Source: Pseudomonadota bacterium (GTDB lineage: Bacteria; Pseudomonadota; Gammaproteobacteria; Burkholderiales; Burkholderiaceae_C). Taken from it: DNA of 64,000 bases. Positions 1 to 64,000 of the stretch are shown piece after piece. Every line of letters starts with the position of its first letter. Positions within the stretch are counted from its first letter, which is position 1. The position numbers were made by a program, and so were the translations under genes. The stretch covers positions 124,001 through 188,000 of the forward strand of contig JAIUPH010000033.1 in NCBI GenBank assembly GCA_020161065.1. The letters run 5' to 3'. The notes under the pieces were generated by a model that saw only the letters and a program-made list of their open reading frames with translations, was not told the origin of the DNA and ran no database searches.

Positions 1-568
1 GGCCCATCACGTGGCTCAGCGTGCCGGGGCTGTACGAGGCGACGTTGAGCTGCCCGGGCCGCGCCTTGGCGTAGGCGATCAACTCCGCCAGCGTGCGCGG
101 CGGCAAGCCCGGCGTGGCCACCAGCACCAGGCCGCCGCGCGCCAGCTCGGCCAGTGGACGCAGTTCGCGCGCCATGTCCAGGCGCAGCTTGACGATGTGC
201 GGGATCTCGCTGACCAGCGAGTTGACGCCCACCAGCAGCGTGTGGCCGTCGTGCGGCGCCTGCACCAGGTCGCCGACGGCCAGCGCGCCGGCGGCGCCCG
301 GCTTGGGGTCGACGATCGCGGCCTGCCCCAGTTCGCGCGCCAGCGGCTCGCCGACCAGCCGCGCGATGACGTCGGCGCTGCCGCCGGCCGGGCCGGCGAC
401 GATGATGCGAATCGGCTTGGCCGGAAAGCCCTGCGCGCGGGCGCTGCCGGCGCCCAGCAGCGCCAGCGCCGATGCGGCCAGCAGCGCGCGGCGCGCCGGC
501 CGGCGCGGGCTGGAGGGCGCCGCGGCGGCGGCGGTCGAAACGGCAGGGGTCGGGGTCGCCATCGTCAT
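1..568 (-). CDS. Bug/TctC-family periplasmic substrate-binding protein, 3' part cut by window edge
   Basis: Reading leftward from ATG at 568, the protein starts with a twin-arginine-like, Ala-rich signal sequence (RRPARRALLAAS, cleavage probably after ARA-Q). It continues with FPAKPIRIIV, the GG-S-D and GAAGALAVG motifs and PxGHTLL-type stretch of the Bug family, the binding proteins of tripartite tricarboxylate transporters in Burkholderiales. No TctA/TctB genes are in the window, as is usual for orphan Bug proteins. It lies 40 bp after the YeiH gene on the same strand and is probably the last gene of that cluster. The C-terminus lies outside the window. The ligand is unknown. An internal ATG at 562 is an alternative start. 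Confidence 0.85.
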   Translation of the reverse strand, partial: MTMATPTPAVSTAAAAAPSSPRRPARRALLAASALALLGAGSARAQGFPAKPIRIIVAGPAGGSADVIARLVGEPLARELGQAAIVDPKPGAAGALAVGDLVQAPHDGHTLLVGVNSLVSEIPHIVKLRLDMARELRPLAELARGGLVLVATPGLPPRTLAELIAYAKARPGQLNVASYSPGTLSHVMG

Positions 569-608
569 GCAGTGTCCTTCAACGGGGTTCGAGGTTGTCG
601 AGCGGGCT

Positions 609-1637
609 TCAGCCCAGCCAGCGCATCAGCGCCAGCGCCAGCGCGGCGAGAAACACGGTCTCGCCGATCATCAAGGCCACCGGCTTGAAGCCGACGGTGG
701 CCAGTTCCTTCAACTGCGTCTTCATGCCGATGCCGGCCATCGCCGCCACCAGGCACCAGCGCGACGTTTCGTTGCCCAGCGTCTGCAGCGCGGCCGGCAC
801 GATGCCGGTGCTGTTGATGGCCACCAGCACCGCAAATCCGACGGCGAAGCCGGGCAGCAGCGGCGGCCGCTGGCCGCCGGCGCCGGCGGCGCCTTCGGCG
901 GCCAGGCGGCGGCGCGTCAGCGCGGCGGCCAGCACGATCACCGGCAGCAGCATGGCCACGCGCAGCAGCTTGACCAGCGTGGCCGCGTCGCCGGTCTCGG
1001 TGGACAGGCTGTAGCCGGCGCCGACCACCTGCGCCACGTCGTGGATGGTGGCGCCGAGGAAGATGCCGGCGGCGCGCGCGTCCAGGCCCAGCCCCTTGAC
1101 GACCATCGGGTAGGCCACCATCGCGAAGGTCGACAGCGCCGAGACGCCGATCACCGTGAACAGCGTCGCGCGTTCCTTCTGCGGGTGCGCCGGCAGCGCG
1201 GCGGCCAGCGCCAGCGCGGCCGAGGCGCCGCAGATTGCCACCGCACCGCCGGTCAGCAGGCCGAACAGGCTTTGGAAGCCCAGGCGCCGCGCGGCGACCA
1301 TCGACAGCGCGATCGTCGCCGCCACGCAGATCAGCACCAGCAGCAGCGGCCCCCAGCCGAGCGCCGCCGCCTGCGCCAGCGTGATGCGCAGGCCCAGCAG
1401 CGCGACGCCGATGCGCAGCACCGTCTTGGCGCAGAACTCGATGCCGGGCCGGCACGGCCCCTGCTCGCCGAGGAAGTTCATCGCCAGCCCGAGCAGCAGC
1501 GCGAACAGCAGCACCGGCGCGCCGTAGTGCTCGCCCAGGAAGCCGGCGGCCGCGGCCGCCACGGCGCAGGCGACGACGCCGGGGAACAGCAGGCGCGCGT
1601 TTTGCGGGTCGGCAGCTCGCGCCAGGGTGGCCAGCAT
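609..1637 (-). CDS. YeiH/UPF0324-family membrane protein (putative sulfate exporter)
   Basis: A 342-residue, strongly hydrophobic protein with about ten predicted membrane segments. The block LGLAMNFLGEQGPCRPGIEF followed by LRIGVALLGLRITL is typical of the YeiH/UPF0324 family. Members are annotated as putative sulfate exporters, but the transported solute is poorly established. The ATG at 1637 was chosen because the first membrane segment follows soon after (LLFPGVVACAVAAAAAGFL); upstream codons give Arg/Pro-rich sequence unlike the family. It sits between the truncated MFS gene and the Bug gene on the same strand, which fits a catabolic cluster, for example one releasing an inorganic or organic anion. 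That role is inferred from position only. Confidence 0.8.
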   Translation of the reverse strand: MLATLARAADPQNARLLFPGVVACAVAAAAAGFLGEHYGAPVLLFALLLGLAMNFLGEQGPCRPGIEFCAKTVLRIGVALLGLRITLAQAAALGWGPLLLVLICVAATIALSMVAARRLGFQSLFGLLTGGAVAICGASAALALAAALPAHPQKERATLFTVIGVSALSTFAMVAYPMVVKGLGLDARAAGIFLGATIHDVAQVVGAGYSLSTETGDAATLVKLLRVAMLLPVIVLAAALTRRRLAAEGAAGAGGQRPPLLPGFAVGFAVLVAINSTGIVPAALQTLGNETSRWCLVAAMAGIGMKTQLKELATVGFKPVALMIGETVFLAALALALMRWLG

Positions 1638-1858
1638 GGTGCTTGCGTCCGTTTCGATCAGGCCGCGCGCCGGTGCGCGCGGTCGCTCATCGGCACGAGG
1701 GGGCGCTGGGCAGGGGTCGGCAGCGAGGCGATCGGCAGCGGCTGCTGCATCTTGGAACCGTTCATGGACAGGTCTCGATAGAAGCCGAAGGTGCATCGGC
1801 GGGCGGTGCCGCCGAAGCTCAACGGCCAGCCACTGTAGAAGCCGGCCCGCCCGCGCCA

Positions 1859-1878
1859 CCCCCCGGCGCAGAGGGGGG
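1859..1878. terminator. GC-rich hairpin, C6-N8-G6
   Basis: Six C, eight loop bases and six G form a strong stem just downstream of the MFS-half stop codon on the minus strand. The same C6-N8-G6 design occurs at 10743-10762 downstream of another gene. There is no T-tract, so it is either a factor-dependent pause or terminator, or a small dispersed repeat. Confidence 0.35.
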
Positions 1879-1896
1879 CCGCGCCGCGGCGCAGGC

Positions 1897-2784
1897 TCAG
1901 TGCGCGATCACCGGCGCGGCGGCGCCATGCAGGCGCGGGCCGCGCGCGGCCAGCACGAAGAACAGGGCGCCGGCAAGGGCCAGCGCATCGCTGCCGACGA
2001 GCACCGTGGTCAGCGCGGACGATGAGCCGGCGGCGGCCAGGCGGTCGCTGGCCGCGCCGGCCAGCAGGTTGCCGATGGCGATGGCGAACAGGTTGATCGC
2101 CAGCATCGTGAAGCCGGTGACGGTGGAGCGCATCTGCGCCGGCGTGCGGCCCTGGATCAGCGCCAGCGCCGGCCCGTAGGTGGCCAGCGGCAGGAAGAAG
2201 CCGGCGCACAGGCCGACATACAGCAGCGCCGAGCCGGCGGGCGCGAAGCGGCCGGCCAGCATCAGCGGGCCGCAGACCAGCACCAGCGCGGCCAGGAAGC
2301 CGGCGTGGCCGCCGGGCATGCGCCGCGCCAGCCGGTCGCCGAGCACGCCGCCGAGCAGCGCGCCGAGCACGCCGAAGACGATTTGCAGGCCGCCGATCTG
2401 GCGCGCGATGCCCGAGGCGTCGAAGCCGCGCTCGCGCACCAGCCAGAGCTGGGTGAACGACAGCCCGGCGAACACCATGTGCACCAGCACGAAGCCGACG
2501 ATGGTGAGCCACACGCTGGGCTGCGCGCGCAGCGCGGCCAAGGCTTCAGGCAACTGGCGCCGCAGCGGCTGGCCGCGCGGGCTGGTGGCGCCCGTGCCGT
2601 CGGCCGTAGCGAGCGCATCGGCGGCACCGGCGGCATCGGCGGCATCGGCGCCACCGCGGCGGTCGGCCAGCAGCGGCAACGGCAGCGCGATCAGCACGCC
2701 GATCACGCCCAGCAGCGTGAAGGTGTCGCGCCAGCCCTGGCTGGCGCCCAACAGCACGGCACGGGGGCTTTGCTTCCAGCGCAT
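1897..2784 (-). CDS. C-terminal half of an MFS transporter (TM1-5 missing)
   Basis: A 295-residue hydrophobic protein that begins in what would normally be the middle of a major facilitator. The motif GWRDTFTLLGVIGVLIALPL (about residues 16-35) matches the TM5-TM6 boundary of MFS proteins. It is followed by a Gly/Ala-rich central loop and six further membrane segments, including a GGVLGDRLARR loop like MFS motif A of the second half. A full MFS protein has about 400-450 residues and 12 segments; here roughly seven remain. The start ATG at 2784 has a good ribosome site (AAGGAGA, 6 bases upstream), so it can be translated. It follows the BKACE gene by 53 bp. It is most likely a deletion relic and probably non-functional as a transporter. 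Confidence 0.7.
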   Translation of the reverse strand: MRWKQSPRAVLLGASQGWRDTFTLLGVIGVLIALPLPLLADRRGGADAADAAGAADALATADGTGATSPRGQPLRRQLPEALAALRAQPSVWLTIVGFVLVHMVFAGLSFTQLWLVRERGFDASGIARQIGGLQIVFGVLGALLGGVLGDRLARRMPGGHAGFLAALVLVCGPLMLAGRFAPAGSALLYVGLCAGFFLPLATYGPALALIQGRTPAQMRSTVTGFTMLAINLFAIAIGNLLAGAASDRLAAAGSSSALTTVLVGSDALALAGALFFVLAARGPRLHGAAAPVIAH

Positions 2785-2837
2785 GCGAGGTCTCCTTCGA
2801 AGGGACAGGGGCGCGGGGCGGTGGCGTTGCCGGCGGC

Positions 2838-3893
2838 TCAGGCCGCCAGGCGCAGCGTGGCGCCGCGCTCGCCGGGCTTGCGGTTGGGCGGGTAGCCCAG
2901 GCGCGACAGCGCCTCGTCGGCGCCGGCGTAGTGTTCGCCGATGCGATAGACGGCGCGTGCCTGCGCGCCGTTGGCCACTTCGCGGTGCAGCTCGCGCGCG
3001 ATGCGCACCATCTGCTCGACCTGGCGCACGCTCGTCAGGCGCTCGCCCTTGCGGCCCCACAGGTTGTCTTCGATGCCCACGCGCACGTGCAGGCCCATCG
3101 CGATGGCCATGGCGCCCAGCGGCAGCACGTTGCGCATGATGCTTTCCACCGTGAGCACGGAGTTCTCGGGGCAGCGGTTGACGAACTCCAGCAGGTTGCG
3201 CGGGTTGGGGCCGTCGGCGCCGCCGCCGATGCCCACCCAGTTCAGCACCAGCGGGCCGCTGTAGACGCCGCGGCGGATCAGGCGCTCCACGGTCTCCAGC
3301 TGGCCGGTGTCGCCGAGCATGAAGTGCGGCTGGATGCCGGCCGCCTGCAGCCGCCGCAGGTGCTCGGCCACGAAGGCCGGGCCCGACGGGATGGTCATCT
3401 CGCTGTAGGCCTGCTGGTAGGCCGGCAGCGCCAGCGAGGTGCCGGCCACGTCGTCGCCGCTGAGCAGCTCGCAGACGTTCATCTGGTTGGTGTTGATGGC
3501 GATCGTCACCTGGTCGGGCTTCGGGCTCAGCTCGGCCAGCATGTGGCGCGTGTCGTCGTTCAGCCAGCGCGCCTGGTTGCCTTCGGTCTCGGGCGCGAAC
3601 GAGATCGAGCCGCCCACCTGCAGCAGCATGTCGGGCACCGCCTGGCGCAGCCGCGCCAGCAGCTCGTTGAACATCGACAGGCGCTTGCTGCCTTGGCCGT
3701 CGGCCTCGCGCACGTGCACGTGCAGCACGGTGGCGCCGGCGTTGCGGCAGTCCACCGCCTTTTGCACCTGCTCGTCGAGCGAGACGGGGATGTCGTCGGA
3801 ATCGCCGGGCAGGAACTCGGGCCCGTAAGGCGCGACCTGGATCACCAGCGGCGGCTGGTTTTCGGGCAGCAGGGAATCGTCGAGGAATTGCAT
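2838..3893 (-). CDS. BKACE family enzyme (DUF849, beta-keto acid cleavage), copy 1
   Basis: A 351-residue TIM-barrel protein of the 3-keto-5-aminohexanoate cleavage (BKACE, DUF849) family. These Zn enzymes condense a beta-keto acid with acetyl-CoA to give acetoacetate and an acyl-CoA. The metal-binding HVHVRE motif is at residues 58-63, and GGSISFAPE, AINTNQMN and GSHxRVGIEDNLW-type blocks (here LHVRVGIEDNLW) follow. It is a close paralogue of the gene at 8665-9720. The keto-acid substrate cannot be read from sequence. Before insertion of the element at 3943-4214 it would have started 35 bp after the upstream gene, so it was probably co-transcribed with it. A truncated MFS gene follows. Confidence 0.9.
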   Translation of the reverse strand: MQFLDDSLLPENQPPLVIQVAPYGPEFLPGDSDDIPVSLDEQVQKAVDCRNAGATVLHVHVREADGQGSKRLSMFNELLARLRQAVPDMLLQVGGSISFAPETEGNQARWLNDDTRHMLAELSPKPDQVTIAINTNQMNVCELLSGDDVAGTSLALPAYQQAYSEMTIPSGPAFVAEHLRRLQAAGIQPHFMLGDTGQLETVERLIRRGVYSGPLVLNWVGIGGGADGPNPRNLLEFVNRCPENSVLTVESIMRNVLPLGAMAIAMGLHVRVGIEDNLWGRKGERLTSVRQVEQMVRIARELHREVANGAQARAVYRIGEHYAGADEALSRLGYPPNRKPGERGATLRLAA

Positions 3894-3942
3894 GGTGAGG
3901 CTCCTTGAGGCGGTGGAAGGCGTGCGGCTCAGCCGCGGGCGG

Positions 3943-4214
3943 CTAGGGCCTGTTGACGCTGCGGGAGGGCTCGCGCCGCCGCCTGGCTGGCCCCAGGGCT
4001 AGACGCGAGCGAGGCCGCGTGCCTTCGGCACGCAACGAGCGAGCAACGACGCCGTGGGGCCAGCCAGGCGGCGGCCCTGCGGGTGATCTCAGCAAACAGC
4101 CGCCAGCCGCGTTGCACGGCTTGCCCAGGCGCACAGCATGGGCTGCGCCGCGCGCCTTGCTGGCGGCTGTTTGCTGAGTCACGCGAGTCCTCCCGTAGCG
4201 TCAACAGGCCCTAG
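3943..4214. mobile_element. MITE-like element, 272 bp with flanking CTAG, 26-bp inverted ends
   Basis: The ends 3943-3968 and 4189-4214 are inverted copies matching at 25 of 26 positions; each begins with CTAG followed by GGCCTGTTGACGCT. CTAG on both sides fits a 4-bp target duplication of the IS5-group type, giving a body of 3947-4210. Two further perfect dyads lie inside: 3975-3995 with 4055-4075 (21 bp) and 4089-4106 with 4160-4177 (18 bp), plus a small hairpin near 4017-4033. A closing stem with two arms could fold like a three-way junction. No transposase is present, so it is non-autonomous. It separates two genes of one apparent operon and supplies the 3' end of the upstream one. Confidence 0.75.
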
Positions 4215-4565
4215 TTCTTCTTGCAGGATGGGCGCGGCCAGGCTCATGGTGTGGATGCCCAGCACGCTGGTCAGCTGCAGCACGGCGGTGATTTCCTCGG
4301 CCGTGGCGCCCAGCGCCAGCGCCTGGCGGATGTGGCGGCGCACGCCGGGCGCGTAGAGGTGGGTGCACGAGGCATCGACCGCGATGGCGATGAACTCGAT
4401 CACCTTCGGATCCAGCACGCCCGACAGCATGGGCGCCGCGCCCATCGCCATGAAGCGCTCGGTCCACGCCGGGTCGAGTTCGTAGAACGGCTGCCAGGCG
4501 GGGTTCCAGCGGCCCAGCGCGCGCAGCCGGTCGCACATCGGGGTGGCGGGGGTCGGTGTCGTCAT
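4179..4565 (-). CDS. Carboxymuconolactone decarboxylase-like protein, C-terminus replaced by inserted element
   Basis: A 128-residue all-alpha protein of the CMD/AhpD-like family. It has PxxxEFIAIAVDASCTHLYAPGVRRHIRQAL (split here: EFIAIAVDASCTH, then YAPGVRRH) and the LGATAEEITAVLQL block. C67, H69 and H78 lie where the family keeps its Cys/His residues. The ATG at 4565 opens MTTPTPATP and gives normal family length. The last eleven residues after LQEE are encoded by the MITE. Removing the element and one CTAG gives ...LQEELAARG and a stop at 3929, close to the BKACE start. It is divergent from the AraC gene. Function in the pathway is unknown; some relatives are decarboxylases, others peroxidase-like. 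Confidence 0.75.
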   Translation of the reverse strand: MTTPTPATPMCDRLRALGRWNPAWQPFYELDPAWTERFMAMGAAPMLSGVLDPKVIEFIAIAVDASCTHLYAPGVRRHIRQALALGATAEEITAVLQLTSVLGIHTMSLAAPILQEELGPVDATGGLA

Positions 4566-4651
4566 GGCGGCGCATTGTTCCGCTTGGGGGTCGTTCCGAC
4601 TTGACCGATGGGGACAGCGGCTTACCATTTCGGGACACCTCGGGAAAGCCC

Positions 4652-5641
4652 TTGTCCACCCTCGTCCGCAGTGCCGCGCTGACCCATTTCGCCGAGGTGG
4701 CGGCGGCTTGCGGCCTGGCGCCGATGGCGCTGCTGGCCGAGGTGGGGCTGCCGGCGCGCTGCCTCGACGACCCCGACCTGATGGTGCCCACGCAGCGCGT
4801 GGGCGAACTGCTGGAGCGCGCCGCGCAGCGCGCCGGCGAGCCGGCCTTCGGGCTGCGCATGGCGCAATCGCGGCGGCTGTCCAACCTGGGGCCGCTGGGC
4901 ATGCTGGTGCGCGACGAAGCCACGCTGCGCAGCGCGCTGGAAGCGCTGGTGCGCCACATCCACGTGCACAACGAAGCGATGTCGGTCACCGTGCAGGAGC
5001 ACGGCGGGCTGGTGGTCATCCGCGTCGAGTTGCATGCCGGGCGCGGCCAGTCGGTGCGGCAGGCGGTGGAGATCACCGTGGCGGTGCTCTACCGCGTGCT
5101 GCGGCTGTTCATGAGCGCGGCCTGGCAGCCGCGCCTGGTGTGCTTCGCGCATGCCGCGCCGCGCAGCCTGCAACTGCACCGGCAGGTGTTCGGGCGCGCG
5201 GTGGAGTTCGGCCACGAGTTCAACGGCATCGTCTGCAATGCCGCCGACCTGGATGCGCCCAACCCGGTGGCCGACGCGGTGATGGCGCGCTACACCCGGC
5301 GCCTGGTCGAGCAGGCTCAAAGCGCCCGCACCACGCGCGCCGACCGCGTGCGCGAACTGGTGGTGCTGCTGCTGCCGCGCGGCCACTGCCGGGTGGACAC
5401 CGTGGCCCTGCACCTGGGCACCGACCGCCGCACCGTGGCGCGCCGGCTGGCCGCCGAGGGCACCACCTTCAGCGCGGTGGTGACGCAGGTGCGCCGCGAA
5501 CTGCTGGCGCGCTACCGCGCCGATGGTGGCTGGCCGCTCACCCAGGTGGCGCTGCGGCTGGGGTTTTCGGCGCCGAGCGCTTTCTCGCGCTGGCACCGGC
5601 AGCAGTTCGGCGCGGCGGCCCGTGACGCCGGGCGGGGATGA
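4652..5641 (+). CDS. AraC-family transcriptional regulator
   Basis: About 329 residues from a TTG at 4652. The N-terminus STLVRSAALTHFAEVAAACGL is typical of the AraC subgroup with an arabinose-binding-like N-terminal domain (OruR/GliR type). The C-terminal domain holds two helix-turn-helix segments: VALHLGTDRRTVARRLAAEG and VALRLGFSAPSAFSRWHRQQFG. An ATG at 4556 would add 32 residues without family resemblance and overlap the divergent gene's start, so the TTG is preferred, though its ribosome site (GGGAAAG) is weak. It is divergent from the CMD-like/BKACE cluster and convergent with the MFS gene at 5760, so it probably controls one of these. Confidence 0.8.
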   Translation: MSTLVRSAALTHFAEVAAACGLAPMALLAEVGLPARCLDDPDLMVPTQRVGELLERAAQRAGEPAFGLRMAQSRRLSNLGPLGMLVRDEATLRSALEALVRHIHVHNEAMSVTVQEHGGLVVIRVELHAGRGQSVRQAVEITVAVLYRVLRLFMSAAWQPRLVCFAHAAPRSLQLHRQVFGRAVEFGHEFNGIVCNAADLDAPNPVADAVMARYTRRLVEQAQSARTTRADRVRELVVLLLPRGHCRVDTVALHLGTDRRTVARRLAAEGTTFSAVVTQVRRELLARYRADGGWPLTQVALRLGFSAPSAFSRWHRQQFGAAARDAGRG

Positions 5642-5663
5642 CGCTGCGCGCGCGCTCGACGCG

Positions 5664-5760
5664 GCTGCTCAGGCCAGCTGCACGGGCCTGCTGCACAGGC
5701 CGGCTGCACGGGCCTGCTGCGCAGGCCGGCTGCACGGTCCTGCTGCGCAGGCCCGATGCT
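5664..5760. repeat. Tandem repeat, 26-bp unit, about 3.7 copies
   Basis: Units start at 5664, 5690, 5716 and 5742 (the last partial) and differ at only a few positions. They fill the gap between two convergent genes. Units contain GGCCTGC and GCAGGCC in inverted order with a 3-base loop, so each can form a short hairpin. This could act as a two-way terminator. Confidence 0.7.
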
Positions 5761-7094
5761 CACCCCGCCTGCGCCGCCACCGGCGGCGCCGCGGCGCCGC
5801 TGCCGTCCACCGGCAGGTGGGCGCGTGCCTTGTCGGCCTCGTAGCTGCGCGCCGCCAGCAAGAAGGCGGCGGCGGCCGCCAGTGCGAACAGCGGCGTGGC
5901 GCTGAGCGCGGCGCGCAGGCCCCAGGCGTCGGACAGCACGCCGGCCACCAGCGGGCCGGCGGCCAGGCCGAACAGGTTCTGGAACAGCGCCAGCACCGAC
6001 GAGCCGGTGGCGCGCACGCCGGGGTGGATGACGTCGATGACGATCGCCGACACCGGCCCCACCGTGCAGGTGGCCAGGAAGCCGCCGAGCACGATCAGCG
6101 CGAACTGCGATTCGGCCGGCGCCCAGCCGAAGGCGAGCACCAGCACGGCCATGGCCGCCACGCACAGCGCGGCCAGGGTCGCCAGCTTGCGGCGCGGCGC
6201 GCGCAGGCCGGCACGGTCGACCACGGTGCCCCACACCACGGCGCCGACGGCGCCGGCCAGCACCACCAGCGCGGCCTTCATGCCGGCCTGCGCCGGCGCC
6301 ACGCCGTGCAGGCGGTTGAGGTAACTGGGCAGCCACGACCACAGCGCCGAGACCACGATGAGCTGCGCCGCGCCGCCGATGCACACCCACAGCATGGTGC
6401 GCGAGCGCGCCAGCACGCTGGCGACGTGGCGCAGCGTGGCGCCCAGCGACTGGCGCTTGGCGGCCAGCGCCGGCGTCATCTCCACGGTGCGGTAGTCGCG
6501 CACCTTCAGGTACAGCAGCGCCAGCACCAGGCCGGGGAAGCCGACCACGCCGAAGGCGGCCTGCCAGCCCCAGCGCTCGGCAATCAGGCCGCCGAGCATC
6601 ACGCCCAGCACCGAGCCGAACGAGGCCGAGGCGAAGAAGGCCGCCAGCAGCGCGCCGCGCATGCGCGCCGGGAAGTGGCTGGCGATCAACGCCGCGCCGA
6701 CGGCGCCGTAGCCCGCCTCGCCCAGGCCGACCATCGCGCGCGCTGCCATCAGCGCGCCGTAGCTGCGCGCCCAGACGCAGGAGATGGTGGCCAGGCTCCA
6801 GATCGTGGCCATCGCGACGATGCTCTTGACGCGGCTGACGCGGTCGGCGAACAGCGCCACCGGCAGCGCGCCCAGCGCGACGGTGACCGAGATCACCGAG
6901 ACCAGCGCGCCGAGCTGCTTGTCCGACAGCCCCCACGCGGCCTTGAGGTGGGGAAACAGCGAGACGATGACCTGGCGGTCGACGTAGTCGAACACCATCA
7001 GCGCCAGCGTCATGCCGAAAGCGAACCAGGCCGGCCCGCGGCCGACCAGGTAGCCGTCGGCGGGCGGGGTCTTGTCGAGCGCGTGCAGGTCCAT
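5760..7094 (-). CDS. MFS transporter (spinster-like / ACS-type)
   Basis: A complete 444-residue, 12-segment major facilitator. The N-terminal half has FDYVDRQVIVSLFPHLKAAWGLSDKQLGALVS (first segment and loop), the motif-A loop ALFADRVSRVKSI, and RAMVGLGEAGYGAVGAALI, as in spinster-like and anion:cation symporter relatives. The second half begins near residue 215. It lies 10 bp after the quinone oxidoreductase and ends the minus-strand cluster that starts with the TauD-type gene at 10670. It therefore probably imports the compound handled by that cluster. The substrate is likely an organic acid but is not shown by the sequence. Confidence 0.85.
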   Translation of the reverse strand: MDLHALDKTPPADGYLVGRGPAWFAFGMTLALMVFDYVDRQVIVSLFPHLKAAWGLSDKQLGALVSVISVTVALGALPVALFADRVSRVKSIVAMATIWSLATISCVWARSYGALMAARAMVGLGEAGYGAVGAALIASHFPARMRGALLAAFFASASFGSVLGVMLGGLIAERWGWQAAFGVVGFPGLVLALLYLKVRDYRTVEMTPALAAKRQSLGATLRHVASVLARSRTMLWVCIGGAAQLIVVSALWSWLPSYLNRLHGVAPAQAGMKAALVVLAGAVGAVVWGTVVDRAGLRAPRRKLATLAALCVAAMAVLVLAFGWAPAESQFALIVLGGFLATCTVGPVSAIVIDVIHPGVRATGSSVLALFQNLFGLAAGPLVAGVLSDAWGLRAALSATPLFALAAAAAFLLAARSYEADKARAHLPVDGSGAAAPPVAAQAG

Positions 7095-7104
7095 GGCGGG
7101 CTGC

Positions 7105-8097
7105 CTAAAGCGTGAGCACCGTGGCGCCGGTGGTGGCGCGCGACTCCAGCGCGCGGTGGGCGTCGGCGGCGCGTTCGAGCGGGAATTCCTGCTGCGGCTC
7201 GCCGACGATGCGGCCGGCCAGCACGTGGGCGAACAACTCGTCGGCCATCGCCAGCATCTGCGCGCGCGGCGCGGCGTAGTGCACCATCGCCGGCCGCGTC
7301 AGCCAGATCGAGCCCTTCACCGCCAGCAGCGTGGTGTCGACCTGCACCGGCCCCGAGGTGGTGCCGTTGCTGACCAGCGAGCCGCGCGGCTGCAGGCTGT
7401 CGAGCGAGGCCATCAGCGTGTCCTTGCCGACCGAGTCGTAGACCACCGGCACGCCGCGGCCGCCGGTGATCTCCTTCACGCGACGCGGGATTTCGCGCGC
7501 CAGGTCGTCGGGCGTCATGCCGCCGGTGACGATGACGTGCGCGCAGCCGTGCGCCTTGGCGACCTCGGCCTTGGCCTCGGTGCTGGCGGTGCCGATCATC
7601 GTGACGCCGATCGCGCGCGCCCACTGGCAGGCGACGAGGCCGACGCCGCCGGCCGCCGCGTGGTACAGGATGGTCTCGCCGCCGTGCAGCGGGAACACCT
7701 GGCGGAACAGGTATTGCGCCGTCAGGCCCTTCATCATCAGCGTGGCGGCGCTGCGGTCGCCGATGCCGTCGGGCAGCGGGATCAGCACCTCGGCCGGCAT
7801 CACGCGCACGTCGCTGTAGGCGCCTTGCGGGCCTAACAGGTAACCGACGCGGTCGCCGGGCTTGACGAAGTCGACGCCGGGGCCGACGGCCTCGACGACG
7901 CCGACCGCGTCGCTGCCCAGGCCGGCCGGCAGCGGGTGCGGGTAGCGGCCGGTGCGGAAGTAGACGTCGATGAAGTTGACCGCGACATGGCTGTGCCGCA
8001 CGCGCGCCTGGCCGGGGCCGGGCTCGCCGACCTCGTGCCGCTCGAGCTTGAGCACCTCGGGGCCGCCGGTTTCATAAAAGCGGATGGCACGCGCCAT
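7105..8097 (-). CDS. NADPH:quinone oxidoreductase-like (zinc-less MDR family)
   Basis: A 330-residue medium-chain dehydrogenase/reductase of the quinone oxidoreductase type. The N-terminus MARAIRFYETGGPEVL, the VAVNFIDVYFRTGRYP block and the cofactor motif HAAAGGVGLVACQWARAIG are diagnostic. The catalytic zinc Cys residues of alcohol dehydrogenases are absent, as expected for this branch. It reduces quinones or enones with NADPH in family members. It lies 14 bp after the hydrolase gene and 10 bp before the MFS gene on the same strand, so it is part of the same transcription unit. Confidence 0.9.
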   Translation of the reverse strand: MARAIRFYETGGPEVLKLERHEVGEPGPGQARVRHSHVAVNFIDVYFRTGRYPHPLPAGLGSDAVGVVEAVGPGVDFVKPGDRVGYLLGPQGAYSDVRVMPAEVLIPLPDGIGDRSAATLMMKGLTAQYLFRQVFPLHGGETILYHAAAGGVGLVACQWARAIGVTMIGTASTEAKAEVAKAHGCAHVIVTGGMTPDDLAREIPRRVKEITGGRGVPVVYDSVGKDTLMASLDSLQPRGSLVSNGTTSGPVQVDTTLLAVKGSIWLTRPAMVHYAAPRAQMLAMADELFAHVLAGRIVGEPQQEFPLERAADAHRALESRATTGATVLTL

Positions 8098-8111
8098 GAC
8101 CGTCCTCCTGT

Positions 8112-8672
8112 TCAGTGCGCGGCCGCGAGCCGCGCGATGAAGTCGTGCGCCGCCGGCCACGGTCCGTAGCCCGACGCGGGGTTCAGGTGGCCCACCTCGC
8201 CGAGGTCGGCGAATTCGCTGCCCCAGTCGCGCGCCAGCGCGGCCACGCGATCGAAGCTGCCCAGCGGGTCGTTGCGGCTGGCCGCGACGATGCTGCGGAA
8301 CGGCAGCCGCGTGCGCGGCACCGGCAGCCAGCCGGCCGCGGCCAGCTGCGCCAGCGTCGGGTAGCCGGCGGGCATGGCGGTGTCGAAGTCGGGCGGCGTG
8401 GCCAGCAGCGCGCCGTGCACGCGGCGCCGGCTGCTTTGCGCCCAGTGCGCCACCGTGATGCAGCCGCCGCTGTGCGCGACGATGACCACCGGGCCTTCGA
8501 TCGCCTGCGCCGCGCGTTCGATCGCCGTGCAGCGCGCCGCGCAGTCGAGATCGGTGCGCCCCATCGGCGGCACGCTGCGCACACGCGGCGCTTGCGCTTC
8601 GAGCAGCGTCTGCCAATGCTCGGCCACCGCGTCGCGCAGGCCGGGCACCAGCAGAATCGTCGGCTCAGGCAT
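8112..8672 (-). CDS. RBBP9/YdeN-family small serine hydrolase
   Basis: A 186-residue alpha/beta hydrolase of the RBBP9/YdeN type. TILLVPGLRD at the start, the EHWQTLLE block, the nucleophile elbow VIVAHSGG and a late GHLNPASGYGPWP segment with the catalytic His identify it. The ATG at 8672 overlaps the end of the BKACE gene by 8 bp, which indicates translational coupling. Substrate is unknown; its place in the cluster suggests hydrolysis of a small ester or thioester. Confidence 0.85.
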   Translation of the reverse strand: MPEPTILLVPGLRDAVAEHWQTLLEAQAPRVRSVPPMGRTDLDCAARCTAIERAAQAIEGPVVIVAHSGGCITVAHWAQSSRRRVHGALLATPPDFDTAMPAGYPTLAQLAAAGWLPVPRTRLPFRSIVAASRNDPLGSFDRVAALARDWGSEFADLGEVGHLNPASGYGPWPAAHDFIARLAAAH

Positions 8673-9720
8673 GTTGCAGGAACCCGCGCTGGCCGTGGCG
8701 GCGGTTCGGCGCGAAGCCGTTCTTCGCCAGCGTCTCGTCGGCGCTCTTGTAGAACTCGCCGATGCGGTAGATGCGGCGCGCTTCCTTGCCCGTGGCCACC
8801 TCGCGGCCGAACTCGCGGCTGATGCGCGCGAGCTGCTCGATCTGGCGCACCGAGCCCATCTTGGCCTTGCGGTCCTGCTGCCAGATGTTGTCTTCGATGC
8901 CGCAGCGCACGTGCAGGCCCATCGCGATGGCCATCATGTTGAGCGGCAGCACGTTGAGCATGCTGGTTTCCAGCGTCAGCACCGCGCCGTCGGGCACGGC
9001 GCGAACGAAGTTGGCCAGGTTGTAGAGGTTGGGCTGGTCGAAGCCGCCGCCGATGGCCACCCAGGTGAGGATCAGCGGCACGTTGCTGACGCCGCGGCGC
9101 ATCATGCGTTCCACCGTCTCCAGCTGGCTGATGGTGGCGAGCTGGAAATGCGTCTGGATGCCCTTGGCCGACAGCCGCTTGATGTGCTCTTCCACCCACT
9201 CCGGGCCGGCGGGGATGGTCATCTCGCGGTAGGCGCGGTAGTTGGCGGGCTCGGCCAGCGAGGTGCCGGCAACGTCGGCCTCGCACATCTGCTCGACCAC
9301 GTTCATCTGGTTGGAGTTGATGGCGATGGTCACCTGGTCGGGCGTCGGCGTCAGCTCGGCCAGCATGTGGCGCGTGTCGTCGGACAGCCACTTGGCGCTG
9401 TCGCCTTCGTTCTCCGGCGCGAAGCTGATCGAGCCGCCGACCTGCAGGATGAGGTCGGGCACGCGGGCGCGGATGCCGGCCAGCAGTTCGTTGAACTTCG
9501 ACAGCCGCTTGCTGCCCTTGCCGTCGGCTTCGCGCACATGCACGTGCAGCACCGTGGCGCCGGCGTTGTAGCAGTCCACCGCCTTCTGGATCTGATCGGG
9601 CATCGACACGGGGATGTCTTCGGGAAAGTCCGCCGGCATCCACTCGGGGCCGTAAGGCGCGCAGGTGATGACGAGCTTTTCCTGGTTCTCGGGGAAGTGG
9701 GATCCGTCTTGGAAGTTCAT
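8665..9720 (-). CDS. BKACE family enzyme (DUF849), copy 2
   Basis: A 351-residue BKACE protein, the same length as the copy at 2838-3893 and closely similar throughout. Shared blocks include AGATVLHVHVREADG (metal-binding His at 59 and 61), QVGGSISFAPE, SDDTRHMLAEL and QVTIAIN-NQMNV. Differences are concentrated in the substrate-contacting middle part and C-terminus. Family members cleave beta-keto acids with acetyl-CoA. It follows the TauD-type dioxygenase by 56 bp and overlaps the hydrolase gene, so dioxygenase, cleavage enzyme, hydrolase, oxidoreductase and transporter form one operon. Confidence 0.9.
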   Translation of the reverse strand: MNFQDGSHFPENQEKLVITCAPYGPEWMPADFPEDIPVSMPDQIQKAVDCYNAGATVLHVHVREADGKGSKRLSKFNELLAGIRARVPDLILQVGGSISFAPENEGDSAKWLSDDTRHMLAELTPTPDQVTIAINSNQMNVVEQMCEADVAGTSLAEPANYRAYREMTIPAGPEWVEEHIKRLSAKGIQTHFQLATISQLETVERMMRRGVSNVPLILTWVAIGGGFDQPNLYNLANFVRAVPDGAVLTLETSMLNVLPLNMMAIAMGLHVRCGIEDNIWQQDRKAKMGSVRQIEQLARISREFGREVATGKEARRIYRIGEFYKSADETLAKNGFAPNRRHGQRGFLQHA

Positions 9721-9730
9721 GGCATGGCTT

Positions 9731-9766
9731 TCGTGAATCGTTTTCGTGAATCGCTTGCGTGAAGCG
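9731..9766. repeat. Three direct repeats of 13-bp period (TCGTGAATCG)
   Basis: TCGTGAATCG at 9731 and 9744 and the variant GCGTGAAGCG at 9757 lie in the 56-bp gap before BKACE copy 2. The repeats replace a normal leader for that gene. No function is evident. Confidence 0.55.
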
Positions 9767-9776
9767 GGTGGGGCCG

Positions 9777-10670
9777 TCAGAACGGCGTGTCTCCGATGAT
9801 TCCGGCGCGTTCCATCTTTCGATGGCAGGGCGGGTAGTCCATCACCGCGTAGTGCTGCGTCGAGCGGTTGTCCCACATCGCCATCGAGTTGGGCTGCCAG
9901 CGCCAGCGCACCTGGTACTCGGGGATGAAGGCCTGGCTGAGCAGGTAGCGCAGCAGGTCGGTGGCGCCGTGCGTGAAGTCCTGGCCGACGCGCACGTTGG
10001 CGGCGGTGTGGAAGTTGGTGAAGTGCGTCGTGAAGCCGTTGACGAACAGCACCTTCTCGCCCGTCTCCGGGTGCGTGCGCACCACCGGGTGCTCGGCGTC
10101 GGGGAACTGCGCCTTCAGCGCGTGGCGTTTCTCGATCGGCATCGCCGCGCCGAAGGTGGCTTCGATGCTGTGGCGCGCGCGCAGCCCGGCGATCTGCTGC
10201 TTGATGTGCTCGGGCAGGTTCTCGTAGGCCAGCACCATGTTGGCCCACATCGTGTCGCCGCCCACCGGCGGGCACTCGACGCAGCGCAGCACGCAGCCGA
10301 ACGGCGGCTTCTCGCGCCAGGTGGCGTCGGTGTGCCACGAGTTCTCGTAGCGGTCGTTGGGCATCTCGGGGTTCTTGTAGATGCGCACGAGGCCCGGGTT
10401 CTCCGGGTCGCTGCCGGCCACCGGGTGGTCTTCCAGCTCGCCGAAGTGGCGCGCGAAGGCGACGTGCTCGGCGCGCGTGATGTTCTGGTCGCGGAAGAAC
10501 AGCACCCGGTGCGCCAGCAGCAGCGCGCGGATCTCGGCGACCAGGCCGGCGTCGCGCGAGGCGTCGCCGAGGTTCAGGTCGACCAGCTCGGCGCCGATGG
10601 CGCAGGTGAGCGGCTCGACCTTGATGGCGGGCCGCACGACGGCCGGCGCTTTGAGGGTGGCAAGGGTCAT
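9777..10670 (-). CDS. TauD/TfdA-family Fe(II)/2-oxoglutarate dioxygenase
   Basis: A 297-residue member of the taurine dioxygenase/TfdA family. The iron facial triad is visible as H113 and D115 in SWHTDATW and H273 in STQHYAV. The block HRVLFFRDQNIT near residues 54-64 and the downstream MDYPPCHRKMER with the 2-oxoglutarate-binding Arg complete the family pattern. These enzymes hydroxylate sulfonates, aryloxy acids or related substrates and often release the side group. It is the first gene of the minus-strand cluster down to 5760. The start at 10670 follows a purine-rich GGAGGAG-like stretch seen in reverse. The actual substrate is not known. Confidence 0.88.
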   Translation of the reverse strand: MTLATLKAPAVVRPAIKVEPLTCAIGAELVDLNLGDASRDAGLVAEIRALLLAHRVLFFRDQNITRAEHVAFARHFGELEDHPVAGSDPENPGLVRIYKNPEMPNDRYENSWHTDATWREKPPFGCVLRCVECPPVGGDTMWANMVLAYENLPEHIKQQIAGLRARHSIEATFGAAMPIEKRHALKAQFPDAEHPVVRTHPETGEKVLFVNGFTTHFTNFHTAANVRVGQDFTHGATDLLRYLLSQAFIPEYQVRWRWQPNSMAMWDNRSTQHYAVMDYPPCHRKMERAGIIGDTPF

Positions 10671-10742
10671 CGGTCTCCTCCGGGCACCCCCGCAGGGGCG
10701 GTTGCGACGGGGAGGAGCTTAGGAAGCGGGGGCCGCCGCCTG

Positions 10743-10762
10743 CCCCCCAGCGTGGAGGGGGG
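10743..10762. terminator. GC-rich hairpin, C6-N8-G6, second copy
   Basis: CCCCCC-AGCGTGGA-GGGGGG lies between the stop of the MalT-type regulator (minus strand) and the TauD-type gene. It has the same arm and loop lengths as the stem at 1859-1878. It may end transcription of the regulator gene or be a dispersed small repeat. Confidence 0.35.
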
Positions 10763-10774
10763 TGGCCGCCGTTC

Positions 10775-13507
10775 TCAGGCCGCGTCGGCCAGCAGCCCGA
10801 GCAGCTTGGCCCGTTGCACCACCTGCTTGCGCGTGCCGGCGTCGAGCTTGGCGAACAGGTTCTTCAGGTGCCACTTGATGGTTTCTTCGCCCACCTGCAT
10901 GGCCAGCCCGATCTCCTTGTTGGAGAGGTTGCGGGCCAGCAGTTCCAGCACCTCGCGCTCCTTGGGCGTCAGCGCCATGCTGGGCGTCGAGCGGGCGCGC
11001 GCCGCGGACGCCGCCGGCGGCAGCGGCGCGCGCATCGGCGCGGCCAGCGGCCCCGGCCCCGGGGCGTTGGCGGCCGTGCTGGCGGTGGCGCCGGCCGCCG
11101 CGCCGCTGGCGCCCAGCACCTGGCGCGCCCAGTCGCCCAAGGCCGGGTGGGCGTCGTCGAACACGCGCAGCAGGCCGTAGGTGGCGGCCAGGTCGGCGGC
11201 CTCGCGCAGCAGCGGCAGCGACTTCTCGCCGCAGCGGTCCAGCACCCAGGCGCGCAGGCCCAGCAGCTCGATGTGCAGCCGCCCGAGGTGCAGCGCCTGC
11301 GCCTGGCCGTCGGCACGCGCCAGCGCATCGGCAGCGCGGCGCCATTCCTGCGCGGCGATGGCGGCATGGCCCAGCGCCACCTCGCGCAGCAGCAGCACGT
11401 GGCGCCGCCACAGCCGGCCCTGCGGCGCGCCGGGCTCGGCCAGGCGGGCGTCGATCTGCGCGCACAGTTCGCGGCAGGTTTCGGGGCGGAAACGCCGCGC
11501 GTGCAGCCGCACCTGGTCGGCCAGGCTCGCGATGCGCAACCGCGGCAGCCGGCGCGCCACGCCCAGCGCGTCCAGCGCGCCCAGCAGTTCCAGCGCGCGG
11601 TGCTCGGCGCCTTCGGCGGCGGCGATGCGCGCCATGGTGCGAAAGCCGAGCAGCGCCGCCTCGGGCAGCGCGCCGCGCTCCAGCATGTCCAGCCGGTTGG
11701 CCAGCACGGCGGCGGCCTCGTCGGGGCGGTCGCGCTCCCACAGCGCGGCGGCCAGCAAGGAGGCCAGCGTGCAGGTGAAGAGGTTGCGGCGGCCGAGGTC
11801 GGCCTCGGCGCGCGCCAGCGTGGGGCGCAGCAGCTTCTCGGCCAGCAGCACCTGGCCTTCCCACAGGTACGCCATCGCCAGGCCCGCGTCGCCCCAACGC
11901 GCCAGGTAGCTGGACGCGGCGCCCGGCGCGCCTTGCGGCGCGTGCTGCTGGCGCAGCCGGGCCAGCGCCGGCTCGCCTTCCATCAGGGTGCGGAAGGCCG
12001 AGCGGTTGGCGTGCACCTGCAGCAGCAGCGGGTCGGTGAGCGGCGGGTCCTGCGCCCAGGGGTCGTGCAGCTCGGCGAAGCGGTCGGGGTCGTCGGCCCA
12101 GAGGGCGGCGCCGCTCTGGATCAGCGCGCATTCGCAGCGCAGCGCGGCGTCGGCATCGGGGTGCGCCAGGATGCGTTCGATATAACGGTTAGCCTCGTCG
12201 TGCCGCTCGCTCAAGGCCAGCGACCAGGCGGCCGCCAGCAGCAGGCGCGGCCGGCGGTCCAGCTCGGCCGCGGGCATGCGCGCCAGCCACTGCAGCACGG
12301 CGCCCTGGCGGCCTTGCACCATCAGGTTCTCGTACAGGCTGCGCTCGGCCAGGTCGTAGGCGGCTTCGCGCTGGCCGGCGGCCAGGGCGTGGCCGGCGGC
12401 GGCTTCCAGCAGGCCGCGCGCGGCCAGCGCGGTGGCCGCCGCGGCGTGCAGCGCGGCCTGTTCGGCGGCCGGCAATTGGGCGAAGCGGCGCAACAGTTCG
12501 GCGCGCGCCAGCGCGTGCATGCGCAGCCAGTCGCTGGCTTCGGCAGCGCTGAACACGGGGGTGTCGCGCACCAGGCGGGCCAGGCGCTCGGCGGCGTCGG
12601 CGGCGCCGGTCAGCTCGCGGCACAGCTCGGGGTGCAGCAGGTCGAGGATGGCGATGCGCGTCAGGAAGCCGACGTCGGCCGGGTCCAGGTTGGCCAGCAG
12701 CAGGTTGACGAACTGGTCGCGCAGTGCGCCGCCGTGCGCCGCCAGCACCGAGATCTCGGCCTGCGGGTCGCTGCCAGCGGCCATCATCGACAGCGCCAGC
12801 TGCAGGCCCAGCGGCCAGCCCTCGGTCAGCTCGTGCAGCCGCGCGGCGGCGTCGCGGTCGACGCGCGCGCCGAAGCGGCCGCGCACGAGGTCGAGCGTCT
12901 CGTCGAGCGCCAGGCGCAGCCGCGCCGGGCCGATCGTCGTCGCCAGCCCATAGCTGACGAGGTCGTCGACGCCCAGCGCCACGTCGGCGCGCAGCGCGAC
13001 GATGGCGCGCAGATTGGCCGGCGCATTGCGCAGCAGGTAGGCCAGCGCCTCGCGCGTGGCCTCGGGCAGGCGGTCGGCCTCGTCGACGATGAGCACCGCG
13101 TCCAGCGCCGACTGCGCCACCTCGGCCAGCCAGGCGGTGACGCCTTCCAGCCCGGCCGGCACCGCGCCTTCCAGCAGCGTGTGGCCGAAGGTGGGGCGGC
13201 CGGCGCCGACGCGCAGGGCCAGCGCCAGGCCTTGCGCGAACCGGGGCACGTCGTCGCGCGCCTGCGCCGACAGCCAGGCCACCACGCGGCCCTGCGCCAA
13301 ATGCTCGCGCCGCCATTGCGCCAGCAGCGAGGTCTTGCCGAAGCCGGCCGGCGCCTGCACCAGCAGCAGCGGCTGCTCGCGCAGCTCGGCCTGGCCCGAC
13401 TGCAGCCGCGCCCGCACGAGCTGCTGGCGCGGCACGCGCGGCGGCGTCACCTTGAGCAGCAGATCGTCGGGCGCGCCGGCGGCGGCGCGGGGAAAGGCGG
13501 AAGCCAC
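10775..13507 (-). CDS. Large MalT/LuxR-type ATP-binding transcriptional regulator (LAL/STAND)
   Basis: A 910-residue protein of the MalT/large LuxR class. Residues 52-60 form a P-loop (APAGFGKTS) and LDAVLIVDEADRL near 130-142 is the Walker B region, so it has a STAND-type ATPase module. A long Ala/Leu-rich helical repeat region (about 400-780) resembles TPR sensor modules. An Ala/Pro-rich linker leads to a C-terminal LuxR helix-turn-helix starting LTPKEREVLELLARNLSNKE. Such proteins bind an inducer plus ATP, multimerise and activate promoters. It lies upstream of the TauD operon on the same strand and is a candidate activator for it. The ligand is unknown. Confidence 0.9.
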   Translation of the reverse strand: MASAFPRAAAGAPDDLLLKVTPPRVPRQQLVRARLQSGQAELREQPLLLVQAPAGFGKTSLLAQWRREHLAQGRVVAWLSAQARDDVPRFAQGLALALRVGAGRPTFGHTLLEGAVPAGLEGVTAWLAEVAQSALDAVLIVDEADRLPEATREALAYLLRNAPANLRAIVALRADVALGVDDLVSYGLATTIGPARLRLALDETLDLVRGRFGARVDRDAAARLHELTEGWPLGLQLALSMMAAGSDPQAEISVLAAHGGALRDQFVNLLLANLDPADVGFLTRIAILDLLHPELCRELTGAADAAERLARLVRDTPVFSAAEASDWLRMHALARAELLRRFAQLPAAEQAALHAAAATALAARGLLEAAAGHALAAGQREAAYDLAERSLYENLMVQGRQGAVLQWLARMPAAELDRRPRLLLAAAWSLALSERHDEANRYIERILAHPDADAALRCECALIQSGAALWADDPDRFAELHDPWAQDPPLTDPLLLQVHANRSAFRTLMEGEPALARLRQQHAPQGAPGAASSYLARWGDAGLAMAYLWEGQVLLAEKLLRPTLARAEADLGRRNLFTCTLASLLAAALWERDRPDEAAAVLANRLDMLERGALPEAALLGFRTMARIAAAEGAEHRALELLGALDALGVARRLPRLRIASLADQVRLHARRFRPETCRELCAQIDARLAEPGAPQGRLWRRHVLLLREVALGHAAIAAQEWRRAADALARADGQAQALHLGRLHIELLGLRAWVLDRCGEKSLPLLREAADLAATYGLLRVFDDAHPALGDWARQVLGASGAAAGATASTAANAPGPGPLAAPMRAPLPPAASAARARSTPSMALTPKEREVLELLARNLSNKEIGLAMQVGEETIKWHLKNLFAKLDAGTRKQVVQRAKLLGLLADAA

Positions 13508-13646
13508 GCGGCCGATGGTAGCGGCGGGGCCGCGGCGCGCAGCCCCGGGCTTGCCAATCCCCCCCGCGGCGGGGAGGCCGGCCGCGGCGGGCGGTGCCTA
13601 GCATGGACGCGAGGCCCGATCCCGCAACGGGCCCGGAGCGCGCGCC

Positions 13647-14678
13647 ATGTACCGCCACCTGCTGGTTCCGATCGATGCCACCGACCTGTCGGTGGAGGTG
13701 GTCGGCAACGCCGTCGCGCTGGCGCGTTCGCTGGCCGCGCGCATCACCTTCTTCCACGCCGAGGCCGATGGCGCCGGCTCGCTGCGCGGCGACGCCGAGC
13801 TGCTGCGCCTGACCGCGCCGCAGGAGCACGACTACGCCTACGCCGGCAAGGCGCGCGAGCTGCTGGCCAAGGCCGAGGCCGCAGCGCGCGCGCTGGGCGT
13901 GCCCTGCGAGGCGCGGCACGCGGTGCACGGCAAGCCGGCGCAGGCCATCATCGAGGCGGCGCGCGGCTGCGGCGCCGACCTGATCTTCATGGCCTCGCAC
14001 GGCCACCGCGGCAAGCTGGGCATGGCGATGGCATCGGAGACGCTGGCGGTGCTGATGAACGCCGGGCTGCCGGTGCTGGTGTCGTCGACCGGCGAGCCGG
14101 CGGCGCCGGCACGCTCGATCGCCATCATCCGCGACGAGCACCGCTCGCTGGCCGCCGTGATGCACGCCTGGATGCACGCGCTGGCCGCCGCCACCGGCGC
14201 CGGCCGCGGCGCCGACCCGGCGATGATGGCCGCCATGCTGCGCTACGTGCGCGAGTTTCCGCTCAAGCTGCATCATCCGAAGGAAGAGCAGCACCTCTTC
14301 AGCCGGCTGCGCCTGCGCTGCGAGGACGCGCGCGCCGAACTCGACGAGTTGCAGCGCCAGCACGAGCGCGACCACCACCTCGTGGCCGCGCTGGCCGCCC
14401 AGGTGGCGCGGCTGGCCGAAGCCGAAGACGAAGCGGCGCGCGCCGAAGCAACGCGCGTGCTGGCCGCCGACGTCGCAGCCTATGCGCGCTTCCAGTGGGA
14501 CCACATGGGTCGCGAGGAAGGCGTGATCCTGCCCGCCGCGCGGCGCCACCTGCTGCCCGAAGACTGGCAGGCCATCGACGCCGCCTTCGAGCACAACCGC
14601 GACCCGAACTTCGGCGGCGAGGTCGATCGCGAGTACCGGCAGCTGTTCTCGCGCATCGTCAACCTGGCGGCGGGGTGA
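13647..14678 (+). CDS. Fusion of universal stress protein domain and hemerythrin HHE domain
   Basis: A 343-residue two-domain protein. Residues 1-150 are a UspA domain: start MYRHLLVPIDATDLS and the ATP-site-like block ADLIFMASHGHRGKLG followed by NAGLPVLV. Residues 155-330 are a hemerythrin-like four-helix bundle with HHE-type metal ligands: DEHRSLAAVMHAW, HHPKEEQHLF, QHERDHHLV and WDHMGREEGVILP. Hemerythrin HHE proteins bind a di-iron centre and sense or carry O2 or NO; Usp domains bind nucleotide. The fusion suggests a redox or gas-responsive stress protein in the cytoplasm. It is transcribed divergently from the MalT-type regulator, with 139 bp between them. Confidence 0.88.
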   Translation: MYRHLLVPIDATDLSVEVVGNAVALARSLAARITFFHAEADGAGSLRGDAELLRLTAPQEHDYAYAGKARELLAKAEAAARALGVPCEARHAVHGKPAQAIIEAARGCGADLIFMASHGHRGKLGMAMASETLAVLMNAGLPVLVSSTGEPAAPARSIAIIRDEHRSLAAVMHAWMHALAAATGAGRGADPAMMAAMLRYVREFPLKLHHPKEEQHLFSRLRLRCEDARAELDELQRQHERDHHLVAALAAQVARLAEAEDEAARAEATRVLAADVAAYARFQWDHMGREEGVILPAARRHLLPEDWQAIDAAFEHNRDPNFGGEVDREYRQLFSRIVNLAAG

Positions 14679-14733
14679 GGCGCGGCGTGTGCAATGCGCT
14701 AGGATGATTGCGTCGCACGCAAGCGTCGGCGCC

Positions 14734-14976
14734 ATGGACACCACCTCCGTCACCAGCAAGGGCCAGGTCACGATCCCGAAGGAACTGCGGCAGCGCTTGG
14801 GGATCCGGCAAGGCAGCCGGATCGAGTTCTCGCTGGTCGGCGACCACGTCGTGATGCGCGTCCACAGCGCGCCTGCAGATGCGTCCGGCAGCGGCTACGG
14901 CCTGCTAAAGAGCCGGCGGGCCGCCGTGCCCGCGGATTGGGACCCCGCCTCGCTGCTCAAGCGGCCCAAGCGATGA
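14734..14976 (+). CDS. vapB: AbrB/MazE-type antitoxin (VapB)
   Basis: An 80-residue protein with an N-terminal swapped-hairpin AbrB DNA-binding domain: TSVTSKGQVTIPKELRQRLG, then GSRIEFSLVGDHVVMRV. The C-terminal tail (SRRAAVPADWDPASLL) would wrap the toxin. The ATG at 14734 was chosen because it opens directly into the AbrB fold; an earlier start adds unrelated residues. Its stop overlaps the toxin start by four bases (ATGA), a standard toxin-antitoxin layout. It probably represses its own operon together with the toxin. Confidence 0.9.
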   Translation: MDTTSVTSKGQVTIPKELRQRLGIRQGSRIEFSLVGDHVVMRVHSAPADASGSGYGLLKSRRAAVPADWDPASLLKRPKR

Positions 14977-15389
14977 TCGGGTTGGACACCAACGTCCTGG
15001 CCCGCTACGACGTCGACGATGCCGGCGACGCCGAAGCGCGGCGGCAACGTGTCGCCGCCCGCCGGTTGATCGAGTCGGGCCAGCCGTTGATGGTCAGCAA
15101 GACGGTCGTTCTCGAACTCGAATGGGTGATGCGCGGCTACTACGGCTTCTCGCAGCCCGAGGTGGCGGCGGTGCTGCGGCACCTGTTCGGGCTGCAGCAC
15201 ATCACCATCGAGGATCGGGCGGCGGTCGAGCAGGCGCTTTCGAATGGCGATGCCGGCATCGACTTCGCCGACGCGCTGCATCACGCCAGCTACAAGGCCT
15301 GCGACAGCGTCGCGACCTTCGACGACCGCAAGTTCGCGCGGCGCGCCAAGAAGCTGGGCATGACGCCGCCCGTGACCATCCTCTCCTGA
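14973..15389 (+). CDS. vapC: PIN-domain ribonuclease toxin (VapC)
   Basis: A 138-residue PIN-domain protein. The acidic residues of the Mg-dependent nuclease site are visible: D in MIGLDTNVLARYDVDD, E in SKTVVLELEWVMRG, the D pair in NGDAGIDFADALHHA, and D in SVATFDDRKFARRAKKLG. VapC toxins cleave tRNA or rRNA when freed from VapB. The start ATG at 14973 overlaps the antitoxin stop. All key residues are intact, so the module looks functional. Confidence 0.9.
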   Translation: MIGLDTNVLARYDVDDAGDAEARRQRVAARRLIESGQPLMVSKTVVLELEWVMRGYYGFSQPEVAAVLRHLFGLQHITIEDRAAVEQALSNGDAGIDFADALHHASYKACDSVATFDDRKFARRAKKLGMTPPVTILS

Positions 15390-15392
15390 CCC

Positions 15393-16097
15393 ATGACAGC
15401 CGGCGCGGTGGCGCGCAGATCGGGGCGGATGGCCACCGGGGTTCGCGGCGGCCTGCGGCGCGACGGTGACCAGACGCGCGAGCGCCTGCTCGACGCTGCC
15501 GAGGCGCTGTTCGCCGCGCAGGGCTTTCACGGCACGTCGATGCGCGACGTGGCCGGCGCGATGGACTGCGGCATCGCGCTCGTGAAGTACCACTGCGGCA
15601 CCAAAGAGTTGCTGTTCGACGCGGTCGTCGAGCGGCGGGCAGCCGACATGGCGGCCTATCGGACGCAGGCGCTGGACGCGGCGCTGGCCCAGGCCGGTGG
15701 CCGGCCGCTGGCGGTGGAAGCGCTGGTGTCGGGCTACGTGTGGCCGTTCATCGAGCGCAGCCGGGCCGGTGACGCGGGCTGGCGCAACTATTCGCTGTTC
15801 GTCGCCCGCCACGCCAACGCGCCGGAGTTTTCCAAGGTGCTCGGCAAGCACTACGACCCGGTGGCCCGGCGCTACCTGGCCGAGTTCGCGCGCAGCCTGC
15901 CGGCGCTGCCGAGCAGCGACCTGTTCTACGCCTTCAGCTTCATGGTCGGCACGATGGTCTCCACCGTCGCGCAGCCTGGTCGCCTGGAGCAATTGTCCAA
16001 GCGCCGCATTCGCGCGGCCGATGTCGAAGTGGCCTTCCAGCGCATGCTGCCCTTCCTGTCGGCCGGGTTCAAGTCGCTCGTGCCGCGGCGACCCTGA
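15393..16097 (+). CDS. TetR-family transcriptional regulator
   Basis: A 234-residue TetR-type regulator. The N-terminal helix-turn-helix reads TRERLLDAAEALFAAQGFHGTSM, then GIALVKYHCGTKELLFDAV, with a slightly unusual CGTKE in place of the common F-SKE. The C-terminal ligand domain is not assignable. It starts 4 bp after the VapC stop, which would place it in the toxin-antitoxin transcript, and its end overlaps the convergent gene at 16069 by 29 bp. No target is obvious. Confidence 0.8.
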   Translation: MTAGAVARRSGRMATGVRGGLRRDGDQTRERLLDAAEALFAAQGFHGTSMRDVAGAMDCGIALVKYHCGTKELLFDAVVERRAADMAAYRTQALDAALAQAGGRPLAVEALVSGYVWPFIERSRAGDAGWRNYSLFVARHANAPEFSKVLGKHYDPVARRYLAEFARSLPALPSSDLFYAFSFMVGTMVSTVAQPGRLEQLSKRRIRAADVEVAFQRMLPFLSAGFKSLVPRRP

Positions 16098-16884
16098 GCC
16101 AGTGCGAGAACTCGCAGGCCAGATGCCATTGGTGCTGGCGGATCATGTACGACGGCGTCGCGGCCGGAAACTCGACCCGCAGCCGCGCCAGCGTGCCATC
16201 GGCAGCGTCGTAGAACTGATGGCGGACGCCGCCGATCACCGTGCCATCGGCAAGGCGGGCCGTTCCCACCGACTGGCCGGCAGCGGCCGGATCGCGCGGC
16301 GTCTGCAGGCCCGACTCGTCGCCGAAGCGCATGAAGAACTGCGCCGGGAAAGGCGAGCCGCCGGCGGTCTCGATGACTTCCAGCAGATCGCCTCGCGCCT
16401 GCAGCAGGTAGTGGTCGGGGCAGGCCAGCAGGTTGGCTTGGCGGTTGGCGGCCGTGTCGTTGCGCATCAGGTCGTCGATGCCGTCGGCGACCTGCCGCGC
16501 GCCGACGCCGGCCACCGTCAGCTCGGTCATGCAGGGCTTGCGGCGCGACCCCGACAGCGCCAGCGCGGCCTTGGTCGACCATGCCGACACGCGCATGCGG
16601 CCGCCCAAGGTCTGGCGCAGGCGCTCGCGGCCGCACTGCTCCTTGAGCGCGAGCAGTTCGGCGCGCAGCCGCGCCAGGTCGCCCATCGGCCCGTCGTCGG
16701 CCGCCGGCTGGCCGAGCAGCCGACTGAGCTTGGGCAGCACGGCGCGGGCACGACCCAGCTCCCATTGCTGGACCTGCTGCGGCGAGACGCGCTGGCCGTT
16801 GATCGTGGCGTCGATTGTGACGTCGATCTTGGCGTCGACAGCGGTCGAAGCGCGGGCCTTGGAGTCGTCGGGCATCGCCGTCAT
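16069..16884 (-). CDS. Hypothetical protein, family not recognised
   Basis: A 271-residue soluble protein I cannot place. It has no signal peptide or membrane segment. The N-terminal third is charged and helical (QQVQQWELGRARAVLPKLSRLL, LARLRAELLALKEQCGRERL). The middle has MTELTVAGVGARQVADGI and NRQANLLACPDHYLLQ, and the end has VGTARLADGTVIGGVRHQFYD and MIRQHQWHLACEFSHWL, which look like beta-rich sensor or hydrolase stretches. The ATG at 16884 follows the YciI stop by two bases, so the two genes are coupled. Codon use and GC content match neighbours. Confidence 0.6.
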   Translation of the reverse strand: MTAMPDDSKARASTAVDAKIDVTIDATINGQRVSPQQVQQWELGRARAVLPKLSRLLGQPAADDGPMGDLARLRAELLALKEQCGRERLRQTLGGRMRVSAWSTKAALALSGSRRKPCMTELTVAGVGARQVADGIDDLMRNDTAANRQANLLACPDHYLLQARGDLLEVIETAGGSPFPAQFFMRFGDESGLQTPRDPAAAGQSVGTARLADGTVIGGVRHQFYDAADGTLARLRVEFPAATPSYMIRQHQWHLACEFSHWLRVAAARAT

Positions 16885-16886
16885 CC

Positions 16887-17189
16887 TCAGTTGGGCGGGA
16901 AGCCGGTCTTCTGCGGCCACAGGTTGCAAAACGGCAGCACCGACACGTGCTGGTAGACGCCGGCGCGGGTGAAGGGCTCGTCGGCCAGCCAGCGCTCGGC
17001 GGCGGCGCGGCCGTTGAACTCGATCGCCAGCAGGCTGCCGATCATCGTCACGCCGTCGTCGGCGGTCAGCGGCCCGGCGAAGGCGATGCGCTCGGCCATC
17101 TCGGCCAGGTAGGCCTTGTGCTGCGGCCGCACGCGCTGGCGCAGTTCCGCGGCGCCCGGCCGGTCGAGGAGGTGGAAGACGAAGAGCAT
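16887..17189 (-). CDS. YciI-like protein
   Basis: A 100-residue YciI/DGPF-type small enzyme-like protein. MLFVFHLLDRPGAAELRQRVRPQHKAYL at the start carries the Arg-Pro-His region; ADDGVTMIGSLLAIEF and AERWLADEPFTRAGVY complete the fold. YciI proteins are dimeric ferredoxin-like folds with a conserved His-Asp pair; cellular roles are mostly unknown. A near-perfect 24-bp AT-rich palindrome lies directly upstream. The gene is followed within two bases by a hypothetical gene. Confidence 0.82.
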   Translation of the reverse strand: MLFVFHLLDRPGAAELRQRVRPQHKAYLAEMAERIAFAGPLTADDGVTMIGSLLAIEFNGRAAAERWLADEPFTRAGVYQHVSVLPFCNLWPQKTGFPPN

Positions 17190-17195
17190 GGCGCC

Positions 17196-17219
17196 TACTT
17201 TAATCAATTGATCAAAGTA
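17196..17219. promoter_or_regulatory. 24-bp palindrome, probable operator of the YciI gene
   Basis: TACTTTAATCAATTGATC and the following AAAGTA form a dyad that matches its reverse complement except at one symmetric pair. It is strikingly AT-rich in this region and ends 7 bases before the ATG at 17189. Size and symmetry suit a MarR- or TetR-type dimer that blocks transcription start or ribosome access. Confidence 0.6.
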
Positions 17220-17233
17220 TCGCCAGGCCGCCG

Positions 17234-18154
17234 TCAACCCGGCTGCTGCACGCCGCCCAGCGCCTCGATCAGCGCCGGCAGCAGCTGCCGCAGCTCGCCG
17301 GTGGCCAGCGCCACGTCGGCGTCGAAGGCGTCGTCGGCGCTCGCCTGCGCTGAAGTAGCGTCGCGGCCCGCGCCTTCCAGCACCACGTCGAGCAGTTCGA
17401 TCTTCTTCAGCGTCAACGCGTCGGTCAGCACGAAAGACACGCGGCCGTTCCAGGTCAGCGCCAGCTGCGTGGGGCGCTTGCCCTCGCGGATGTGCTGGGC
17501 CACCTCGTCGATGTCCAGCGTGTGGCGCGCATAGCGCACGGTGGCCTTCTCGCTGTCGGGCTGCTTGAGCTCGCAGTCGCGGTCGATCGTGAAGCCCGGC
17601 GGCGCTTCCTTCTCGGCCAGCCACGCGGCCATCGCACCGGCGGGCGACACGGCGGTCTGCAGCAGGCCCAGCTTCAGGCCGCCGCCTAGCAGCTCGATCA
17701 ATCGCGTCACCGCGGCGTCGGCGCGCTTGGCGTTGCCGCTGCCCACCCAGACGAAGCCGGCCGCGGCGTCCAGCCAGATCGGCAGTTCCGCCCGCTTGGG
17801 AAAGGCGCGCGGCAGCAGCGCGTGCACCACGGCCTCTTTCAACTCGCGCAACTGCTTGCCCTTGGGACGGCGGCCCAGTTCCTGCTCCAGCGCGTCGGCC
17901 TTGGCTTGCAGCTCCAGCTTGACCACGCTGCCGGGCACGGCCTTGGTCTCGACGCACAGCTTGAACACCCATTGCCCGCCCACGCTCTCGGCCAGCGCCG
18001 CGTTGGCATTGCCGCGCGGCGCCACCCAGCCGGCCGACTCGGGCTGCGTGGCGCCGCAGGCGACGAAGCGGCCGCGTGCCAGGCGCTCTTCCAGCTCGGC
18101 CAGCGGCGGCGGCTGCCAGTGTTCGATGCGGTAGACGAGGGCGTTCTTGAACAT
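17234..18154 (-). CDS. rdgC: Recombination-associated protein RdgC
   Basis: A 306-residue RdgC, a ring-shaped dimer that binds double-stranded DNA without sequence preference and tempers RecA. The N-terminus MFKNALVYRIEHWQPP, the block GGQWVFKLCVETKAVPGSVV and RPTQLALTWNGRVSFVLTD are characteristic. Length is normal (about 300). It is divergent from the glycerophosphodiesterase gene. Confidence 0.93.
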   Translation of the reverse strand: MFKNALVYRIEHWQPPPLAELEERLARGRFVACGATQPESAGWVAPRGNANAALAESVGGQWVFKLCVETKAVPGSVVKLELQAKADALEQELGRRPKGKQLRELKEAVVHALLPRAFPKRAELPIWLDAAAGFVWVGSGNAKRADAAVTRLIELLGGGLKLGLLQTAVSPAGAMAAWLAEKEAPPGFTIDRDCELKQPDSEKATVRYARHTLDIDEVAQHIREGKRPTQLALTWNGRVSFVLTDALTLKKIELLDVVLEGAGRDATSAQASADDAFDADVALATGELRQLLPALIEALGGVQQPG

Positions 18155-18227
18155 GCGAAGAAGTCAGGGTCCGGTTGCGGGGCCGCGCAGTGTACGCAGG
18201 GCGCCGGACGCGGTAGTCTCGCGCGCC

Positions 18228-19211
18228 ATGACGAACCTGCTGAACCTCCTGAACTGGAAGCGCGCCGCCGCCGCGCTGGCGCTGTGCGCCCTCGGCCTGC
18301 CGGCCGGCGCGCTGGACCTGCAAGGCCACCGCGGCGCGCGTGGCCTGGCGCCGGAGAACACGCTGCCGGCCTTCGAGACCGGCATGCGCCACGGTGTCAG
18401 CACGCTGGAGCTGGACATCGCGATCACCGCCGACGGCGTGCTGGTGGTCCACCACGACCTGGCGCTCAACCCCGCCGTCACGCGCGACGAGCGCGGCCAG
18501 TGGCTGGAGCAGGCCAGCGCGCCGATCAGCACGCTCACGTGGTCTCAGCTGCAGCGTTATGACGTCGGCCGCCTGAAGCCCGGTTCCAACTATGGCAAGC
18601 CGTATCCCGACCAGGTGGCGGTGGACGGCACGCGGGTGCCGCGGCTGGCCGATCTGTTCGAGATGGTGAAGAAGAGCGGCAACGACAAGCTGCGCTTCGC
18701 CATCGAGATCAAGACCGACCCGAACAAGCCCGACGCGACGCGGCCGCCCGATGAGTTCGCGCGCCTGCTGGTCGACGAGATCCAGCGCGCCGGCATGCTG
18801 GGCCGGGTGCAGATTTTGTCGTTCGACTGGCGCGGCCTGCAGGCGGTGCAGAAGCTGGCGCCGCAGGTGCCCACGGTGTACCTGACGGCGCAGCAGCGCT
18901 GGCTGGACAACGTGCAGGCCGATGCGGGGCTAGCTTCGCCGTGGACCGCCGGCTTCGGCTACCGGCAATACGGCTCGGTGCCGCGCATGATCAAGGCCGC
19001 CGGCGGCAGCGTGTGGTCGGTGCACTTCAACGACCTCGACGCCGCCAAGCTGAAGGAAGCGCACGAGCTGGGCCTGAAGGTGCTGGCCTGGACCGTCAAC
19101 GACCCGGCGGCGATGGGGCGGCTGATCGACCTCGGCGTCGACGGGTTGGTGACCGACCGCCCCGACCTGGCGCGCCAGGTGATGGACGCGCGCGGGCTCA
19201 AGCCGCAGTAA
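18228..19211 (+). CDS. Glycerophosphodiester phosphodiesterase, exported
   Basis: A 327-residue GDPD with a signal peptide (hydrophobic AAAALALCALGLPAGALD, residues 13-30). The catalytic pattern is complete: GHRGARGLAPENTLPAF, LELDIAITADGVLVVHHD, and later FAIEIKTD. These TIM-barrel enzymes cleave glycerophosphodiesters to glycerol-3-phosphate and an alcohol using a divalent metal. The ATG at 18228 gives a proper signal sequence; upstream codons do not. The stop overlaps the convergent DUF72 gene by 14 bp. Confidence 0.92.
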   Translation: MTNLLNLLNWKRAAAALALCALGLPAGALDLQGHRGARGLAPENTLPAFETGMRHGVSTLELDIAITADGVLVVHHDLALNPAVTRDERGQWLEQASAPISTLTWSQLQRYDVGRLKPGSNYGKPYPDQVAVDGTRVPRLADLFEMVKKSGNDKLRFAIEIKTDPNKPDATRPPDEFARLLVDEIQRAGMLGRVQILSFDWRGLQAVQKLAPQVPTVYLTAQQRWLDNVQADAGLASPWTAGFGYRQYGSVPRMIKAAGGSVWSVHFNDLDAAKLKEAHELGLKVLAWTVNDPAAMGRLIDLGVDGLVTDRPDLARQVMDARGLKPQ

Positions 19212-20226
19212 CGGCCGCCGCCGGCGCCGCCGCCGGTGCCACCAGTTCGCGCGCCAGCGCCAGCACGGACAGCGGCGCCGAACCCTCGGCCTTGTTGTTG
19301 ATGGTGATGAAGGCGCTGCGGCCGGCGTCGAGCGTGGCGCGCGCCACGCGGGCCAGTTCGGCGCGGCTGACGGGGTCGGGCGCCTGCAGCTGGTCGAACG
19401 GCTCCCAGGCCTGCTTCGCCTGCGTGTAGCGCAAACCGCGCTGCAGGTTCCAGCGGCACACCAGGTCGCCGGGCCAGCCGCGGCGCAGCATGGGCAACTG
19501 GTCGGCGGCCACCGGCAGGCGGCTGTGCAGGCCCAGCGCATAACGCACGCCATGCGCCTTCAGTTGGTCGGCCAGTTCGGGCGTCAGCAGCGCGGCGTCG
19601 CGCACTTCCAGCGCTGCCAGCGCGCGGCCTTGCAGCGCGGCCATCACCGGCGGCCACAGTTCGTCCAGCGCGGCCAGCAGCGGCCGGCCGCGGCCCTGCA
19701 GCCAGTGCGGCGGCAGCGGCGAGAGCTGGAAGACCATCACGCCCAGCTGGTCGCCCAGGCCTTGCAGCGCGGGCTCGATGCACCCGGCCGTGGCCAACGT
19801 CGGGTCCAGAAACTGCGGGTTCAGCGCTTGCGGCTTGCCGCTGCCGGTCTCGCGCACGGTGGCGTCGGTCAGCAGCGCCGGCGCCTTGACGACGAAGCGG
19901 AAGTCGGCCGGCACCTGCAGCGCCACGCGGGCGTAGTCGTCGCGGGTTTGCAGGCGGTAGAAGGCGCGGTCGAGGCTGACGGTGCGCAGCAGCGGATGCT
20001 GCGCGTAGGCGGGCAGGCCGCGCTTGCTGAGGTCGCTCTCGGCATGCGCGTCGCGCCAGACCAGGCCTTGCCAGCCGGGGAAGTGCCAGGACGAGGTGCC
20101 CAGCCGGCAACGGCCGCCCCAGCGCGCTTGCAGTTGCGCGGCGAGGTCCAGCGCTTCGGCCGTTGGCGGTGCCGGCGGTATGCCGCCATCGATGTCGAAC
20201 AGCGGCAGCGACGACGCCGCGGCCAT
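19198..20226 (-). CDS. DUF72-family protein
   Basis: A 342-residue DUF72 (YecE-like) TIM-barrel protein. [15 protein letters not shown] near residues 42-57, the segment [13 protein letters not shown], and [16 protein letters not shown] near the end match the family. Biochemical role is unknown. The ATG at 20226 touches the stop of rlhA, so the two genes are translationally coupled. Confidence 0.88.
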
Positions 20227-22199
20227 CAGGCCTTGCGCTGCGCCGCCGCCGGCCGCGTGCGATAGAAGGCCATCGGCACCGCGGCGGCCTCCTTCAGCAC
20301 GCGCTTGCGCAGCTTGCCGACCACGTGCATCTCGCAAGGCTTGCAGTCGAAGCGCAGCGTCAGCCGCTCGTTGCCGTTGACCAGCGTCAGCGGCTCGGCG
20401 CGCACGGTGCCTTGCACGCCGATCACGCCCTTGGCCTGCTTGGGGCACAGGCTCAAGCTGTAGCGCACGCAGTGCTTGGTGATCATCAGGCTCACCTCGC
20501 CGGTCTGCTCGTGGCTTTCGTAGGCGGCGTCGATGACCTTGACGCCGTGCTTGGCGTAGAAGGCCGCGGCGCGGTGGTTGTAGACGTTGGCCAGGTAGCT
20601 CAGCGTGTCGTCGGGGTAGGGCACGGGCGGCTGCACGGCGGGCAGCGGCTGCAATCGCCGATAGGCCGCGGCGCGCGCCGCTTCCAGCGCCGCCACCGCG
20701 TCGCGCCGCAGCGCATTGACCACGGCGGCGGGCAGGAACCAGGGCTGCGCCAGCGCCAGCTCGACGGCATGCGCCTCGAACAGCGTGCCGCCCAGCTTGC
20801 CCAACTGTTCACGCAAGCCGCTCCCGGCGCGCGCCACGTTCTGCGCCGGCTGGTGCGGGTGGACGGTGCGTGCCTCGGCGGCGTGGCCGTCGTCGTCGCG
20901 CAGCGACAGCGCGAAGCCGTCGGACGTCTCCGACAAGCGCAGCGTGACGCCGATGCGCCGTTCGGCCGAGGGCTTTTCCAGCGTGCGCTCCCAGCCGCGG
21001 TCGCGGTTGCGGCTGATCGCGGCGTCGCGCCGCAGGTCCTTCAGCGACTGGATGGGCGCGTTGGGGGAAAGCCGCCAGCCGCTGCCGCCCAGGCGCTGCG
21101 CCACGTTGATGGGCACGCCTTGCAACTCGCCCTGGCGGTCCCACCAGGTCAGTGCGTCGCCGTTGTTCAGCACGGTGGCGGCATCGTCGGCCTGCAGCTC
21201 GAAGTGGTCGGCGCCGATGCGCGTGACGTGGCCAACGGGCCGGCCGGCGTGCTTGGGGCTGTCGAAGGCGCCGATGTCGTCGCGGCGGCCGTTGACGAAG
21301 TAGTCGGTGCCGCCGCGGTTGAAGCCTTGCTCGGGGTCGGGCACGAACCAGTGGCGCGTGCGGCCGCTGCTGGCGGCGCGCAAGCCATCGCTGCGGCCTT
21401 CGAGCAGGCGGTCGAACAACTGCCGGTAATGCGCGGTGACGTTCTTCACCGTCGCCATGTCTTTGTAGCGGCCCTCGATCTTGAAGCTGCGGATGCCGGC
21501 GTCCACCAGCGCCTGCAGGTTGGCGCTCTGGTCGTTGTCCTTCAGGCTCAGCACATGCTTGTCGTGGGCGACGATGCGGCCCTGCGCGTCTTCCACCGTG
21601 TAGGGCAGCCGGCATTCCTGGCTGCAGCTGCCGCGGTTGGCGCTGCGCCCGGTGTGCGCGTGGCTGATGTAGCAGTTGCCGCTGTAGGCCACGCACAAGG
21701 CGCCGTGGATGAAGAACTCCAGCGTCGCGCGCTGCACCTCGGCGGCGATGGCGCCGATCTGCTCCAGCGTCAGCTCGCGCGCCAGCACTATCTGTGCGAA
21801 GCCCACGTCCTGCAGGAAGCGCGCCTTCTGCGGCGTGCGGATGTCGGTCTGCGTGCTGGCGTGCAGCTGGATGGGCGGCAGGTCCAGCTCCAGCAGCCCC
21901 ATGTCCTGCACGATCAGCGCGTCGACGCCCGCTTCGTACAACTGCCAGGCCAGGCGGCGGCCGGCTTCCAGCTCGTCGTCGCGCAGGATGGTGTTGTGGG
22001 TGACGAAGACGCGCGCGTGATAACGGTGCGCATGCGCGGCCAGGCGGGCGATCTCGGCCACCGGGTTGCCGGCCTTCTCGCGCGCGCCGAAGGCGGGGCC
22101 GCCAATGTAGATGGCGTCGGCGCCGTGGTTGATGGCCTCGATGCCGATCGCCGCGTCGCGCGCCGGCGCCAGCAGCTCGATGCGCGAGCGCGAGGCCAT
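20226..22199 (-). CDS. rlhA: 23S rRNA cytidine hydroxylase RlhA (peptidase U32 family)
   Basis: A 657-residue long-form U32 protein matching RlhA (YdcP), which hydroxylates C2501 of 23S rRNA using prephenate-linked chemistry. MASRSRIELLAPARDAAIGIEAINHGADAIY opens the barrel (residue stretch 1-31, quoted in part as LLAPARDAAIGIEAI). The Cys cluster HGALCVAYSGNCYISH, then GSCSQECRLPY, is the likely iron-sulfur site. The extra C-terminal domain includes CPKQAKGVIG and RFDCKPCEMHVVGKL. Length matches the E. coli protein (about 650). Confidence 0.85.
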   Translation of the reverse strand: MASRSRIELLAPARDAAIGIEAINHGADAIYIGGPAFGAREKAGNPVAEIARLAAHAHRYHARVFVTHNTILRDDELEAGRRLAWQLYEAGVDALIVQDMGLLELDLPPIQLHASTQTDIRTPQKARFLQDVGFAQIVLARELTLEQIGAIAAEVQRATLEFFIHGALCVAYSGNCYISHAHTGRSANRGSCSQECRLPYTVEDAQGRIVAHDKHVLSLKDNDQSANLQALVDAGIRSFKIEGRYKDMATVKNVTAHYRQLFDRLLEGRSDGLRAASSGRTRHWFVPDPEQGFNRGGTDYFVNGRRDDIGAFDSPKHAGRPVGHVTRIGADHFELQADDAATVLNNGDALTWWDRQGELQGVPINVAQRLGGSGWRLSPNAPIQSLKDLRRDAAISRNRDRGWERTLEKPSAERRIGVTLRLSETSDGFALSLRDDDGHAAEARTVHPHQPAQNVARAGSGLREQLGKLGGTLFEAHAVELALAQPWFLPAAVVNALRRDAVAALEAARAAAYRRLQPLPAVQPPVPYPDDTLSYLANVYNHRAAAFYAKHGVKVIDAAYESHEQTGEVSLMITKHCVRYSLSLCPKQAKGVIGVQGTVRAEPLTLVNGNERLTLRFDCKPCEMHVVGKLRKRVLKEAAAVPMAFYRTRPAAAQRKA

Positions 22200-22209
22200 G
22201 GCGGATTGG

Positions 22210-22824
22210 TCAGCCGCGCAGCCGCGCCGCGGCGGCGTCGATCGAGGCCAGCAGCTCGGGGTAGCTGTTGTTCAGCGGGAACTGCGGGAACTCGGCCACG
22301 ATCTTCGGCGGCGCGTGCATCAAAAAGCCGGCGTCGGCGGCGCCCAGCATCGCGGTGTCGTTGTACGAATCGCCGGCGGCGATGACCTGGTAGTTCAGGC
22401 TCTTCAGCGCGTTGACGGCCTGGCGCTTCTGGTCGGGCTGGCGCAGCCGGTACTCGGCGACATAACCTTCGGCATCGGCGATCAGCCGGTGGCAGAACAG
22501 CGTGGGCCGGCCGAGCTGGCGCATCAGCGGGTCGGCGAACTCGTAGAAGGTGTCGGAGAGGATGATCACCTGGTAGCGGCTGCGCAGCGTGTCGAGGAAG
22601 TCTTTCGCGCCGTCCATCGGCGCCATGCCGGCGACCACGGCCTGGATGTCGGCCAGCTTGAGCTGGTGCTGCTTCAGCAGCCCCAGCCGCCAGCGCATCA
22701 GCTTGTCGTAGTCGGGCTCGTCGCGCGTGGTGCGGCGGAAGTCGGAGATGCCGGTGCGCTCGGCGAAGGCGATCCAGATCTCGGGCACGAGCACGCCTTC
22801 GAGGTCGAGGCAGACGACTTGCAT
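22210..22824 (-). CDS. thrH: ThrH: phosphoserine phosphatase / homoserine phosphotransferase
   Basis: A 204-residue HAD-superfamily enzyme. Start MQVVCLDLEGVLVPEIW holds the DxEG variant of the HAD DxD motif typical of ThrH; VIILSDTFYEFADPLM and VIAAGDSYNDTAML provide the later HAD motifs. ThrH removes phosphate from phosphoserine and can move it to homoserine. It follows on the same strand as rlhA but is upstream of it by 10 bp, so the order is thrH, rlhA, DUF72 in one unit. Confidence 0.9.
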   Translation of the reverse strand: MQVVCLDLEGVLVPEIWIAFAERTGISDFRRTTRDEPDYDKLMRWRLGLLKQHQLKLADIQAVVAGMAPMDGAKDFLDTLRSRYQVIILSDTFYEFADPLMRQLGRPTLFCHRLIADAEGYVAEYRLRQPDQKRQAVNALKSLNYQVIAAGDSYNDTAMLGAADAGFLMHAPPKIVAEFPQFPLNNSYPELLASIDAAAARLRG

Positions 22825-22924
22825 GGTGGGGCGAAAAGGGCAGCCGGGAAGGGCGCCGATCGTAGCGCAGGGCTTGCGCGGCGGGCGCGGTAACGGCGTG
22901 GCGGTGGGGCCGGCGCCGGCGCGC

Positions 22925-23338
22925 TCAGGTCGACGGCGAGGGCACCAGGCCCGGCACCACCGGCGGCCGCGGCAGCGGCGCCGAGGCTGCGGGCGGCGGC
23001 AGGTAAGCCGGCGCCGCCGGGTCGGGCGGCGGGCAGCGCCCCTGGCGCTCGGCCCAGTAGACGATGTTGCCGATCACCGCCACGCTGCCAGAGACCACCG
23101 CGCTGGCGGCAGAGACGATGCCCATCGACGCCAGCATCACCGCGCAGCCGTCGTTGTTGCAGTTGCCGATGATGCCGATGACCTCGGCCTCCAGCACCAT
23201 CTGCTTGACGTAGGCGCGGCACTGCGGGTCGTAGACCTGGGTGCTGCGCGGCACGACGATGCAGCCGGCCAGCAGCAGCAGCAGCGCGCCGGCGAGCGGC
23301 AGGCTGCGGCGCATGGGCGATCGGGCGGCACGGTGCAT
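22925..23338 (-). CDS. Small lipoprotein, function unknown
   Basis: About 137 residues. A basic start (MHRAARSPMRRS) is followed by LPLAGALLLLLAGC, a clear lipobox with the lipidated Cys. The mature part has several Cys (DPQCRAYVKQM, GIIGNCNNDGCAVML), a hydrophobic glycine/serine segment (GIVSAASAVVSGSVAVIGNIVYW) and a Pro-rich tail. It is probably membrane-anchored in the envelope. Start choice is uncertain: 23374, 23338 and 23314 all give the lipobox and none has a clear ribosome site. The region upstream is a 15-bp tandem repeat after ribH. Confidence 0.6.
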   Translation of the reverse strand: MHRAARSPMRRSLPLAGALLLLLAGCIVVPRSTQVYDPQCRAYVKQMVLEAEVIGIIGNCNNDGCAVMLASMGIVSAASAVVSGSVAVIGNIVYWAERQGRCPPPDPAAPAYLPPPAASAPLPRPPVVPGLVPSPST

Positions 23339-23365
23339 GGCGGACGCACCATACCTCATGCCGCC

Positions 23366-23455
23366 GCGCTTCATGCCAGCGCGCTGGATGCCACTGTGCT
23401 TGATGCCACCGCGCTTGATGCCACCAAGCTTGATGCCACCAGGCTTCAGGCCGCC
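23366..23455. repeat. Six tandem copies of a 15-bp unit
   Basis: Imperfect units of the form GCGCTTGATGCCACC start at 23366, 23381, 23396, 23411, 23426 and 23441. They cover the last codons of ribH and the whole gap to the lipoprotein gene. Being a multiple of three they read as a 5-residue repeat in any frame. A slippage-prone spacer. Confidence 0.7.
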
Positions 23456-23943
23456 AGTTGCTGCAGCGCCGCCAACTGGCCCAGGCAGGCGTGCGCCGCC
23501 TCGACGCCCTTCTTCTCGAAATGCGCGCCAAAGAAGCTGTGGTGGTCAACGTGCTCGTGGAAGGCCTGCGGCGTCAGCACGGCAGAGAACACCGGCACGT
23601 CGTGCTCGAGCTGCACGCGCATCAGCGCGTCGATCACCGCGTGCGCCACGTAGTCGTGGCGGTAGATGCCGCCGTCCACCACCAGCGCGCAGGCCACGAT
23701 GGCGTCGTGCGCGCCGGCGCGCGCCAGGCGCTGCGCGTGCAGCGGGATCTCGAAGGCGCCGGGCACCTCGTGGCAGTCCACCTGGTCGGCGCCGACGCCG
23801 TGGCGCTGCAGCTCCTGCAGCAGCGCGTCGCGGGCGCGGTGGACGATCTCGCGGTGCCAGTTGGCGCAGACCACCGCAATGCGCAGCGGCCGGCCGCGGG
23901 CGGTGTGCGCCGCGGCGAAGGGCAGGGGAGTGATCTGATTCAT
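23446..23943 (-). CDS. ribH: 6,7-dimethyl-8-ribityllumazine synthase, RibH2-like
   Basis: A 165-residue lumazine synthase, which joins 5-amino-6-ribitylaminouracil and dihydroxybutanone phosphate in riboflavin synthesis. Substrate motifs: VVCANWHREIVHRARDAL, CHEVPGAFEIPLHAQRLA and DHHSFFGAHFEKKG. The phrase ANWH and the DGGIYRHDYVAHAVIDALM stretch resemble the type II (RibH2) enzymes known from Brucella and relatives. It stands alone, away from other rib genes, with an FMN riboswitch upstream. The ATG at 23943 has GAGG seven bases before it. Confidence 0.9.
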   Translation of the reverse strand: MNQITPLPFAAAHTARGRPLRIAVVCANWHREIVHRARDALLQELQRHGVGADQVDCHEVPGAFEIPLHAQRLARAGAHDAIVACALVVDGGIYRHDYVAHAVIDALMRVQLEHDVPVFSAVLTPQAFHEHVDHHSFFGAHFEKKGVEAAHACLGQLAALQQLAA

Positions 23944-24030
23944 GGTTTCCTCGAAGGTTGGAGAACGCACAAATCAGGGCGCGCGCCGGCACGCGCCGCC
24001 CTCCACGAATGGAAGGCGGCCGCGCGCCGA

Positions 24031-24190
24031 TGCGTTTCTCTTTCATCCGGACTGTGACCGTCGGCCCTGGCATCGCACCAGGTCTGCTGACCTCCGATGG
24101 CCAAGGGACAACCGGAGCGCTCGCGGGCTCCCGCGGACCGAAGACCGCGGATACCGCCGGTGGGGACTTCCACCCCGCCCTGAGAACGCA
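24031..24190 (-). ncRNA. FMN riboswitch (RFN element)
   Basis: Read on the minus strand, the conserved RFN blocks appear in order: AGGGCGGGGTGGAAGTCCCC, ACCGGCGGTAT, AGCCCGCGAGC, GGTCAGCAGACCTGGTG, GCCGACGGTCACAGTCCGGA and TGAAAGAGAA. P1 is closed by TGCGTTCTC at the 5' end and GAGAAACGCA at the 3' end. The riboswitch lies 88 bases before ribH. A GC stem (GCCGCCTTCC with GGAGGGCGGC) lies between it and the start codon and could be the expression platform. FMN binding should lower ribH expression. Confidence 0.95.
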
Positions 24191-24249
24191 TGCCGCCGGC
24201 AACAGCGCCGGCGACCGCGGCATTGTAGGAAGTTCGATACTCCGCCCCC

Positions 24250-26295
24250 ATGACCGAGCCCGCCCAGCCCGCAACCGCCCAACCGCTGTGGACACCCAGC
24301 CCGCAGCGCCGCGCCGCCGCCGTGATCACCGCGTTCGAAGCCTGGCTGCAGCGCGAGCGCGGGCTGGCCTTCGACGGCTACGAGCCGCTTTGGCAGTGGT
24401 CGGTCGACGAGCCCGAGGCTTTCTGGGGCGCGGTGCTGGAGTTCTTCGAGCTGCCCTTCGATCCGCCGCCGCAGCGCATGTGCAGCGGCAGCCGCATGCC
24501 CGACGTGCAGTGGTTCCCCGGCGCGCGGGTCAACCTCGTGCAACAGGTGCTGCGCCACGCGGCGCGGCCGGGCCCGGCGATCGTCTACGAGAGCGAGGCC
24601 GGCGGCAGCGGCGAGTGGTCGTGGCCCGAGCTGCTGCGCCAGGTGGCGGCCGTCGCCCAGGTGCTGCGCGATTGCGGCGTGCAGCCCGGCGACCGCGTGG
24701 TCGGCTACCTGCCGAACATTCCGCAGACGGTGGCCGCCTTCCTGGCGGCGGCCAGCCTGGGCGCCGTGTGGTCGCTGTGCGCGCCCGACATGGGGCCGCT
24801 CAGCGTGGGCGACCGGTTTCGGCAGATCACGCCCAAGCTGCTGATCGCGGTGGACGGCTACCGCTTCGGCGGCAAGCCCTTCGACCGCCGCGCGGCGTTG
24901 GACGAAATCCTGGCCGGCCTGCCCAGCGTGCAGGCGGTGTTGTGGCTCGGCCACCTCGACGCGCAGGCCGAAGCGCCGCCGCAGGCGCAGGCGCGGCGCT
25001 GCGTGGCCTGGCCCGCAAGTTCGGCGGATGCGGCGGCCGCCAATCTGCAGCCGTTGCCGCTGCCGGCCGACCATCCGCTGTGGATCCTGTACTCGTCGGG
25101 CACCACGGGGCTGCCCAAGCCCATCGTGCACGGGCATGGCGGCATCCTCGCCAACGGCATGGTCAACATGGTGCTGCACAACGACCTGCACCCCGGCGAC
25201 CGCGTGCTGTGGGCCGTCAACACCTCGTGGATGGTGTGGAACGCGCACGTGCTCAGCCTGCTGGGCGGCGCCACGCTGGTGCTGTACGACGGCAGCGTCA
25301 CCGGCGCCGGCGCGCAGCCCGACTGGGGCCATTTGTGGAAGCTGGCCGGCCGCACGCGGGTGCAGTATTTCGGCGCCGGCGCCGCCATCCACCAGGCGGC
25401 GCTGAAGGCCGGCATCGTGCCGCGCGAACTGGCCGACTTGAGCGCGCTGCAGACCGTGGGCGCCACCGGCTCGCCGCTGGCACCCGAGGCCTGCCGCTGG
25501 CTGTACGAGGCGGTCAAGCCCGAGCTGTGGCTGAACGTGGTGTCCGGCGGCACCGACCTCGCCGGTGGCTTCCTGGTCGGCCTGCCGACGCTGCCGGTCT
25601 ACCTGGGCGAGATGCAGTGCCGCACGCTGGGTGCCGCGGTGCAGGCCTGGAACGACGAAGGACGGCCGGTGGTCGACGAGGTGGGCGAACTGGTCTGCAC
25701 GCGGCCGCTGCCGTCGATGCCGCTGTACTTCTGGGGCGACGCCGACGGCAGCCGCTACCGCGACAGCTACTTCGACACCTTCAGCGACGCCGACGGCAAC
25801 CCCGTCTGGCGCCATGGCGACTGGCTGCGCCTGGTGCCGCGGCCGCAAGCCGTGGGCGGCGTGATCTACGGCCGGTCGGATGCCACCATCAACCGCCAGG
25901 GCGTGCGCATGGGGACGGCCGAGCTGTACCGCGTGGTCGAGCAGATCGACGAGGTGCTGGACAGCCTGGTGGTCGACCTGGAGTACCTGGGCCGGCCGTC
26001 GTGGATGGCGCTGTTCGTGCAGTTGCGCGGCGACCAGGTGCTGGACGAGGCGCTGGCGGCGCGCATCAAGCAGGCGCTGCGCCAGGACCTGTCGGCCCGC
26101 CACGTGCCCGACGAGATCGTGCCCGTGGCCGCGATCCCGCGCACCATCACCGGCAAGAAGCTGGAGCTGCCGATCAAGAAGCTGCTGCTCGGCCAGCCGC
26201 TGGACAAAGTGGTCAAGCGCGACGCGCTGGCGCAGCCGGAAAGCATCGACTGGTTCGTCGACTTCGCGCGGGGCTATTTGCAGCGCGGGCGTTGA
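24250..26295 (+). CDS. Acetoacetate-CoA ligase (acetoacetyl-CoA synthetase)
   Basis: A 681-residue acyl-adenylate-forming enzyme of the acetoacetyl-CoA synthetase family. The AMP-binding motif ILYSSGTTGLPKPIVHGHGG is at about residues 278-297. NVVSGGTDLAGGF, HGDWLRLVPRP and the C-terminal RTITGKKLELPIKKLLLG with the catalytic Lys follow. The N-terminal ACAS-type region LWQWSVDEPEAFWGAVLEFF supports the family. It activates acetoacetate with ATP and CoA. This fits the two BKACE enzymes in the window, which release acetoacetate. It is transcribed away from the riboswitch. Confidence 0.9.
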   Translation: MTEPAQPATAQPLWTPSPQRRAAAVITAFEAWLQRERGLAFDGYEPLWQWSVDEPEAFWGAVLEFFELPFDPPPQRMCSGSRMPDVQWFPGARVNLVQQVLRHAARPGPAIVYESEAGGSGEWSWPELLRQVAAVAQVLRDCGVQPGDRVVGYLPNIPQTVAAFLAAASLGAVWSLCAPDMGPLSVGDRFRQITPKLLIAVDGYRFGGKPFDRRAALDEILAGLPSVQAVLWLGHLDAQAEAPPQAQARRCVAWPASSADAAAANLQPLPLPADHPLWILYSSGTTGLPKPIVHGHGGILANGMVNMVLHNDLHPGDRVLWAVNTSWMVWNAHVLSLLGGATLVLYDGSVTGAGAQPDWGHLWKLAGRTRVQYFGAGAAIHQAALKAGIVPRELADLSALQTVGATGSPLAPEACRWLYEAVKPELWLNVVSGGTDLAGGFLVGLPTLPVYLGEMQCRTLGAAVQAWNDEGRPVVDEVGELVCTRPLPSMPLYFWGDADGSRYRDSYFDTFSDADGNPVWRHGDWLRLVPRPQAVGGVIYGRSDATINRQGVRMGTAELYRVVEQIDEVLDSLVVDLEYLGRPSWMALFVQLRGDQVLDEALAARIKQALRQDLSARHVPDEIVPVAAIPRTITGKKLELPIKKLLLGQPLDKVVKRDALAQPESIDWFVDFARGYLQRGR

Positions 26296-26422
26296 AGACG
26301 CAAGCGCCCGCGCTGAAGGGTTGCGTCCCAGGCAGCATCGCGTTCGTGCGTTCGTGAATACGGCCGCCGGCGGCGGTTGGGCGCCCCCTGCGCGGTGGTG
26401 CCAATAGTGGTACCGTTCGCGA

Positions 26423-26674
26423 GTGGCGAATGTGCCTGAAATCATCGAGCGCATGCGACACGCGCCGGCTGCGGTGCGCTTCGCGGACCTGCAGCGGGTG
26501 TGCGAGCACTACTTCGGCGCGGCTCGCCAGCGTGGCACCAGCCATGCGATCTACAAGACGCCGTGGCCGGGCGATCCGCGCGTGAACATCCAGAACGACA
26601 AGGGCCGCGCCAAGGCCTATCAAGTGCGGCAGGTGTTGCAGGCCATCGACAAGCTGGAAGGAATGCAACGATGA
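26423..26674 (+). CDS. hicA: HicA-like mRNA interferase toxin
   Basis: An 83-residue HicA-type double-stranded-RNA-binding-fold toxin. The conserved catalytic His is in RGTSHAIYKTPW, and VNIQNDKGRAKAYQVRQVLQ completes the fold. It starts at a GTG (26423). It overlaps the partner hicB by four bases. HicA cleaves mRNA when unbound. Confidence 0.85.
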   Translation: MANVPEIIERMRHAPAAVRFADLQRVCEHYFGAARQRGTSHAIYKTPWPGDPRVNIQNDKGRAKAYQVRQVLQAIDKLEGMQR

Positions 26675-26997
26675 ACGTCGACCATTACACCTATCGCGTC
26701 ACCTGGTCTGCCGAAGACGGCGAGCACATCGGGCTGTGCGCGGAGTTCCCGTCGCTGTCGTGGCTGGCGACCACGCCGCAGGATGCGCTGGCAGGCATTC
26801 GCGACACGGTGGCTGCCGTCGTGGCGGACCTGCAGGCCGGCGGCGAGGCGGTGCCGGTGCCCATTGCCGAGCGGCACTACAGCGGCGAGTTCCGCGTGCG
26901 CATTCCGCCCGAGCAACACCGCCGGCTGGCGCTGCAGGCCAGCGAGCAGGGCGTCAGCCTGAACCGGCTGGTCAGCGCCAAGCTGGCGGCGACCTGA
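26671..26997 (+). CDS. hicB: HicB-like antitoxin
   Basis: A 108-residue HicB protein. The N-terminal partial-RNase-H-like part reads YTYRVTWSAEDGEHIGLCAE, then PSLSWLATTPQDALAGI. The C-terminal ribbon-helix-helix reads FRVRIPPEQHRRLALQASEQ, then GVSLNRLVSAKL, which would bind the operator. The start overlaps the hicA stop (ATGA). A GGTGCC/GGTACC inverted pair just upstream of hicA, near 26395, could be its operator. Confidence 0.88.
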   Translation: MNVDHYTYRVTWSAEDGEHIGLCAEFPSLSWLATTPQDALAGIRDTVAAVVADLQAGGEAVPVPIAERHYSGEFRVRIPPEQHRRLALQASEQGVSLNRLVSAKLAAT

Positions 26998-26999
26998 GG

Positions 27000-27410
27000 T
27001 CATGCGGACGGTTCCGCCGCCCCGCGCGGCGGCCCGTCCGGCTGCTGCTGCGCCAGCGCGGCCGACTCGTCGTCGCTGAACAGCCGCGAACGGGTGAGGA
27101 AGCGCACCCCCTCGCGGCCTTCCAGCGAGAACATGCCGCCGCGGCCGGGTACCACGTCGATGATCAGCTGCGTGTGCTGCCAGTACTCGAACTGCGGCCC
27201 GCTGATGTAGAACGGCGCGCCGCCGATGCGGCCGAGCAGCCGGTCGTGGTCGCCGACCATGAACTCGTTGCGCGGAAAGCACATCGGCGCGCTGCCGTCG
27301 CAGCAGCCGCCCGACTGGTGGAAGAGCACGAGCCCGTGCTCCGCCGACAGCCGGGCGATAAGGGCCAGCGCCGCCTCGGTGGCGGTCACGCGTAGCACGG
27401 GCGCGGTCAC
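27000..27410 (-). CDS. DUF779 protein
   Basis: A 136-residue DUF779 protein. The Cys-rich block LVLFHQSGGCCDGSAPMCFP and WQHTQLIIDVVPGRGGMFSLEG are diagnostic. DUF779 genes commonly sit beside AcoD/ExaC-type aldehyde dehydrogenases, as here, 18 bp downstream of one. The role is unknown; the vicinal Cys pair suggests metal or thiol chemistry. Its stop is 2 bp from the convergent hicB stop. Confidence 0.85.
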   Translation of the reverse strand: MTAPVLRVTATEAALALIARLSAEHGLVLFHQSGGCCDGSAPMCFPRNEFMVGDHDRLLGRIGGAPFYISGPQFEYWQHTQLIIDVVPGRGGMFSLEGREGVRFLTRSRLFSDDESAALAQQQPDGPPRGAAEPSA

Positions 27411-27428
27411 GAGCGCGGCTCCACCCGC

Positions 27429-28949
<1,521 letters not shown>

Positions 28950-29003
28950 GTCTTCTCCTGAGGGTTGAGGGCGCCATCACCTGTGCCGCCGCCGCTGAGG
29001 CGT

Positions 29004-29019
29004 CGCAACCGGCGCGCCA
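29004..29019 (-). promoter_or_regulatory. Sigma-54 (-24/-12) promoter of the aldehyde dehydrogenase gene
   Basis: On the minus strand TGGCGCG-CCGG-TTGCG matches the RpoN consensus TGGCACG-N4-TTGCA, with the GG and GC at the required spacing. Start of transcription should fall near 28991, about 40 bases before the ATG at 28949. It faces the only sigma-54-dependent gene pair here. Confidence 0.8.
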
Positions 29020-29098
29020 GCGGGCGTCGGTGGATTCCCGGGTACGATGCCGCCGCCCGCCGGGGCCGTGGCGACCAGCGATTTCCCCGTGCGGGTTC

Positions 29099-29168
29099 GA
29101 CATATCCGTCAGAATATGTCGACCCGTGTCGCGGCGCCGTGTCGCGACAGCTGTCGCAAAGCGCGACA
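29099..29168. promoter_or_regulatory. Upstream activator site array with TGTCGC/GCGACA dyads
   Basis: Three elements lie in the divergent gap. GACATAT and ATATGTC form a perfect 7-bp inverted pair with an 8-base loop (29099-29120). TGTCGC occurs at 29127 and, as the 10-bp palindrome TGTCGCGACA, at 29140. TGTCGC-AAAGC-GCGACA is a perfect dyad at 29152-29168. They sit about 110-180 bases upstream of the predicted start of the aldehyde dehydrogenase mRNA, a normal distance for enhancer sites of the adjacent activator. Confidence 0.75.
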
Positions 29169-29194
29169 GGCCGCCGCCGCAGGAGACAAACGAC

Positions 29195-31066
<1,872 letters not shown>

Positions 31067-31098
31067 GCGGGCGCCGCCGGCGCCGCTCGTGGTCGGCC

Positions 31099-31368
31099 CT
31101 AGCGCGTGAACCGCAGCGCGGACCGCTCGCGCGCGCGCTGCGCCTCGGCCTCGCGGTTCTTCGGCGGCGCCGCGGTGACCAGCCCGGCGATGAGTTCGCG
31201 CGCCGCCTCGGCCACCTGCTCGACGGCGCGCTCGAAGGCCTGCTCGTTGGCCTTGGACGGCAGGTTGAAGCCGCTGAGCTTGCGCACGAACTGCAGCGAC
31301 GCGTCGCGGATCTCCAATTCGGTGGCCGGCGGCTCGAAGTTGAACAGCGTTCTGATGTTTCTGCACAT
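31099..31368 (-). CDS. DUF2277 protein
   Basis: An 89-residue DUF2277 protein. MCRNIRTLFNFEPPATELEI and FVRKLSGFNLPSKANEQAFE match the family closely, including the N-terminal MCRNI. Function unknown; members are small, soluble and widespread in proteobacteria and actinobacteria. It is convergent with the AcoR-like gene and lies 33 bp after the secreted YCII gene. Confidence 0.88.
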   Translation of the reverse strand: MCRNIRTLFNFEPPATELEIRDASLQFVRKLSGFNLPSKANEQAFERAVEQVAEAARELIAGLVTAAPPKNREAEAQRARERSALRFTR

Positions 31369-31401
31369 GATGGCGGCAGCCTCGGTCGTTGCCAGCGGGC
31401 G

Positions 31402-31815
31402 CTACTTGCGCATGCCGATCATCCAGGGCCGTACCTCGGCGCGCAGCAAGCCGGCGCGCACGGAGGGGTCGGCCAGCGCGAAAGCCTTGATCTCGTCTTC
31501 GGAAAGGCCGGCCGCGGGAATCATCATGCCGCCGCCGGCGGCGTCGAGGTAAGGCCCGCCGAAGTCCAGCTTGCCGGCGGCGTGGAGCTGGCGGTAGTGA
31601 TCGATGTGCGCCTGCACGCCCGCCTGCTCGAACAGGTTCTTCGTGCGGTCCCAGCTCGGGCCCGGGGCGTGGATGACGACGTAGCGCACGTCGCGCGCGG
31701 GCGCTGGCGTGCTCGCGGCACCACCAGCACCCGCGGCACCCGCGCCGCCCTGGGCCGACGCTGACGTGGCCATGGCCAGAAGCAAGGCCTTGGCGGCCAG
31801 ACGCAGGATGTTCAT
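31402..31815 (-). CDS. Exported YCII-related protein
   Basis: A 137-residue protein with a signal peptide (AAKALLLAMATSASAQ, cleavage after ASA). A Gly/Ala linker is followed by a YCII-like fold: VRYVVIHAPGPSWDRTKNLF, ahead of HIDHYRQLHAAGKLDFGGPY with the conserved His, and ALADPSVRAGLLRAEVRPW. The exported location is unusual for this normally cytoplasmic family. Function unknown. Confidence 0.78.
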   Translation of the reverse strand: MNILRLAAKALLLAMATSASAQGGAGAAGAGGAASTPAPARDVRYVVIHAPGPSWDRTKNLFEQAGVQAHIDHYRQLHAAGKLDFGGPYLDAAGGGMMIPAAGLSEDEIKAFALADPSVRAGLLRAEVRPWMIGMRK

Positions 31816-31903
31816 GGAGGGTGGCTCGACGGTCGTGGCAAGGCAGGCGGCCGGACACGGCGTGCCCGGCCGGCCCGCATGTTATGCCGCTGGCGGCCGC
31901 GCG

Positions 31904-33238
31904 CTACCCGTGCCGCAGACAAGGCCCGCCGCAGCCGCAGGCCGGCGGCGGCGGCGGCACCGGCGGCCGCGCCCAGGCGGCCACGGCGGCGGCGAAGCTG
32001 GCCACGCTGGCCGTGCGCAGCGGCAGGAAGGGCACCGATTGGCGCAGGCAGGCGCGCTTGAGCGCCAGCGCCGAATCGTGGTCGATGCAGTCGACCGGAA
32101 ACGCCACCAGCGAGGCGCGCGCCAGCGCCGCGGCCAGCAGGCCCTTGCGCTCTTCGATCCCGCCGTCGTGGCGCTGGAATTCGCCGCCGTGGCGCAGCAC
32201 GAGGTCGCGGATCGCCGCGCTGGAACTGGGCCGGCCGCCGACGTAGAGCAGCGCGCGGCCGTGCAAGGCCTCGGCCAGGGCCTGGGCTAGCGCCGGGGCG
32301 GTGCCGTCGTCGCCATCGGCGCTGCGCGAATGCAGCGCCGCCTCCGACGCCGCCAGCTCGCGCGCCAGTTCGGCGGCCTGGTTCAGCGCGGCGGCCCGCT
32401 CGGCTTCGAGCCGCTCGACCTCGGCGGCCAGCGCGCGCACGCGGCTTTCGGCTTCCTCGCGGCGGCGCGTCTGCAGCGCCACGCTGCGCGCCAGGCCGTC
32501 GTAGGCGGCTTCGTTGGCGGCGGGCAGCGCGGCGGCGGCGTGGGCTAACTGCAATTCCAAATGGCTGCAGCGCTGCTCGGCGGCAGCGCGCGCGGCGCGG
32601 TCTTGCTCGCGTTCGTCCTGCAGCCGGGCGATCTTCTCCTGCTGCGCATCGGCGCGGTCCTTCAGCTCGCCGTTTTCTTTCGACAGCGCCGCCAGGCGGC
32701 GGATGTCGGCACGGTTGGCCGCGCCCACCAGGTGCGACAGCATGTGCACGTCGCCGAAGGCGCGCTGGCGCAGCTCGGGCGTCGCGCGGCGGTGCGTCAG
32801 CAAGGCCCAGTAGGCGGCCGGCACTTCGCCGGCGGCCAGCGCCTGCTGCCACAAGCGGCCCAGCGCCTGGGCATCGCGCGCCGTGGCGAAGCGGGCCACG
32901 CCGCTGTCGTGCCGGCGGTCCAGCGCCTTGTGCAGCGCGCGCGCCACCTCGGCGTCGAGCGAGGCCAGGCGCACCGCCTCGTGGTGCACGTCGAGGTCGC
33001 TCAAGCCCTCGACGCCGATGAAGCGCGCCATCAGCTTGCGCAGCTCGGCGGTGGACAGGCAGGTGCCGATGATCGAGCAGTGCAGGTGCGCGTCCATGTC
33101 GCGCAGGCGCAGCCGCGCGGCCGAGGCTTCGGCCGCCGGCGCCACGGCGGCCGGCTCGTCGTTGAACGGGATGACGGTCTCGCCCACCCAGGTGGCGGCG
33201 GCCGGCAGCAAGGCGGGACGAAACGGCGGGTGCTCCAT
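31904..33238 (-). CDS. DUF2325-domain protein with long coiled coil
   Basis: About 444 residues. The N-terminal part has HCSIIGTCLSTAELRKLM, a conserved start block of this family, then a helical region. Residues about 190-320 form a long charged coiled coil (KENGELKDRADAQQEKIARL and more). The C-terminal 100 residues are a DUF2325 domain: ALLYVGGRPSSSAAIRDLV, HDGGIEERKGLL, FPVDCIDHDSALALKRACLR. The ATG at 33238 has GAGGG ten bases upstream; an ATG at 33286 is possible. An AT-rich TATATT lies between. Relatives occur near iron or redox genes; role not established. The protein ends in a Cys/Pro-rich tail (PACGCGGPC). Confidence 0.75.
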   Translation of the reverse strand: MEHPPFRPALLPAAATWVGETVIPFNDEPAAVAPAAEASAARLRLRDMDAHLHCSIIGTCLSTAELRKLMARFIGVEGLSDLDVHHEAVRLASLDAEVARALHKALDRRHDSGVARFATARDAQALGRLWQQALAAGEVPAAYWALLTHRRATPELRQRAFGDVHMLSHLVGAANRADIRRLAALSKENGELKDRADAQQEKIARLQDEREQDRAARAAAEQRCSHLELQLAHAAAALPAANEAAYDGLARSVALQTRRREEAESRVRALAAEVERLEAERAAALNQAAELARELAASEAALHSRSADGDDGTAPALAQALAEALHGRALLYVGGRPSSSAAIRDLVLRHGGEFQRHDGGIEERKGLLAAALARASLVAFPVDCIDHDSALALKRACLRQSVPFLPLRTASVASFAAAVAAWARPPVPPPPPACGCGGPCLRHG

Positions 33239-33375
33239 GGACTGCACGCCCTCGATGTGTTCCGGCGAATATATCGCAAGACCCATCGATGCGGGCGGCG
33301 CGGCCCGGCCCAGGCCGGCCATCAGCGTGGCCATCGCGGCCTTCGCGGCCTTTGCGGCCGCGGCAGGCGCCGGCC

Positions 33376-34410
33376 TTACTCGAAGTCCAGCAGCACCTTC
33401 ATCGCCTGCGAGCGGTCGGCCGCCAGCGCGAAGGCGCGGCCGGCGTCGCGGTAGGGCAGCGTGGCCGAGACCAGCGGCTTGACGTCGACCAGCCCCTTGT
33501 TCAGCAGCTCCACCGCGACCGCGAACTCCTCGTGGAAGCGGAAGGCGCCGCGCAGGTCGAACTCCTTGGCGACGATGGCGTTGACGGGCAGCGTCATCTC
33601 GCCGCCCAGCCCCACCTGCACGATGATGCCGCGCGGGCGCAGCGCGTCGAAGGCGCCGACCAGCGCGCGCTGGTTGCCGCTGGCCTCGAACAGCACGTCG
33701 AAGCTGCCTTTGTCGGCCGTGTACGGCGCCAGGCCGTCGGGCCGCGCCGCGACGTTGATCGCTTCGTCGGCGCCGACCTTCAGCGCGGCGCGCAGCGCGA
33801 AGTCGCCGACGTCGGTGGCGGTGATGTGCGCCGCGCCGGCGCGCCGCGCGGCGATGACGATCAGCGCGCCGATCGGCCCGCAGCCGGTGACCAGCACGCG
33901 CCGGCCGAGCAGCGGGCCGGCGCGCTGCACCGCGTGCAGCGCCACCGACAGCGGCTCGGCCAGCGCGCCCTCGGCATCGCTGACCGATGCGGCCAGCTTG
34001 TGCGCCTGCGCGGCCTCGCAAACGATGCGCTGGCGGAACGCGCCCTGCACGTGCGGCGTGCGCATCGCGCTGCCGTAGTAGCGCATGTCCAGGCAATGGT
34101 TCTGCAGGCCTTGCTGGCAGTAGCGGCAGTGGCCGCAGGGCCGGCTGGGGCTGATGGCCACGCGGTCGCCGGGCGCGAAGCCGGCCACGTGCGCGCCCAC
34201 CGCCTCCACGGTGCCGGCGATCTCGTGGCCCAGCACCATCGGCTCCCGCACGCGCACTGTGCCGAAGCCGCCGTGCTGGTAGTAATGCAGGTCCGAGCCG
34301 CAGATGCCGCCGAAGCGCACGCGCGCCTGCAACTGGCCGGGGCCGAGCGGCGGCGTCTCGACGTCTTCGATGCGCAGGTCGCCGGCGGCGTGGATGATCA
34401 AGGCTTGCAT
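33376..34410 (-). CDS. Zinc-dependent sugar-acid/polyol dehydrogenase, L-idonate 5-dehydrogenase-like
   Basis: A 344-residue zinc MDR enzyme. Catalytic zinc: Cys in RFGGICGSDLHYYQHG and the GHEIAGTVE His/Glu. Structural zinc: CGHCRYCQQGLQNHC. Cofactor motif: VLVTGCGPIGALIVIAARRAG. The block HYYQHGGFGTVRVREPM is typical of L-idonate 5-dehydrogenase. It is last in a four-gene operon with an IdnO-like reductase, gluconokinase-like protein and a 2-hydroxyacid dehydrogenase, which supports sugar-acid catabolism. Confidence 0.85.
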   Translation of the reverse strand: MQALIIHAAGDLRIEDVETPPLGPGQLQARVRFGGICGSDLHYYQHGGFGTVRVREPMVLGHEIAGTVEAVGAHVAGFAPGDRVAISPSRPCGHCRYCQQGLQNHCLDMRYYGSAMRTPHVQGAFRQRIVCEAAQAHKLAASVSDAEGALAEPLSVALHAVQRAGPLLGRRVLVTGCGPIGALIVIAARRAGAAHITATDVGDFALRAALKVGADEAINVAARPDGLAPYTADKGSFDVLFEASGNQRALVGAFDALRPRGIIVQVGLGGEMTLPVNAIVAKEFDLRGAFRFHEEFAVAVELLNKGLVDVKPLVSATLPYRDAGRAFALAADRSQAMKVLLDFE

Positions 34411-34430
34411 GGCGGCCTTCGGAGCTGAAA

Positions 34431-35207
34431 TTAAAGCGTGGCGGTCACGCCGCCGTCGACGTACAGCACGTGGCCGTTGACGAAGTTGGACGCATCGCTG
34501 GCCAGGAACACGGCGGCGCCGATCAGGTCGTCGACATCGCCCCAGCGGCGCGACGGCGTGCGCCCCACCAGCCAGCGCGTGAACTCTTCGTTCTTGACCA
34601 GCGCCTCGGTCAGCTCGGTCTCGAAGTAGCCCGGGCCCAGGCCGTTGACCTGCAAGCCGTGCGGGCCCCAGTCGATGGCCATGCCCTTGGTGAGCATCTT
34701 CACCGCGCCCTTGCTGGCGGCGTAGGGCGCGATGCTCGGGCGGCCCAGCTCGCTTTGCACCGAGCACACGTTGATGATCTTGCCGCGCCGGCGCGGGATC
34801 ATCGCGCGCGCCACCGCCTGGCCGACGTAGAACACGCTGTCGAGGTTGGTCTGCATCAGCTCGCGCCATTGCGCGCGCGGAAAGTCCTCCAGCGGCGCGC
34901 GGCGCTGCACGCCGGCGTTGTTGACGAGGATGTCGATGGCGCCGACCTCGGCTTCCAGCCGCAAGACGGCGGCGTCCACGGCCTCGGCGTCGGTCACGTC
35001 GAAGGCGGCGGTGACGACCGTGGCGCCCTGGTCGCGCAGCCGCGCCGCGGCTTCGTGCAGCTTGCCGGCGTCGCGGCCGTTGACGATGACCTTGGCGCCG
35101 GCCGCGGCCAGCCCGCGCGCCAGCGTGTGGCCGATGCCGGCGCTGGAGCCGGTGACCAGCGCGACGCGGCCGCTGAGGTCGAAGAGCGATTGGATCTGGG
35201 GGTTCAT
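34431..35207 (-). CDS. SDR, gluconate 5-dehydrogenase-like (IdnO type)
   Basis: A 258-residue classical short-chain dehydrogenase. Cofactor motif VALVTGSSAGIGHTLARGLA; active-site Ser in NVCSVQSELGRPSI and YAASKGAVKMLTKGMAIDW with the Tyr and Lys. C-terminus FVNGHVLYVDGGVTATL. It resembles IdnO, which interconverts gluconate and 5-ketogluconate. It overlaps the gluconokinase-like gene by four bases and precedes the IdnD-like gene by 20 bp. Confidence 0.87.
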   Translation of the reverse strand: MNPQIQSLFDLSGRVALVTGSSAGIGHTLARGLAAAGAKVIVNGRDAGKLHEAAARLRDQGATVVTAAFDVTDAEAVDAAVLRLEAEVGAIDILVNNAGVQRRAPLEDFPRAQWRELMQTNLDSVFYVGQAVARAMIPRRRGKIINVCSVQSELGRPSIAPYAASKGAVKMLTKGMAIDWGPHGLQVNGLGPGYFETELTEALVKNEEFTRWLVGRTPSRRWGDVDDLIGAAVFLASDASNFVNGHVLYVDGGVTATL

Positions 35208-35722
35208 GAGGCCTCTCGAAGATCGTGCATGCCGCGCAGCCAGCGCAGCACCTGCCGCACCTGGTCGGGCAGCGCATCATGCGCCGCCAGCGTCAGCACG
35301 TGGGGCTCGCCGGGGGGCGGCTCCAATGCCTCGAACTGGCTGCGCACCAGTTCGGGCGGGAACACGTGCCCGGGCCGGGCGGAGACGCGCGCATGCGACT
35401 GCTCGACCGTGATGTCGATGAACACCGTGCGCAGCGCCGGCACCGCGGTGCGCAGCCGCTCGCGGTAGCGGCGCTTCAGCGCCGAGCAGCTCAGCACCGC
35501 GGCGCCCGGCTCGCCCGCCAGCAGGTCGCCCAGCCGGCCCAGCCAGGGCTCGCGGTCGGCGTCCTGCAAGGCGATGCCGCGGCGCATCTTGTCGCGGCTT
35601 TGCGGCAGGTGATGGTCGTCGCCTTCGATCAGCACCGCGCCCAGCGCGCGCGCCAGCTCGCCGGCCAGCGTGGAATTGCCGCAGCCGGCCACGCCCATCA
35701 CCAGCAGCTTGGTGCCGCTCAC
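35204..35722 (-). CDS. Gluconokinase-like protein with altered P-loop (Lys to Asn)
   Basis: A 172-residue protein with the length and blocks of small gluconokinases: IEGDDHHLPQSRDKMRRGIA, VLSCSALKRRYRERLR, GHVFPPELVRSQFEALEPP. These enzymes make 6-phosphogluconate. The P-loop, normally GxxGxGKS, reads GVAGCGNST, with Asn at residue 16 where the ATP-binding Lys should be (codon AAT in the coding sense). All other motifs are intact. Start is GTG at 35722, just after the upstream stop. Either activity is lost or strongly reduced, or the base is a sequencing error; the operon partners look intact. Confidence 0.82.
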   Translation of the reverse strand: MSGTKLLVMGVAGCGNSTLAGELARALGAVLIEGDDHHLPQSRDKMRRGIALQDADREPWLGRLGDLLAGEPGAAVLSCSALKRRYRERLRTAVPALRTVFIDITVEQSHARVSARPGHVFPPELVRSQFEALEPPPGEPHVLTLAAHDALPDQVRQVLRWLRGMHDLREAS

Positions 35723-35723
35723 C

Positions 35724-36812
35724 TCAGTACCGCCCGGCCGTTCCGAAGGACCTGAGCGTCCCAGGACCCGCAGGGCTCCCTGCTGGGACCGGGGCAGCGA
35801 GCGAAGCGAGCGTGGGGGCTCCATTCAGCACCTCGGGGTTGACGGGCGTGGGCGGGCTGCCGGCCTCGGGGCCGTGGCCCAGCGCGGCGATGAGGTTGCG
35901 CGCGGCCAGCGCCGCCATCGCGTGCCGCGCCGGCAGCGAGGCGCTGCCGATGTGCGGCGTGAGAACGACGTTAGGCAGGTCGAGCAAGGCCGGATGGACG
36001 GCCGGCTCGCCTTCGAAGACGTCCAGCCCCGCAGCAGCGATGGTGCCGCGGCGCAAGGCCTCGGCCAGCGCCGCGTCGTCGACGATGCCGCCGCGCGCGA
36101 TGTTGGTCAGCGTGGCCGTTGGCTTCATCTGCCGCAGCTCGGCCGCGCCGATGGCGTGGTGCGCGGCCGGCGAATACGGCAGCACCAGCACCAGGTGGTC
36201 GGCCTCGCGCAGCAGCGTGGCCTTGTCGACATAACGGGCGTTGACCGCGGCTTCGGCGTCGGCCTGCAGCCGCGAGCGGTTGTGGTAGATCACCCGCATC
36301 CCGAAGCCCAGGGCGCCGCGCCGCGCGATGGCCTGGCCGATGCGGCCCATGCCCAGGATGGCCAGGGTCGCGCCGTGCACGTCGGCACCGGCAAAGTGGT
36401 CGTGGATGCCGGTCTTGGTCCACTCGCCGTGGCGCAGCGCGCGCTCGGCTTCGCCCAAGCGACGCGCCGCGGCCATCATCAGCGCGAAGCCGAGGTCGGC
36501 GGTGGTCTCGGTCAGCACCTCGGGCGTGTTGGTCACCAGCACGCGGCGCGCCGTGCAGGCCGCCACGTCGATGTGGTTGATGCCCACGCCGACATTGCAG
36601 ACGGCGCGCAACTGCGGGCAGGCGTCCAGCAGCGCGGCGTCGATGCGCTCGCTGCCCGTGCTCATCACGCCGGCCTTGCCTTGCAGGCGGCGCACCAGCT
36701 CGGCCGCGGGCCAGATTTCGTCGGCCGGGTTGTCGTCGACCGCGAAGTGCTGGCGCAGGCGGCCGGGAATGTCGGCGAAGGTGGAGCGCGTGATCAGGAT
36801 CGGTTCGGGCAT
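35724..36812 (-). CDS. 2-hydroxyacid dehydrogenase (gluconate 2-/hydroxypyruvate reductase type)
   Basis: A 362-residue D-isomer-specific 2-hydroxyacid dehydrogenase. CNVGVGINHIDV, the cofactor motif LAILGMGRIGQAIARRG, TNIARGGIVDDAAL with catalytic Arg, and VVLTPHIGSASL with catalytic His. The family normally ends near PVNPEVLN; here about 32 further Gly/Ala/Pro-rich residues follow, encoded by repetitive DNA. First gene of the operon ending at 33376, with a conserved promoter module at 36842-36909. Likely reduces 2-keto sugar acids. Confidence 0.88.
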   Translation of the reverse strand: MPEPILITRSTFADIPGRLRQHFAVDDNPADEIWPAAELVRRLQGKAGVMSTGSERIDAALLDACPQLRAVCNVGVGINHIDVAACTARRVLVTNTPEVLTETTADLGFALMMAAARRLGEAERALRHGEWTKTGIHDHFAGADVHGATLAILGMGRIGQAIARRGALGFGMRVIYHNRSRLQADAEAAVNARYVDKATLLREADHLVLVLPYSPAAHHAIGAAELRQMKPTATLTNIARGGIVDDAALAEALRRGTIAAAGLDVFEGEPAVHPALLDLPNVVLTPHIGSASLPARHAMAALAARNLIAALGHGPEAGSPPTPVNPEVLNGAPTLASLAAPVPAGSPAGPGTLRSFGTAGRY

Positions 36813-36841
36813 GGCGGGCGTGGCGCGGCAAACGTGGGCGC

Positions 36842-36909
36842 ACTCTAGGTGCGGCCGCCGCTTCGGGCCAAGACGAATTCGCTCTGTGGCGATACGCGCG
36901 GCTTATGGC
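36842..36909 (-). promoter_or_regulatory. Conserved LysR-box promoter module A
   Basis: Plus-strand reading: CCAAGACG at 36868, dyad ATACGCGCGGCTTAT at 36892-36906. On the minus strand toward the 2-hydroxyacid dehydrogenase the order is dyad, CGTCTTGG (with -35-like TTGGCC), 18 bases, TAGAGT as -10. Predicted start of transcription near 36835, 23 bases before ATG 36812. One of six copies with identical spacing. Confidence 0.8.
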
Positions 36910-36946
36910 GCCCGTGGCGGGCGGCGCCGTGGCGGGGCGCGGCGTG

Positions 36947-37870
36947 TCAGTCGTCGTCGAGCGGCCGGCCGTCGGGCGCCAGTTCGGCCACCAGCTCCAG
37001 CACGATGGCGCGCACCGCCTGGGCCGGCTCCGACAGCGCCGGCCGGTCGGACGTGCACAGCACCAGCGGCACCTCGATGCTGGGGTCGACGATGCGGCAA
37101 AGGCGCGCCTGCACGGCGGCCGCCACCGCCTGCGCGGCCGACGCCGGCAGCACCGTGGCGCCCACGCCGTTGCCGACGGCCGCCGACAGCGTGGCCGCCG
37201 ACTCGATCTCGGCCACCACGCGCGGCACCATCTGCTGGCCGGCGAAGGCCTCGTCGACGTAGCGCCGCAGGTAGTTGTGCGAACGCGGCAGCAGCAGTTC
37301 GATGTCGCGCAGTTCGGCCAGGCGCACCGGGTCGCGGCCGCCCAGCAAAGCCGCGGGGGCGACCAGCACCAGTTCCTCGGTCAGCAAGGGCTCGAAGCTC
37401 AGGCCTTGCACCAGGCTGCGGCCGCCGTAGAGCACGGCCATGTCCATGCGCCCATTGCCGACCAGCTCGCACAGCGTCGAGCCGAGGCTTTCGTTGAGAT
37501 ACAGCACCACCTCGGGGTGGCGCGAGCGCACGGCCTTGAGCAGCGGCAGCGCCAGCGCCGAGGCCGCCGTGCCCGAGGCCAGCCCCACCGAGACCTGGCC
37601 CGTCAGCGCGCGGCCCGAAGCCCGCACGTCGGCGCGCGCTTGTTCCACCTGGCGCAGGATCTGCTGCGCATGGCGGTACAGCACGCGCCCGGCCTCGGTC
37701 GGGCTGACGCCGCGGCTGGTGCGCAGCAGCAGCTGCTGGCCGAACTCGCCTTCCAGCGTGGCGATCTGCTGGCTGAGCGCCGGCTGCGCGATGTGCAGCA
37801 CCTCGGCGGCCTGCGTCAGGCTGCCGACGTCGACGATCTTGATGAAGTACTTCAGGCGCCTGAGGTTCAC
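36947..37870 (-). CDS. LysR-family regulator, Nac-like paralogue
   Basis: A 307-residue LysR regulator from a GTG at 37870 (NLRRLKYFIKIVDVGSLTQA). The helix-turn-helix LTQAAEVLHIAQPALSQQIA is nearly the same as in enterobacterial Nac and in the paralogue at 55425. The effector domain has VSVGLASGTAASALALPLL and EIESAATLSAAVGNGVG. It lies just upstream of the sugar-acid operon on the same strand, with promoter module A between, so it is the likely regulator of that operon. An in-frame ATG at 37942 would add an unrelated Pro/Ala-rich leader. Confidence 0.87.
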   Translation of the reverse strand: MNLRRLKYFIKIVDVGSLTQAAEVLHIAQPALSQQIATLEGEFGQQLLLRTSRGVSPTEAGRVLYRHAQQILRQVEQARADVRASGRALTGQVSVGLASGTAASALALPLLKAVRSRHPEVVLYLNESLGSTLCELVGNGRMDMAVLYGGRSLVQGLSFEPLLTEELVLVAPAALLGGRDPVRLAELRDIELLLPRSHNYLRRYVDEAFAGQQMVPRVVAEIESAATLSAAVGNGVGATVLPASAAQAVAAAVQARLCRIVDPSIEVPLVLCTSDRPALSEPAQAVRAIVLELVAELAPDGRPLDDD

Positions 37871-37959
37871 GGCGGGGCTCGGTGCGATGCCGGCGGCGGA
37901 CGCCGGATTCGAGCCGCCATTGTGGGCCGGCCCCAGCGGCACTCGCCGACAATCGCCCG

Positions 37960-38916
37960 ATGTCGGTCAACTTCAAGACGCTGCGCAGCTTCGTCGCCGC
38001 GGTCGACGCCAGCAGCCTGTCGGCGGCGGCGGCCCGGCTGCAGCTGGCGCAGCCGGCGCTCAGCCACCAGATCGCCTCGCTGGAGAAGCACTTCCGCCAG
38101 CGCCTGCTGCTGCGCTCGAATGCCGGCGTCACGCCCACCGCGGCGGGGCACGAGCTGTACCGCCATGCCACGCTGCTGCTGCAGCAGCTGGAGCAGGCCG
38201 AGCGCGACGTGGCCGGCCGCGGCAGCAGCCTGGCGGGCACGGTGTCGGTCGGGCTGGCGACCTACAGCACCACCTCGATCCTGTCGACGCCCTTGCTGCA
38301 GGCGGTGCGCGAGAAGTACCCCGAGGTGCAGCTCTTCATCAACGACAACTTCGGCCTCGTGCTCAGCGAGATGGTGATGGCCGGCCGCATGGACATGGCG
38401 CTGATCTATGCGCCGACCCGCATCAAGGGCGTGGCGCTGCAGCCGATGCTGGTCGAACAGCTGTTCCTGATCGCCCCGCCCGACACCGTGCTGCCCGCCG
38501 GCTGCGACGAGTCGGTCGCGCTCGCACAGCTCGCCGGCATGAACCTGCTGCTGCCCGGGCGCACGCACTACCTGCGGCGCCTGGTCGACGCCGCCTTCGC
38601 GCAGGCGCGGCTGACGCCGCGCGTGGCGGCCGAGATCGAGTCGGCCGCCACGCTGCGCGAGGCGATCGAATCGGGCCTCGGCGCCACGGTGCTGCCCTGG
38701 GCGCTGGCGGCCAGCTTCAGCGGCCGCGCGCCGCCGGTGGTGCGCCGCGTGGTCGAGCCCGAACTGCAGACGACGGTGTCGCTGTGCGTCTCCGACCACC
38801 TGAGCCTGACGCCGGCGGCGCAGGCCGTGAAGGCCGAGCTGGCGCAGGTGGTGGCGGCTTTCGTCGGCTCGGGCCACTGCGTGGGCACGCGGCTGCCGCC
38901 GCCGGTGCCCGCCTGA
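37960..38916 (+). CDS. LysR-family regulator at the end of the liv-hyu operon
   Basis: A 318-residue LysR regulator. N-terminal helix-turn-helix: FKTLRSFVAAVDASSLSAAA, then LQLAQPALSHQIASLEKHF. Effector domain: VSVGLATYSTTSILSTPLLQ and EIESAATLREAIESGLGATV. It is divergent from the Nac-like gene (89-bp gap) and its stop is one base from the convergent aldolase gene, which ends the long transporter operon. It may control that operon, whose promoter carries a variant box at 48895-48909. Confidence 0.87.
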   Translation: MSVNFKTLRSFVAAVDASSLSAAAARLQLAQPALSHQIASLEKHFRQRLLLRSNAGVTPTAAGHELYRHATLLLQQLEQAERDVAGRGSSLAGTVSVGLATYSTTSILSTPLLQAVREKYPEVQLFINDNFGLVLSEMVMAGRMDMALIYAPTRIKGVALQPMLVEQLFLIAPPDTVLPAGCDESVALAQLAGMNLLLPGRTHYLRRLVDAAFAQARLTPRVAAEIESAATLREAIESGLGATVLPWALAASFSGRAPPVVRRVVEPELQTTVSLCVSDHLSLTPAAQAVKAELAQVVAAFVGSGHCVGTRLPPPVPA

Positions 38917-38917
38917 A

Positions 38918-39622
38918 TCAGCGCGCCGGCTGCGACAGCTGGCGCATCAGCTGCACGCCGTCGGCGACGAAGGGGTCGGCGTGGTAGTAGATGAGCTGCG
39001 CGCCCTGCGCCACCAGGTGCGCCACGTCCTGCTTCACCGCCAGCGTGCCGGCCAGTCTGCCGGCCGCGCGAATGCGCCGCAGCGTGTCGTCCACCATGTC
39101 CAGCACCGCCTGCGCGCGGCGGCCGCCGGGGGGCACGTTGGGCGAGTGGCCCATCGATTGCGACAGGTCGCCGGGGCCGACGAAGAACACGTCGATGCCG
39201 TCCACCGCCAGGATGGCGTCGAGGTTGGACACCGCCTCCACCGATTCGACCATGCCGACCAGCAGCCGGTTCGCGTGGTCGTCGGGCACGGCATAGCGGA
39301 AGTGATGCACGACCTCGCGCGCGATGGCGGCGGTGTGGATCAGCGGCACCATCAGGCCGTCGGCGCCGGCATTCAGGCAGCGCGTGATCATCGAGCGCTC
39401 CTGGTTCTGCGGCCGCACGATGCCGAAGCCGCCGGCATGGCGCGCGGCCTTGGCCATGTGGTGGATGTCTTCGAAGCCGGGCAGGCCGTGCTCGCAGTCG
39501 ATGAACACCGCGTCGGCGCCGGATCGCACCAGCTTTTCGCACAGCGTCGCCGAGACGTGGTTGGGGTTGACCATCAGCACGCTCGCGCCGCCGGCCAGCC
39601 GGTCTTTCAAGGTCTTGCTCAT
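38918..39622 (-). CDS. HpcH/HpaI-type aldolase
   Basis: A 234-residue class II metal-dependent aldolase of the HpcH/HpaI family. VFIDCEHGLPGFEDIHHM supplies the catalytic base and metal site, VESVEAVSNLDAILAV the metal-binding Glu, and VFFVGPGDLSQSMG the next conserved block. These enzymes split 2-keto-4-hydroxy acids to pyruvate and an aldehyde. It is the last gene of the operon that starts at 48807. Confidence 0.87.
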   Translation of the reverse strand: MSKTLKDRLAGGASVLMVNPNHVSATLCEKLVRSGADAVFIDCEHGLPGFEDIHHMAKAARHAGGFGIVRPQNQERSMITRCLNAGADGLMVPLIHTAAIAREVVHHFRYAVPDDHANRLLVGMVESVEAVSNLDAILAVDGIDVFFVGPGDLSQSMGHSPNVPPGGRRAQAVLDMVDDTLRRIRAAGRLAGTLAVKQDVAHLVAQGAQLIYYHADPFVADGVQLMRQLSQPAR

Positions 39623-39629
39623 AACGGGT

Positions 39630-40430
39630 TCACTTGGGTTTGCCGGGCCAGCCGTCGGGGGCGCCCAGCCAGCGGCTGATCTCGCCGTCCGGCCCCTGGT
39701 CGCGGGCGAAGGTGGGGCTGATGACCAGTTGCTCGATGGTCGTGCGCGCCGGCAGCGTGCAGACCAGCGCGATGGCGCGCGCCACGTCGTCGGGGTCGAC
39801 CATGCGCTCGCGCTCTTCGGCCGTCGGCGGCCGCACGCGCGTGTCCATGATGGGCGTGTTCACCTCGCCCGGCAGGATGGTTGTCGAGCGGATGTTCTGG
39901 TTGCGGAAGGTGGCGTGCACAAAGCTCATCAGGTTGCTCACCGCCGCCTTGGCCGCGCCATAGGGCGCGCCGCCCAGCAGGCCCGGCCGCAGCGCCGCCA
40001 GCGACGACACCGTGACCACCGTGCCGCCGCCCTTGGCCAGCATGGCCGGCAGCACGGCCTGGATCAGCACGTAGACGGCGTTCAGGTTGACGGCGAGGGT
40101 GGCGTCCCAGTCGTCGGCGTCGACCCACAGCAGGTTGCGCACGCGGCTGGACGCGCCGGCGTTGTTGACCAGGATGTCCACCGGGCCGAGGTCGCGCTCG
40201 ATGCCGTGCACCAGCGCGCGCAGCGCGTCGCGGTCTTCCAGGTGCGCGGGCCGCGCCCAGGCCTGGCCGCCGCCGGCGCGGACCTCGGCGGCCACCGCCT
40301 CCAGCGGCGCCGGCCGGCGGCCGGTGACGACCACGCGCGCGCCTTCGGCTGCCAGCCGCAGCGCCGTGGCACGGCCGATGCCGGTGCCGCCGCCGGTGAC
40401 CAGCGCCACCTGTCCGTCGAGCGCGGCCAT
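39630..40430 (-). CDS. Short-chain dehydrogenase/reductase
   Basis: A 266-residue classical SDR: cofactor motif VALVTGGGTGIGRATALRLA, VDILVNNAGASSR, active-site Ser in VVTVSSLAALRPGLLG and YGAAKAAVSNLMSFVH. The C-terminal part ISPTFARDQGPDGEISRWLG is not typical of a named subfamily. It lies 4 bp after hyuB and 7 bp before the aldolase gene, so it probably oxidises an intermediate made by the hydantoinase-like enzyme. Confidence 0.85.
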   Translation of the reverse strand: MAALDGQVALVTGGGTGIGRATALRLAAEGARVVVTGRRPAPLEAVAAEVRAGGGQAWARPAHLEDRDALRALVHGIERDLGPVDILVNNAGASSRVRNLLWVDADDWDATLAVNLNAVYVLIQAVLPAMLAKGGGTVVTVSSLAALRPGLLGGAPYGAAKAAVSNLMSFVHATFRNQNIRSTTILPGEVNTPIMDTRVRPPTAEERERMVDPDDVARAIALVCTLPARTTIEQLVISPTFARDQGPDGEISRWLGAPDGWPGKPK

Positions 40431-40434
40431 CGCC

Positions 40435-42084
40435 TCAGGCTCCCGTCCAGCCGTACACGGCCTGCGCCTGCTGCGCGCTCACCAGGCCCTGGCGGAGGTC
40501 GTTCTCGACCAGTTCGCGCGGGCGCTGCAGCGGGTTGCCCCAGCCGCCGCCGCCGGGCAGTTCCAGCTCCAGCCGGTCGCCTGGGTTGAGCGTCAGCTTG
40601 CCTTTCGGGAACACCGTCTCGCCGTTCAGCCGCACCGCGCCGCGCGTGCCGTCGTGGCCGCCGACGACGCCGAAGCACGGGTGCTTGACGCGTTCGGTGG
40701 ACAGGTAGACGTTCATCGGCCGGTCCGACAGGTTGCGCAGAACGCCGCGCTGCCCCAGGCCGCCGCGGTACTTGCCGGCGCCGCCGGAATCGGGGATCAG
40801 CTCCTTGCGCTCGGTCAGCACCGGCACCGCCAGCTCGTACATCTCGATCGGCGTGACCTTGCAGTTGGACGGAAAGCTCAAGGTGTCCAGCCCGTCCAGC
40901 GTCGAGCGGCCGCCTTGCCCGCCGTGGAAGTTTTGCGCGCTGCCGTAGGCGCGGCCGTCGGCGGTGTGGCCCTGGCAGTTGATGCCCCAGATCGGCGCCC
41001 CGCCGCTGTCGCCCTTCACGCGGTCGGGCACCACGCCTTGCAGCGCGCGGAAGATCAGGCTCGGGATCACGTGGCCGACCAGGTTGCGCGCGGCGCCCGC
41101 GGCATGCGGGTGCGGGTTGAGGATGGTGCCGAGCGGCGCGTCGTCGGTGATCGGCAGCATGCAGCCTTCGTTGTTCGGCGTGTCGGGGTCGAGCAGGCAC
41201 TTCAGCGCATACACCGTGTGCGCCACGCGGTAGTGCGGCACCACGTTGATGCCGCGCGCCACCTCGGGCGAGGTGCCGGCGTAGTCGACGTGGATGGCGT
41301 CGCCGCGCACCTGCACGTCCACGCACAGCTTGACGTCACTCTCGAAGCCGTCGATCGTCACCTCGGCCTTGTAGCTGCCTGGCGGCCAGGCGGCGATGGC
41401 CTTGCGCATGTGCGCTTCGGATCGGCCGTGGATCGCCCGGCCCAGCGCCTGCACGTCGTCGAGGCCGTACTCGTCCATGAAGCGCGACAGCTCCCGGCTC
41501 ATCACCTCGTTGGCGGCCACCATGCTCTGGATGTCGCCGCGCACCTCAGCCGGCAGGCGCACGCTGGCCTCGATGACCGCGAAGACGTCGGCATTCGGCA
41601 CGCCGGCCTTGTACAGCTTCAACATCGGGATGCGGATGCCTTCCTCGAACATGTCGGTCGAGTCGGGGCTTTGCGGGCGGCCGCCGATGTCGGGCAGGTG
41701 CGCAATGCTGCCGGCGTAGGCGACGATGCGGCCGCCGCGGAAGATCGGCGTCAGCATCACCATGTCGGGCAGGTGGCCGGTGCCGATGGCCGGGTCGTTG
41801 GTGGCCAGCACGTCGCCGGGCTGCAGCGTCGCCGGCGGGAAGGCCGGCAGGAAGTGGTTCTGCGCCGCCATCGGCAGCGAGGTGATGAACACCGGGATCG
41901 ACCAGGTGCACTGCGCCAGCGCGCGGCCTTCGGCGTCGAGCAGCACGGTCACGTAGTCGTGGTTCTCGCGCACGATGGGCGAGAACGCGGTGCGGCCGAG
42001 CGCCGAATCGGCCTGGTCGGCGATGAAGACCAGGCGGTCCCACATCACCTGCAGCGTGATGGGGTCGTCGAAGTCGACGGTCAT
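40435..42084 (-). CDS. hyuB: Hydantoinase/oxoprolinase subunit B (HyuB)
   Basis: A 549-residue HyuB-family protein. FSPIVRENHDYVTVLLDAEG, DVLATNDPAIGTGHLPDMVM, and DSGGAGKYRGGLGQ are diagnostic. With HyuA it forms the ATP-dependent hydantoinase/5-oxoprolinase/acetone-carboxylase-like complex that opens cyclic amides or carboxylates ketones. The ATG at 42084 overlaps the hyuA stop by four bases. The exact substrate cannot be assigned. Confidence 0.9.
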   Translation of the reverse strand: MTVDFDDPITLQVMWDRLVFIADQADSALGRTAFSPIVRENHDYVTVLLDAEGRALAQCTWSIPVFITSLPMAAQNHFLPAFPPATLQPGDVLATNDPAIGTGHLPDMVMLTPIFRGGRIVAYAGSIAHLPDIGGRPQSPDSTDMFEEGIRIPMLKLYKAGVPNADVFAVIEASVRLPAEVRGDIQSMVAANEVMSRELSRFMDEYGLDDVQALGRAIHGRSEAHMRKAIAAWPPGSYKAEVTIDGFESDVKLCVDVQVRGDAIHVDYAGTSPEVARGINVVPHYRVAHTVYALKCLLDPDTPNNEGCMLPITDDAPLGTILNPHPHAAGAARNLVGHVIPSLIFRALQGVVPDRVKGDSGGAPIWGINCQGHTADGRAYGSAQNFHGGQGGRSTLDGLDTLSFPSNCKVTPIEMYELAVPVLTERKELIPDSGGAGKYRGGLGQRGVLRNLSDRPMNVYLSTERVKHPCFGVVGGHDGTRGAVRLNGETVFPKGKLTLNPGDRLELELPGGGGWGNPLQRPRELVENDLRQGLVSAQQAQAVYGWTGA

Positions 42085-44177
42085 GGCTTTGCCTCCAGCA
42101 GCATGATGAGGTTGAAGCGGGCGTCCAGCGAGGCGCTGGCGCCGGGGCCCACGACCACCGTCGACTCGCGCTGTTCGACGATGGCCGGGCCCTGCACCAC
42201 GACGCCGGGCGCCAGCGCGTAGTGGTCGTAGACGGGGGTGTCGACGAAGCCGCCGGCCTCGGCGAAGAACACCGGGCGGCTGCCCTTGCGGGGGTTGCGA
42301 ACGGCTTGCGCCCGGCCGCGCATGCTGGCGACCGAGACCTCGTCCTTCGGGCCGCTGGCGCGCACGCGCCAGGTGATGACCTCGGCATCGGTGCCCGACA
42401 CGTTGCGCCCGTACAGCCGCACGTAGGCATCGTGGAAGCGCTGCAGCAGCTCGTCCAGGAAGGCGCGATCGCCGGGGTCGCCCGCCGGCAGCGCGACCGA
42501 GATCTCGTGGCCCTGACCGACGTGGCGCATGTCGACGGTGTAGCTGACGCCGATCGCCGCCGGCGCCACGCCGCTGGCGGCCACCACCTCGCGCCCTTGC
42601 GCGGCCAGCGTGGCCAGCAGGGCTTGCACCTGCGCGGCGTTCCAGCGCGAGACGGCCATCGGCGCGCTGGTGGCCAGGTCGGCCGCCACCGGCGCGCCGA
42701 GCAGGCCGATGGCCGAGGTGACGCCGGCGCCCAGCGGGCAGATCACCTTGCGGATGCCGAGCTTGCGCGCCACGCCGTACGCATGCACCGGGCCGGCGCC
42801 GCCGAAGGCGATGAGCGGCAGCGCGCGCGGGTCGACGCCGCTGTCGGTGGCCTGCATCGCGGCAGCCTCGGCCATGCTCTCGTTGACCATGTCGTGGATG
42901 CCGAAGGCGCAGCGCTCGGCCGAGATGCCCAGCTCGTCGGCCAGCCGCGCCATCGCGCGCACCGCGGCGCTGCGGTCGAGCGCGAAGTCGCCGCCGAGGA
43001 ACGAGTGTTCGTTCAAGTAACCCAGCAGCAGATCGGCATCGGTCACCGTCGGCTCGCTGCCGCCGCGGCCATAGCAGGCCGGCCCCGGCGCCGCCGCCGC
43101 GCTGCGCGGGCCCACCTGCAGCGTGCCCAGCCGCGTGCGCGAGGCGATGCTGCCGCCGCCGGCGCCGATCTCGATCATGTGGATCGACTGGATCTTCAGC
43201 GGAAAGCCGCTGCCCTTGCGGAAGCGTTCGTGGCGCGCCACCTCCAGCTCGTTGGCGATCTGCGGCTGCCCGTCGGGGATCAGGCACAGCTTGGCGGTGG
43301 TGCCGCCCATGTCGAACGACAGCACGCTGGCCTCGCCGGCGGCGCCGGCGTAGCCCGCCGCCGCCACCGCGCCGGCGGCCGGCCCCGATTCGATCAGCCG
43401 CACCGGCGTGCGCGCGGCGCTGGCGCTGGGCACCACGCCGCCGCTGGAGGTCATCCACAGCAGCTGGCCGGCCACGCCGCGCGCGCCCAGCTCGCGTTCC
43501 AGGTGGTCCACGTGCTGCACCATCATCGGCCGCGTGTAGGCGTTGGCCACGGTGGTGGAGGCGCGGTCGTACTCGCGCACCTCGGGGCAGACGCTGGACG
43601 ACAGCGAGACCGAGACCCCCGGCGCCCATTCGGCCAGCAGCTCGGCGATGCGCTGCTCGTGCTGCGGGTACTTGTAGGCGTGCAGCAGGCACACCGCCAC
43701 CGAGCGGATGCCTTGCGCGACGAGCTGCGCGGCCACTGCGCGGACCGAGGCCTCGTCGAGCGGCGTCACCACCTCGCCGCCGGCGCTGATGCGCTCCACC
43801 ACGCCGAAGCAGCGGTCGCGCGGCACCAGCGGCTCGGGGTACTGGATGCGCAGGTCGTACAAGTCGTAGCGGCCTTCGGTGCGGATGCGCAGCATGTCCT
43901 GGAAGCCGTCGGTCGTGATGAACGCGGTGCTGACGCCCTTGCGCTCCAGTACGGCGTTGGTCACCACGGTGGTGGCGCCCAGGATCTGCAGCGCGCCTTC
44001 GCCGGCGCGCGCGGCCTGGCCGCGACGCACCTTGGCCAGGATCTCGTCGATGCCCTGCAGCACGGCGCGCGCCGGCGCGTCGGGCGTGCTCAGCACCTTG
44101 TGCAGCACGATGCTGCCGTCGTCGTCGGAGAAGGCGAAGTCGGTGAACGTGCCGCCGGTGTCGAAGGCGAGTTTCAT
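42081..44177 (-). CDS. hyuA: Hydantoinase/oxoprolinase subunit A (HyuA)
   Basis: A 698-residue ASKHA-fold HyuA protein. MKLAFDTGGTFTDFAFSDDD carries the phosphate-binding loop, ATTVVTNAVLERKG and VLSFDMGGTTAKLCLI the second phosphate motif, and RYDLYDLRIQYPEPLVPRDR is a family block. It lies between the transporter genes and hyuB in one operon, so the transported compound is probably its substrate: a hydantoin, lactam or similar. Confidence 0.9.
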   Translation of the reverse strand: MKLAFDTGGTFTDFAFSDDDGSIVLHKVLSTPDAPARAVLQGIDEILAKVRRGQAARAGEGALQILGATTVVTNAVLERKGVSTAFITTDGFQDMLRIRTEGRYDLYDLRIQYPEPLVPRDRCFGVVERISAGGEVVTPLDEASVRAVAAQLVAQGIRSVAVCLLHAYKYPQHEQRIAELLAEWAPGVSVSLSSSVCPEVREYDRASTTVANAYTRPMMVQHVDHLERELGARGVAGQLLWMTSSGGVVPSASAARTPVRLIESGPAAGAVAAAGYAGAAGEASVLSFDMGGTTAKLCLIPDGQPQIANELEVARHERFRKGSGFPLKIQSIHMIEIGAGGGSIASRTRLGTLQVGPRSAAAAPGPACYGRGGSEPTVTDADLLLGYLNEHSFLGGDFALDRSAAVRAMARLADELGISAERCAFGIHDMVNESMAEAAAMQATDSGVDPRALPLIAFGGAGPVHAYGVARKLGIRKVICPLGAGVTSAIGLLGAPVAADLATSAPMAVSRWNAAQVQALLATLAAQGREVVAASGVAPAAIGVSYTVDMRHVGQGHEISVALPAGDPGDRAFLDELLQRFHDAYVRLYGRNVSGTDAEVITWRVRASGPKDEVSVASMRGRAQAVRNPRKGSRPVFFAEAGGFVDTPVYDHYALAPGVVVQGPAIVEQRESTVVVGPGASASLDARFNLIMLLEAKP

Positions 44178-44195
44178 GCTCGAAGAGGTCCTTGG

Positions 44196-44948
44196 TCAGT
44201 GGATGCCGTGCGGCGTGCCGGCGGCGGCGCGTTCCTGCACGCGGCCGGTCATGAACAGCTCGCCCAGGTCGGCGTGGCTCACGTCGCCGGCGGGGCTGTC
44301 CCAGATCACCTTGCCCAGGCGCAGCACGACGGCGCGCTCGGCGGCCTCAATCGCCTTGCGGGTGTTCTGCTCGACCAGCAAGATGGTGCGGCCGCCCTGG
44401 TGCAGGCGCTTGAGTTCGTTGAAGACCAGCGTGATGGCCTGCGGCGACAAGCCGACCGAAGGCTCGTCGACGAGCAGGATCTGCGGCCGCCGCAGCACGG
44501 CCATCGCCATCTCCAGCAGTTGCTGCTCGCCGCCCGACAGGTTGCCGGCGAATTCGTGGCGGCGCTTGTGCAGGATCGGGAACAGCTCGTAGACGTAGCG
44601 GCGCTCGCCTTCGATGTCGCCGTCCTTCAGCGTGTAGGCGGCCATCTCCAGGTTCTCGTCGACCGACATCGTGGGGAAGTTGCAGCGCCCCTGCGGCACG
44701 TAGCCGAAGCCCTGCGACAGGAAATCGCGCGGCTTCGCGCCGGCGATCTCGCGGCCCTGCCAGGTGATCGTGCCGCCCTTGTGCGTGGTCATGCCGTACA
44801 GCGTTTTCAGCAGCGTCGACTTGCCGGCGCCGTTGGGCCCGAGCAGCGCGACGAACTCGCCGTGCTTCACGGTCAGGCTCACGTCGTGCAGGATGTCCAG
44901 GTGGCCGTAGCCGGCGCGCAGCTGGTGGATGACGAGTTCAGCCGCCAA
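44196..44948 (-). CDS. livF: Branched-chain-type ABC transporter ATPase (LivF)
   Basis: A 250-residue ABC ATPase. Walker A GPNGAGKST, signature LSGGEQQLLEMA, Walker B ILLVDEPSVGLSP. The Q-loop region FGYVPQGRCNFPTM and short length are LivF-like. It overlaps livG by 11 bp. Part of a complete five-gene HAAT-type importer followed by hyuA. Confidence 0.92.
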   Translation of the reverse strand: MAAELVIHQLRAGYGHLDILHDVSLTVKHGEFVALLGPNGAGKSTLLKTLYGMTTHKGGTITWQGREIAGAKPRDFLSQGFGYVPQGRCNFPTMSVDENLEMAAYTLKDGDIEGERRYVYELFPILHKRRHEFAGNLSGGEQQLLEMAMAVLRRPQILLVDEPSVGLSPQAITLVFNELKRLHQGGRTILLVEQNTRKAIEAAERAVVLRLGKVIWDSPAGDVSHADLGELFMTGRVQERAAAGTPHGIH

Positions 44949-45714
44949 GGTAGGCCTCCACCACTTGAGGGTTGCGCACGATGGCCGCGGGCGTGTCGTC
45001 GGCCAGCTTCTGGCCCTGGTGCAGCACGATCACGCGGTGGCTCAGGTTCATCAGCACGTCGGTGTTGTGCTCGATGATCAGGAAGGTGATGCCGAACTGG
45101 CGGTTGGCCGATTCGATGCACTGGATCACGCGCTCGATCAGGATCGGGTTGATGCCGGCCAGCGGCTCGTCGAGCAGCACGATCTCGGGCTCGGGCATCA
45201 GCATCGACGCGAACTGCAGCAGCTTCTGCTGGCCGCCGGACAGGTTGCCCGCCGGCAGGTGCGCCACGCGCGAGAGGCCCGACACCTCGATCAACTCGCG
45301 CGCGCGTTCGCGCAGCGCCGCCACGCGCCGGCGCGAGGCGCGGCCGATCGAGAAGGTCGACGCCACGCCCGGAAAGCGCGCCATCTGGCCGGCCAGCACG
45401 AGGTTCTCCTCGCAGTCCATGGTCGGGAAGACCACGGTCTTCTGGAAGCTGCGCAGCAGCCGGCCTTCGCGGGCGATGCGGTTCATCGCCCAGCCGGTGA
45501 TGTCGGTGCCCTTGAGCACGACGCGCCCGCCGTCGCTCTTCTGCAGACCGGTGCAGCAGTCGAACAGCGTTGACTTGCCTGAACCGTTGGGCCCGATGAG
45601 GCCGCAGACCTCGCCGCGCGCGACCTCGAGGTCCACGCCCTGCAGCGCCGGCACGCCGCCGTAGTTCTTTCGCAGGCCCTGCACGCGCAGGATGGGTTCT
45701 GCCGCCGCGTTCAT
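44938..45714 (-). CDS. livG: Branched-chain-type ABC transporter ATPase (LivG)
   Basis: A 258-residue ABC ATPase. Walker A GPNGSGKST, the LivG-specific LLRSFQKTVVFPTM, signature LSGGQQKLLQFA, Walker B IVLLDEPLAGINP. ATG at 45714 overlaps the livM stop by four bases. Works with LivF to power the importer. Confidence 0.92.
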   Translation of the reverse strand: MNAAAEPILRVQGLRKNYGGVPALQGVDLEVARGEVCGLIGPNGSGKSTLFDCCTGLQKSDGGRVVLKGTDITGWAMNRIAREGRLLRSFQKTVVFPTMDCEENLVLAGQMARFPGVASTFSIGRASRRRVAALRERARELIEVSGLSRVAHLPAGNLSGGQQKLLQFASMLMPEPEIVLLDEPLAGINPILIERVIQCIESANRQFGITFLIIEHNTDVLMNLSHRVIVLHQGQKLADDTPAAIVRNPQVVEAYLGG

Positions 45715-46703
45715 GCCTTGCGCCCCAGCCGCGCCAGCCATTCGGTGCCGCGCTCGACCAGCGGCGCCAGGCCCTGCGGGAACATGAACACCAGCAGCAG
45801 CAGCACGAAGCCGTAAATGATGAGCCGCAGCTCCGGCGTGATGCGCAGCGCCTCGGTGACCGCCACGAACAGGAAGCTGCCGATGATGGCGCCCGGCACC
45901 CGGCCGACGCCGCCGCCCAGCACGATGATGAGGATGGTGTTCGAGTAGTACATCTGGAACACCAGCGGGCTGACGACGGTCTCGTAGTGCGCGTACAGGC
46001 TGCCGCCGAGGCCGGCGAAGGCCGCGCTGAGCATGAAGACGACCAGCTTGTAGGTCCAGGTCGGGATGCCCAGCGACTCGGCCAGCGTCTCGTTGTCGCG
46101 GATGGCCACCATGCAGCGCCCGGCGGGCGAGCGGATCAGCGCGATGAAGGCCAGCATCGCCAGCACCGCCACCGCCAGGATCAGGTAGAAATACTGCGGG
46201 ATCTGGCTGATCACGATGTCGCCGATGCGCGGCCGCGCCAGGCCCGATAGCCCCATGTCGCCGCGGGTCAGGTCGGTCCAGTTCTTGGCCACCGTCTGCG
46301 CGATGACGACGAAGCCCAGCGTGCACATCACGAACGAGGTGGCGCGCAGCCGCAGCGCCGGAATGCCCAGCGGCAGCGCGATCAGCGCCGCCACGGCGGC
46401 CGCCGCGAACAGGTTGACGACGAAGGGCGTGCCGAAGTGCATCGCCAACAGCGCCGAGGTGTAGGCGCCCAGCCCGAAGAAGACGCCTTGCGCCAGCGAC
46501 AGCATGCCGGTGTAGCCGAGGATCAGGTTCAGCCCGTGCGCCGGCAGCAGGAAGATCATCGCGATGATCAGCGCGTGCAGGTAGTAGTTGCCCAGGAACA
46601 GCGGCGCCAGCGCCAGCGCGGCCAACGCCAGCGCGGCGGTGCCCCAGCGCACGGCGGGCAGCCGCGGCGGCGGCGCGTGCGGGGTGTCGAGCGTGACGGA
46701 CAT
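45711..46703 (-). CDS. livM: Branched-chain-type ABC transporter permease (LivM)
   Basis: A 330-residue inner-membrane permease with about ten segments. LILGYTGMLSLAQGVFFGLG, RGDMGLSGLARPRIG and AIRDNETLAESLGIPTWTYK are LivM hallmarks. ATG at 46703 gives MSVTLDTPHAPPP before the first segment. It lies 11 bp after livH. Confidence 0.92.
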   Translation of the reverse strand: MSVTLDTPHAPPPRLPAVRWGTAALALAALALAPLFLGNYYLHALIIAMIFLLPAHGLNLILGYTGMLSLAQGVFFGLGAYTSALLAMHFGTPFVVNLFAAAAVAALIALPLGIPALRLRATSFVMCTLGFVVIAQTVAKNWTDLTRGDMGLSGLARPRIGDIVISQIPQYFYLILAVAVLAMLAFIALIRSPAGRCMVAIRDNETLAESLGIPTWTYKLVVFMLSAAFAGLGGSLYAHYETVVSPLVFQMYYSNTILIIVLGGGVGRVPGAIIGSFLFVAVTEALRITPELRLIIYGFVLLLLVFMFPQGLAPLVERGTEWLARLGRKA

Positions 46704-46714
46704 GGTGGACGCTT

Positions 46715-47587
46715 TCAAAACCGGGCCTTTTGGGTGAACAGGCCGTGCGGCCGGAACATCAGCATCAGCAGCAGCGCCACGAAGCCGACCGAATCGCGGT
46801 ACTGCAGCCCGATCAGGCCGGAGACCAGCGCCTCCACCACGCCGAGCAGGATGCCGGCGATCAGCGTGCCGCGCACGTTGCCCATGCCGCCCATCACGAT
46901 CACCGCGAAGGTCTTGAGCGTGATCGACTCGCCCATGCCGCCGTAGACGCTGACGTTGACCGGCGCGGTGAGCACGCCCGACAGCGCGGCCAGCGCCGTG
47001 CCCAGCAGGAAAGTGCGGCGCACGACCGATTCGACGTCGATGCCGTTGACGTGGCAGCACTCGATGTTCTGCGACACGGCGCGGATGGCCTTGCCCATGC
47101 GCGTCTTGCGCACCATCCATTCGAGGCCGGCGAAGACCGCCAGCGCGGTGACGACCAGCACGATGCGCTGCTGCGCCATGCCGAAGCTGCCGATCTGCAC
47201 CGGCTCGATCCAGCCGCCTTCGAACACCTTGTAGCCGCCGCCGAAGGCCAGGATCACCGCGTTCTGCAGGATCAGCGAGACGCCGATGGTGGCCAGCACG
47301 CCGGCCTGGAACGGCGCGCCCACCAGGCGCTGCATGACCAGGCGGCCGATGAGCGCGGCGATCAGCGCCGCGATGGCCACGCCGGCGACGATGGACACGG
47401 CATACGGCGCGTCGAGCTTGGAGATCACCAGCCAGGCGCCGAAGGTGCCGAGCATGTAGTACTCGCCGTGAGCGAAGTTGATGGCCCGCAGCACGCCGAA
47501 GATCATCGTCATGCCGGCGGCCACCAGCGCGTACATCGAGCCGGTGATCACGCCGTTGACGATCTGCTCGAGGATGAAGCTGCCCAT
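46715..47587 (-). CDS. livH: Branched-chain-type ABC transporter permease (LivH)
   Basis: A 290-residue permease with eight or so membrane segments. VNGVITGSMYALVAAGMTMI at the start and INFAHGEYYMLGTFGAW are typical of LivH; the EAA-like loop is RKTRMGKAIRAVSQN. It follows the binding-protein gene by 32 bp. Confidence 0.92.
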   Translation of the reverse strand: MGSFILEQIVNGVITGSMYALVAAGMTMIFGVLRAINFAHGEYYMLGTFGAWLVISKLDAPYAVSIVAGVAIAALIAALIGRLVMQRLVGAPFQAGVLATIGVSLILQNAVILAFGGGYKVFEGGWIEPVQIGSFGMAQQRIVLVVTALAVFAGLEWMVRKTRMGKAIRAVSQNIECCHVNGIDVESVVRRTFLLGTALAALSGVLTAPVNVSVYGGMGESITLKTFAVIVMGGMGNVRGTLIAGILLGVVEALVSGLIGLQYRDSVGFVALLLMLMFRPHGLFTQKARF

Positions 47588-47619
47588 GGCGGTGCCGTCC
47601 TGCGCGGTGCTTCAGGCCG

Positions 47620-48807
47620 TCACTTGGGGTAGTCGACCTTGACGGCGATGGCGCTGCGGATCACCGGCTTGCCGTCGGCCACTTCCAGCAGCACCATCGG
47701 CAGCACGGCCTGGTGGTGGTCGTCGAAGGTGACCGGGCCCATCGCGCTGTCGTACTTGATCTTGGCCAGCGCGTTGCGCACGTCCTCGGGCTTCAGGCTG
47801 GCGGCCGCCTTGATGGCCGCGGCGACGAGGTGCGTGGTCTCCCAGTGCGTGTAGGCGTGGTTGTTGGGCATCTCGCCGCCGTAGGCCTTCTTGTAGTCGT
47901 CGACGAACTTCTGGCTGCGCGCGCTGGTCCACTCGGGCAGCCAGGCGGCCGCCTCGATCGAGCCGTTCAGCACCGACGGCGCCGCGGCGATGGTCTTGGC
48001 GGTGTTGAACTCGCCGTTGCCGACCAGCACCACCTTGCCGGCCAGGCCCATCTCCAGCATCTGGCGCGCGACGATGGGCGTCGTGTCGGCCTGGCCGTAC
48101 ATCAGGATGGCCTGCGCGCCCGAGTTGCGGATCTTGCTGAGCACCGGGCGGAAGTCGGTCTCCGAGTCCTTGTAGTAGTCCTCGCTCAGGATCTTGGCGT
48201 CGGGGTAGCGCGGCAGGTATTTCTTGGTGAAGTTGATGGCGCCGCGGCCGTAGTCGCTGTCCACCGACAGCACGGCGAAGGTCTTCAGGCCGCGGTTCTT
48301 GACCGCGTGCTCCAGCACGATGGCGGCGCGGCCCTCGTCGGTGGGGTAGTTGCGGAAGGTCCACTTGAAGCCGCCGACGCCCGCCTTGTAGGTGATCATC
48401 GGGTTCGACGACGCGGCGTTGACGAGCAGCACGCCCGCTTCCTCGGCCAGCGGCTGCATCGCGAGCGTGACCGAACTGCAAATGTCGCCGATGATGATGG
48501 GCAGCTTGTCGAAGCTGATCATGCGCTTGGTGGCCGACACCCCTTCGGCCGGCACGCACTGGCTGTCGCCGCTGACGAACTCCAGCTTGCGGCCCTGCAC
48601 CCCGCCGGCGGCATTGATCTCCTTGGCCGCCAGGTTGGCGCCCTTGTTGGCGAAGGCGCCGTAGCGCGCGTTGGCGCCGCTCAAGGGGCTGACGAGGCCG
48701 ATCTTGTAGACCTCCTGCGCCGTGGCCGGCAGCGCCGTCATCGCCGTCAGCGCGGCCGCGCCGCAGGCCGCGAGCAGGGCGCGCCGAACAATCGTTCTGG
48801 TGGACAT
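47620..48807 (-). CDS. Periplasmic substrate-binding protein of the liv-type transporter
   Basis: A 395-residue type I periplasmic binding protein. The signal peptide is TIVRRALLAACGAAALTAMT, ending ATAQ. The mature start VYKIGLVSPLSGANARYG and the block FVSGDSQCVPAEGVSATKRM match ABC amino-acid/amide binders (LivK family). ATG at 48807 gives a clean signal sequence; an earlier ATG would add a leader without the basic start. First gene of the 10-kb operon to 38918, preceded by promoter module F. Ligand unknown, likely the substrate of HyuAB. Confidence 0.9.
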   Translation of the reverse strand: MSTRTIVRRALLAACGAAALTAMTALPATAQEVYKIGLVSPLSGANARYGAFANKGANLAAKEINAAGGVQGRKLEFVSGDSQCVPAEGVSATKRMISFDKLPIIIGDICSSVTLAMQPLAEEAGVLLVNAASSNPMITYKAGVGGFKWTFRNYPTDEGRAAIVLEHAVKNRGLKTFAVLSVDSDYGRGAINFTKKYLPRYPDAKILSEDYYKDSETDFRPVLSKIRNSGAQAILMYGQADTTPIVARQMLEMGLAGKVVLVGNGEFNTAKTIAAAPSVLNGSIEAAAWLPEWTSARSQKFVDDYKKAYGGEMPNNHAYTHWETTHLVAAAIKAAASLKPEDVRNALAKIKYDSAMGPVTFDDHHQAVLPMVLLEVADGKPVIRSAIAVKVDYPK

Positions 48808-48844
48808 CGAGGACTCCGGGGCTTGGGGTGGAAGAGGTGAAACG

Positions 48845-48912
48845 ATCATAGGAAGGCGGTTGTTCGCCGACCAATACGAGTTGCGCTTCGAGGTATCAAG
48901 GATCTTGATTGC
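48845..48912 (-). promoter_or_regulatory. Conserved LysR-box promoter module F (variant)
   Basis: Plus reading: CCAATACG at 48871 and the perfect dyad ATCAAGGATCTTGAT at 48895-48909. Toward the binding-protein gene: dyad, CGTATTGG with TTGGTC as -35, 18 bases, TATGAT as a near-consensus -10. Spacing equals the other five copies, but the box lacks the ATA/TAT ends. Predicted start of transcription near 48838, 31 bases before the ATG. Confidence 0.7.
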
Positions 48913-48949
48913 GGGTTTACCCCGGCCGTGGTGGACGCCTTGGCGGCCG

Positions 48950-50158
48950 TCAATCGGCCAGGCGGGCGATGGCCGCGGCCATGCGGCGGCAGGCTTCCTC
49001 GATCACGTCGATGCCGGTCGCGATCGACAGCCGCAGGTACGGCGACAGGCCGTAGCAGGTGCCGGCGATCGCCGCGACGCGGGCGTCTTCCAGCAGGAAC
49101 AGTGAGACGTCCAGGTCGGTGGTTAGCTGCCGGCCGGCGGCGGTGCGCCGGCCGATCAGCCCGCCGCAGTGGACGAAGAGATAGAACGCGCCTTCCGGGG
49201 CGCTGCAGCGCAGGCCGGGGATGGCGTTGACGAGCGCCAGCGCGCGGTCGCGCCGCGCCCGGTAGGTGGCCACCCAGTCCGGCAGGAAGTCCATGCCGCC
49301 CTGCAGCGCGGCCAGCGCCGCGGCCTGGCTGACCGAGCAGGCGCAACTCGTCGACTGCGACTGGATCATGTCCATCGCCGCGATCAGCGCCGCCGGGCCG
49401 GCGGCATAGCCGATGCGCCAGCCCGTCATCGCATAGGTCTTGGACACGCCGTTGACGACCAGGGTGCGCGCGAGCAGCGCCGGCTCGATCGCCGCGAGGT
49501 GCGGGCTTTCGGGCGCGCCGAAGCGGATGTGCTCGTAGATGTCGTCGGTCAGCACCGCCACCTGCGGGTGGCGCAGCAGCACGTCGGCCAGTGCGCGAAG
49601 CTGGGCGGCGCCGTAGGCCGCGCCGGTGGGGTTGCTGGGCGAATTGAGGATCAGCCAACGCGTGCGCGGCGTGATCGCCGCCTCCAGCGCGGCGGCCGTC
49701 AACAGGAAGCCATCGGACTCGGCGCAGGGCACGATCACCGGCTCGCCGCCGCAGGCCAGCACCATGTCGGGGTACGACACCCAGTAGGGCGCCGGGATGA
49801 TGACCTCGCTGCCCGCTTCGACCGTGACCGACAGCGCGTTGAAGATGGCGTGCTTGGCGCCGACGGTGACGATGATCTGCCCGGGCGCGTAGGCGAGGCC
49901 GTTCTCGCGCTGCAGCTTGGCCGCGACCGCCTGGCGCAGCGCCAGCGTGCCGGCGGTCTGCGTGTAGCGCGTCTGGCCGCCTTCGATGGCCTCGATGGCC
50001 GCGCGGCGGATCGGCGCCGGCGTGTCGAAGTCGGGTTCGCCGACCAGCAGGCTGACGATGTCGCGCCCTTCGCGGCGCAGTTCGGCCAGGCGGTCGGTGG
50101 CCGCGCTGCTGGGTGAAGGCTTGACGCGCCGCAGGCGCGCGGCGATGGCAATGCTCAA
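48950..50158 (-). CDS. PLP-dependent aminotransferase, class I/II, copy 1
   Basis: A 402-residue fold-type I aminotransferase of the aspartate aminotransferase group. LLVGEPDFDTPAPIRRAA, IIPAPYWVSYPDMVLACGGE, NSPSNPTGAAYGAAQL, and the PLP-Lys block VNGVSKTYAMTGWRIGY are intact. Start is TTG at 50158 with GAGGAG six bases upstream; no suitable ATG exists. It is a full-length paralogue of the gene at 54080-55288. A conserved promoter module (B) lies upstream. Amino donor/acceptor not determined. Confidence 0.9.
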   Translation of the reverse strand: MSIAIAARLRRVKPSPSSAATDRLAELRREGRDIVSLLVGEPDFDTPAPIRRAAIEAIEGGQTRYTQTAGTLALRQAVAAKLQRENGLAYAPGQIIVTVGAKHAIFNALSVTVEAGSEVIIPAPYWVSYPDMVLACGGEPVIVPCAESDGFLLTAAALEAAITPRTRWLILNSPSNPTGAAYGAAQLRALADVLLRHPQVAVLTDDIYEHIRFGAPESPHLAAIEPALLARTLVVNGVSKTYAMTGWRIGYAAGPAALIAAMDMIQSQSTSCACSVSQAAALAALQGGMDFLPDWVATYRARRDRALALVNAIPGLRCSAPEGAFYLFVHCGGLIGRRTAAGRQLTTDLDVSLFLLEDARVAAIAGTCYGLSPYLRLSIATGIDVIEEACRRMAAAIARLAD

Positions 50159-50195
50159 GGGCGGCTCCTCGCGGGGGTGGTTCGGGACGGCGCGA

Positions 50196-50263
50196 AACTT
50201 ACGCGCAGCCCCCGCGAGGTGCCAAGACGGCTTCTGTCTGGCCGCATAGCGCGGCGTTATGGC
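50196..50263 (-). promoter_or_regulatory. Conserved LysR-box promoter module B
   Basis: Plus reading: CCAAGACG at 50222, dyad ATAGCGCGGCGTTAT at 50246-50260. Toward aminotransferase copy 1: dyad, CGTCTTGG with TTGGCA as -35, 18 bases, TAAGTT as -10. Predicted start of transcription near 50189, 31 bases before the TTG start. Confidence 0.8.
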
Positions 50264-50364
50264 GGGCGGCGGGGCGCTTGCCCAAGCACAGCGGCGAGGA
50301 CCTTCCGGCCGGATCGCCTGATGGCGCGAGCAAGGTGAACTGGCAGCGTGCGAGCGGGCCCCGG

Positions 50365-50592
50365 TCAGGCGTCGTCGCCGAGGGCGTCGAGCAGTGCCTT
50401 GTTGCTTAGCGGGTCGACGCCCTTCGCCAAGCCGCCACGACCCTTGAATGCCGGCAGGTGAACAGGACCGCGACTGGCTGCATCGGTCGTCGCGCGCAGG
50501 CGCAACTGCAGACCCTCCTCGATCAAGCGAGTCAGGCTGGTCCGCTGACGGACGGCCAGCGCCTGGAAGGCCAGCGCCGACGCCAGCGGCAT
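50365..50592 (-). CDS. Possible orphan VapB-like antitoxin or its remnant
   Basis: A 75-residue frame resembling the C-terminal two thirds of a VapB antitoxin: ALAVRQRTSLTRLIEEGLQL followed by a basic linker and the toxin-contact-like tail VDPLSNKALLDALGDDA. The usual N-terminal strand of the ribbon-helix-helix is not recognisable upstream, and no PIN-domain toxin gene follows (50159-50364 has none). It is probably a decaying or solitary antitoxin. Confidence 0.4.
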   Translation of the reverse strand: MPLASALAFQALAVRQRTSLTRLIEEGLQLRLRATTDAASRGPVHLPAFKGRGGLAKGVDPLSNKALLDALGDDA

Positions 50593-50680
50593 GCCGTTGT
50601 CGCGGTTGATCCGGCGCTCGAGCGCGGTGCTCCGCGCCCACGGCTCGTCCCCGGACCGCGCTTTGCGTATGACCGCAACG

Positions 50681-51148
50681 TCACCGCGACGGCTGCTTCG
50701 ACAGCGGCGCTTGCGCCCGCGGCTGCAGCCACGGCTCGCCCGGATGGCGGACGTAGCGTGCCCAGACGTAGCGCCAGGGCATCACGAGGTAGACCAAGAC
50801 GATGCCGATGCACTCGGTGAACAGCACGTATTGCTCGGGCGTCATGCGGCCCCCCAGCCAGGCCGGCAGGATGATGAGCACGATCGCCACGGTCTTCCAC
50901 AAGACCTCGAGCAGCATGATCGGCAGCATCTGCAGCGGGTACTTCAGGCCCAGCACGCTGAGCAAGGCCAGCGCGGCCAGCATCGACTTGGCGGCGACGC
51001 GCGGTGCCGGCCAAGGGCCGATCTCGAACAGCACCTGTTGCCAGACGAAGAAGCCCATGACGCCGGCCATCAGCAGGTAGGCCAGGCGCAGCAGGTGGAT
51101 GCGCCACATCGCGACGGGTGGCAGTTCGAGTCGTTGATCGGAGCCCAT
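50681..51148 (-). CDS. Hypothetical membrane protein (about four segments)
   Basis: A 155-residue protein with four hydrophobic stretches: LAYLLMAGVMGFFVWQQVLF, SMLAALALLSVLGLKYPLQM, MLLEVLWKTVAIVLIILPAWL, ending before GGRMTPEQ, and CIGIVLVYLVMPWRYVW. The start MGSDQRLELPPVAMWRIHLL and a Pro-rich C-terminus flank them. No known family is recognised. It is divergent from the LytS-like kinase gene and could be linked to it, but nothing in the sequence proves that. Confidence 0.65.
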   Translation of the reverse strand: MGSDQRLELPPVAMWRIHLLRLAYLLMAGVMGFFVWQQVLFEIGPWPAPRVAAKSMLAALALLSVLGLKYPLQMLPIMLLEVLWKTVAIVLIILPAWLGGRMTPEQYVLFTECIGIVLVYLVMPWRYVWARYVRHPGEPWLQPRAQAPLSKQPSR

Positions 51149-51521
51149 GGTGTTGGATGCCTGCAAGTTGGTCGTGACCGCGCTCGGCGCCGTTGCCGAT
51201 GCCTTGGGCAGCGACTGTGCCGATCGTGAGCGCCGGCGCCAAGCGGGCGACCGACGAGCGACGGCGATGGCGGCTCGGGCGACGACGGGCATCGACGAAA
51301 TGCGCCGAACGGCGCGCGGCGGCGCGGCGGCGCGCGGCGGCGTGCGCCGGCGTTCGGCAACGCGCGCTGGGCTGCGCTGTCCGCAACGCGCTTCGTCGCC
51401 GCGGGGCGCCGCTTGGCGGTCCGCCAGCGTCTCCCGTCGCGATGGGGCGATGGCCGGGCCAAGCGGCGCGCTACAGTGCGCAGCCGTTTCAGCGCTCGCC
51501 GCTTCAGCACCCCGCCGGACC
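51149..51521. other. 373-bp divergent intergenic region, no gene supported
   Basis: Between the membrane-protein gene and the kinase gene. Open frames here give only Arg/Ala-rich, family-less sequence. The middle (about 51305-51360) is a run of GCGC/GGCGG repeats. It presumably holds both divergent promoters, but no clear -35/-10 pair or dyad was seen. Confidence 0.5.
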
Positions 51522-52616
51522 GTGACTTCCGCCATCGATCTTCGCGCGCCGGGCCCATCCGATTGGCGCCATCTGGTGTCGTGGCCGCGGCTGCGCTTGT
51601 GGCTCGTTGTCAGCGTGCTGTGGGCGCTGGCGCGCACGCTCACGTCCGAGACCGCGCTCTCGGTGTGGCTGATCCGTTGCGGCCTGATCGTCGCGCTGGC
51701 GGTGCTGCTCTATGGCCTGCTGGACCAGTGGCCGCGCCGCCTGCCCGCGTGGGCGCCGCGCTGGATCCTGCAGCTCACGGCCGTGGTGGTGATGATGCCG
51801 CCGGCCGTCTACCTGAGCTACGCCGTCACCACCGGCACGCTGGACGTCTTGTCGCTGGGATCCGGGTATCTCGAAGGTTTGGCCATCACCAGCTTCATGG
51901 GCATTCTGCTGGGGCCGTGGATCGCGCTGGGCGCGCTGCTGCGTCGCAGCGAAGCCTTCGCGCGCGAGCAGGCGCTGGCCTTCCAGTTGCGCGGCAGTGA
52001 ACTGGAGCGCAAGGCGCTCGACGCGCGGCTGAAGCTCTTGCAGGCGCACGTCGAGCCGCACTTTCTGTTCAACACGCTGGCCAACATCCGTGCGCTGGTG
52101 CGCAAGTCCGGCTCGGCCGATGCGGCGGCCATGCTCGACAGCCTGATCACCTACCTGCGCGCGGCGGTGCCCCGGCTCGACGGCCAGCAACCGACGCTGG
52201 CGCAAGAAGCGCAGACCGTGGGCGCCTACCTCGAACTGATGCGCATGCGCATGCCGGACCGGCTGCGCTACACGGTGACCATCGAGCCGGCCGCGCTGGC
52301 GCTGCATTGCCCGCCGATGCTGCTGCTCACGCTGGTCGAGAACGCCATCAAGCACGGCATCGACCCCAGCGAGACCGGCGGCACGGTCGACGTGCAGGTG
52401 GCGCTGTGCGCGCAGCGGGTGCAGGTGCGCGTGGCCGACAGCGGCCTGGGCCTGCAGCCACGGCCGGCCGGCGGCAGCGGCACGGGCCTGGCCAACCTGC
52501 GCGAACGGCTGGCGCTGGCCTTCGGTGACGAGGCCCACGTCAGGCTGACGGCCGCGCAACCCCGCGGCACGGTGGCCGAGGCCGAGTTCCCGGCGCGCCG
52601 CGCGGAGGCCAGGTGA
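51522..52616 (+). CDS. LytS-like sensor histidine kinase
   Basis: About 364 residues from a GTG at 51522. Four to five membrane segments (LWLVVSVLWALARTLTSETA, CGLIVALAVLLYGLL, WILQLTAVVVMMPPAVYLSYA, SFMGILLGPWIALGALL) lead to a His_kinase domain: LKLLQAHVEPHFLFNTLANI with the phospho-acceptor His, and an ATPase domain with LVENAIKHGIDPSETGG and GSGTGLANLRERL. It overlaps the response regulator start. Start codon uncertain; an ATG at 51450 is an alternative. Confidence 0.85.
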   Translation: MTSAIDLRAPGPSDWRHLVSWPRLRLWLVVSVLWALARTLTSETALSVWLIRCGLIVALAVLLYGLLDQWPRRLPAWAPRWILQLTAVVVMMPPAVYLSYAVTTGTLDVLSLGSGYLEGLAITSFMGILLGPWIALGALLRRSEAFAREQALAFQLRGSELERKALDARLKLLQAHVEPHFLFNTLANIRALVRKSGSADAAAMLDSLITYLRAAVPRLDGQQPTLAQEAQTVGAYLELMRMRMPDRLRYTVTIEPAALALHCPPMLLLTLVENAIKHGIDPSETGGTVDVQVALCAQRVQVRVADSGLGLQPRPAGGSGTGLANLRERLALAFGDEAHVRLTAAQPRGTVAEAEFPARRAEAR

Positions 52617-53389
52617 TGCCTTCGGCGCTGATTGCCGACGACGAGCCCCGGCTGCGCGAGGAGTTGGCCGAGTTGCTGGCCACGGCCTGGCCCGAACTGC
52701 AGGTCGTGGCGCTGGCCCGCAACGGCCGCGAGGCCGTCGAGCAGTTCGAGCGCCTGCGGCCCACCATCTGCTTCCTCGACGTGCACATGCCGGCGATGAG
52801 CGGCATCGAAGCGGCGCGCCACATCGGCCGGCGCGCCCACCTGGTGTTCGTGACGGCTTTCGAGCGCTACGCCGTGCAGGCCTTCGCGCAGGGCGTGCTC
52901 GACTACCTGGTGAAGCCGGTGGACGCGCAGCGCCTGGCCGAGACCGTGGCGCGGCTGCAGGAGCGCATCGGCTCGGCAACGGCGCTGCCGCACGGCGACG
53001 ACATGCTGCTGCAGCTGGCGCAACGGCTGCAGCAGGATCAGCGGCCGCCGCCGCTGCGCTGGATTCGCGCGCAGGTGGGGCAGGCGCTGCGCCTCATTCC
53101 GGTGGACCGGGTCGATTACCTGCAGTCCGACAGCAAGTACACCTTGGTGGCCTGGCGCAACGACGAGGGCGCCGCCAGCGAAGCCGTCGTCAGGCTGCCG
53201 TTGAAAGACCTGCTGCCCCAGCTCGACCCCGAGCAGTTCGTGCAGGTGCACCGCTCGGCGATCGTCAACCTCGCGTCGATCAGCCACGTGGTGCGCGGCG
53301 CCAACGAGACGGCCGACGTCCACCTGAAAGGCCGCGCCGAGGTGCTGCGCGCCAGCCGCAGCTTCAACCACCACTTCCGGCAGATGTGA
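52616..53389 (+). CDS. LytTR-type response regulator
   Basis: A 257-residue regulator. Receiver domain: ALIADDEPRLREELAELL with the acidic pair, phospho-acceptor Asp in TICFLDVHMPAMSG, LVFVTAFERYAVQAF, and YLVKPVDAQRL. C-terminal LytTR DNA-binding domain: RLIPVDRVDYLQSDSKYTLV and FVQVHRSAIVNLASI, then NHHFRQM at the end. Start ATG overlaps the kinase stop. An AlgR/YehT-like pair; targets unknown. Confidence 0.9.
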   Translation: MPSALIADDEPRLREELAELLATAWPELQVVALARNGREAVEQFERLRPTICFLDVHMPAMSGIEAARHIGRRAHLVFVTAFERYAVQAFAQGVLDYLVKPVDAQRLAETVARLQERIGSATALPHGDDMLLQLAQRLQQDQRPPPLRWIRAQVGQALRLIPVDRVDYLQSDSKYTLVAWRNDEGAASEAVVRLPLKDLLPQLDPEQFVQVHRSAIVNLASISHVVRGANETADVHLKGRAEVLRASRSFNHHFRQM

Positions 53390-53404
53390 GGCTGCCCGCG
53401 GCCT

Positions 53405-54061
53405 TCAGTTGTTGCAGCGCGCTTCCAGCGCGTCGATGAACGAACGGTCCCAGCGGCCTTCTTCCATCGCCTGGATCGTGCGCGCCTCGGCTTCCAGCAC
53501 GCCGCGGGCCTTGGCGATCAGCGTGGCGGCTTCGGCGGGCGGGAAGGCCAGCAGGCCGTCCTGGTCGCCGAGCACGATGTCGCCGGGGTTGACGACCATG
53601 CCGCCGACCTGGATCGTTACGTTGATGTCACCGGGCCCGTCCTTGTACGGCCCGCGGTGGGTGACGCCGCGCGCGTAGACCGGGAAGTCGCGGTTGCGGA
53701 TCTCGGCCACGTCGCGGATGGCGCCGTCGATCACCACGCCGGCCACGCCGATCTTCGCGGCGTAGAACGTGAGGATGCCGCCGACCACCGCATTGGCAAG
53801 GTCGCCGCCGGCGTCGACCAGCAGCACGTCGCCGGGGCGGCAGAACTCCAGCGCGCGCAGGTAGGTGAGGTTGTCGCCGCCGCGCGAGCGCGCCGTCACC
53901 GCGGTGCCGGCCATCGTCAGCCGCTGCGGGCGGTGGTAGGGCTGCAGACCGATGGTGCCCACGCTGCGGTGCAGGTTGTCGCTGATGGCGGCCAGCGGCA
54001 GCTCGCGCAGCGCGGCGATCAGCGTTTCGTCGGCCTGCGGCGCCGAAGGGTTCTTGCGCAT
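53405..54061 (-). CDS. RraA-like / HMG aldolase family protein
   Basis: A 218-residue RraA-fold protein. GTAVTARSRGGDNLTYLRAL, CRPGDVLLVDAGGDLANAVV, and VVIDGAIRDVAEIRNRDFPV carry the substrate/metal residues of 4-hydroxy-4-methyl-2-oxoglutarate aldolases and oxaloacetate decarboxylases; this branch is enzymatic rather than RNase-inhibiting. It follows aminotransferase copy 2 by 18 bp, so it probably acts on the keto acid that enzyme makes. Convergent with the LytTR gene. Confidence 0.85.
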   Translation of the reverse strand: MRKNPSAPQADETLIAALRELPLAAISDNLHRSVGTIGLQPYHRPQRLTMAGTAVTARSRGGDNLTYLRALEFCRPGDVLLVDAGGDLANAVVGGILTFYAAKIGVAGVVIDGAIRDVAEIRNRDFPVYARGVTHRGPYKDGPGDINVTIQVGGMVVNPGDIVLGDQDGLLAFPPAEAATLIAKARGVLEAEARTIQAMEEGRWDRSFIDALEARCNN

Positions 54062-54079
54062 GGCGTCGACCTTTCTTCT

Positions 54080-55288
54080 TCAGTCCAGCGCGGCCGCCGC
54101 GCGCGCGATGCGGCGGCAGCCTTCGTCGAGGTTCTCGATCGAGGTGGCGATCGAGAGGCGGAAGTACGGCGACAGCCCGTAGGCGCTGCCGGCCACCACG
54201 GCCACGCCCACGCTTTCCAGCAGGTGCATCACCACGTCGGCGTCGCTGGCCAGCGGCTTGCCTTCGGCGGTGGTGCGGCCGATCAGGCCGGCGCAGTTGA
54301 CGTACAGGTAGAAGGCGCCGTCGGGGCTGCGGCACGACAGGCCGGGGATGGCGTTGATCTGCGCCAGCGTGCGGTCGCGCCGCTGCTTGTAGATGGCCAC
54401 GCTCTCGGCGACGAAACCCTGGTCGCCGTTCAGCGCCGCGGCCGCCGCCGCCTGGCTGACCGAGCAGCAGTTGCCGGTGGACTGCGACAGCATGGTGTCC
54501 AGCGCCTGCACGATGTCGCGCGGGCCGGCCACCCAGCCGATGCGCCAGCCCGTCATCGCATAGGTCTTGGAGACGCCGTTGACGGCCAGCGTGCGCTCGC
54601 GCAGCTCGGGCGCCACGTTCAGCAGGTGCACGGTGCGCTGGCCGTCGTAGCGGATGTGCTCGTAGATGTCGTCGGTCATCACCAGCACCTGCGGGTGGCG
54701 CAGCAGCACGTCGGCCAGCGCGCGGTACTCGGCCGCGGTGTAGCTGGCGCCGGTGGGGTTGCTGGGCGAGTTCAGCAGCAGCCAGCGCGTGCGCGGCGTG
54801 ATCGCGGCCTGCAGCTGCGCCGGCGTCAGCTTGAAGCCGGCCGCTTCGGGGCAGGGCACGGTGACGGGCTTGCCGTCGCTGGCCAGCACCATGTCGGGGT
54901 ACGACACCCAGTAGGGCGCGGGGATGATGACCTCGTCGCCCGGCTCCAGCGTGACCTGCAGCGCGCTGAAGATCGCGCTCTTGGCGCCGCTGGTGACGAT
55001 GATTTCGTTGGCCGCGTAGGTCAGCCCGTTCTCGCGCTGCAGCTTGGCGACGATGGCCTGGCGCAGGTCGACGGTGCCGGCCATCAGCGTGTAGCGCGTG
55101 GCGCCGCGGTCCATGGCCTCGGCGGCGGCGCGGCGGATGTGCGCCGGCGTGTCGAAGTCGGGCTCGCCGACGACGAGGTTGACGATCGACTGGCCCTGGC
55201 GGCGCAACTCGTTGGCACGGTCGGCGGCCGAGGTGCTGGGCGAAGGCTTGATGCGGCGGACGCGGTCGGCGATGCGGGGGCTGCTCAC
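54080..55288 (-). CDS. PLP-dependent aminotransferase, class I/II, copy 2
   Basis: A 402-residue paralogue of the gene at 48950-50158, with the same length and motif layout: VVGEPDFDTPAHIRRAAAEA, IIPAPYWVSYPDMVLASDGK, LLLNSPSNPTGASYTAAEYR, and VNGVSKTYAMTGWRIGWVAG with the PLP Lys. Start is GTG at 55288 with GAGGT upstream. It is transcribed divergently from the Nac-like gene and heads a two-gene operon with the RraA-like gene, from promoter module C. Confidence 0.9.
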   Translation of the reverse strand: MSSPRIADRVRRIKPSPSTSAADRANELRRQGQSIVNLVVGEPDFDTPAHIRRAAAEAMDRGATRYTLMAGTVDLRQAIVAKLQRENGLTYAANEIIVTSGAKSAIFSALQVTLEPGDEVIIPAPYWVSYPDMVLASDGKPVTVPCPEAAGFKLTPAQLQAAITPRTRWLLLNSPSNPTGASYTAAEYRALADVLLRHPQVLVMTDDIYEHIRYDGQRTVHLLNVAPELRERTLAVNGVSKTYAMTGWRIGWVAGPRDIVQALDTMLSQSTGNCCSVSQAAAAAALNGDQGFVAESVAIYKQRRDRTLAQINAIPGLSCRSPDGAFYLYVNCAGLIGRTTAEGKPLASDADVVMHLLESVGVAVVAGSAYGLSPYFRLSIATSIENLDEGCRRIARAAAALD

Positions 55289-55336
55289 GGGCGGGACCTC
55301 GGGGGGGTGGAGTGGGGCTCGGCGGCCGATGCGCGA

Positions 55337-55404
55337 ACGGTAGGCCGCCCGGCGCGCGAAGGCCAAGACGAGATTGGTCTGTCTCGATAGGCGATGCTTA
55401 TGAC
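55337..55404 (-). promoter_or_regulatory. Conserved LysR-box promoter module C
   Basis: Plus reading: CCAAGACG at 55363, dyad ATAGGCGATGCTTAT at 55387-55401. Toward aminotransferase copy 2: dyad, CGTCTTGG with TTGGCC as -35, 18 bases, TACCGT as -10, start near 55330. The dyad ends 24 bases before the divergent Nac-like gene's GTG, so the same site could autoregulate that gene. Confidence 0.8.
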
Positions 55405-55424
55405 GCCGGAGTAGACTGCCCCGC

Positions 55425-56363
55425 GTGAACCTGCGCCGCCTGAAGTACTTCGTCAAGATCGTCGATATCGGCAGCCTGACGCAGGCGGCCGACGTGCTGC
55501 ACATCGCGCAGCCGGCGCTGAGCCAGCAGCTCGCCACGCTGGAAGGCGAGGTGCGCCAGCAGTTGCTGACGCGCACCAAGCGCGGCGTCACGCCCACCGA
55601 GGCCGGCAAGGTGCTGTACCGCCACGCGCAGCTGATCCTGCGCCAGTGCGACCAGGCGCGCGTCGACATGGAAGCCGCCGGCCGCGGCCTTTCGGGCGCC
55701 GTGGCGGTGGGCCTGGCGCCGGGCACCGCGGCCGCCGGCCTGGCGCTGCCGCTGCTGCGCACCGTGCGCGCGCGCCACCCCGGCGTGCTGCTGTACCTGA
55801 ACGAGACCTACGGCAGCACGCTGTCGGAACTGGTGATGAACGGCCGCATGGACCTCGCCGTGCTGTACGGCGGCCGCGTGCAGGTGCACGGCCTGCAGTT
55901 CCTGCCGTTGCTGAAGGAGCCGCTGTACGTGGTGGGCCCGGCCAACCTGCCGGCGCCGCCCGACGCGGTGCCGCTGCAGCGCCTGGCCGAGATGGACTTG
56001 TTCCTGGCGCGGCCCTACAACGTGGTGCGCAAGATGGTCGACGAGGCCTTCGCCGGCATCGGCGCCGCGCCGCGCGTGGTGGCCGAGATCGAGTCGGCCA
56101 GCACGCTCACCGCGGTGATCGCCGACGGCCTGGGCGCCACCATCCTGCCCGAGTCGATGGCGCGCACCGTGGTCGCCTCGTGCAACGCCTGGCAGAGCCG
56201 CATCGTCGAGCCGGCCATCGAGGCGCCGCTGGCGCTGTGCCAGTCCGACCACCTGCCGCTGACCGAGCCGGCGCAGGCCGTCAAGGACATCCTGCTGGAG
56301 CTGGTGGCCACGCTGCCGGGCAGCCTGATCGCGCCCGACGAGGTGCGTCTGGCGGTGTCATAA
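55425..56363 (+). CDS. nac: Nac-type LysR-family regulator
   Basis: A 312-residue LysR regulator. The N-terminus LRRLKYFVKIVDIGSLTQAA, then VLHIAQPALSQQLATLEGE and TRTKRGVTPTEAGKVLYRHA, is almost the enterobacterial Nac sequence. The effector half is more diverged (VGLAPGTAAAGLALPLL, EIESASTLTAVIADGLG). Nac of Klebsiella and E. coli binds ATA-N9-TAT; that pattern is found on both sides of this gene (modules C and D) and at three more places. Start is GTG at 55425. The physiological signal is unknown; the name rests on the DNA-binding domain and the sites. Confidence 0.85.
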   Translation: MNLRRLKYFVKIVDIGSLTQAADVLHIAQPALSQQLATLEGEVRQQLLTRTKRGVTPTEAGKVLYRHAQLILRQCDQARVDMEAAGRGLSGAVAVGLAPGTAAAGLALPLLRTVRARHPGVLLYLNETYGSTLSELVMNGRMDLAVLYGGRVQVHGLQFLPLLKEPLYVVGPANLPAPPDAVPLQRLAEMDLFLARPYNVVRKMVDEAFAGIGAAPRVVAEIESASTLTAVIADGLGATILPESMARTVVASCNAWQSRIVEPAIEAPLALCQSDHLPLTEPAQAVKDILLELVATLPGSLIAPDEVRLAVS

Positions 56364-56424
56364 GTCGGCCTTATCGGGGCACAGCCAAACCGTCTTGGTC
56401 GGCGGCGGGCTTCGCGGCTAACTT
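56357..56424 (+). promoter_or_regulatory. Conserved LysR-box promoter module D
   Basis: Dyad ATAAGTCGGCCTTAT at 56360-56374 (perfect ATAAG-N5-CTTAT) overlaps the stop codon of the Nac-like gene. CGTCTTGG at 56391 contains TTGGTC as -35; 18 bases later TAACTT at 56419-56424 is the -10. The predicted start, near 56431, leaves almost no leader before the accB ATG at 56433. Confidence 0.8.
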
Positions 56425-56432
56425 TCGCGGCC

Positions 56433-56921
56433 ATGGATGCGCCGCAGATCAAGGCTTTCATCGACGCGATGGCGTCGTCGGACCTCGCCGAGATGGAGGT
56501 CAGCCACGAGGGCTGGACGCTGCGGCTGGTGCGGCGGCCTGAAGCGGGCGCGGCCGCTGCGCGGCCGGAGGCCGGCGCGGCCGCTGTGCGGCCCGCGGCG
56601 GCAGCGCCGGCGCGCCGTGCAACGGCAACGGTCGCGCCCGTCACACCCGCGGCGCCCGCCACCGCCACGCCCGCCACCGCCACGCCGGCCAACGACCTGA
56701 GCGCCCCGATGTTCGGCGTGCTGCACTGGCAGCCGTCGCCCGGCGCCGCGCCTTTCGTCGCCGCCGGGCAGGCGGTGCGCGCGGGGCAGACGCTGTGCGT
56801 GATCGAGGCGATGAAGATCTTCAACGAAGTGGCGGCCGACCGCGACGGCATCGTCGACGCGCTGCTGGCCACGGGCGGCGCCGAGGTCGAAGCCGGCCAG
56901 CCGCTGCTGCGCTACCGCTGA
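56433..56921 (+). CDS. accB: Biotin carboxyl carrier protein
   Basis: A 162-residue BCCP-type protein. The N-terminal helix [20 protein letters not shown] and WTLRLVRR match AccB; a long Ala/Pro/Thr linker (about 36-88) leads to the biotinyl domain [20 protein letters not shown]. The biotin-accepting Lys is K128 in [11 protein letters not shown]. First gene of an operon with biotin carboxylase and PxpB/PxpC/PxpA-type genes, so it probably serves that complex rather than fatty acid synthesis. Confidence 0.88.
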
Positions 56922-56934
56922 GGGCCGACGCGCG

Positions 56935-58278
56935 ATGTTCGACACCGTGCTCATCGCCAACCGCGGCGAGATCGCCTTGCGCATCCTGCGCGCCTGCCGC
57001 GGGCTGGAGCTGAAGGTCGTCGCCGTCTATTCCGAAGCCGACCGCGACGCGCCGCACGTGCGCCTGGCCGACCAGGCGCTGTGCATCGGCCCGGCGGCGC
57101 CGGCGCGCAGCTACCTGAACCAGGCGGCCATCCTGGCGGCGGCCGCGGTCAGCGGCGCGCAGGCCATCCACCCGGGCTACGGCTTCCTGTCGGAGAACGC
57201 CGGCTTCGTGCAGCGCGTGGCCGATGCCGGGCTCGTCTTCATCGGCCCCAGCGCCGAGTGCATCCGCACCATGGGCGACAAGGTGGCCGCCAAGCGCGCG
57301 ATGCGCGCCGCCGGCGTGCCTTGCGTGCCGGGCCCCGACGGCAGCCTGCCCGACGATGCGGCCGCCGTGCAGGCCATCGCGCGCGAAATCGGCTACCCAG
57401 TGATCGTCAAGGCCGCCGGCGGCGGCGGCGGCCGCGGCATGCGCGTGGTGCGCGACGAAGCCGCGCTGGCCGAGGCGCTGGCGCTGACGCGCGAGGAAGC
57501 GCGCCGCGCCTTCGGCAACCCCGAGGTCTACATCGAGAAGTTCCTGCTGCACCCGCGGCACGTGGAGATCCAGGTGCTGGCCGATGCCCATGGCCAGGCG
57601 CTGTGGCTGGGCAGCCGCGACTGTTCGCTGCAGCGCCGCCACCAGAAGGTGCTGGAAGAAGCGCCGGCACCCGGCATCGCGCCGGCGGCGCTGGCCGCGG
57701 TGGGTGAACGCTGCGCCGAGGCCTGCCGCCGCATCGGCTACTGCGGCGTCGGCACCTTCGAGTTCCTGTACGAAGACGGCGCCTTCTTCTTCATCGAGAT
57801 GAACACGCGGCTGCAGGTCGAGCACCCGGTGACCGAGATGACCACCGGCATCGACATCGTGCAACAGCAGCTTCGCGTCGCGCGCGGCGAGCCGCTGGCG
57901 CTGACGCAAGCGCAGGTCGATTGCCGCGGCCATGCCTTCGAATGCCGCATCAACGCCGAGCATCCCGAGACCTTCGCGCCGTCGCCCGGCCGCATCAGCG
58001 AATGGCGGCTGCCCGGCGGCTTCGGCGTGCGCGTCGACAGCCACGCAGCCGCCGGCTACCAGGTGCCGCCGTACTACGACTCGATGATCGGCAAGCTGGT
58101 GGTGCACGGCGCCACGCGCGCCGATGCGCTGGCCCGCTTGCGGCTGGCGCTGGACGAAATGCACGTCGGCGGCATCGCCACCAACCTGGCGCTGCACCGG
58201 CGCCTGGTGCGCGACGGCGACTTCGCCGCCGGCGGCGTCGACATTCACCATCTCGAACGTTGGCTGGCTGCAGTATGA
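56935..58278 (+). CDS. accC: Biotin carboxylase subunit
   Basis: A 447-residue biotin carboxylase. [20 protein letters not shown] at the start, ATP-grasp Gly loop [53 protein letters not shown], and [17 protein letters not shown] are all intact. It carboxylates biotin on the carrier using ATP and bicarbonate. It starts 13 bp after accB and overlaps pxpB by four bases. Because it is linked to pxpB/pxpC it is likely a specialised paralogue, not the housekeeping AccC. Confidence 0.92.
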
Positions 58279-58940
58279 GCGGCATGAACGAGCAGCCGTC
58301 GATCAGCCGCCTGGGCACGCGCGCGCTGCTGTTCGAGGCGCCGGGCGAGACCACGCTGGCCACGCAGCAGCGCATCTGGTCGCTGGCGCGCGAGGCCGAG
58401 ACCTGGCCCGAGGTGCGCGAAGCCGTGCCCGGCATGAACAACCTCATGCTGTGCTGGCGCCGCGCGCCGCAGCGCTGCGACGCCATCGAGGCGCGGCTGC
58501 ACGCCGCCTGGGCCGCCGCGCGGCCGCTGGCGCTGCAAGGCCGCGTGGTCGAACTCGACGTGGTCTACGGCGGTGACGGCGGCCCGCACCTGGCCGACGT
58601 GGTGGCGCACACCGGGCTGGCCATCGACGAGATCGTCGAGCGCCACAGCGCGCCGGTCTACCCCGTCTACGCGCTCGGCAGCCACCCCGGCTATTGCTAC
58701 CTGGGCGGCATGGACCCGCGCATCGCCACGCCGCGGCGCCCGGTGCCGGTGCTGCGCATTCCCGGCGGCGCGGTGTCGATCGGCGGCGCGCAGACCGGCG
58801 TCTCGGCGTCCGACGGCCCCAGCGGCTGGAACACCATCGGCTGCACCGCGATGAGCTTCTTCGACCCGCAGCGCGACCCGCCGGCGCTGCTGGCGCCGGG
58901 CGACAGCCTGCGCTTTCGCGTCAAGCAGGTGATCCGGTGA
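58275..58940 (+). CDS. pxpB: 5-oxoprolinase subunit PxpB-like (KipI/AHS1 domain)
   Basis: A 221-residue AHS1-domain protein. [60 protein letters not shown] and [20 protein letters not shown] are family blocks. In Bacillus, PxpB with PxpC and PxpA opens 5-oxoproline using ATP; in urea carboxylase the same domain forms half of the carboxyltransferase. Start overlaps the accC stop (ATGA); its end overlaps pxpC. Confidence 0.9.
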
Positions 58941-59932
58941 TCGAAGTGCTCGCCACCGGCGCGCTGGCCACGGTGCAGGACCTGGGCCGCGAAGGCGCGC
59001 TGCGCTGGGGCGTGGGCAGCGCCGGCGCGATGGACCCGCTGGCGCTGGCCGCCGGCAACCTGCTGCTGGGCAACGCCGACGATGCCGCCGGCATCGAGCT
59101 GCCGGTGCTGCCGTTTCGCGTGCGCTTCCAGCGCGACGGCGGCTTCGCCGTCACCGGCGCCGATGTCGACGCCCGGCTCGACGGCCGCCCGCTGCTGCCC
59201 TGGACCGCGCAGCGCGCGCGCGCCGGCCAGGAGCTGCTGCTCAATCTGCCGCGCCGCGGCGCCACCTGGCCCGCGAGCCGCGCCTACCTGTGCCTGGCCG
59301 GCGGCGTGGACGTGCCGCGGCTGCTGGGCTCGCGCAGCACGCAGATGCGCGGCGCCTTCGGCGGCTTCGAAGGCCGCGCGCTGCGCGCGGGTGACGTGTT
59401 GGTTGCGGGTGCTGCCTCGGCTGAAGAATTCTTGGAGGGCGTGGGTCTGGTGCCGCCGGCGCTGGCGATGCCGCTGCTGGCCGATGGTTTGCCGGCCTTG
59501 CGCGTGCTGCCGGCCGCCGAATACGCGGCCTACACCGCGGCTTCGCGCGCCGCCTTCTGGGCCGAGCCCTGGAAGATCAGCGCGCAGAGCGACCGCTACG
59601 GCTACCGCCTGCAAGGCCCGCCGCTGCAGCCGCTGGCGCCGCTGGAAATGCGCTCGCACGGCATCGTGCCCGGCGTGATCCAGGTGCCGCCGGGCGGCCA
59701 GCCCATCGTGCAGATGCGCGACGCGCAGCCCTCGGGCGGCTACCCCAAGCTGGGCACGGTGATCGAGGCCGACCTCTGGCGGCTGGGGCAGGCGCCGGTC
59801 GGCAGCCGCGTGCGCTTCGTCGAATGCGATTGGAACGGCGCGCTGGCCGCGCTGGCGCAGGTGGACCATTGGCTGGCGGAGGCGCGGCGCTGGCTGGGGC
59901 TGCAGCGCGGGGCAGGGGGCATCGCGCCATGA
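58937..59932 (+). CDS. pxpC: 5-oxoprolinase subunit PxpC-like (KipA/AHS2 domain)
   Basis: A 331-residue AHS2-domain protein. [20 protein letters not shown], the GSAGAMDPLALAAGNLLLGN block, YLCLAGGVDVPRLLGSRST, DRYGYRLQG and MRDAQPSGGYPKLGTVIEAD are diagnostic. Start is GTG at 58937 in a GTGA overlap with pxpB; its stop overlaps the next start. Pairs with PxpB to form the carboxyltransferase-like core. Confidence 0.9.
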   Translation: MIEVLATGALATVQDLGREGALRWGVGSAGAMDPLALAAGNLLLGNADDAAGIELPVLPFRVRFQRDGGFAVTGADVDARLDGRPLLPWTAQRARAGQELLLNLPRRGATWPASRAYLCLAGGVDVPRLLGSRSTQMRGAFGGFEGRALRAGDVLVAGAASAEEFLEGVGLVPPALAMPLLADGLPALRVLPAAEYAAYTAASRAAFWAEPWKISAQSDRYGYRLQGPPLQPLAPLEMRSHGIVPGVIQVPPGGQPIVQMRDAQPSGGYPKLGTVIEADLWRLGQAPVGSRVRFVECDWNGALAALAQVDHWLAEARRWLGLQRGAGGIAP

Positions 59933-60402
59933 CGAGCGCCATGACGCCCGACGACATCGCCCGCCTCGCCGGCTGGCTGCGCGACAGCGGCATCGGCCTG
60001 CTGGAACTGCGCGGCCCGGGCACCGCGCTGCGGCTGCGGCAGGGCGCCGGCGGCATCACGGCGGAGACCATCGCGCCGGCCGAACTTGAAGCGCACGCTC
60101 AAGCGCACGATGAAGCGCACGCCGAACCCCACGCCGAAGCGCAGCCCGAAGCGCCGCTGATCGTCAGCGCCCCCTCGGTCGGCGTCTTCCTGCACCGCCA
60201 CCCGCTGCGCGCCGACGACCTGGCCGCGCCGGGCACGGCCGTCGCCGCCGGCCAGGTGCTGGGGCTGCTGCAGATCGGCCCGCTGCTGCTGCCGGTGGCG
60301 GCGCCGGCGGCGGCGCTGCTGCAAGATCGCCTCGCGCCGCACGGCGCGGCGGTCGGCTACGGCACGCCGCTGGCGGCGCTGCAACCCATCGACCCGAACT
60401 GA
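59929..60402 (+). CDS. Biotin-carrier-like protein lacking the biotinylation site
   Basis: A 157-residue protein with BCCP architecture: N-terminal helix MTPDDIARLAGWLRDSGIGL and LELRGPGTALRLRQ, a His/Glu/Ala-rich linker (about residues 54-75), then a biotinyl-like domain (LIVSAPSVGVFLHRHPLRAD, GTAVAAGQVLGLLQIG). Where the carrier has EAMK, this protein reads QIGPLLLPV, so no biotin can be attached at that site. It overlaps pxpC by four bases and precedes pxpA by 12 bp. It may be a structural or docking subunit. Confidence 0.78.
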   Translation: MTSAMTPDDIARLAGWLRDSGIGLLELRGPGTALRLRQGAGGITAETIAPAELEAHAQAHDEAHAEPHAEAQPEAPLIVSAPSVGVFLHRHPLRADDLAAPGTAVAAGQVLGLLQIGPLLLPVAAPAAALLQDRLAPHGAAVGYGTPLAALQPIDPN

Positions 60403-60414
60403 GGACCTCGCCGG

Positions 60415-61182
60415 ATGGACATCGACCTCAACGCCGACCTCGGCGAAGGCTACGGCCCCTGGCGCATGGGCGACGACGAAGGGCTGCTGCAGGTGCTGTC
60501 GTCGGCCAACGTGGCCTGCGGCTTCCACGCCGGCGACCCGCTGATCATGCAGCGCACGGTGCGCCGCGCCGGGCAGCTCGGCGTCGACATCGGCGCCCAC
60601 GTCGGCTACCCCGACCGCCAGGGCTTCGGCCGCCGCGCCATGCACGTCGAGCCCGACGAGCTGGCCGCGATGGTGACCTACCAGCTCGGCGCGCTGGCCG
60701 GCATCGCGCGTGCCGCCGGTCAGCGCATGACGCACATGAGCTTTCACGGCGCGCTCGGCAACCTGGTGGCCGCCGACGCCGGCCTGGCCGCGGTGCTGGT
60801 GGGCGCGGTGGCGGCATTCGACCCGACGCTGATCGTCAGCTCGTCGCCCAGCGCGGCGATCGAAGGCGCCGCGGCGGCGCAGGGGCTGCGCGTGGCCACC
60901 ACCTTCCTGGCCGACCGCGCCTGCGACGCGCAAGGCCTGCTCGTCCCGCGCAAGCTGCCGGGCGCGGTGATCCACGACGAGGCCGAGCTGCTGGCCCGCG
61001 TGCGCCGGCTGCTGCGCGAAGGCACCGTGCTCAGCCACGACGGTCAGGCCATCGCGCTGCGGCCGCGCTCCATCCTCGTGCATGGCGACACGCCGGGCGC
61101 GCTGGCGCTGGCGCGCGCGGTGCGGCGCGAGATCGAAGCCGCCGGCGCGCGCGTGCTGCCGATCTCGCGGCAATGGGCCTGA
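60415..61182 (+). CDS. pxpA: 5-oxoprolinase subunit PxpA (LamB/YcsF family)
   Basis: A 255-residue LamB/YcsF TIM-barrel protein. MDIDLNADLGEGYGPWRMGD, SSANVACGFHAGDPLIMQRT and GAHVGYPDRQGFGRRAMHVE are fully conserved, as is FLADRACDAQGLLVPRKLPG. With PxpB/PxpC it opens 5-oxoproline or a related lactam to a linear amino acid. Last gene of the accB operon before the next promoter module. Confidence 0.92.
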   Translation: MDIDLNADLGEGYGPWRMGDDEGLLQVLSSANVACGFHAGDPLIMQRTVRRAGQLGVDIGAHVGYPDRQGFGRRAMHVEPDELAAMVTYQLGALAGIARAAGQRMTHMSFHGALGNLVAADAGLAAVLVGAVAAFDPTLIVSSSPSAAIEGAAAAQGLRVATTFLADRACDAQGLLVPRKLPGAVIHDEAELLARVRRLLREGTVLSHDGQAIALRPRSILVHGDTPGALALARAVRREIEAAGARVLPISRQWA

Positions 61183-61196
61183 ACAGGGTTGACCCT

Positions 61197-61264
61197 GACA
61201 TACGAGCCCCTTATCGCTCCAGACCCAATCCGTCTTGGCGCCGCGCCAGCCCGGCCGATAGATT
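61197..61264 (+). promoter_or_regulatory. Conserved LysR-box promoter module E
   Basis: Dyad ATACGAGCCCCTTAT at 61200-61214, CGTCTTGG at 61231 with TTGGCG as -35, 18 bases, TAGATT at 61259-61264 as -10. Predicted start near 61271, followed by GAGGA at 61274 and ATG at 61286: a compact, complete promoter and ribosome site for the SDR gene. Confidence 0.82.
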
Positions 61265-61285
61265 GAGCACACCGAGGAACCCCGC

Positions 61286-62032
61286 ATGCCCTTCGCCGAC
61301 TACCAAACCGCACTCGTCACCGGCGCCTCGTCGGGCATCGGCGCCGCGGTCGTCGAGCGGCTGTGCGCCGAGGGCCTGCAGGTGCACGCGCTGGCCCGCA
61401 ACGCGCAGGCGCTGGCCGCGCTGGCCGAGCGCACCGGCTGCATCGCGCATGCGCTGGACGTGACCGACCTCGCCGGCCTCACCGCGCTGACGCGCGCCGT
61501 GCCTTTCGACGTGCTGGTCAACAACGCCGGCGTCGACCGGCCGAAGAAGTTTCTCGACGCCGATGCGGAAGACATCGAGCTGCTGGTCGACGTCAACCTG
61601 CGCGCCGTGCTGCACTTGTGCCGGCTGGTGGTGCCGGGCATGGTGGCGCGCGACCGCGGCCACGTGATCAACATCAGCTCCATCGCCGCGGCCTACAACT
61701 TCGGCGGCAACTCCACCTACCACGCCACCAAGGCGGCGGTGAGCATGCTGTCGCGCCAGTTGCGCATCGACGCCTTCGGCCGCCGCGTGCGCGTCACCGA
61801 AGTCTGCCCGGGCCGCGTGGCCACCGACATCTTCGCCCACGTGCACGGCGACTCGGCCGCGATCCGCGAGAAGTTCATCGACGGCTTCGAGCTGCCGCAG
61901 GCCGCCGACATCGCCGATGCCATCGCCTTCGCCATCGCCGCGCCGGTGGCCGTGAACATCGGCCACCTGGAAATCACGCCCACGCTGCAGGTGCCGGGCG
62001 GGCTGCAGACCACGCGGCCGGGCCAGGCCTGA
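61286..62032 (+). CDS. Short-chain dehydrogenase/reductase (YdfG-like)
   Basis: A 248-residue SDR: ALVTGASSGIGAAVVERLCA, FDVLVNNAGVDRPKKFLDAD, INISSIAAAYNFGGNSTYHA with active-site Ser and Tyr, KAAVSMLSRQLRIDAFG, and VTEVCPGRVATDIF. It resembles the 3-hydroxy acid dehydrogenases YdfG/serine dehydrogenase group. It is the first gene of the transport operon behind module E, 13 bp before the permease gene. Confidence 0.87.
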   Translation: MPFADYQTALVTGASSGIGAAVVERLCAEGLQVHALARNAQALAALAERTGCIAHALDVTDLAGLTALTRAVPFDVLVNNAGVDRPKKFLDADAEDIELLVDVNLRAVLHLCRLVVPGMVARDRGHVINISSIAAAYNFGGNSTYHATKAAVSMLSRQLRIDAFGRRVRVTEVCPGRVATDIFAHVHGDSAAIREKFIDGFELPQAADIADAIAFAIAAPVAVNIGHLEITPTLQVPGGLQTTRPGQA

Positions 62033-62045
62033 CGAAGGCGCCGCG

Positions 62046-62747
62046 ATGAAAGGCTTCGACCTCTTCGCGCTGTTCGCGAACCCCGAGTTCGTGACGATGC
62101 TGTGGAGCGGCGTCAAGCTGACGCTGGTGGTCGCGCTGGCCTCGTGGCTGCTGGCGATGACGCTGGCCGTGGTGCTGCTGGCGGTGCGCCTGACGCCCAG
62201 CGCCCTGGCGCGGCGCGCCGTGCAGGCCTACGTGTCCTACCACCGCAACGTGCCCACGCTGGTGCAGCTGATGCTGTGGTACTTCGGCATCGCCAGCCTG
62301 CTGCCCGGCGCGCTGCAGGGCTGGCTGGCCGAGCACAACGCCGAGGCGGTGTTCGCCGTCATCGGCCTCGGCCTGTGCCAGGCGGCCTACTTCAGCGAAG
62401 ACCTGCGCTCGGGCCTGCGCGCCGTGCCGGCGGGCCAGGCCGAAGCGGCGCGCGCGCTGGGCCACGGCTACCTGGGCGCGCTGCGCCACGTGCTGATGCC
62501 GCAGGCCGTGCGCAACGCGATGCCGGCGCTGGTCAACCACACGGTGTCGCTGTTCAAGAACAGCAGCCTGGCGATGGCCATCGGCGTGGCCGAGCTGACG
62601 CATGCGGTGAAAGAGATCGAGAACCAGAGCTTCCGCACCTTCGAGACCTACCTGATCGCGACGCTGCTGTACCTCGGCTTCTCGCTGCTCATCATGGCCG
62701 GCGGCACGCTGCTGGAACGGCGCAGCCGCATCGCGGGGGCGAGGTAG
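62046..62747 (+). CDS. Polar amino acid ABC transporter permease 1
   Basis: A 233-residue permease of the His/Glu/Gln (HAAT polar) family, with five or so membrane segments. LWSGVKLTLVVALASWLLAM, YHRNVPTLVQLMLWYFGIAS, and the EAA loop GQAEAARALGHGYLGALRHV, then LMPQAVRNAMPAL. Three bases before permease 2. Resembles GltJ-type subunits. Confidence 0.9.
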   Translation: MKGFDLFALFANPEFVTMLWSGVKLTLVVALASWLLAMTLAVVLLAVRLTPSALARRAVQAYVSYHRNVPTLVQLMLWYFGIASLLPGALQGWLAEHNAEAVFAVIGLGLCQAAYFSEDLRSGLRAVPAGQAEAARALGHGYLGALRHVLMPQAVRNAMPALVNHTVSLFKNSSLAMAIGVAELTHAVKEIENQSFRTFETYLIATLLYLGFSLLIMAGGTLLERRSRIAGAR

Positions 62748-62750
62748 GCC

Positions 62751-63509
62751 ATGGGCTCGGTGATCGACATCGTCCGCGACAACTGGCTGCTGCTGCTGAT
62801 CGGCCAGTACCCCAACGGGCCGCTGGGCGGCATCGCCTGCACGCTGATCTTGTCGGTGCTGGGCATCGTGCTGGCCTTTCCCTTGAGCGTGCTGCTGGCG
62901 CTCGCGCGCATCTCGCCTTGGCGCTGGCTGTCGTGGCCGGCCACGGCGCTGATCTACGTGGCGCGCGGCGTGCCGCTGCTGATGCTGATCCTGTGGGTCT
63001 ACTTCCTGGTGCCGCTGCTCATCGGCCACAACGTCTCGGGCTTCGTCACGATGCTGGTGACGCTGGTGCTGTACGAAGGCGCCTACCTGGCCGAGGTGGT
63101 GCGCGCCGGCATCGAGGCGCTGCCCAAGGGCCAGATGGAAGCCTCGCGTGCGCTGGGCCACAGCTACCTGGGCGCGATGCGGCGCGTCATCCTGCCGCAG
63201 GCGCTGTTCAACATGCTGCCCAGCATGCTCAGCCAGTTCGTCTCGACCATCAAGGAGACGACGCTGGGCTACGTGATCAACGTGCCCGAGCTCACCTTCG
63301 CGGCCAACCAGATCAACAACCGGCTGCTGACCCAGCCGTTCCAGGTGTTCTTCATCCTGGCGGTCATCTACTTCGTCGTCTGCTGGACGCTGACCTGGGC
63401 CGCCACGCAGCTGGAGCGGCGCATCGAGGCCAAGCGCGCCGGCACCGCGGCCGGGCGCGCGGCGGGCCGCGCGCCCGTTGCCACGCCGACGCTGGCCGCC
63501 GAGCCCTGA
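62751..63509 (+). CDS. Polar amino acid ABC transporter permease 2
   Basis: A 252-residue permease partner. GGIACTLILSVLGIVLAFPL, ARGVPLLMLILWVYFLVPLL, and EAA loop KGQMEASRALGHSYLGAMRR, VILPQALFNMLPSMLSQF. C-terminus Arg/Ala-rich. Resembles GltK-type subunits. Followed 17 bp later by the ATPase gene. Confidence 0.9.
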   Translation: MGSVIDIVRDNWLLLLIGQYPNGPLGGIACTLILSVLGIVLAFPLSVLLALARISPWRWLSWPATALIYVARGVPLLMLILWVYFLVPLLIGHNVSGFVTMLVTLVLYEGAYLAEVVRAGIEALPKGQMEASRALGHSYLGAMRRVILPQALFNMLPSMLSQFVSTIKETTLGYVINVPELTFAANQINNRLLTQPFQVFFILAVIYFVVCWTLTWAATQLERRIEAKRAGTAAGRAAGRAPVATPTLAAEP

Positions 63510-63526
63510 ACCGAAAGAGGCCACCG

Positions 63527-64000
63527 ATGATCACCTTCAACCAGGTCAACAAGTGGTACGGCGAGTACCGCGCGCTCAGCGACATCAACGCCGAGGTCAA
63601 GCGCGGCGAGGTGGTCGTCGTCTGCGGGCCGTCGGGGTCCGGCAAGTCGACGCTGATCCGCACCGTCAACCGGCTGGAGGAAATCAAGTCGGGCCAGGTC
63701 ACGATCGACGGCCACGACATCCACGCGCCGATGAGCAGCGCGCAGCTCAACCGCATGCGCAGCCGCATCGGCTTCGTGTTCCAGAGCTTCAACCTCTTTC
63801 CGCACCTGTCGGCGCTGGAAAACGTGATGCTCTCGCCGATCCACGTCGCCGGCGTGCGGCGCGCCGAGGCGCGCGACAAGGCGATGAAGCTGCTCGACCG
63901 CGTCGGCCTGGCGGCCAAGGCGGGCTCGTATCCGGGGCAGCTGTCCGGCGGCCAGCAGCAGCGCGTGGCGATCGCCCGCGCGCTGGCGATGGAGCCGCCG
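63527..64000 (+). CDS. Polar amino acid ABC transporter ATPase (GlnQ type), 3' end outside window
   Basis: The first 158 residues of a GlnQ/GltL-like ATPase: MITFNQVNKWYGEYRALSDI, Walker A GPSGSGKST, Q-loop IGFVFQSFNLFPHLSALENV, signature LSGGQQQRVAIARALAMEPP at the edge. ATG at 63527 has AAAGAGG upstream. No binding protein for this transporter is in the window; it may follow. Confidence 0.93.
   Translation, partial: MITFNQVNKWYGEYRALSDINAEVKRGEVVVVCGPSGSGKSTLIRTVNRLEEIKSGQVTIDGHDIHAPMSSAQLNRMRSRIGFVFQSFNLFPHLSALENVMLSPIHVAGVRRAEARDKAMKLLDRVGLAAKAGSYPGQLSGGQQQRVAIARALAMEPP

Follow-up and report, generated by a model that had tools for sequence, protein, structure and literature searches.

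Genes at the locus

The window (the whole stretch of 64,000 nucleotides that was analysed) contains six copies of a promoter-like module, at the positions and in the orientations given in a preliminary description, together with three LysR-type regulator genes and a set of transport and catabolic genes (Table 1). Copy 4 lies between the aminotransferase gene at 54080 and the start of the LysR gene at 55425, and the recognition dyad of copy 5 overlaps the stop codon of the same LysR gene. The first genes at copies 1 and 6 do not belong to transport, transamination or ring opening, the functions that every copy had been said to face. The PxpB homolog (182.2 bits, cut-off 145.6) and the PxpA homolog (328.4 bits on the subfamily model, cut-off 226) score above their thresholds, and the PxpC homolog scores 294.7 bits on the equivalog model, below its cut-off of 500. 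An ATPase and an SBP_bac_3 binding protein come next in the copy 6 operon, past the window edge (L054).

Table 1. Modules, the genes they face and LysR-type regulators, in positions of the window. Copies 1, 3, 4, 5 and 6 were called from the exact pattern, matrix scores, the profile scan and measured geometry.
Feature	Position	Strand	Details	Basis
Copy 1, class 1	36842..36906	-	recognition dyad 36892-36906; activation dyad 36871-36885, over -35; -10 36842-36847 (TAGAGT)	
Copy 2, probable class 2	48845..48909	-	dyad ATCAAG-N3-CTTGAT 48895-48909; second dyad 48874-48888; -10 48845-48850 (TATGAT)	
Copy 3, class 1	50196..50260	-	recognition dyad 50246-50260; activation dyad 50225-50239; -10 50196-50201 (TAAGTT)	
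Copy 4, class 1	55337..55401	-	recognition dyad 55387-55401; activation dyad 55366-55380; -10 55337-55342 (TACCGT)	
Copy 5, class 1	56360..56424	+	recognition dyad 56360-56374; activation dyad 56381-56395; -10 56419-56424 (TAACTT)	
Copy 6, class 1	61200..61264	+	recognition dyad 61200-61214; activation dyad 61221-61235; -10 61259-61264 (TAGATT)	
Putative copy 1 targets	34431..36812	-	2-hydroxyacid dehydrogenase 35724-36812; AAA_33 protein 35204-35824; SDR 34431-35207	Pfam
Putative copy 2 targets	38918..48849	-	ABC binding protein 47620-48849; two permeases; two ATPases; hydantoinase A and B (caprolactamase-like); SDR; HpcH/HpaI aldolase	Pfam, NCBIfam
Putative copy 3 target	48950..50146	-	aminotransferase; start approximate, ORF open to 50641	
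Putative copy 4 targets	53405..55288	-	aminotransferase 54080-55288 (start approximate); RraA-like aldolase 53405-54061	
Putative copy 5 operon	56433..61182	+	biotin carrier; biotin carboxylase; PxpB (within ORF 57921-58940); PxpC; ORF 59824-60402; PxpA	
Putative copy 6 operon	61286..63509	+	SDR; two amino-acid-type ABC permeases	
P0001	55425..56363	+	Nac-family LysR, proposed class-1 regulator	Pfam, NF008410, tree
P0002	36947..37870	-	paralogous Nac-family LysR; start set at MNLRR, ORF open to 37942	Pfam, NF008410
P0003	37960..38916	+	third paralogue; may be the reader of copy 2; start set from an alignment	

Architecture of the modules

All six copies contain the parts originally described: a dyad of 15 bp and, 16 bases further on, a block of 8 bases, followed by a spacer of 18 bases and a -10 hexamer. 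The Nac site is ATA-N9-TAT, and five of the six dyads fit it, as had been claimed, that of copy 2 being ATC-N9-GAT. The block (CGTCTTGG in five of the six copies, all but copy 2) starts 17 bases past the last dyad base and ends 24 past it; the earlier account had it begin at 24 bp. Its reading as a -35 element is too narrow: among 209 distinct sites from the best 80 of 527 loci encoding a LysR relative, the TCTT is conserved in 95-100%, and the two bases of the following GG in 59% and 71%. The preliminary description was correct that the module carries more than a Nac site, the addition being a second LysR dyad, CAsA-N9-TCTT (core AsA-N9-TCT), which overlaps the -35 at a fixed offset of exactly 21 bp, or two helical turns, from the first. 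Of 348 two-strand matches to the first dyad, 163 have this second dyad (A.A-N9-TCTT) at +21, and the next offset accounts for 5.

LysR-type activators such as BenM, CbnR and OxyR have both recognition and activation sites. The features of a LysR-type activator promoter were found here, namely a T-N11-A type dyad upstream of the -35, a second dyad near the -35 at a distance of whole helical turns, and a linked LysR gene, and the spacing of the two dyads, as judged from sequence, is the usual layout of recognition and activation sites in LysR promoters.

Genome-wide specificity

The combined pattern ATA-N9-TAT-N16-CGTCTTGG occurs without mismatch at 5 sites of the 6.29-Mb genome, every one inside the window (copies 1, 3, 4, 5 and 6), versus about 0.002 (0.0017) expected from base composition; the reversed pattern has 0 in the whole genome. 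Allowing up to 3 mismatches yields 40 matches versus 32 in the control, which is noise. The five class-1 sites score 38.5-57.7 bits on matrices made without this genome (random maximum 17.1 bits in 4 Mb of random sequence, full 15-site matrix), and a 67-position profile built from 48 sites, including this genome's own five, finds them at E values of 2e-14 to 5e-8, the next match having an E value of 1.06. The proposal that six copies define a local regulon is supported for five of them, copy 2 probably being of a separate class. A further site elsewhere in the genome (C16:281989) has 2 mismatches and scores 22.1 bits, above the random maximum, with no good -10 and no match in the profile scan up to E 10; ORFs read by eye around it comprise a FrmR/FrmA-like pair and an enoyl-CoA hydratase-like gene.

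Copy 2 has geometry identical to that of class 1 and different bases (ATCAAGATCCTTGAT, CGTATTGG). It scores 4.5 bits on the 15-site class-1 matrix, which is chance level, and 37.5 bits on a class-2 matrix built only from the copies of six relatives, two of them nearly identical (random maximum 10.8 bits); this matrix is not specific, as class-1 sites of the relatives reach 38.0 bits, as much as copy 2, and a handful of further sequences, from loci richer in AT, score up to 25.0 bits. Class-2 sites precede the orthologous binding-protein gene in the six relatives' genomes. A single class of six copies was rejected because copy 2 scores at chance on the class-1 matrix and is conserved in its own form in relatives; copy 2 is probably a second operator class, with another LysR-type protein as its reader.

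LysR-type regulators

P0001 and P0002 (65% identical to each other) score 486.8 and 435.3 bits on the NCBIfam NAC model NF008410, above its cut-off of 309, and P0003 scores 303.8 bits, just under it. Their DNA-binding domains are identical to that of E. coli Nac at 55 of 62, 51 of 62 and 32 of 60 positions, respectively, and the early notice of a Nac-like gene flanking the modules is borne out by P0001. P0001, with its paralogue P0002, is the likely regulator of class 1. Near P0002-like genes in three relatives, no class-1 module was found within 1.5 kb. P0003 is the candidate that probably reads copy 2, a link drawn from genomes picked for holding P0003-like genes; a sample of 399 genomes from the order, in which only this genome had both P0003 and the gene at copy 2 under the thresholds used, is uninformative on it.

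One protein, either P0001 or P0002, might instead read all six copies, tolerating the variant bases of copy 2. The identical geometry, and the fact that class-1 and class-2 sites both score on the class-2 matrix, make this possible, but it is the less probable arrangement, given the chance score of copy 2 on the class-1 matrix, the retention of its variant bases in the genomes of six relatives in which a P0003-like gene is present too, and the different DNA-binding domain of P0003.

Relation to enterobacterial NAC

NAC is expressed under nitrogen control and is active without a coinducer. If the modules were ordinary Nac sites, the operons would respond to nitrogen starvation through a true Nac, as happens in enterics, which would account for ATA-N9-TAT in five of the six copies and for two proteins above the NAC cut-off. 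This is unlikely: a mere five class-1 sites exist genome-wide, all in one catabolic region, the second dyad exceeds a Nac site, and the NAC proteins of Enterobacterales form a separate clade (13 rows, 98/92) nested inside the local regulators, with P0001 and P0002 outside it and no modules near the Enterobacterales NAC genes. In genomes with both kinds of regulator, the module adjoins the local kind only (9 of 9). The first tree had 93 rows (two partial LysR rows omitted), the second 82 (also without duplicates of one gene and 20 near-identical loci) and the third 81 (also without the long-branch row L171); the LysR frame of G150 (L050, L086), which contains a stop, is in none of them, and the group for the AU test was named only after a tree was seen. 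The promoter of E. coli codB, a Nac target, has one Nac-like dyad and no clear second dyad, a single promoter that proves nothing.

The predicted class-1 regulator is a local relative of Nac, distinct from Nac itself, and the kin of the local regulators look like ancestors of NAC. It is more likely than not that NAC arose once, in Enterobacterales, from a pathway-specific activator of this kind, through a duplicate that kept the DNA-binding domain and the dyad, lost the two-dyad operators and the pathway inducer, and spread over the genome. The regulon here would then represent the ancestral state, and its type would persist in bacteria as different as Variovorax, Bradyrhizobium and Pantoea, the last of which has copies of both the ancestor type and NAC.

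Occurrence in other genomes

The combined pattern was found in 7 of 200 genomes of the family and a NAC-family LysR in 5 of the 200, all five among those 7. In two of the 7 (G011 and G170), the adjoining LysR is another one (30-32% identical), so the two-dyad layout is not unique to the Nac-type family; their sites were excluded from the matrices. Around relatives of P0001 and P0002, the best 80 of the 527 loci include 69 with the module, which is present in all 64 that have oxoprolinase (Pxp) genes, and module-bearing loci span Alpha-, Beta- and Gammaproteobacteria. These 80 loci have 216 sites above 18 bits (the 209 distinct sequences), and the reversed sequence has 0; L086, which shares a site with the training genome G150, is not an independent locus. 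Where relatives have a module in the position of copy 3, it was found as a partial profile match close to the end of the locus.

The block and the -10 could also be the promoter of one sigma factor, in which case the dyad would serve some other, unlinked regulator. The -35 and -10 regions are indeed strongly conserved, but the 21-bp offset between dyads is kept, the TCTT is conserved whereas the following GG of the -35 varies, and the site accompanies this LysR across the 200-genome sample, leaving such an arrangement very improbable. That the copies are functionless recent duplicates of one stretch of DNA is hardly credible, because, although the two aminotransferase genes and three LysR genes of the region are paralogues, the dyad centres and the 18-base spacer have almost no sequence in common between copies while the dyads agree, and sites occupy equivalent places in other genera.

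Proposed mechanism

Given the sites, their geometry, their conservation and their company with the regulator, all directly observed, it is quite likely that the class-1 copies are complete LysR-type activator promoters, read by P0001 and probably also by P0002, that co-activate the neighbouring operons, and that copy 2 is an equivalent machine with a different sequence, probably read by P0003. In the predicted binding and activation, one dimer of a LysR tetramer would occupy the upstream recognition dyad cATAAG-N5-CyTAT, whose centre falls near -64 on the assumption of a start 7 bases past the -10, and the other would occupy CAsA-N9-TCTT, which overlaps the -35 and lies 21 bp further downstream, on the same side of the helix. 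The putative inducer, a pathway metabolite, would shift the downstream dimer, whereupon RNA polymerase would start from the TAnnnT -10. Amino-acid-type uptake, biotin-linked oxoprolinase-like ring opening, transamination, aldolase cleavage and reduction would be co-activated; copy 4 is, in addition, situated just upstream of P0001's own gene. The apparent theme of the regulon is lactam catabolism, with lactams as the candidate substrate class; a route that would fit the enzymes, offered as a guess, leads from hydroxylated pyroglutamate via 4-hydroxyglutamate to pyruvate and glyoxylate.

Comparison with known systems

A report on AccR (PMC11602165) describes LysR-type promoters with sites near -65 and -35. 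The promoters here are similar to that type in having an upstream dyad near -65, a second near -35 at whole helical turns and a regulator beside its targets; unlike those promoters, they occur as a set, a single genome having several operators that share a strict sequence and spacing. According to PMC13274462, pxpTABC of Corynebacterium glutamicum is controlled by PxpR, a GntR-type repressor, and there too the regulator adjoins genes of uptake and Pxp ring opening; unlike pxpTABC, the present cluster has a LysR regulator and, in addition, a biotin carrier, a biotin carboxylase, an aminotransferase and an aldolase. The hydantoinase A and B genes of the copy 2 group are hits to the CapA and CapB models of caprolactamase, at 520.5 and 214 bits, which is under the NCBIfam cut-offs of 1000.

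A literature search, with most subscription journals outside its scope, found no title or abstract that deals with how NAC originated or that describes this cluster as a LysR regulon. On the sequence evidence, this is a new, widespread local LysR regulon with a predicted mechanism of a known kind, distinguished by several operators per genome and a rigid, readable operator grammar. Paired sets of regulator and operators in three classes of Proteobacteria make LysR spacing and specificity directly testable. A concrete origin is offered for NAC, with relatives of its presumed local ancestor that can be compared with NAC inside one cell, and annotators are warned that a score above the NAC cut-off does not by itself make a protein a nitrogen regulator. 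Like Nac of Enterobacterales, the regulators here belong to the same protein family, with a near-identical DNA-binding domain and the dyad ATA-N9-TAT; unlike Nac, they have a local regulon, two-dyad operators, a diverged effector domain and a position outside the NAC clade.

Occurrence and specificity of the promoter module

All six stretches reported in the preliminary description were found at their places in the window, and each begins, in the reading direction, with a 15-bp dyad, followed after 16 bases by an 8-base block; two more bases and an 18-base stretch lead to a TAnnnT -10. Five of them (class 1: copies 1, 3, 4, 5 and 6) have the ATA-N9-TAT dyad, as had been claimed, and the same five have the block CGTCTTGG; copy 2 (class 2) differs, with ATCAAGATCCTTGAT and CGTATTGG in place of ATA-N9-TAT and CGTCTTGG. 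The block had been said to begin 24 bp from the dyad edge; its first base is the 17th after the last dyad base, and the 24th is its end.

The exact pattern ATA-N9-TAT-N16-CGTCTTGG, scanned with gaps of 12 to 18 allowed, has five matches in the genome (6,291,011 bases, 41 contigs), every one in the window, compared with an expectation of 0.0017 from base composition and no match to the reversed pattern; the scatter at random that had been named in advance as a refutation was not observed. Allowing up to three mismatches raises the count to 40, versus 32 in the control, so only exact matches carry weight. Matrices built without this genome give the five class-1 copies 38.5 to 57.7 bits (best score in 4 Mb of random sequence with the full 15-site matrix, 17.1 bits), and a 48-site profile that includes these five retrieves them, the next match having an E-value of 1.06. 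One other site of this genome exceeds the random maximum (contig C16, 281989-282027, 22.1 bits; L046, 9963-10029, minus strand); it has no good -10 and is absent from the profile-scan matches.

Features of the window discussed here
Feature	Position	Strand	Remarks
FMN riboswitch	24030-24191	-	100.6 bits; nothing else in the window reaches an Rfam gathering score
Copy 1	36842		class 1; faces 2-hydroxyacid dehydrogenase, AAA_33 and SDR genes
Copy 2	48845		class 2; faces ABC binding protein gene
Copy 3	50196		class 1; faces aminotransferase gene
Histidine kinase and LytTR response regulator	51147-53389	+	between copies 3 and 4; no module faces this pair
Copy 4	55337		class 1; faces aminotransferase gene
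Copy 5	56357		class 1; faces biotin/Pxp operon
ORF between PxpC and PxpA	59824-60402	+	nothing matched in Pfam or NCBIfam; identity about 35-47% in those relatives that have a match
Copy 6	61197		class 1; faces SDR and permease genes

Candidate regulators and the divergent copy

Two of three paralogous LysR proteins encoded in the window pass the NCBIfam NAC model (cut-off 309 bits): P0001 (55425, 486.8 bits) and P0002 (36947, 435.3 bits). P0003 (37882) falls below it at 303.8 bits, and the genome has no further NAC-family match (E ≤ 1e-60). Identity to E. coli Nac is 86/205, 88/205 and 83/203 in the effector domains of P0001, P0002 and P0003, respectively, and 55/62, 51/62 and 32/60 in the DNA-binding domains, from which P0001 and P0002 should read the same dyad and P0003 a different one. 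The P0001 gene is flanked by copies 4 and 5: 23 bases separate the copy-4 dyad from its start codon, and copy 5 starts within its terminal codons.

The copy-2 binding protein is present in six genomes of relatives (G200-G205), chosen for their P0003-like gene, and in each, one such gene is preceded by a copy-2-like site. On a matrix built from these six, copy 2 scores 37.5 bits, the top of the window (random maximum, 10.8), but that matrix fails to part the classes, because it also gives the class-1 copies here 15.8-31.9 bits and class-1 sites of the relatives up to 38.0. The classes are parted by the reverse test, in which copy 2 scores 4.5 bits on the class-1 matrix, and by the variant bases kept in relatives. 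We infer that copy 2 is read by P0003. Three of the six relatives have partial class-1 matches approximately 1.4 kb upstream of the binding-protein gene, corresponding to the place of copy 3 here. The first ATG of the ORF at 47620-48849 falls within the copy-2 -10, and so its true start is probably further in.

Distribution in the family and beyond

The exact pattern is present in seven of 200 family genomes (reversed control, 0), which include all five with a NAC-family LysR (E ≤ 1e-70; this genome, G104, G150, G162 and G197). In the fragmented genome G104, a contig end cuts the LysR adjoining the site, and the gene that passes the threshold is P0003-like and lies on a different contig; in G011 and G170 the pattern adjoins a different LysR (30-32% identical). 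Sites in L043 (9363-9401) and L044 (10226-10264) have an ATACC-type dyad, the 16-base gap and CGTCTTGG, next to a LysR just 30-32% identical to P0001/P0002.

G197, G150 and G162 have the same cluster: module, biotin carrier, biotin carboxylase, PxpB, PxpC and PxpA, followed by module, SDR and permeases, with a module and aminotransferase across the LysR gene and RraA near. A matrix of the 11 exact sites finds four more modules in G150 and G162, located where they would be expected. All 11, retrieved with a search pattern containing no -10, have the -10 TA and T at fixed positions. One TAG stop interrupts the LysR frame in L050 (G150, contig C7) and L086, yet its three modules are present. P0001 branches with Rubrivivax and alphaproteobacterial rows in an 82-row tree; this grouping, together with the absence of both site and NAC-family LysR from two congeneric genomes (G094 and G195), suggests that the cluster may be moving between lineages.

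Genome contigs were scanned with five LysR sequences and the best 80 of 527 loci taken, a sample that is not a census and in which L086 repeats the training genome G150. These 80 loci (1.54 Mb) hold 216 sites above 18 bits with the 15-site matrix (0 in the reversed sequences), at least one in 69 loci, including all 64 with recognised Pxp genes; in 14 of these 64, the examined stretch shows neither biotin carrier nor carboxylase. Hosts named in the records include Variovorax, Rubrivivax, Bradyrhizobium, Microvirga, Methylobacterium, Skermanella, Pseudomonas, Paraburkholderia, Pantoea and Serratia. The nearest recognised downstream gene on the same strand is SDR (69 sites), BCCP (46), aminotransferase (30), RraA (21), PxpB (7), 2-hydroxyacid dehydrogenase (4), PxpA (3), permease (2) or another (2), with none at 32.

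Anatomy of the proposed operator

Among the 209 distinct sites of these 80 loci, information is concentrated in the first dyad (ATAAG-N5-CyTAT), in a second (CAsA-N9-TCTT) and, within the -10, in its TA and T. The first-dyad centre and most of the 18-base spacer contribute little. In a matrix-free count, A.A-N9-TCTT follows 163 of 348 first-dyad matches at +21, which is two helical turns (348 is a two-strand count, many dyads matching on both strands), and the runner-up offset has 5; TA...T begins at +59 in 129 of the 163 and at +60 in 23. The reversed control gave 12 dyads, none followed by a second. TCTT is conserved in 95-100% of sites; the next two positions, GG, which would be part of the -35 only, are conserved in 59% and 71%. 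Thus, the conserved block is mainly the downstream half of a putative activation site overlapping the -35. A transcription start 7 bases past the -10 would put the centre of the first dyad near -64, and the Nac site at hutU is likewise centred near -64. For LysR proteins, sites near -65 and -35 have been described (PMC11602165).

Relationship to NAC

A class-1 site above 18 bits lies within 1.5 kb of 71 of the 86 LysR genes in the best 80 of 527 loci, three of the 71 being P0003-like genes with a linked LysR as neighbour. The other 15 comprise nine NAC-type, three P0002-like and three P0003-like genes. Thirteen enterobacterial genomes chosen from these loci contain 23 NAC-family loci, each viewed with 1.5 kb of flank: 12 with the module (41-56% identical to E. 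coli Nac) and 11 with none (59-74%). Where one genome has both kinds, the module adjoins only the local kind (9 of 9 within the 1.5-kb flank; the NAC-type match in G206 is partial). In Pantoea rodasii, a third NAC-family gene (L171, G206 contig C3) adjoins two modules and shares 41% identity with Nac.

In the 82-row tree, rooted on P0003-like proteins, NAC is a single clade (98/92) within a node shared with enterobacterial local regulators (100/100), in turn within a node shared with Pseudomonas and Marinomonas (96/92). With L171 removed, the AU test rejects a topology in which NAC lies outside the rows of local and P0002-like regulators (p-AU 0.0006, optimistic because the tested group was defined with a tree already at hand). 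NAC therefore seems to be a copy derived from a local regulator, the direction of derivation resting on the long-branched P0003-like outgroup.

Proposed regulation and comparison with known systems

Inducer-bound P0001 would activate uptake via copy 6, ring opening via copy 5, transamination and aldol cleavage via copies 3 and 4, and reduction via copy 1. PxpR, a GntR repressor, is the only regulator of a Pxp cluster that we found in the literature (PMC13274462), and its authors state that, to their knowledge, regulation of 5-oxoproline metabolism had not been studied before; the main text of a survey of proteobacterial regulons (PMC5343134) contains neither Nac nor oxoprolin-. The mechanism here would be the ordinary LysR one, and the most interesting part of the finding is the link to NAC.
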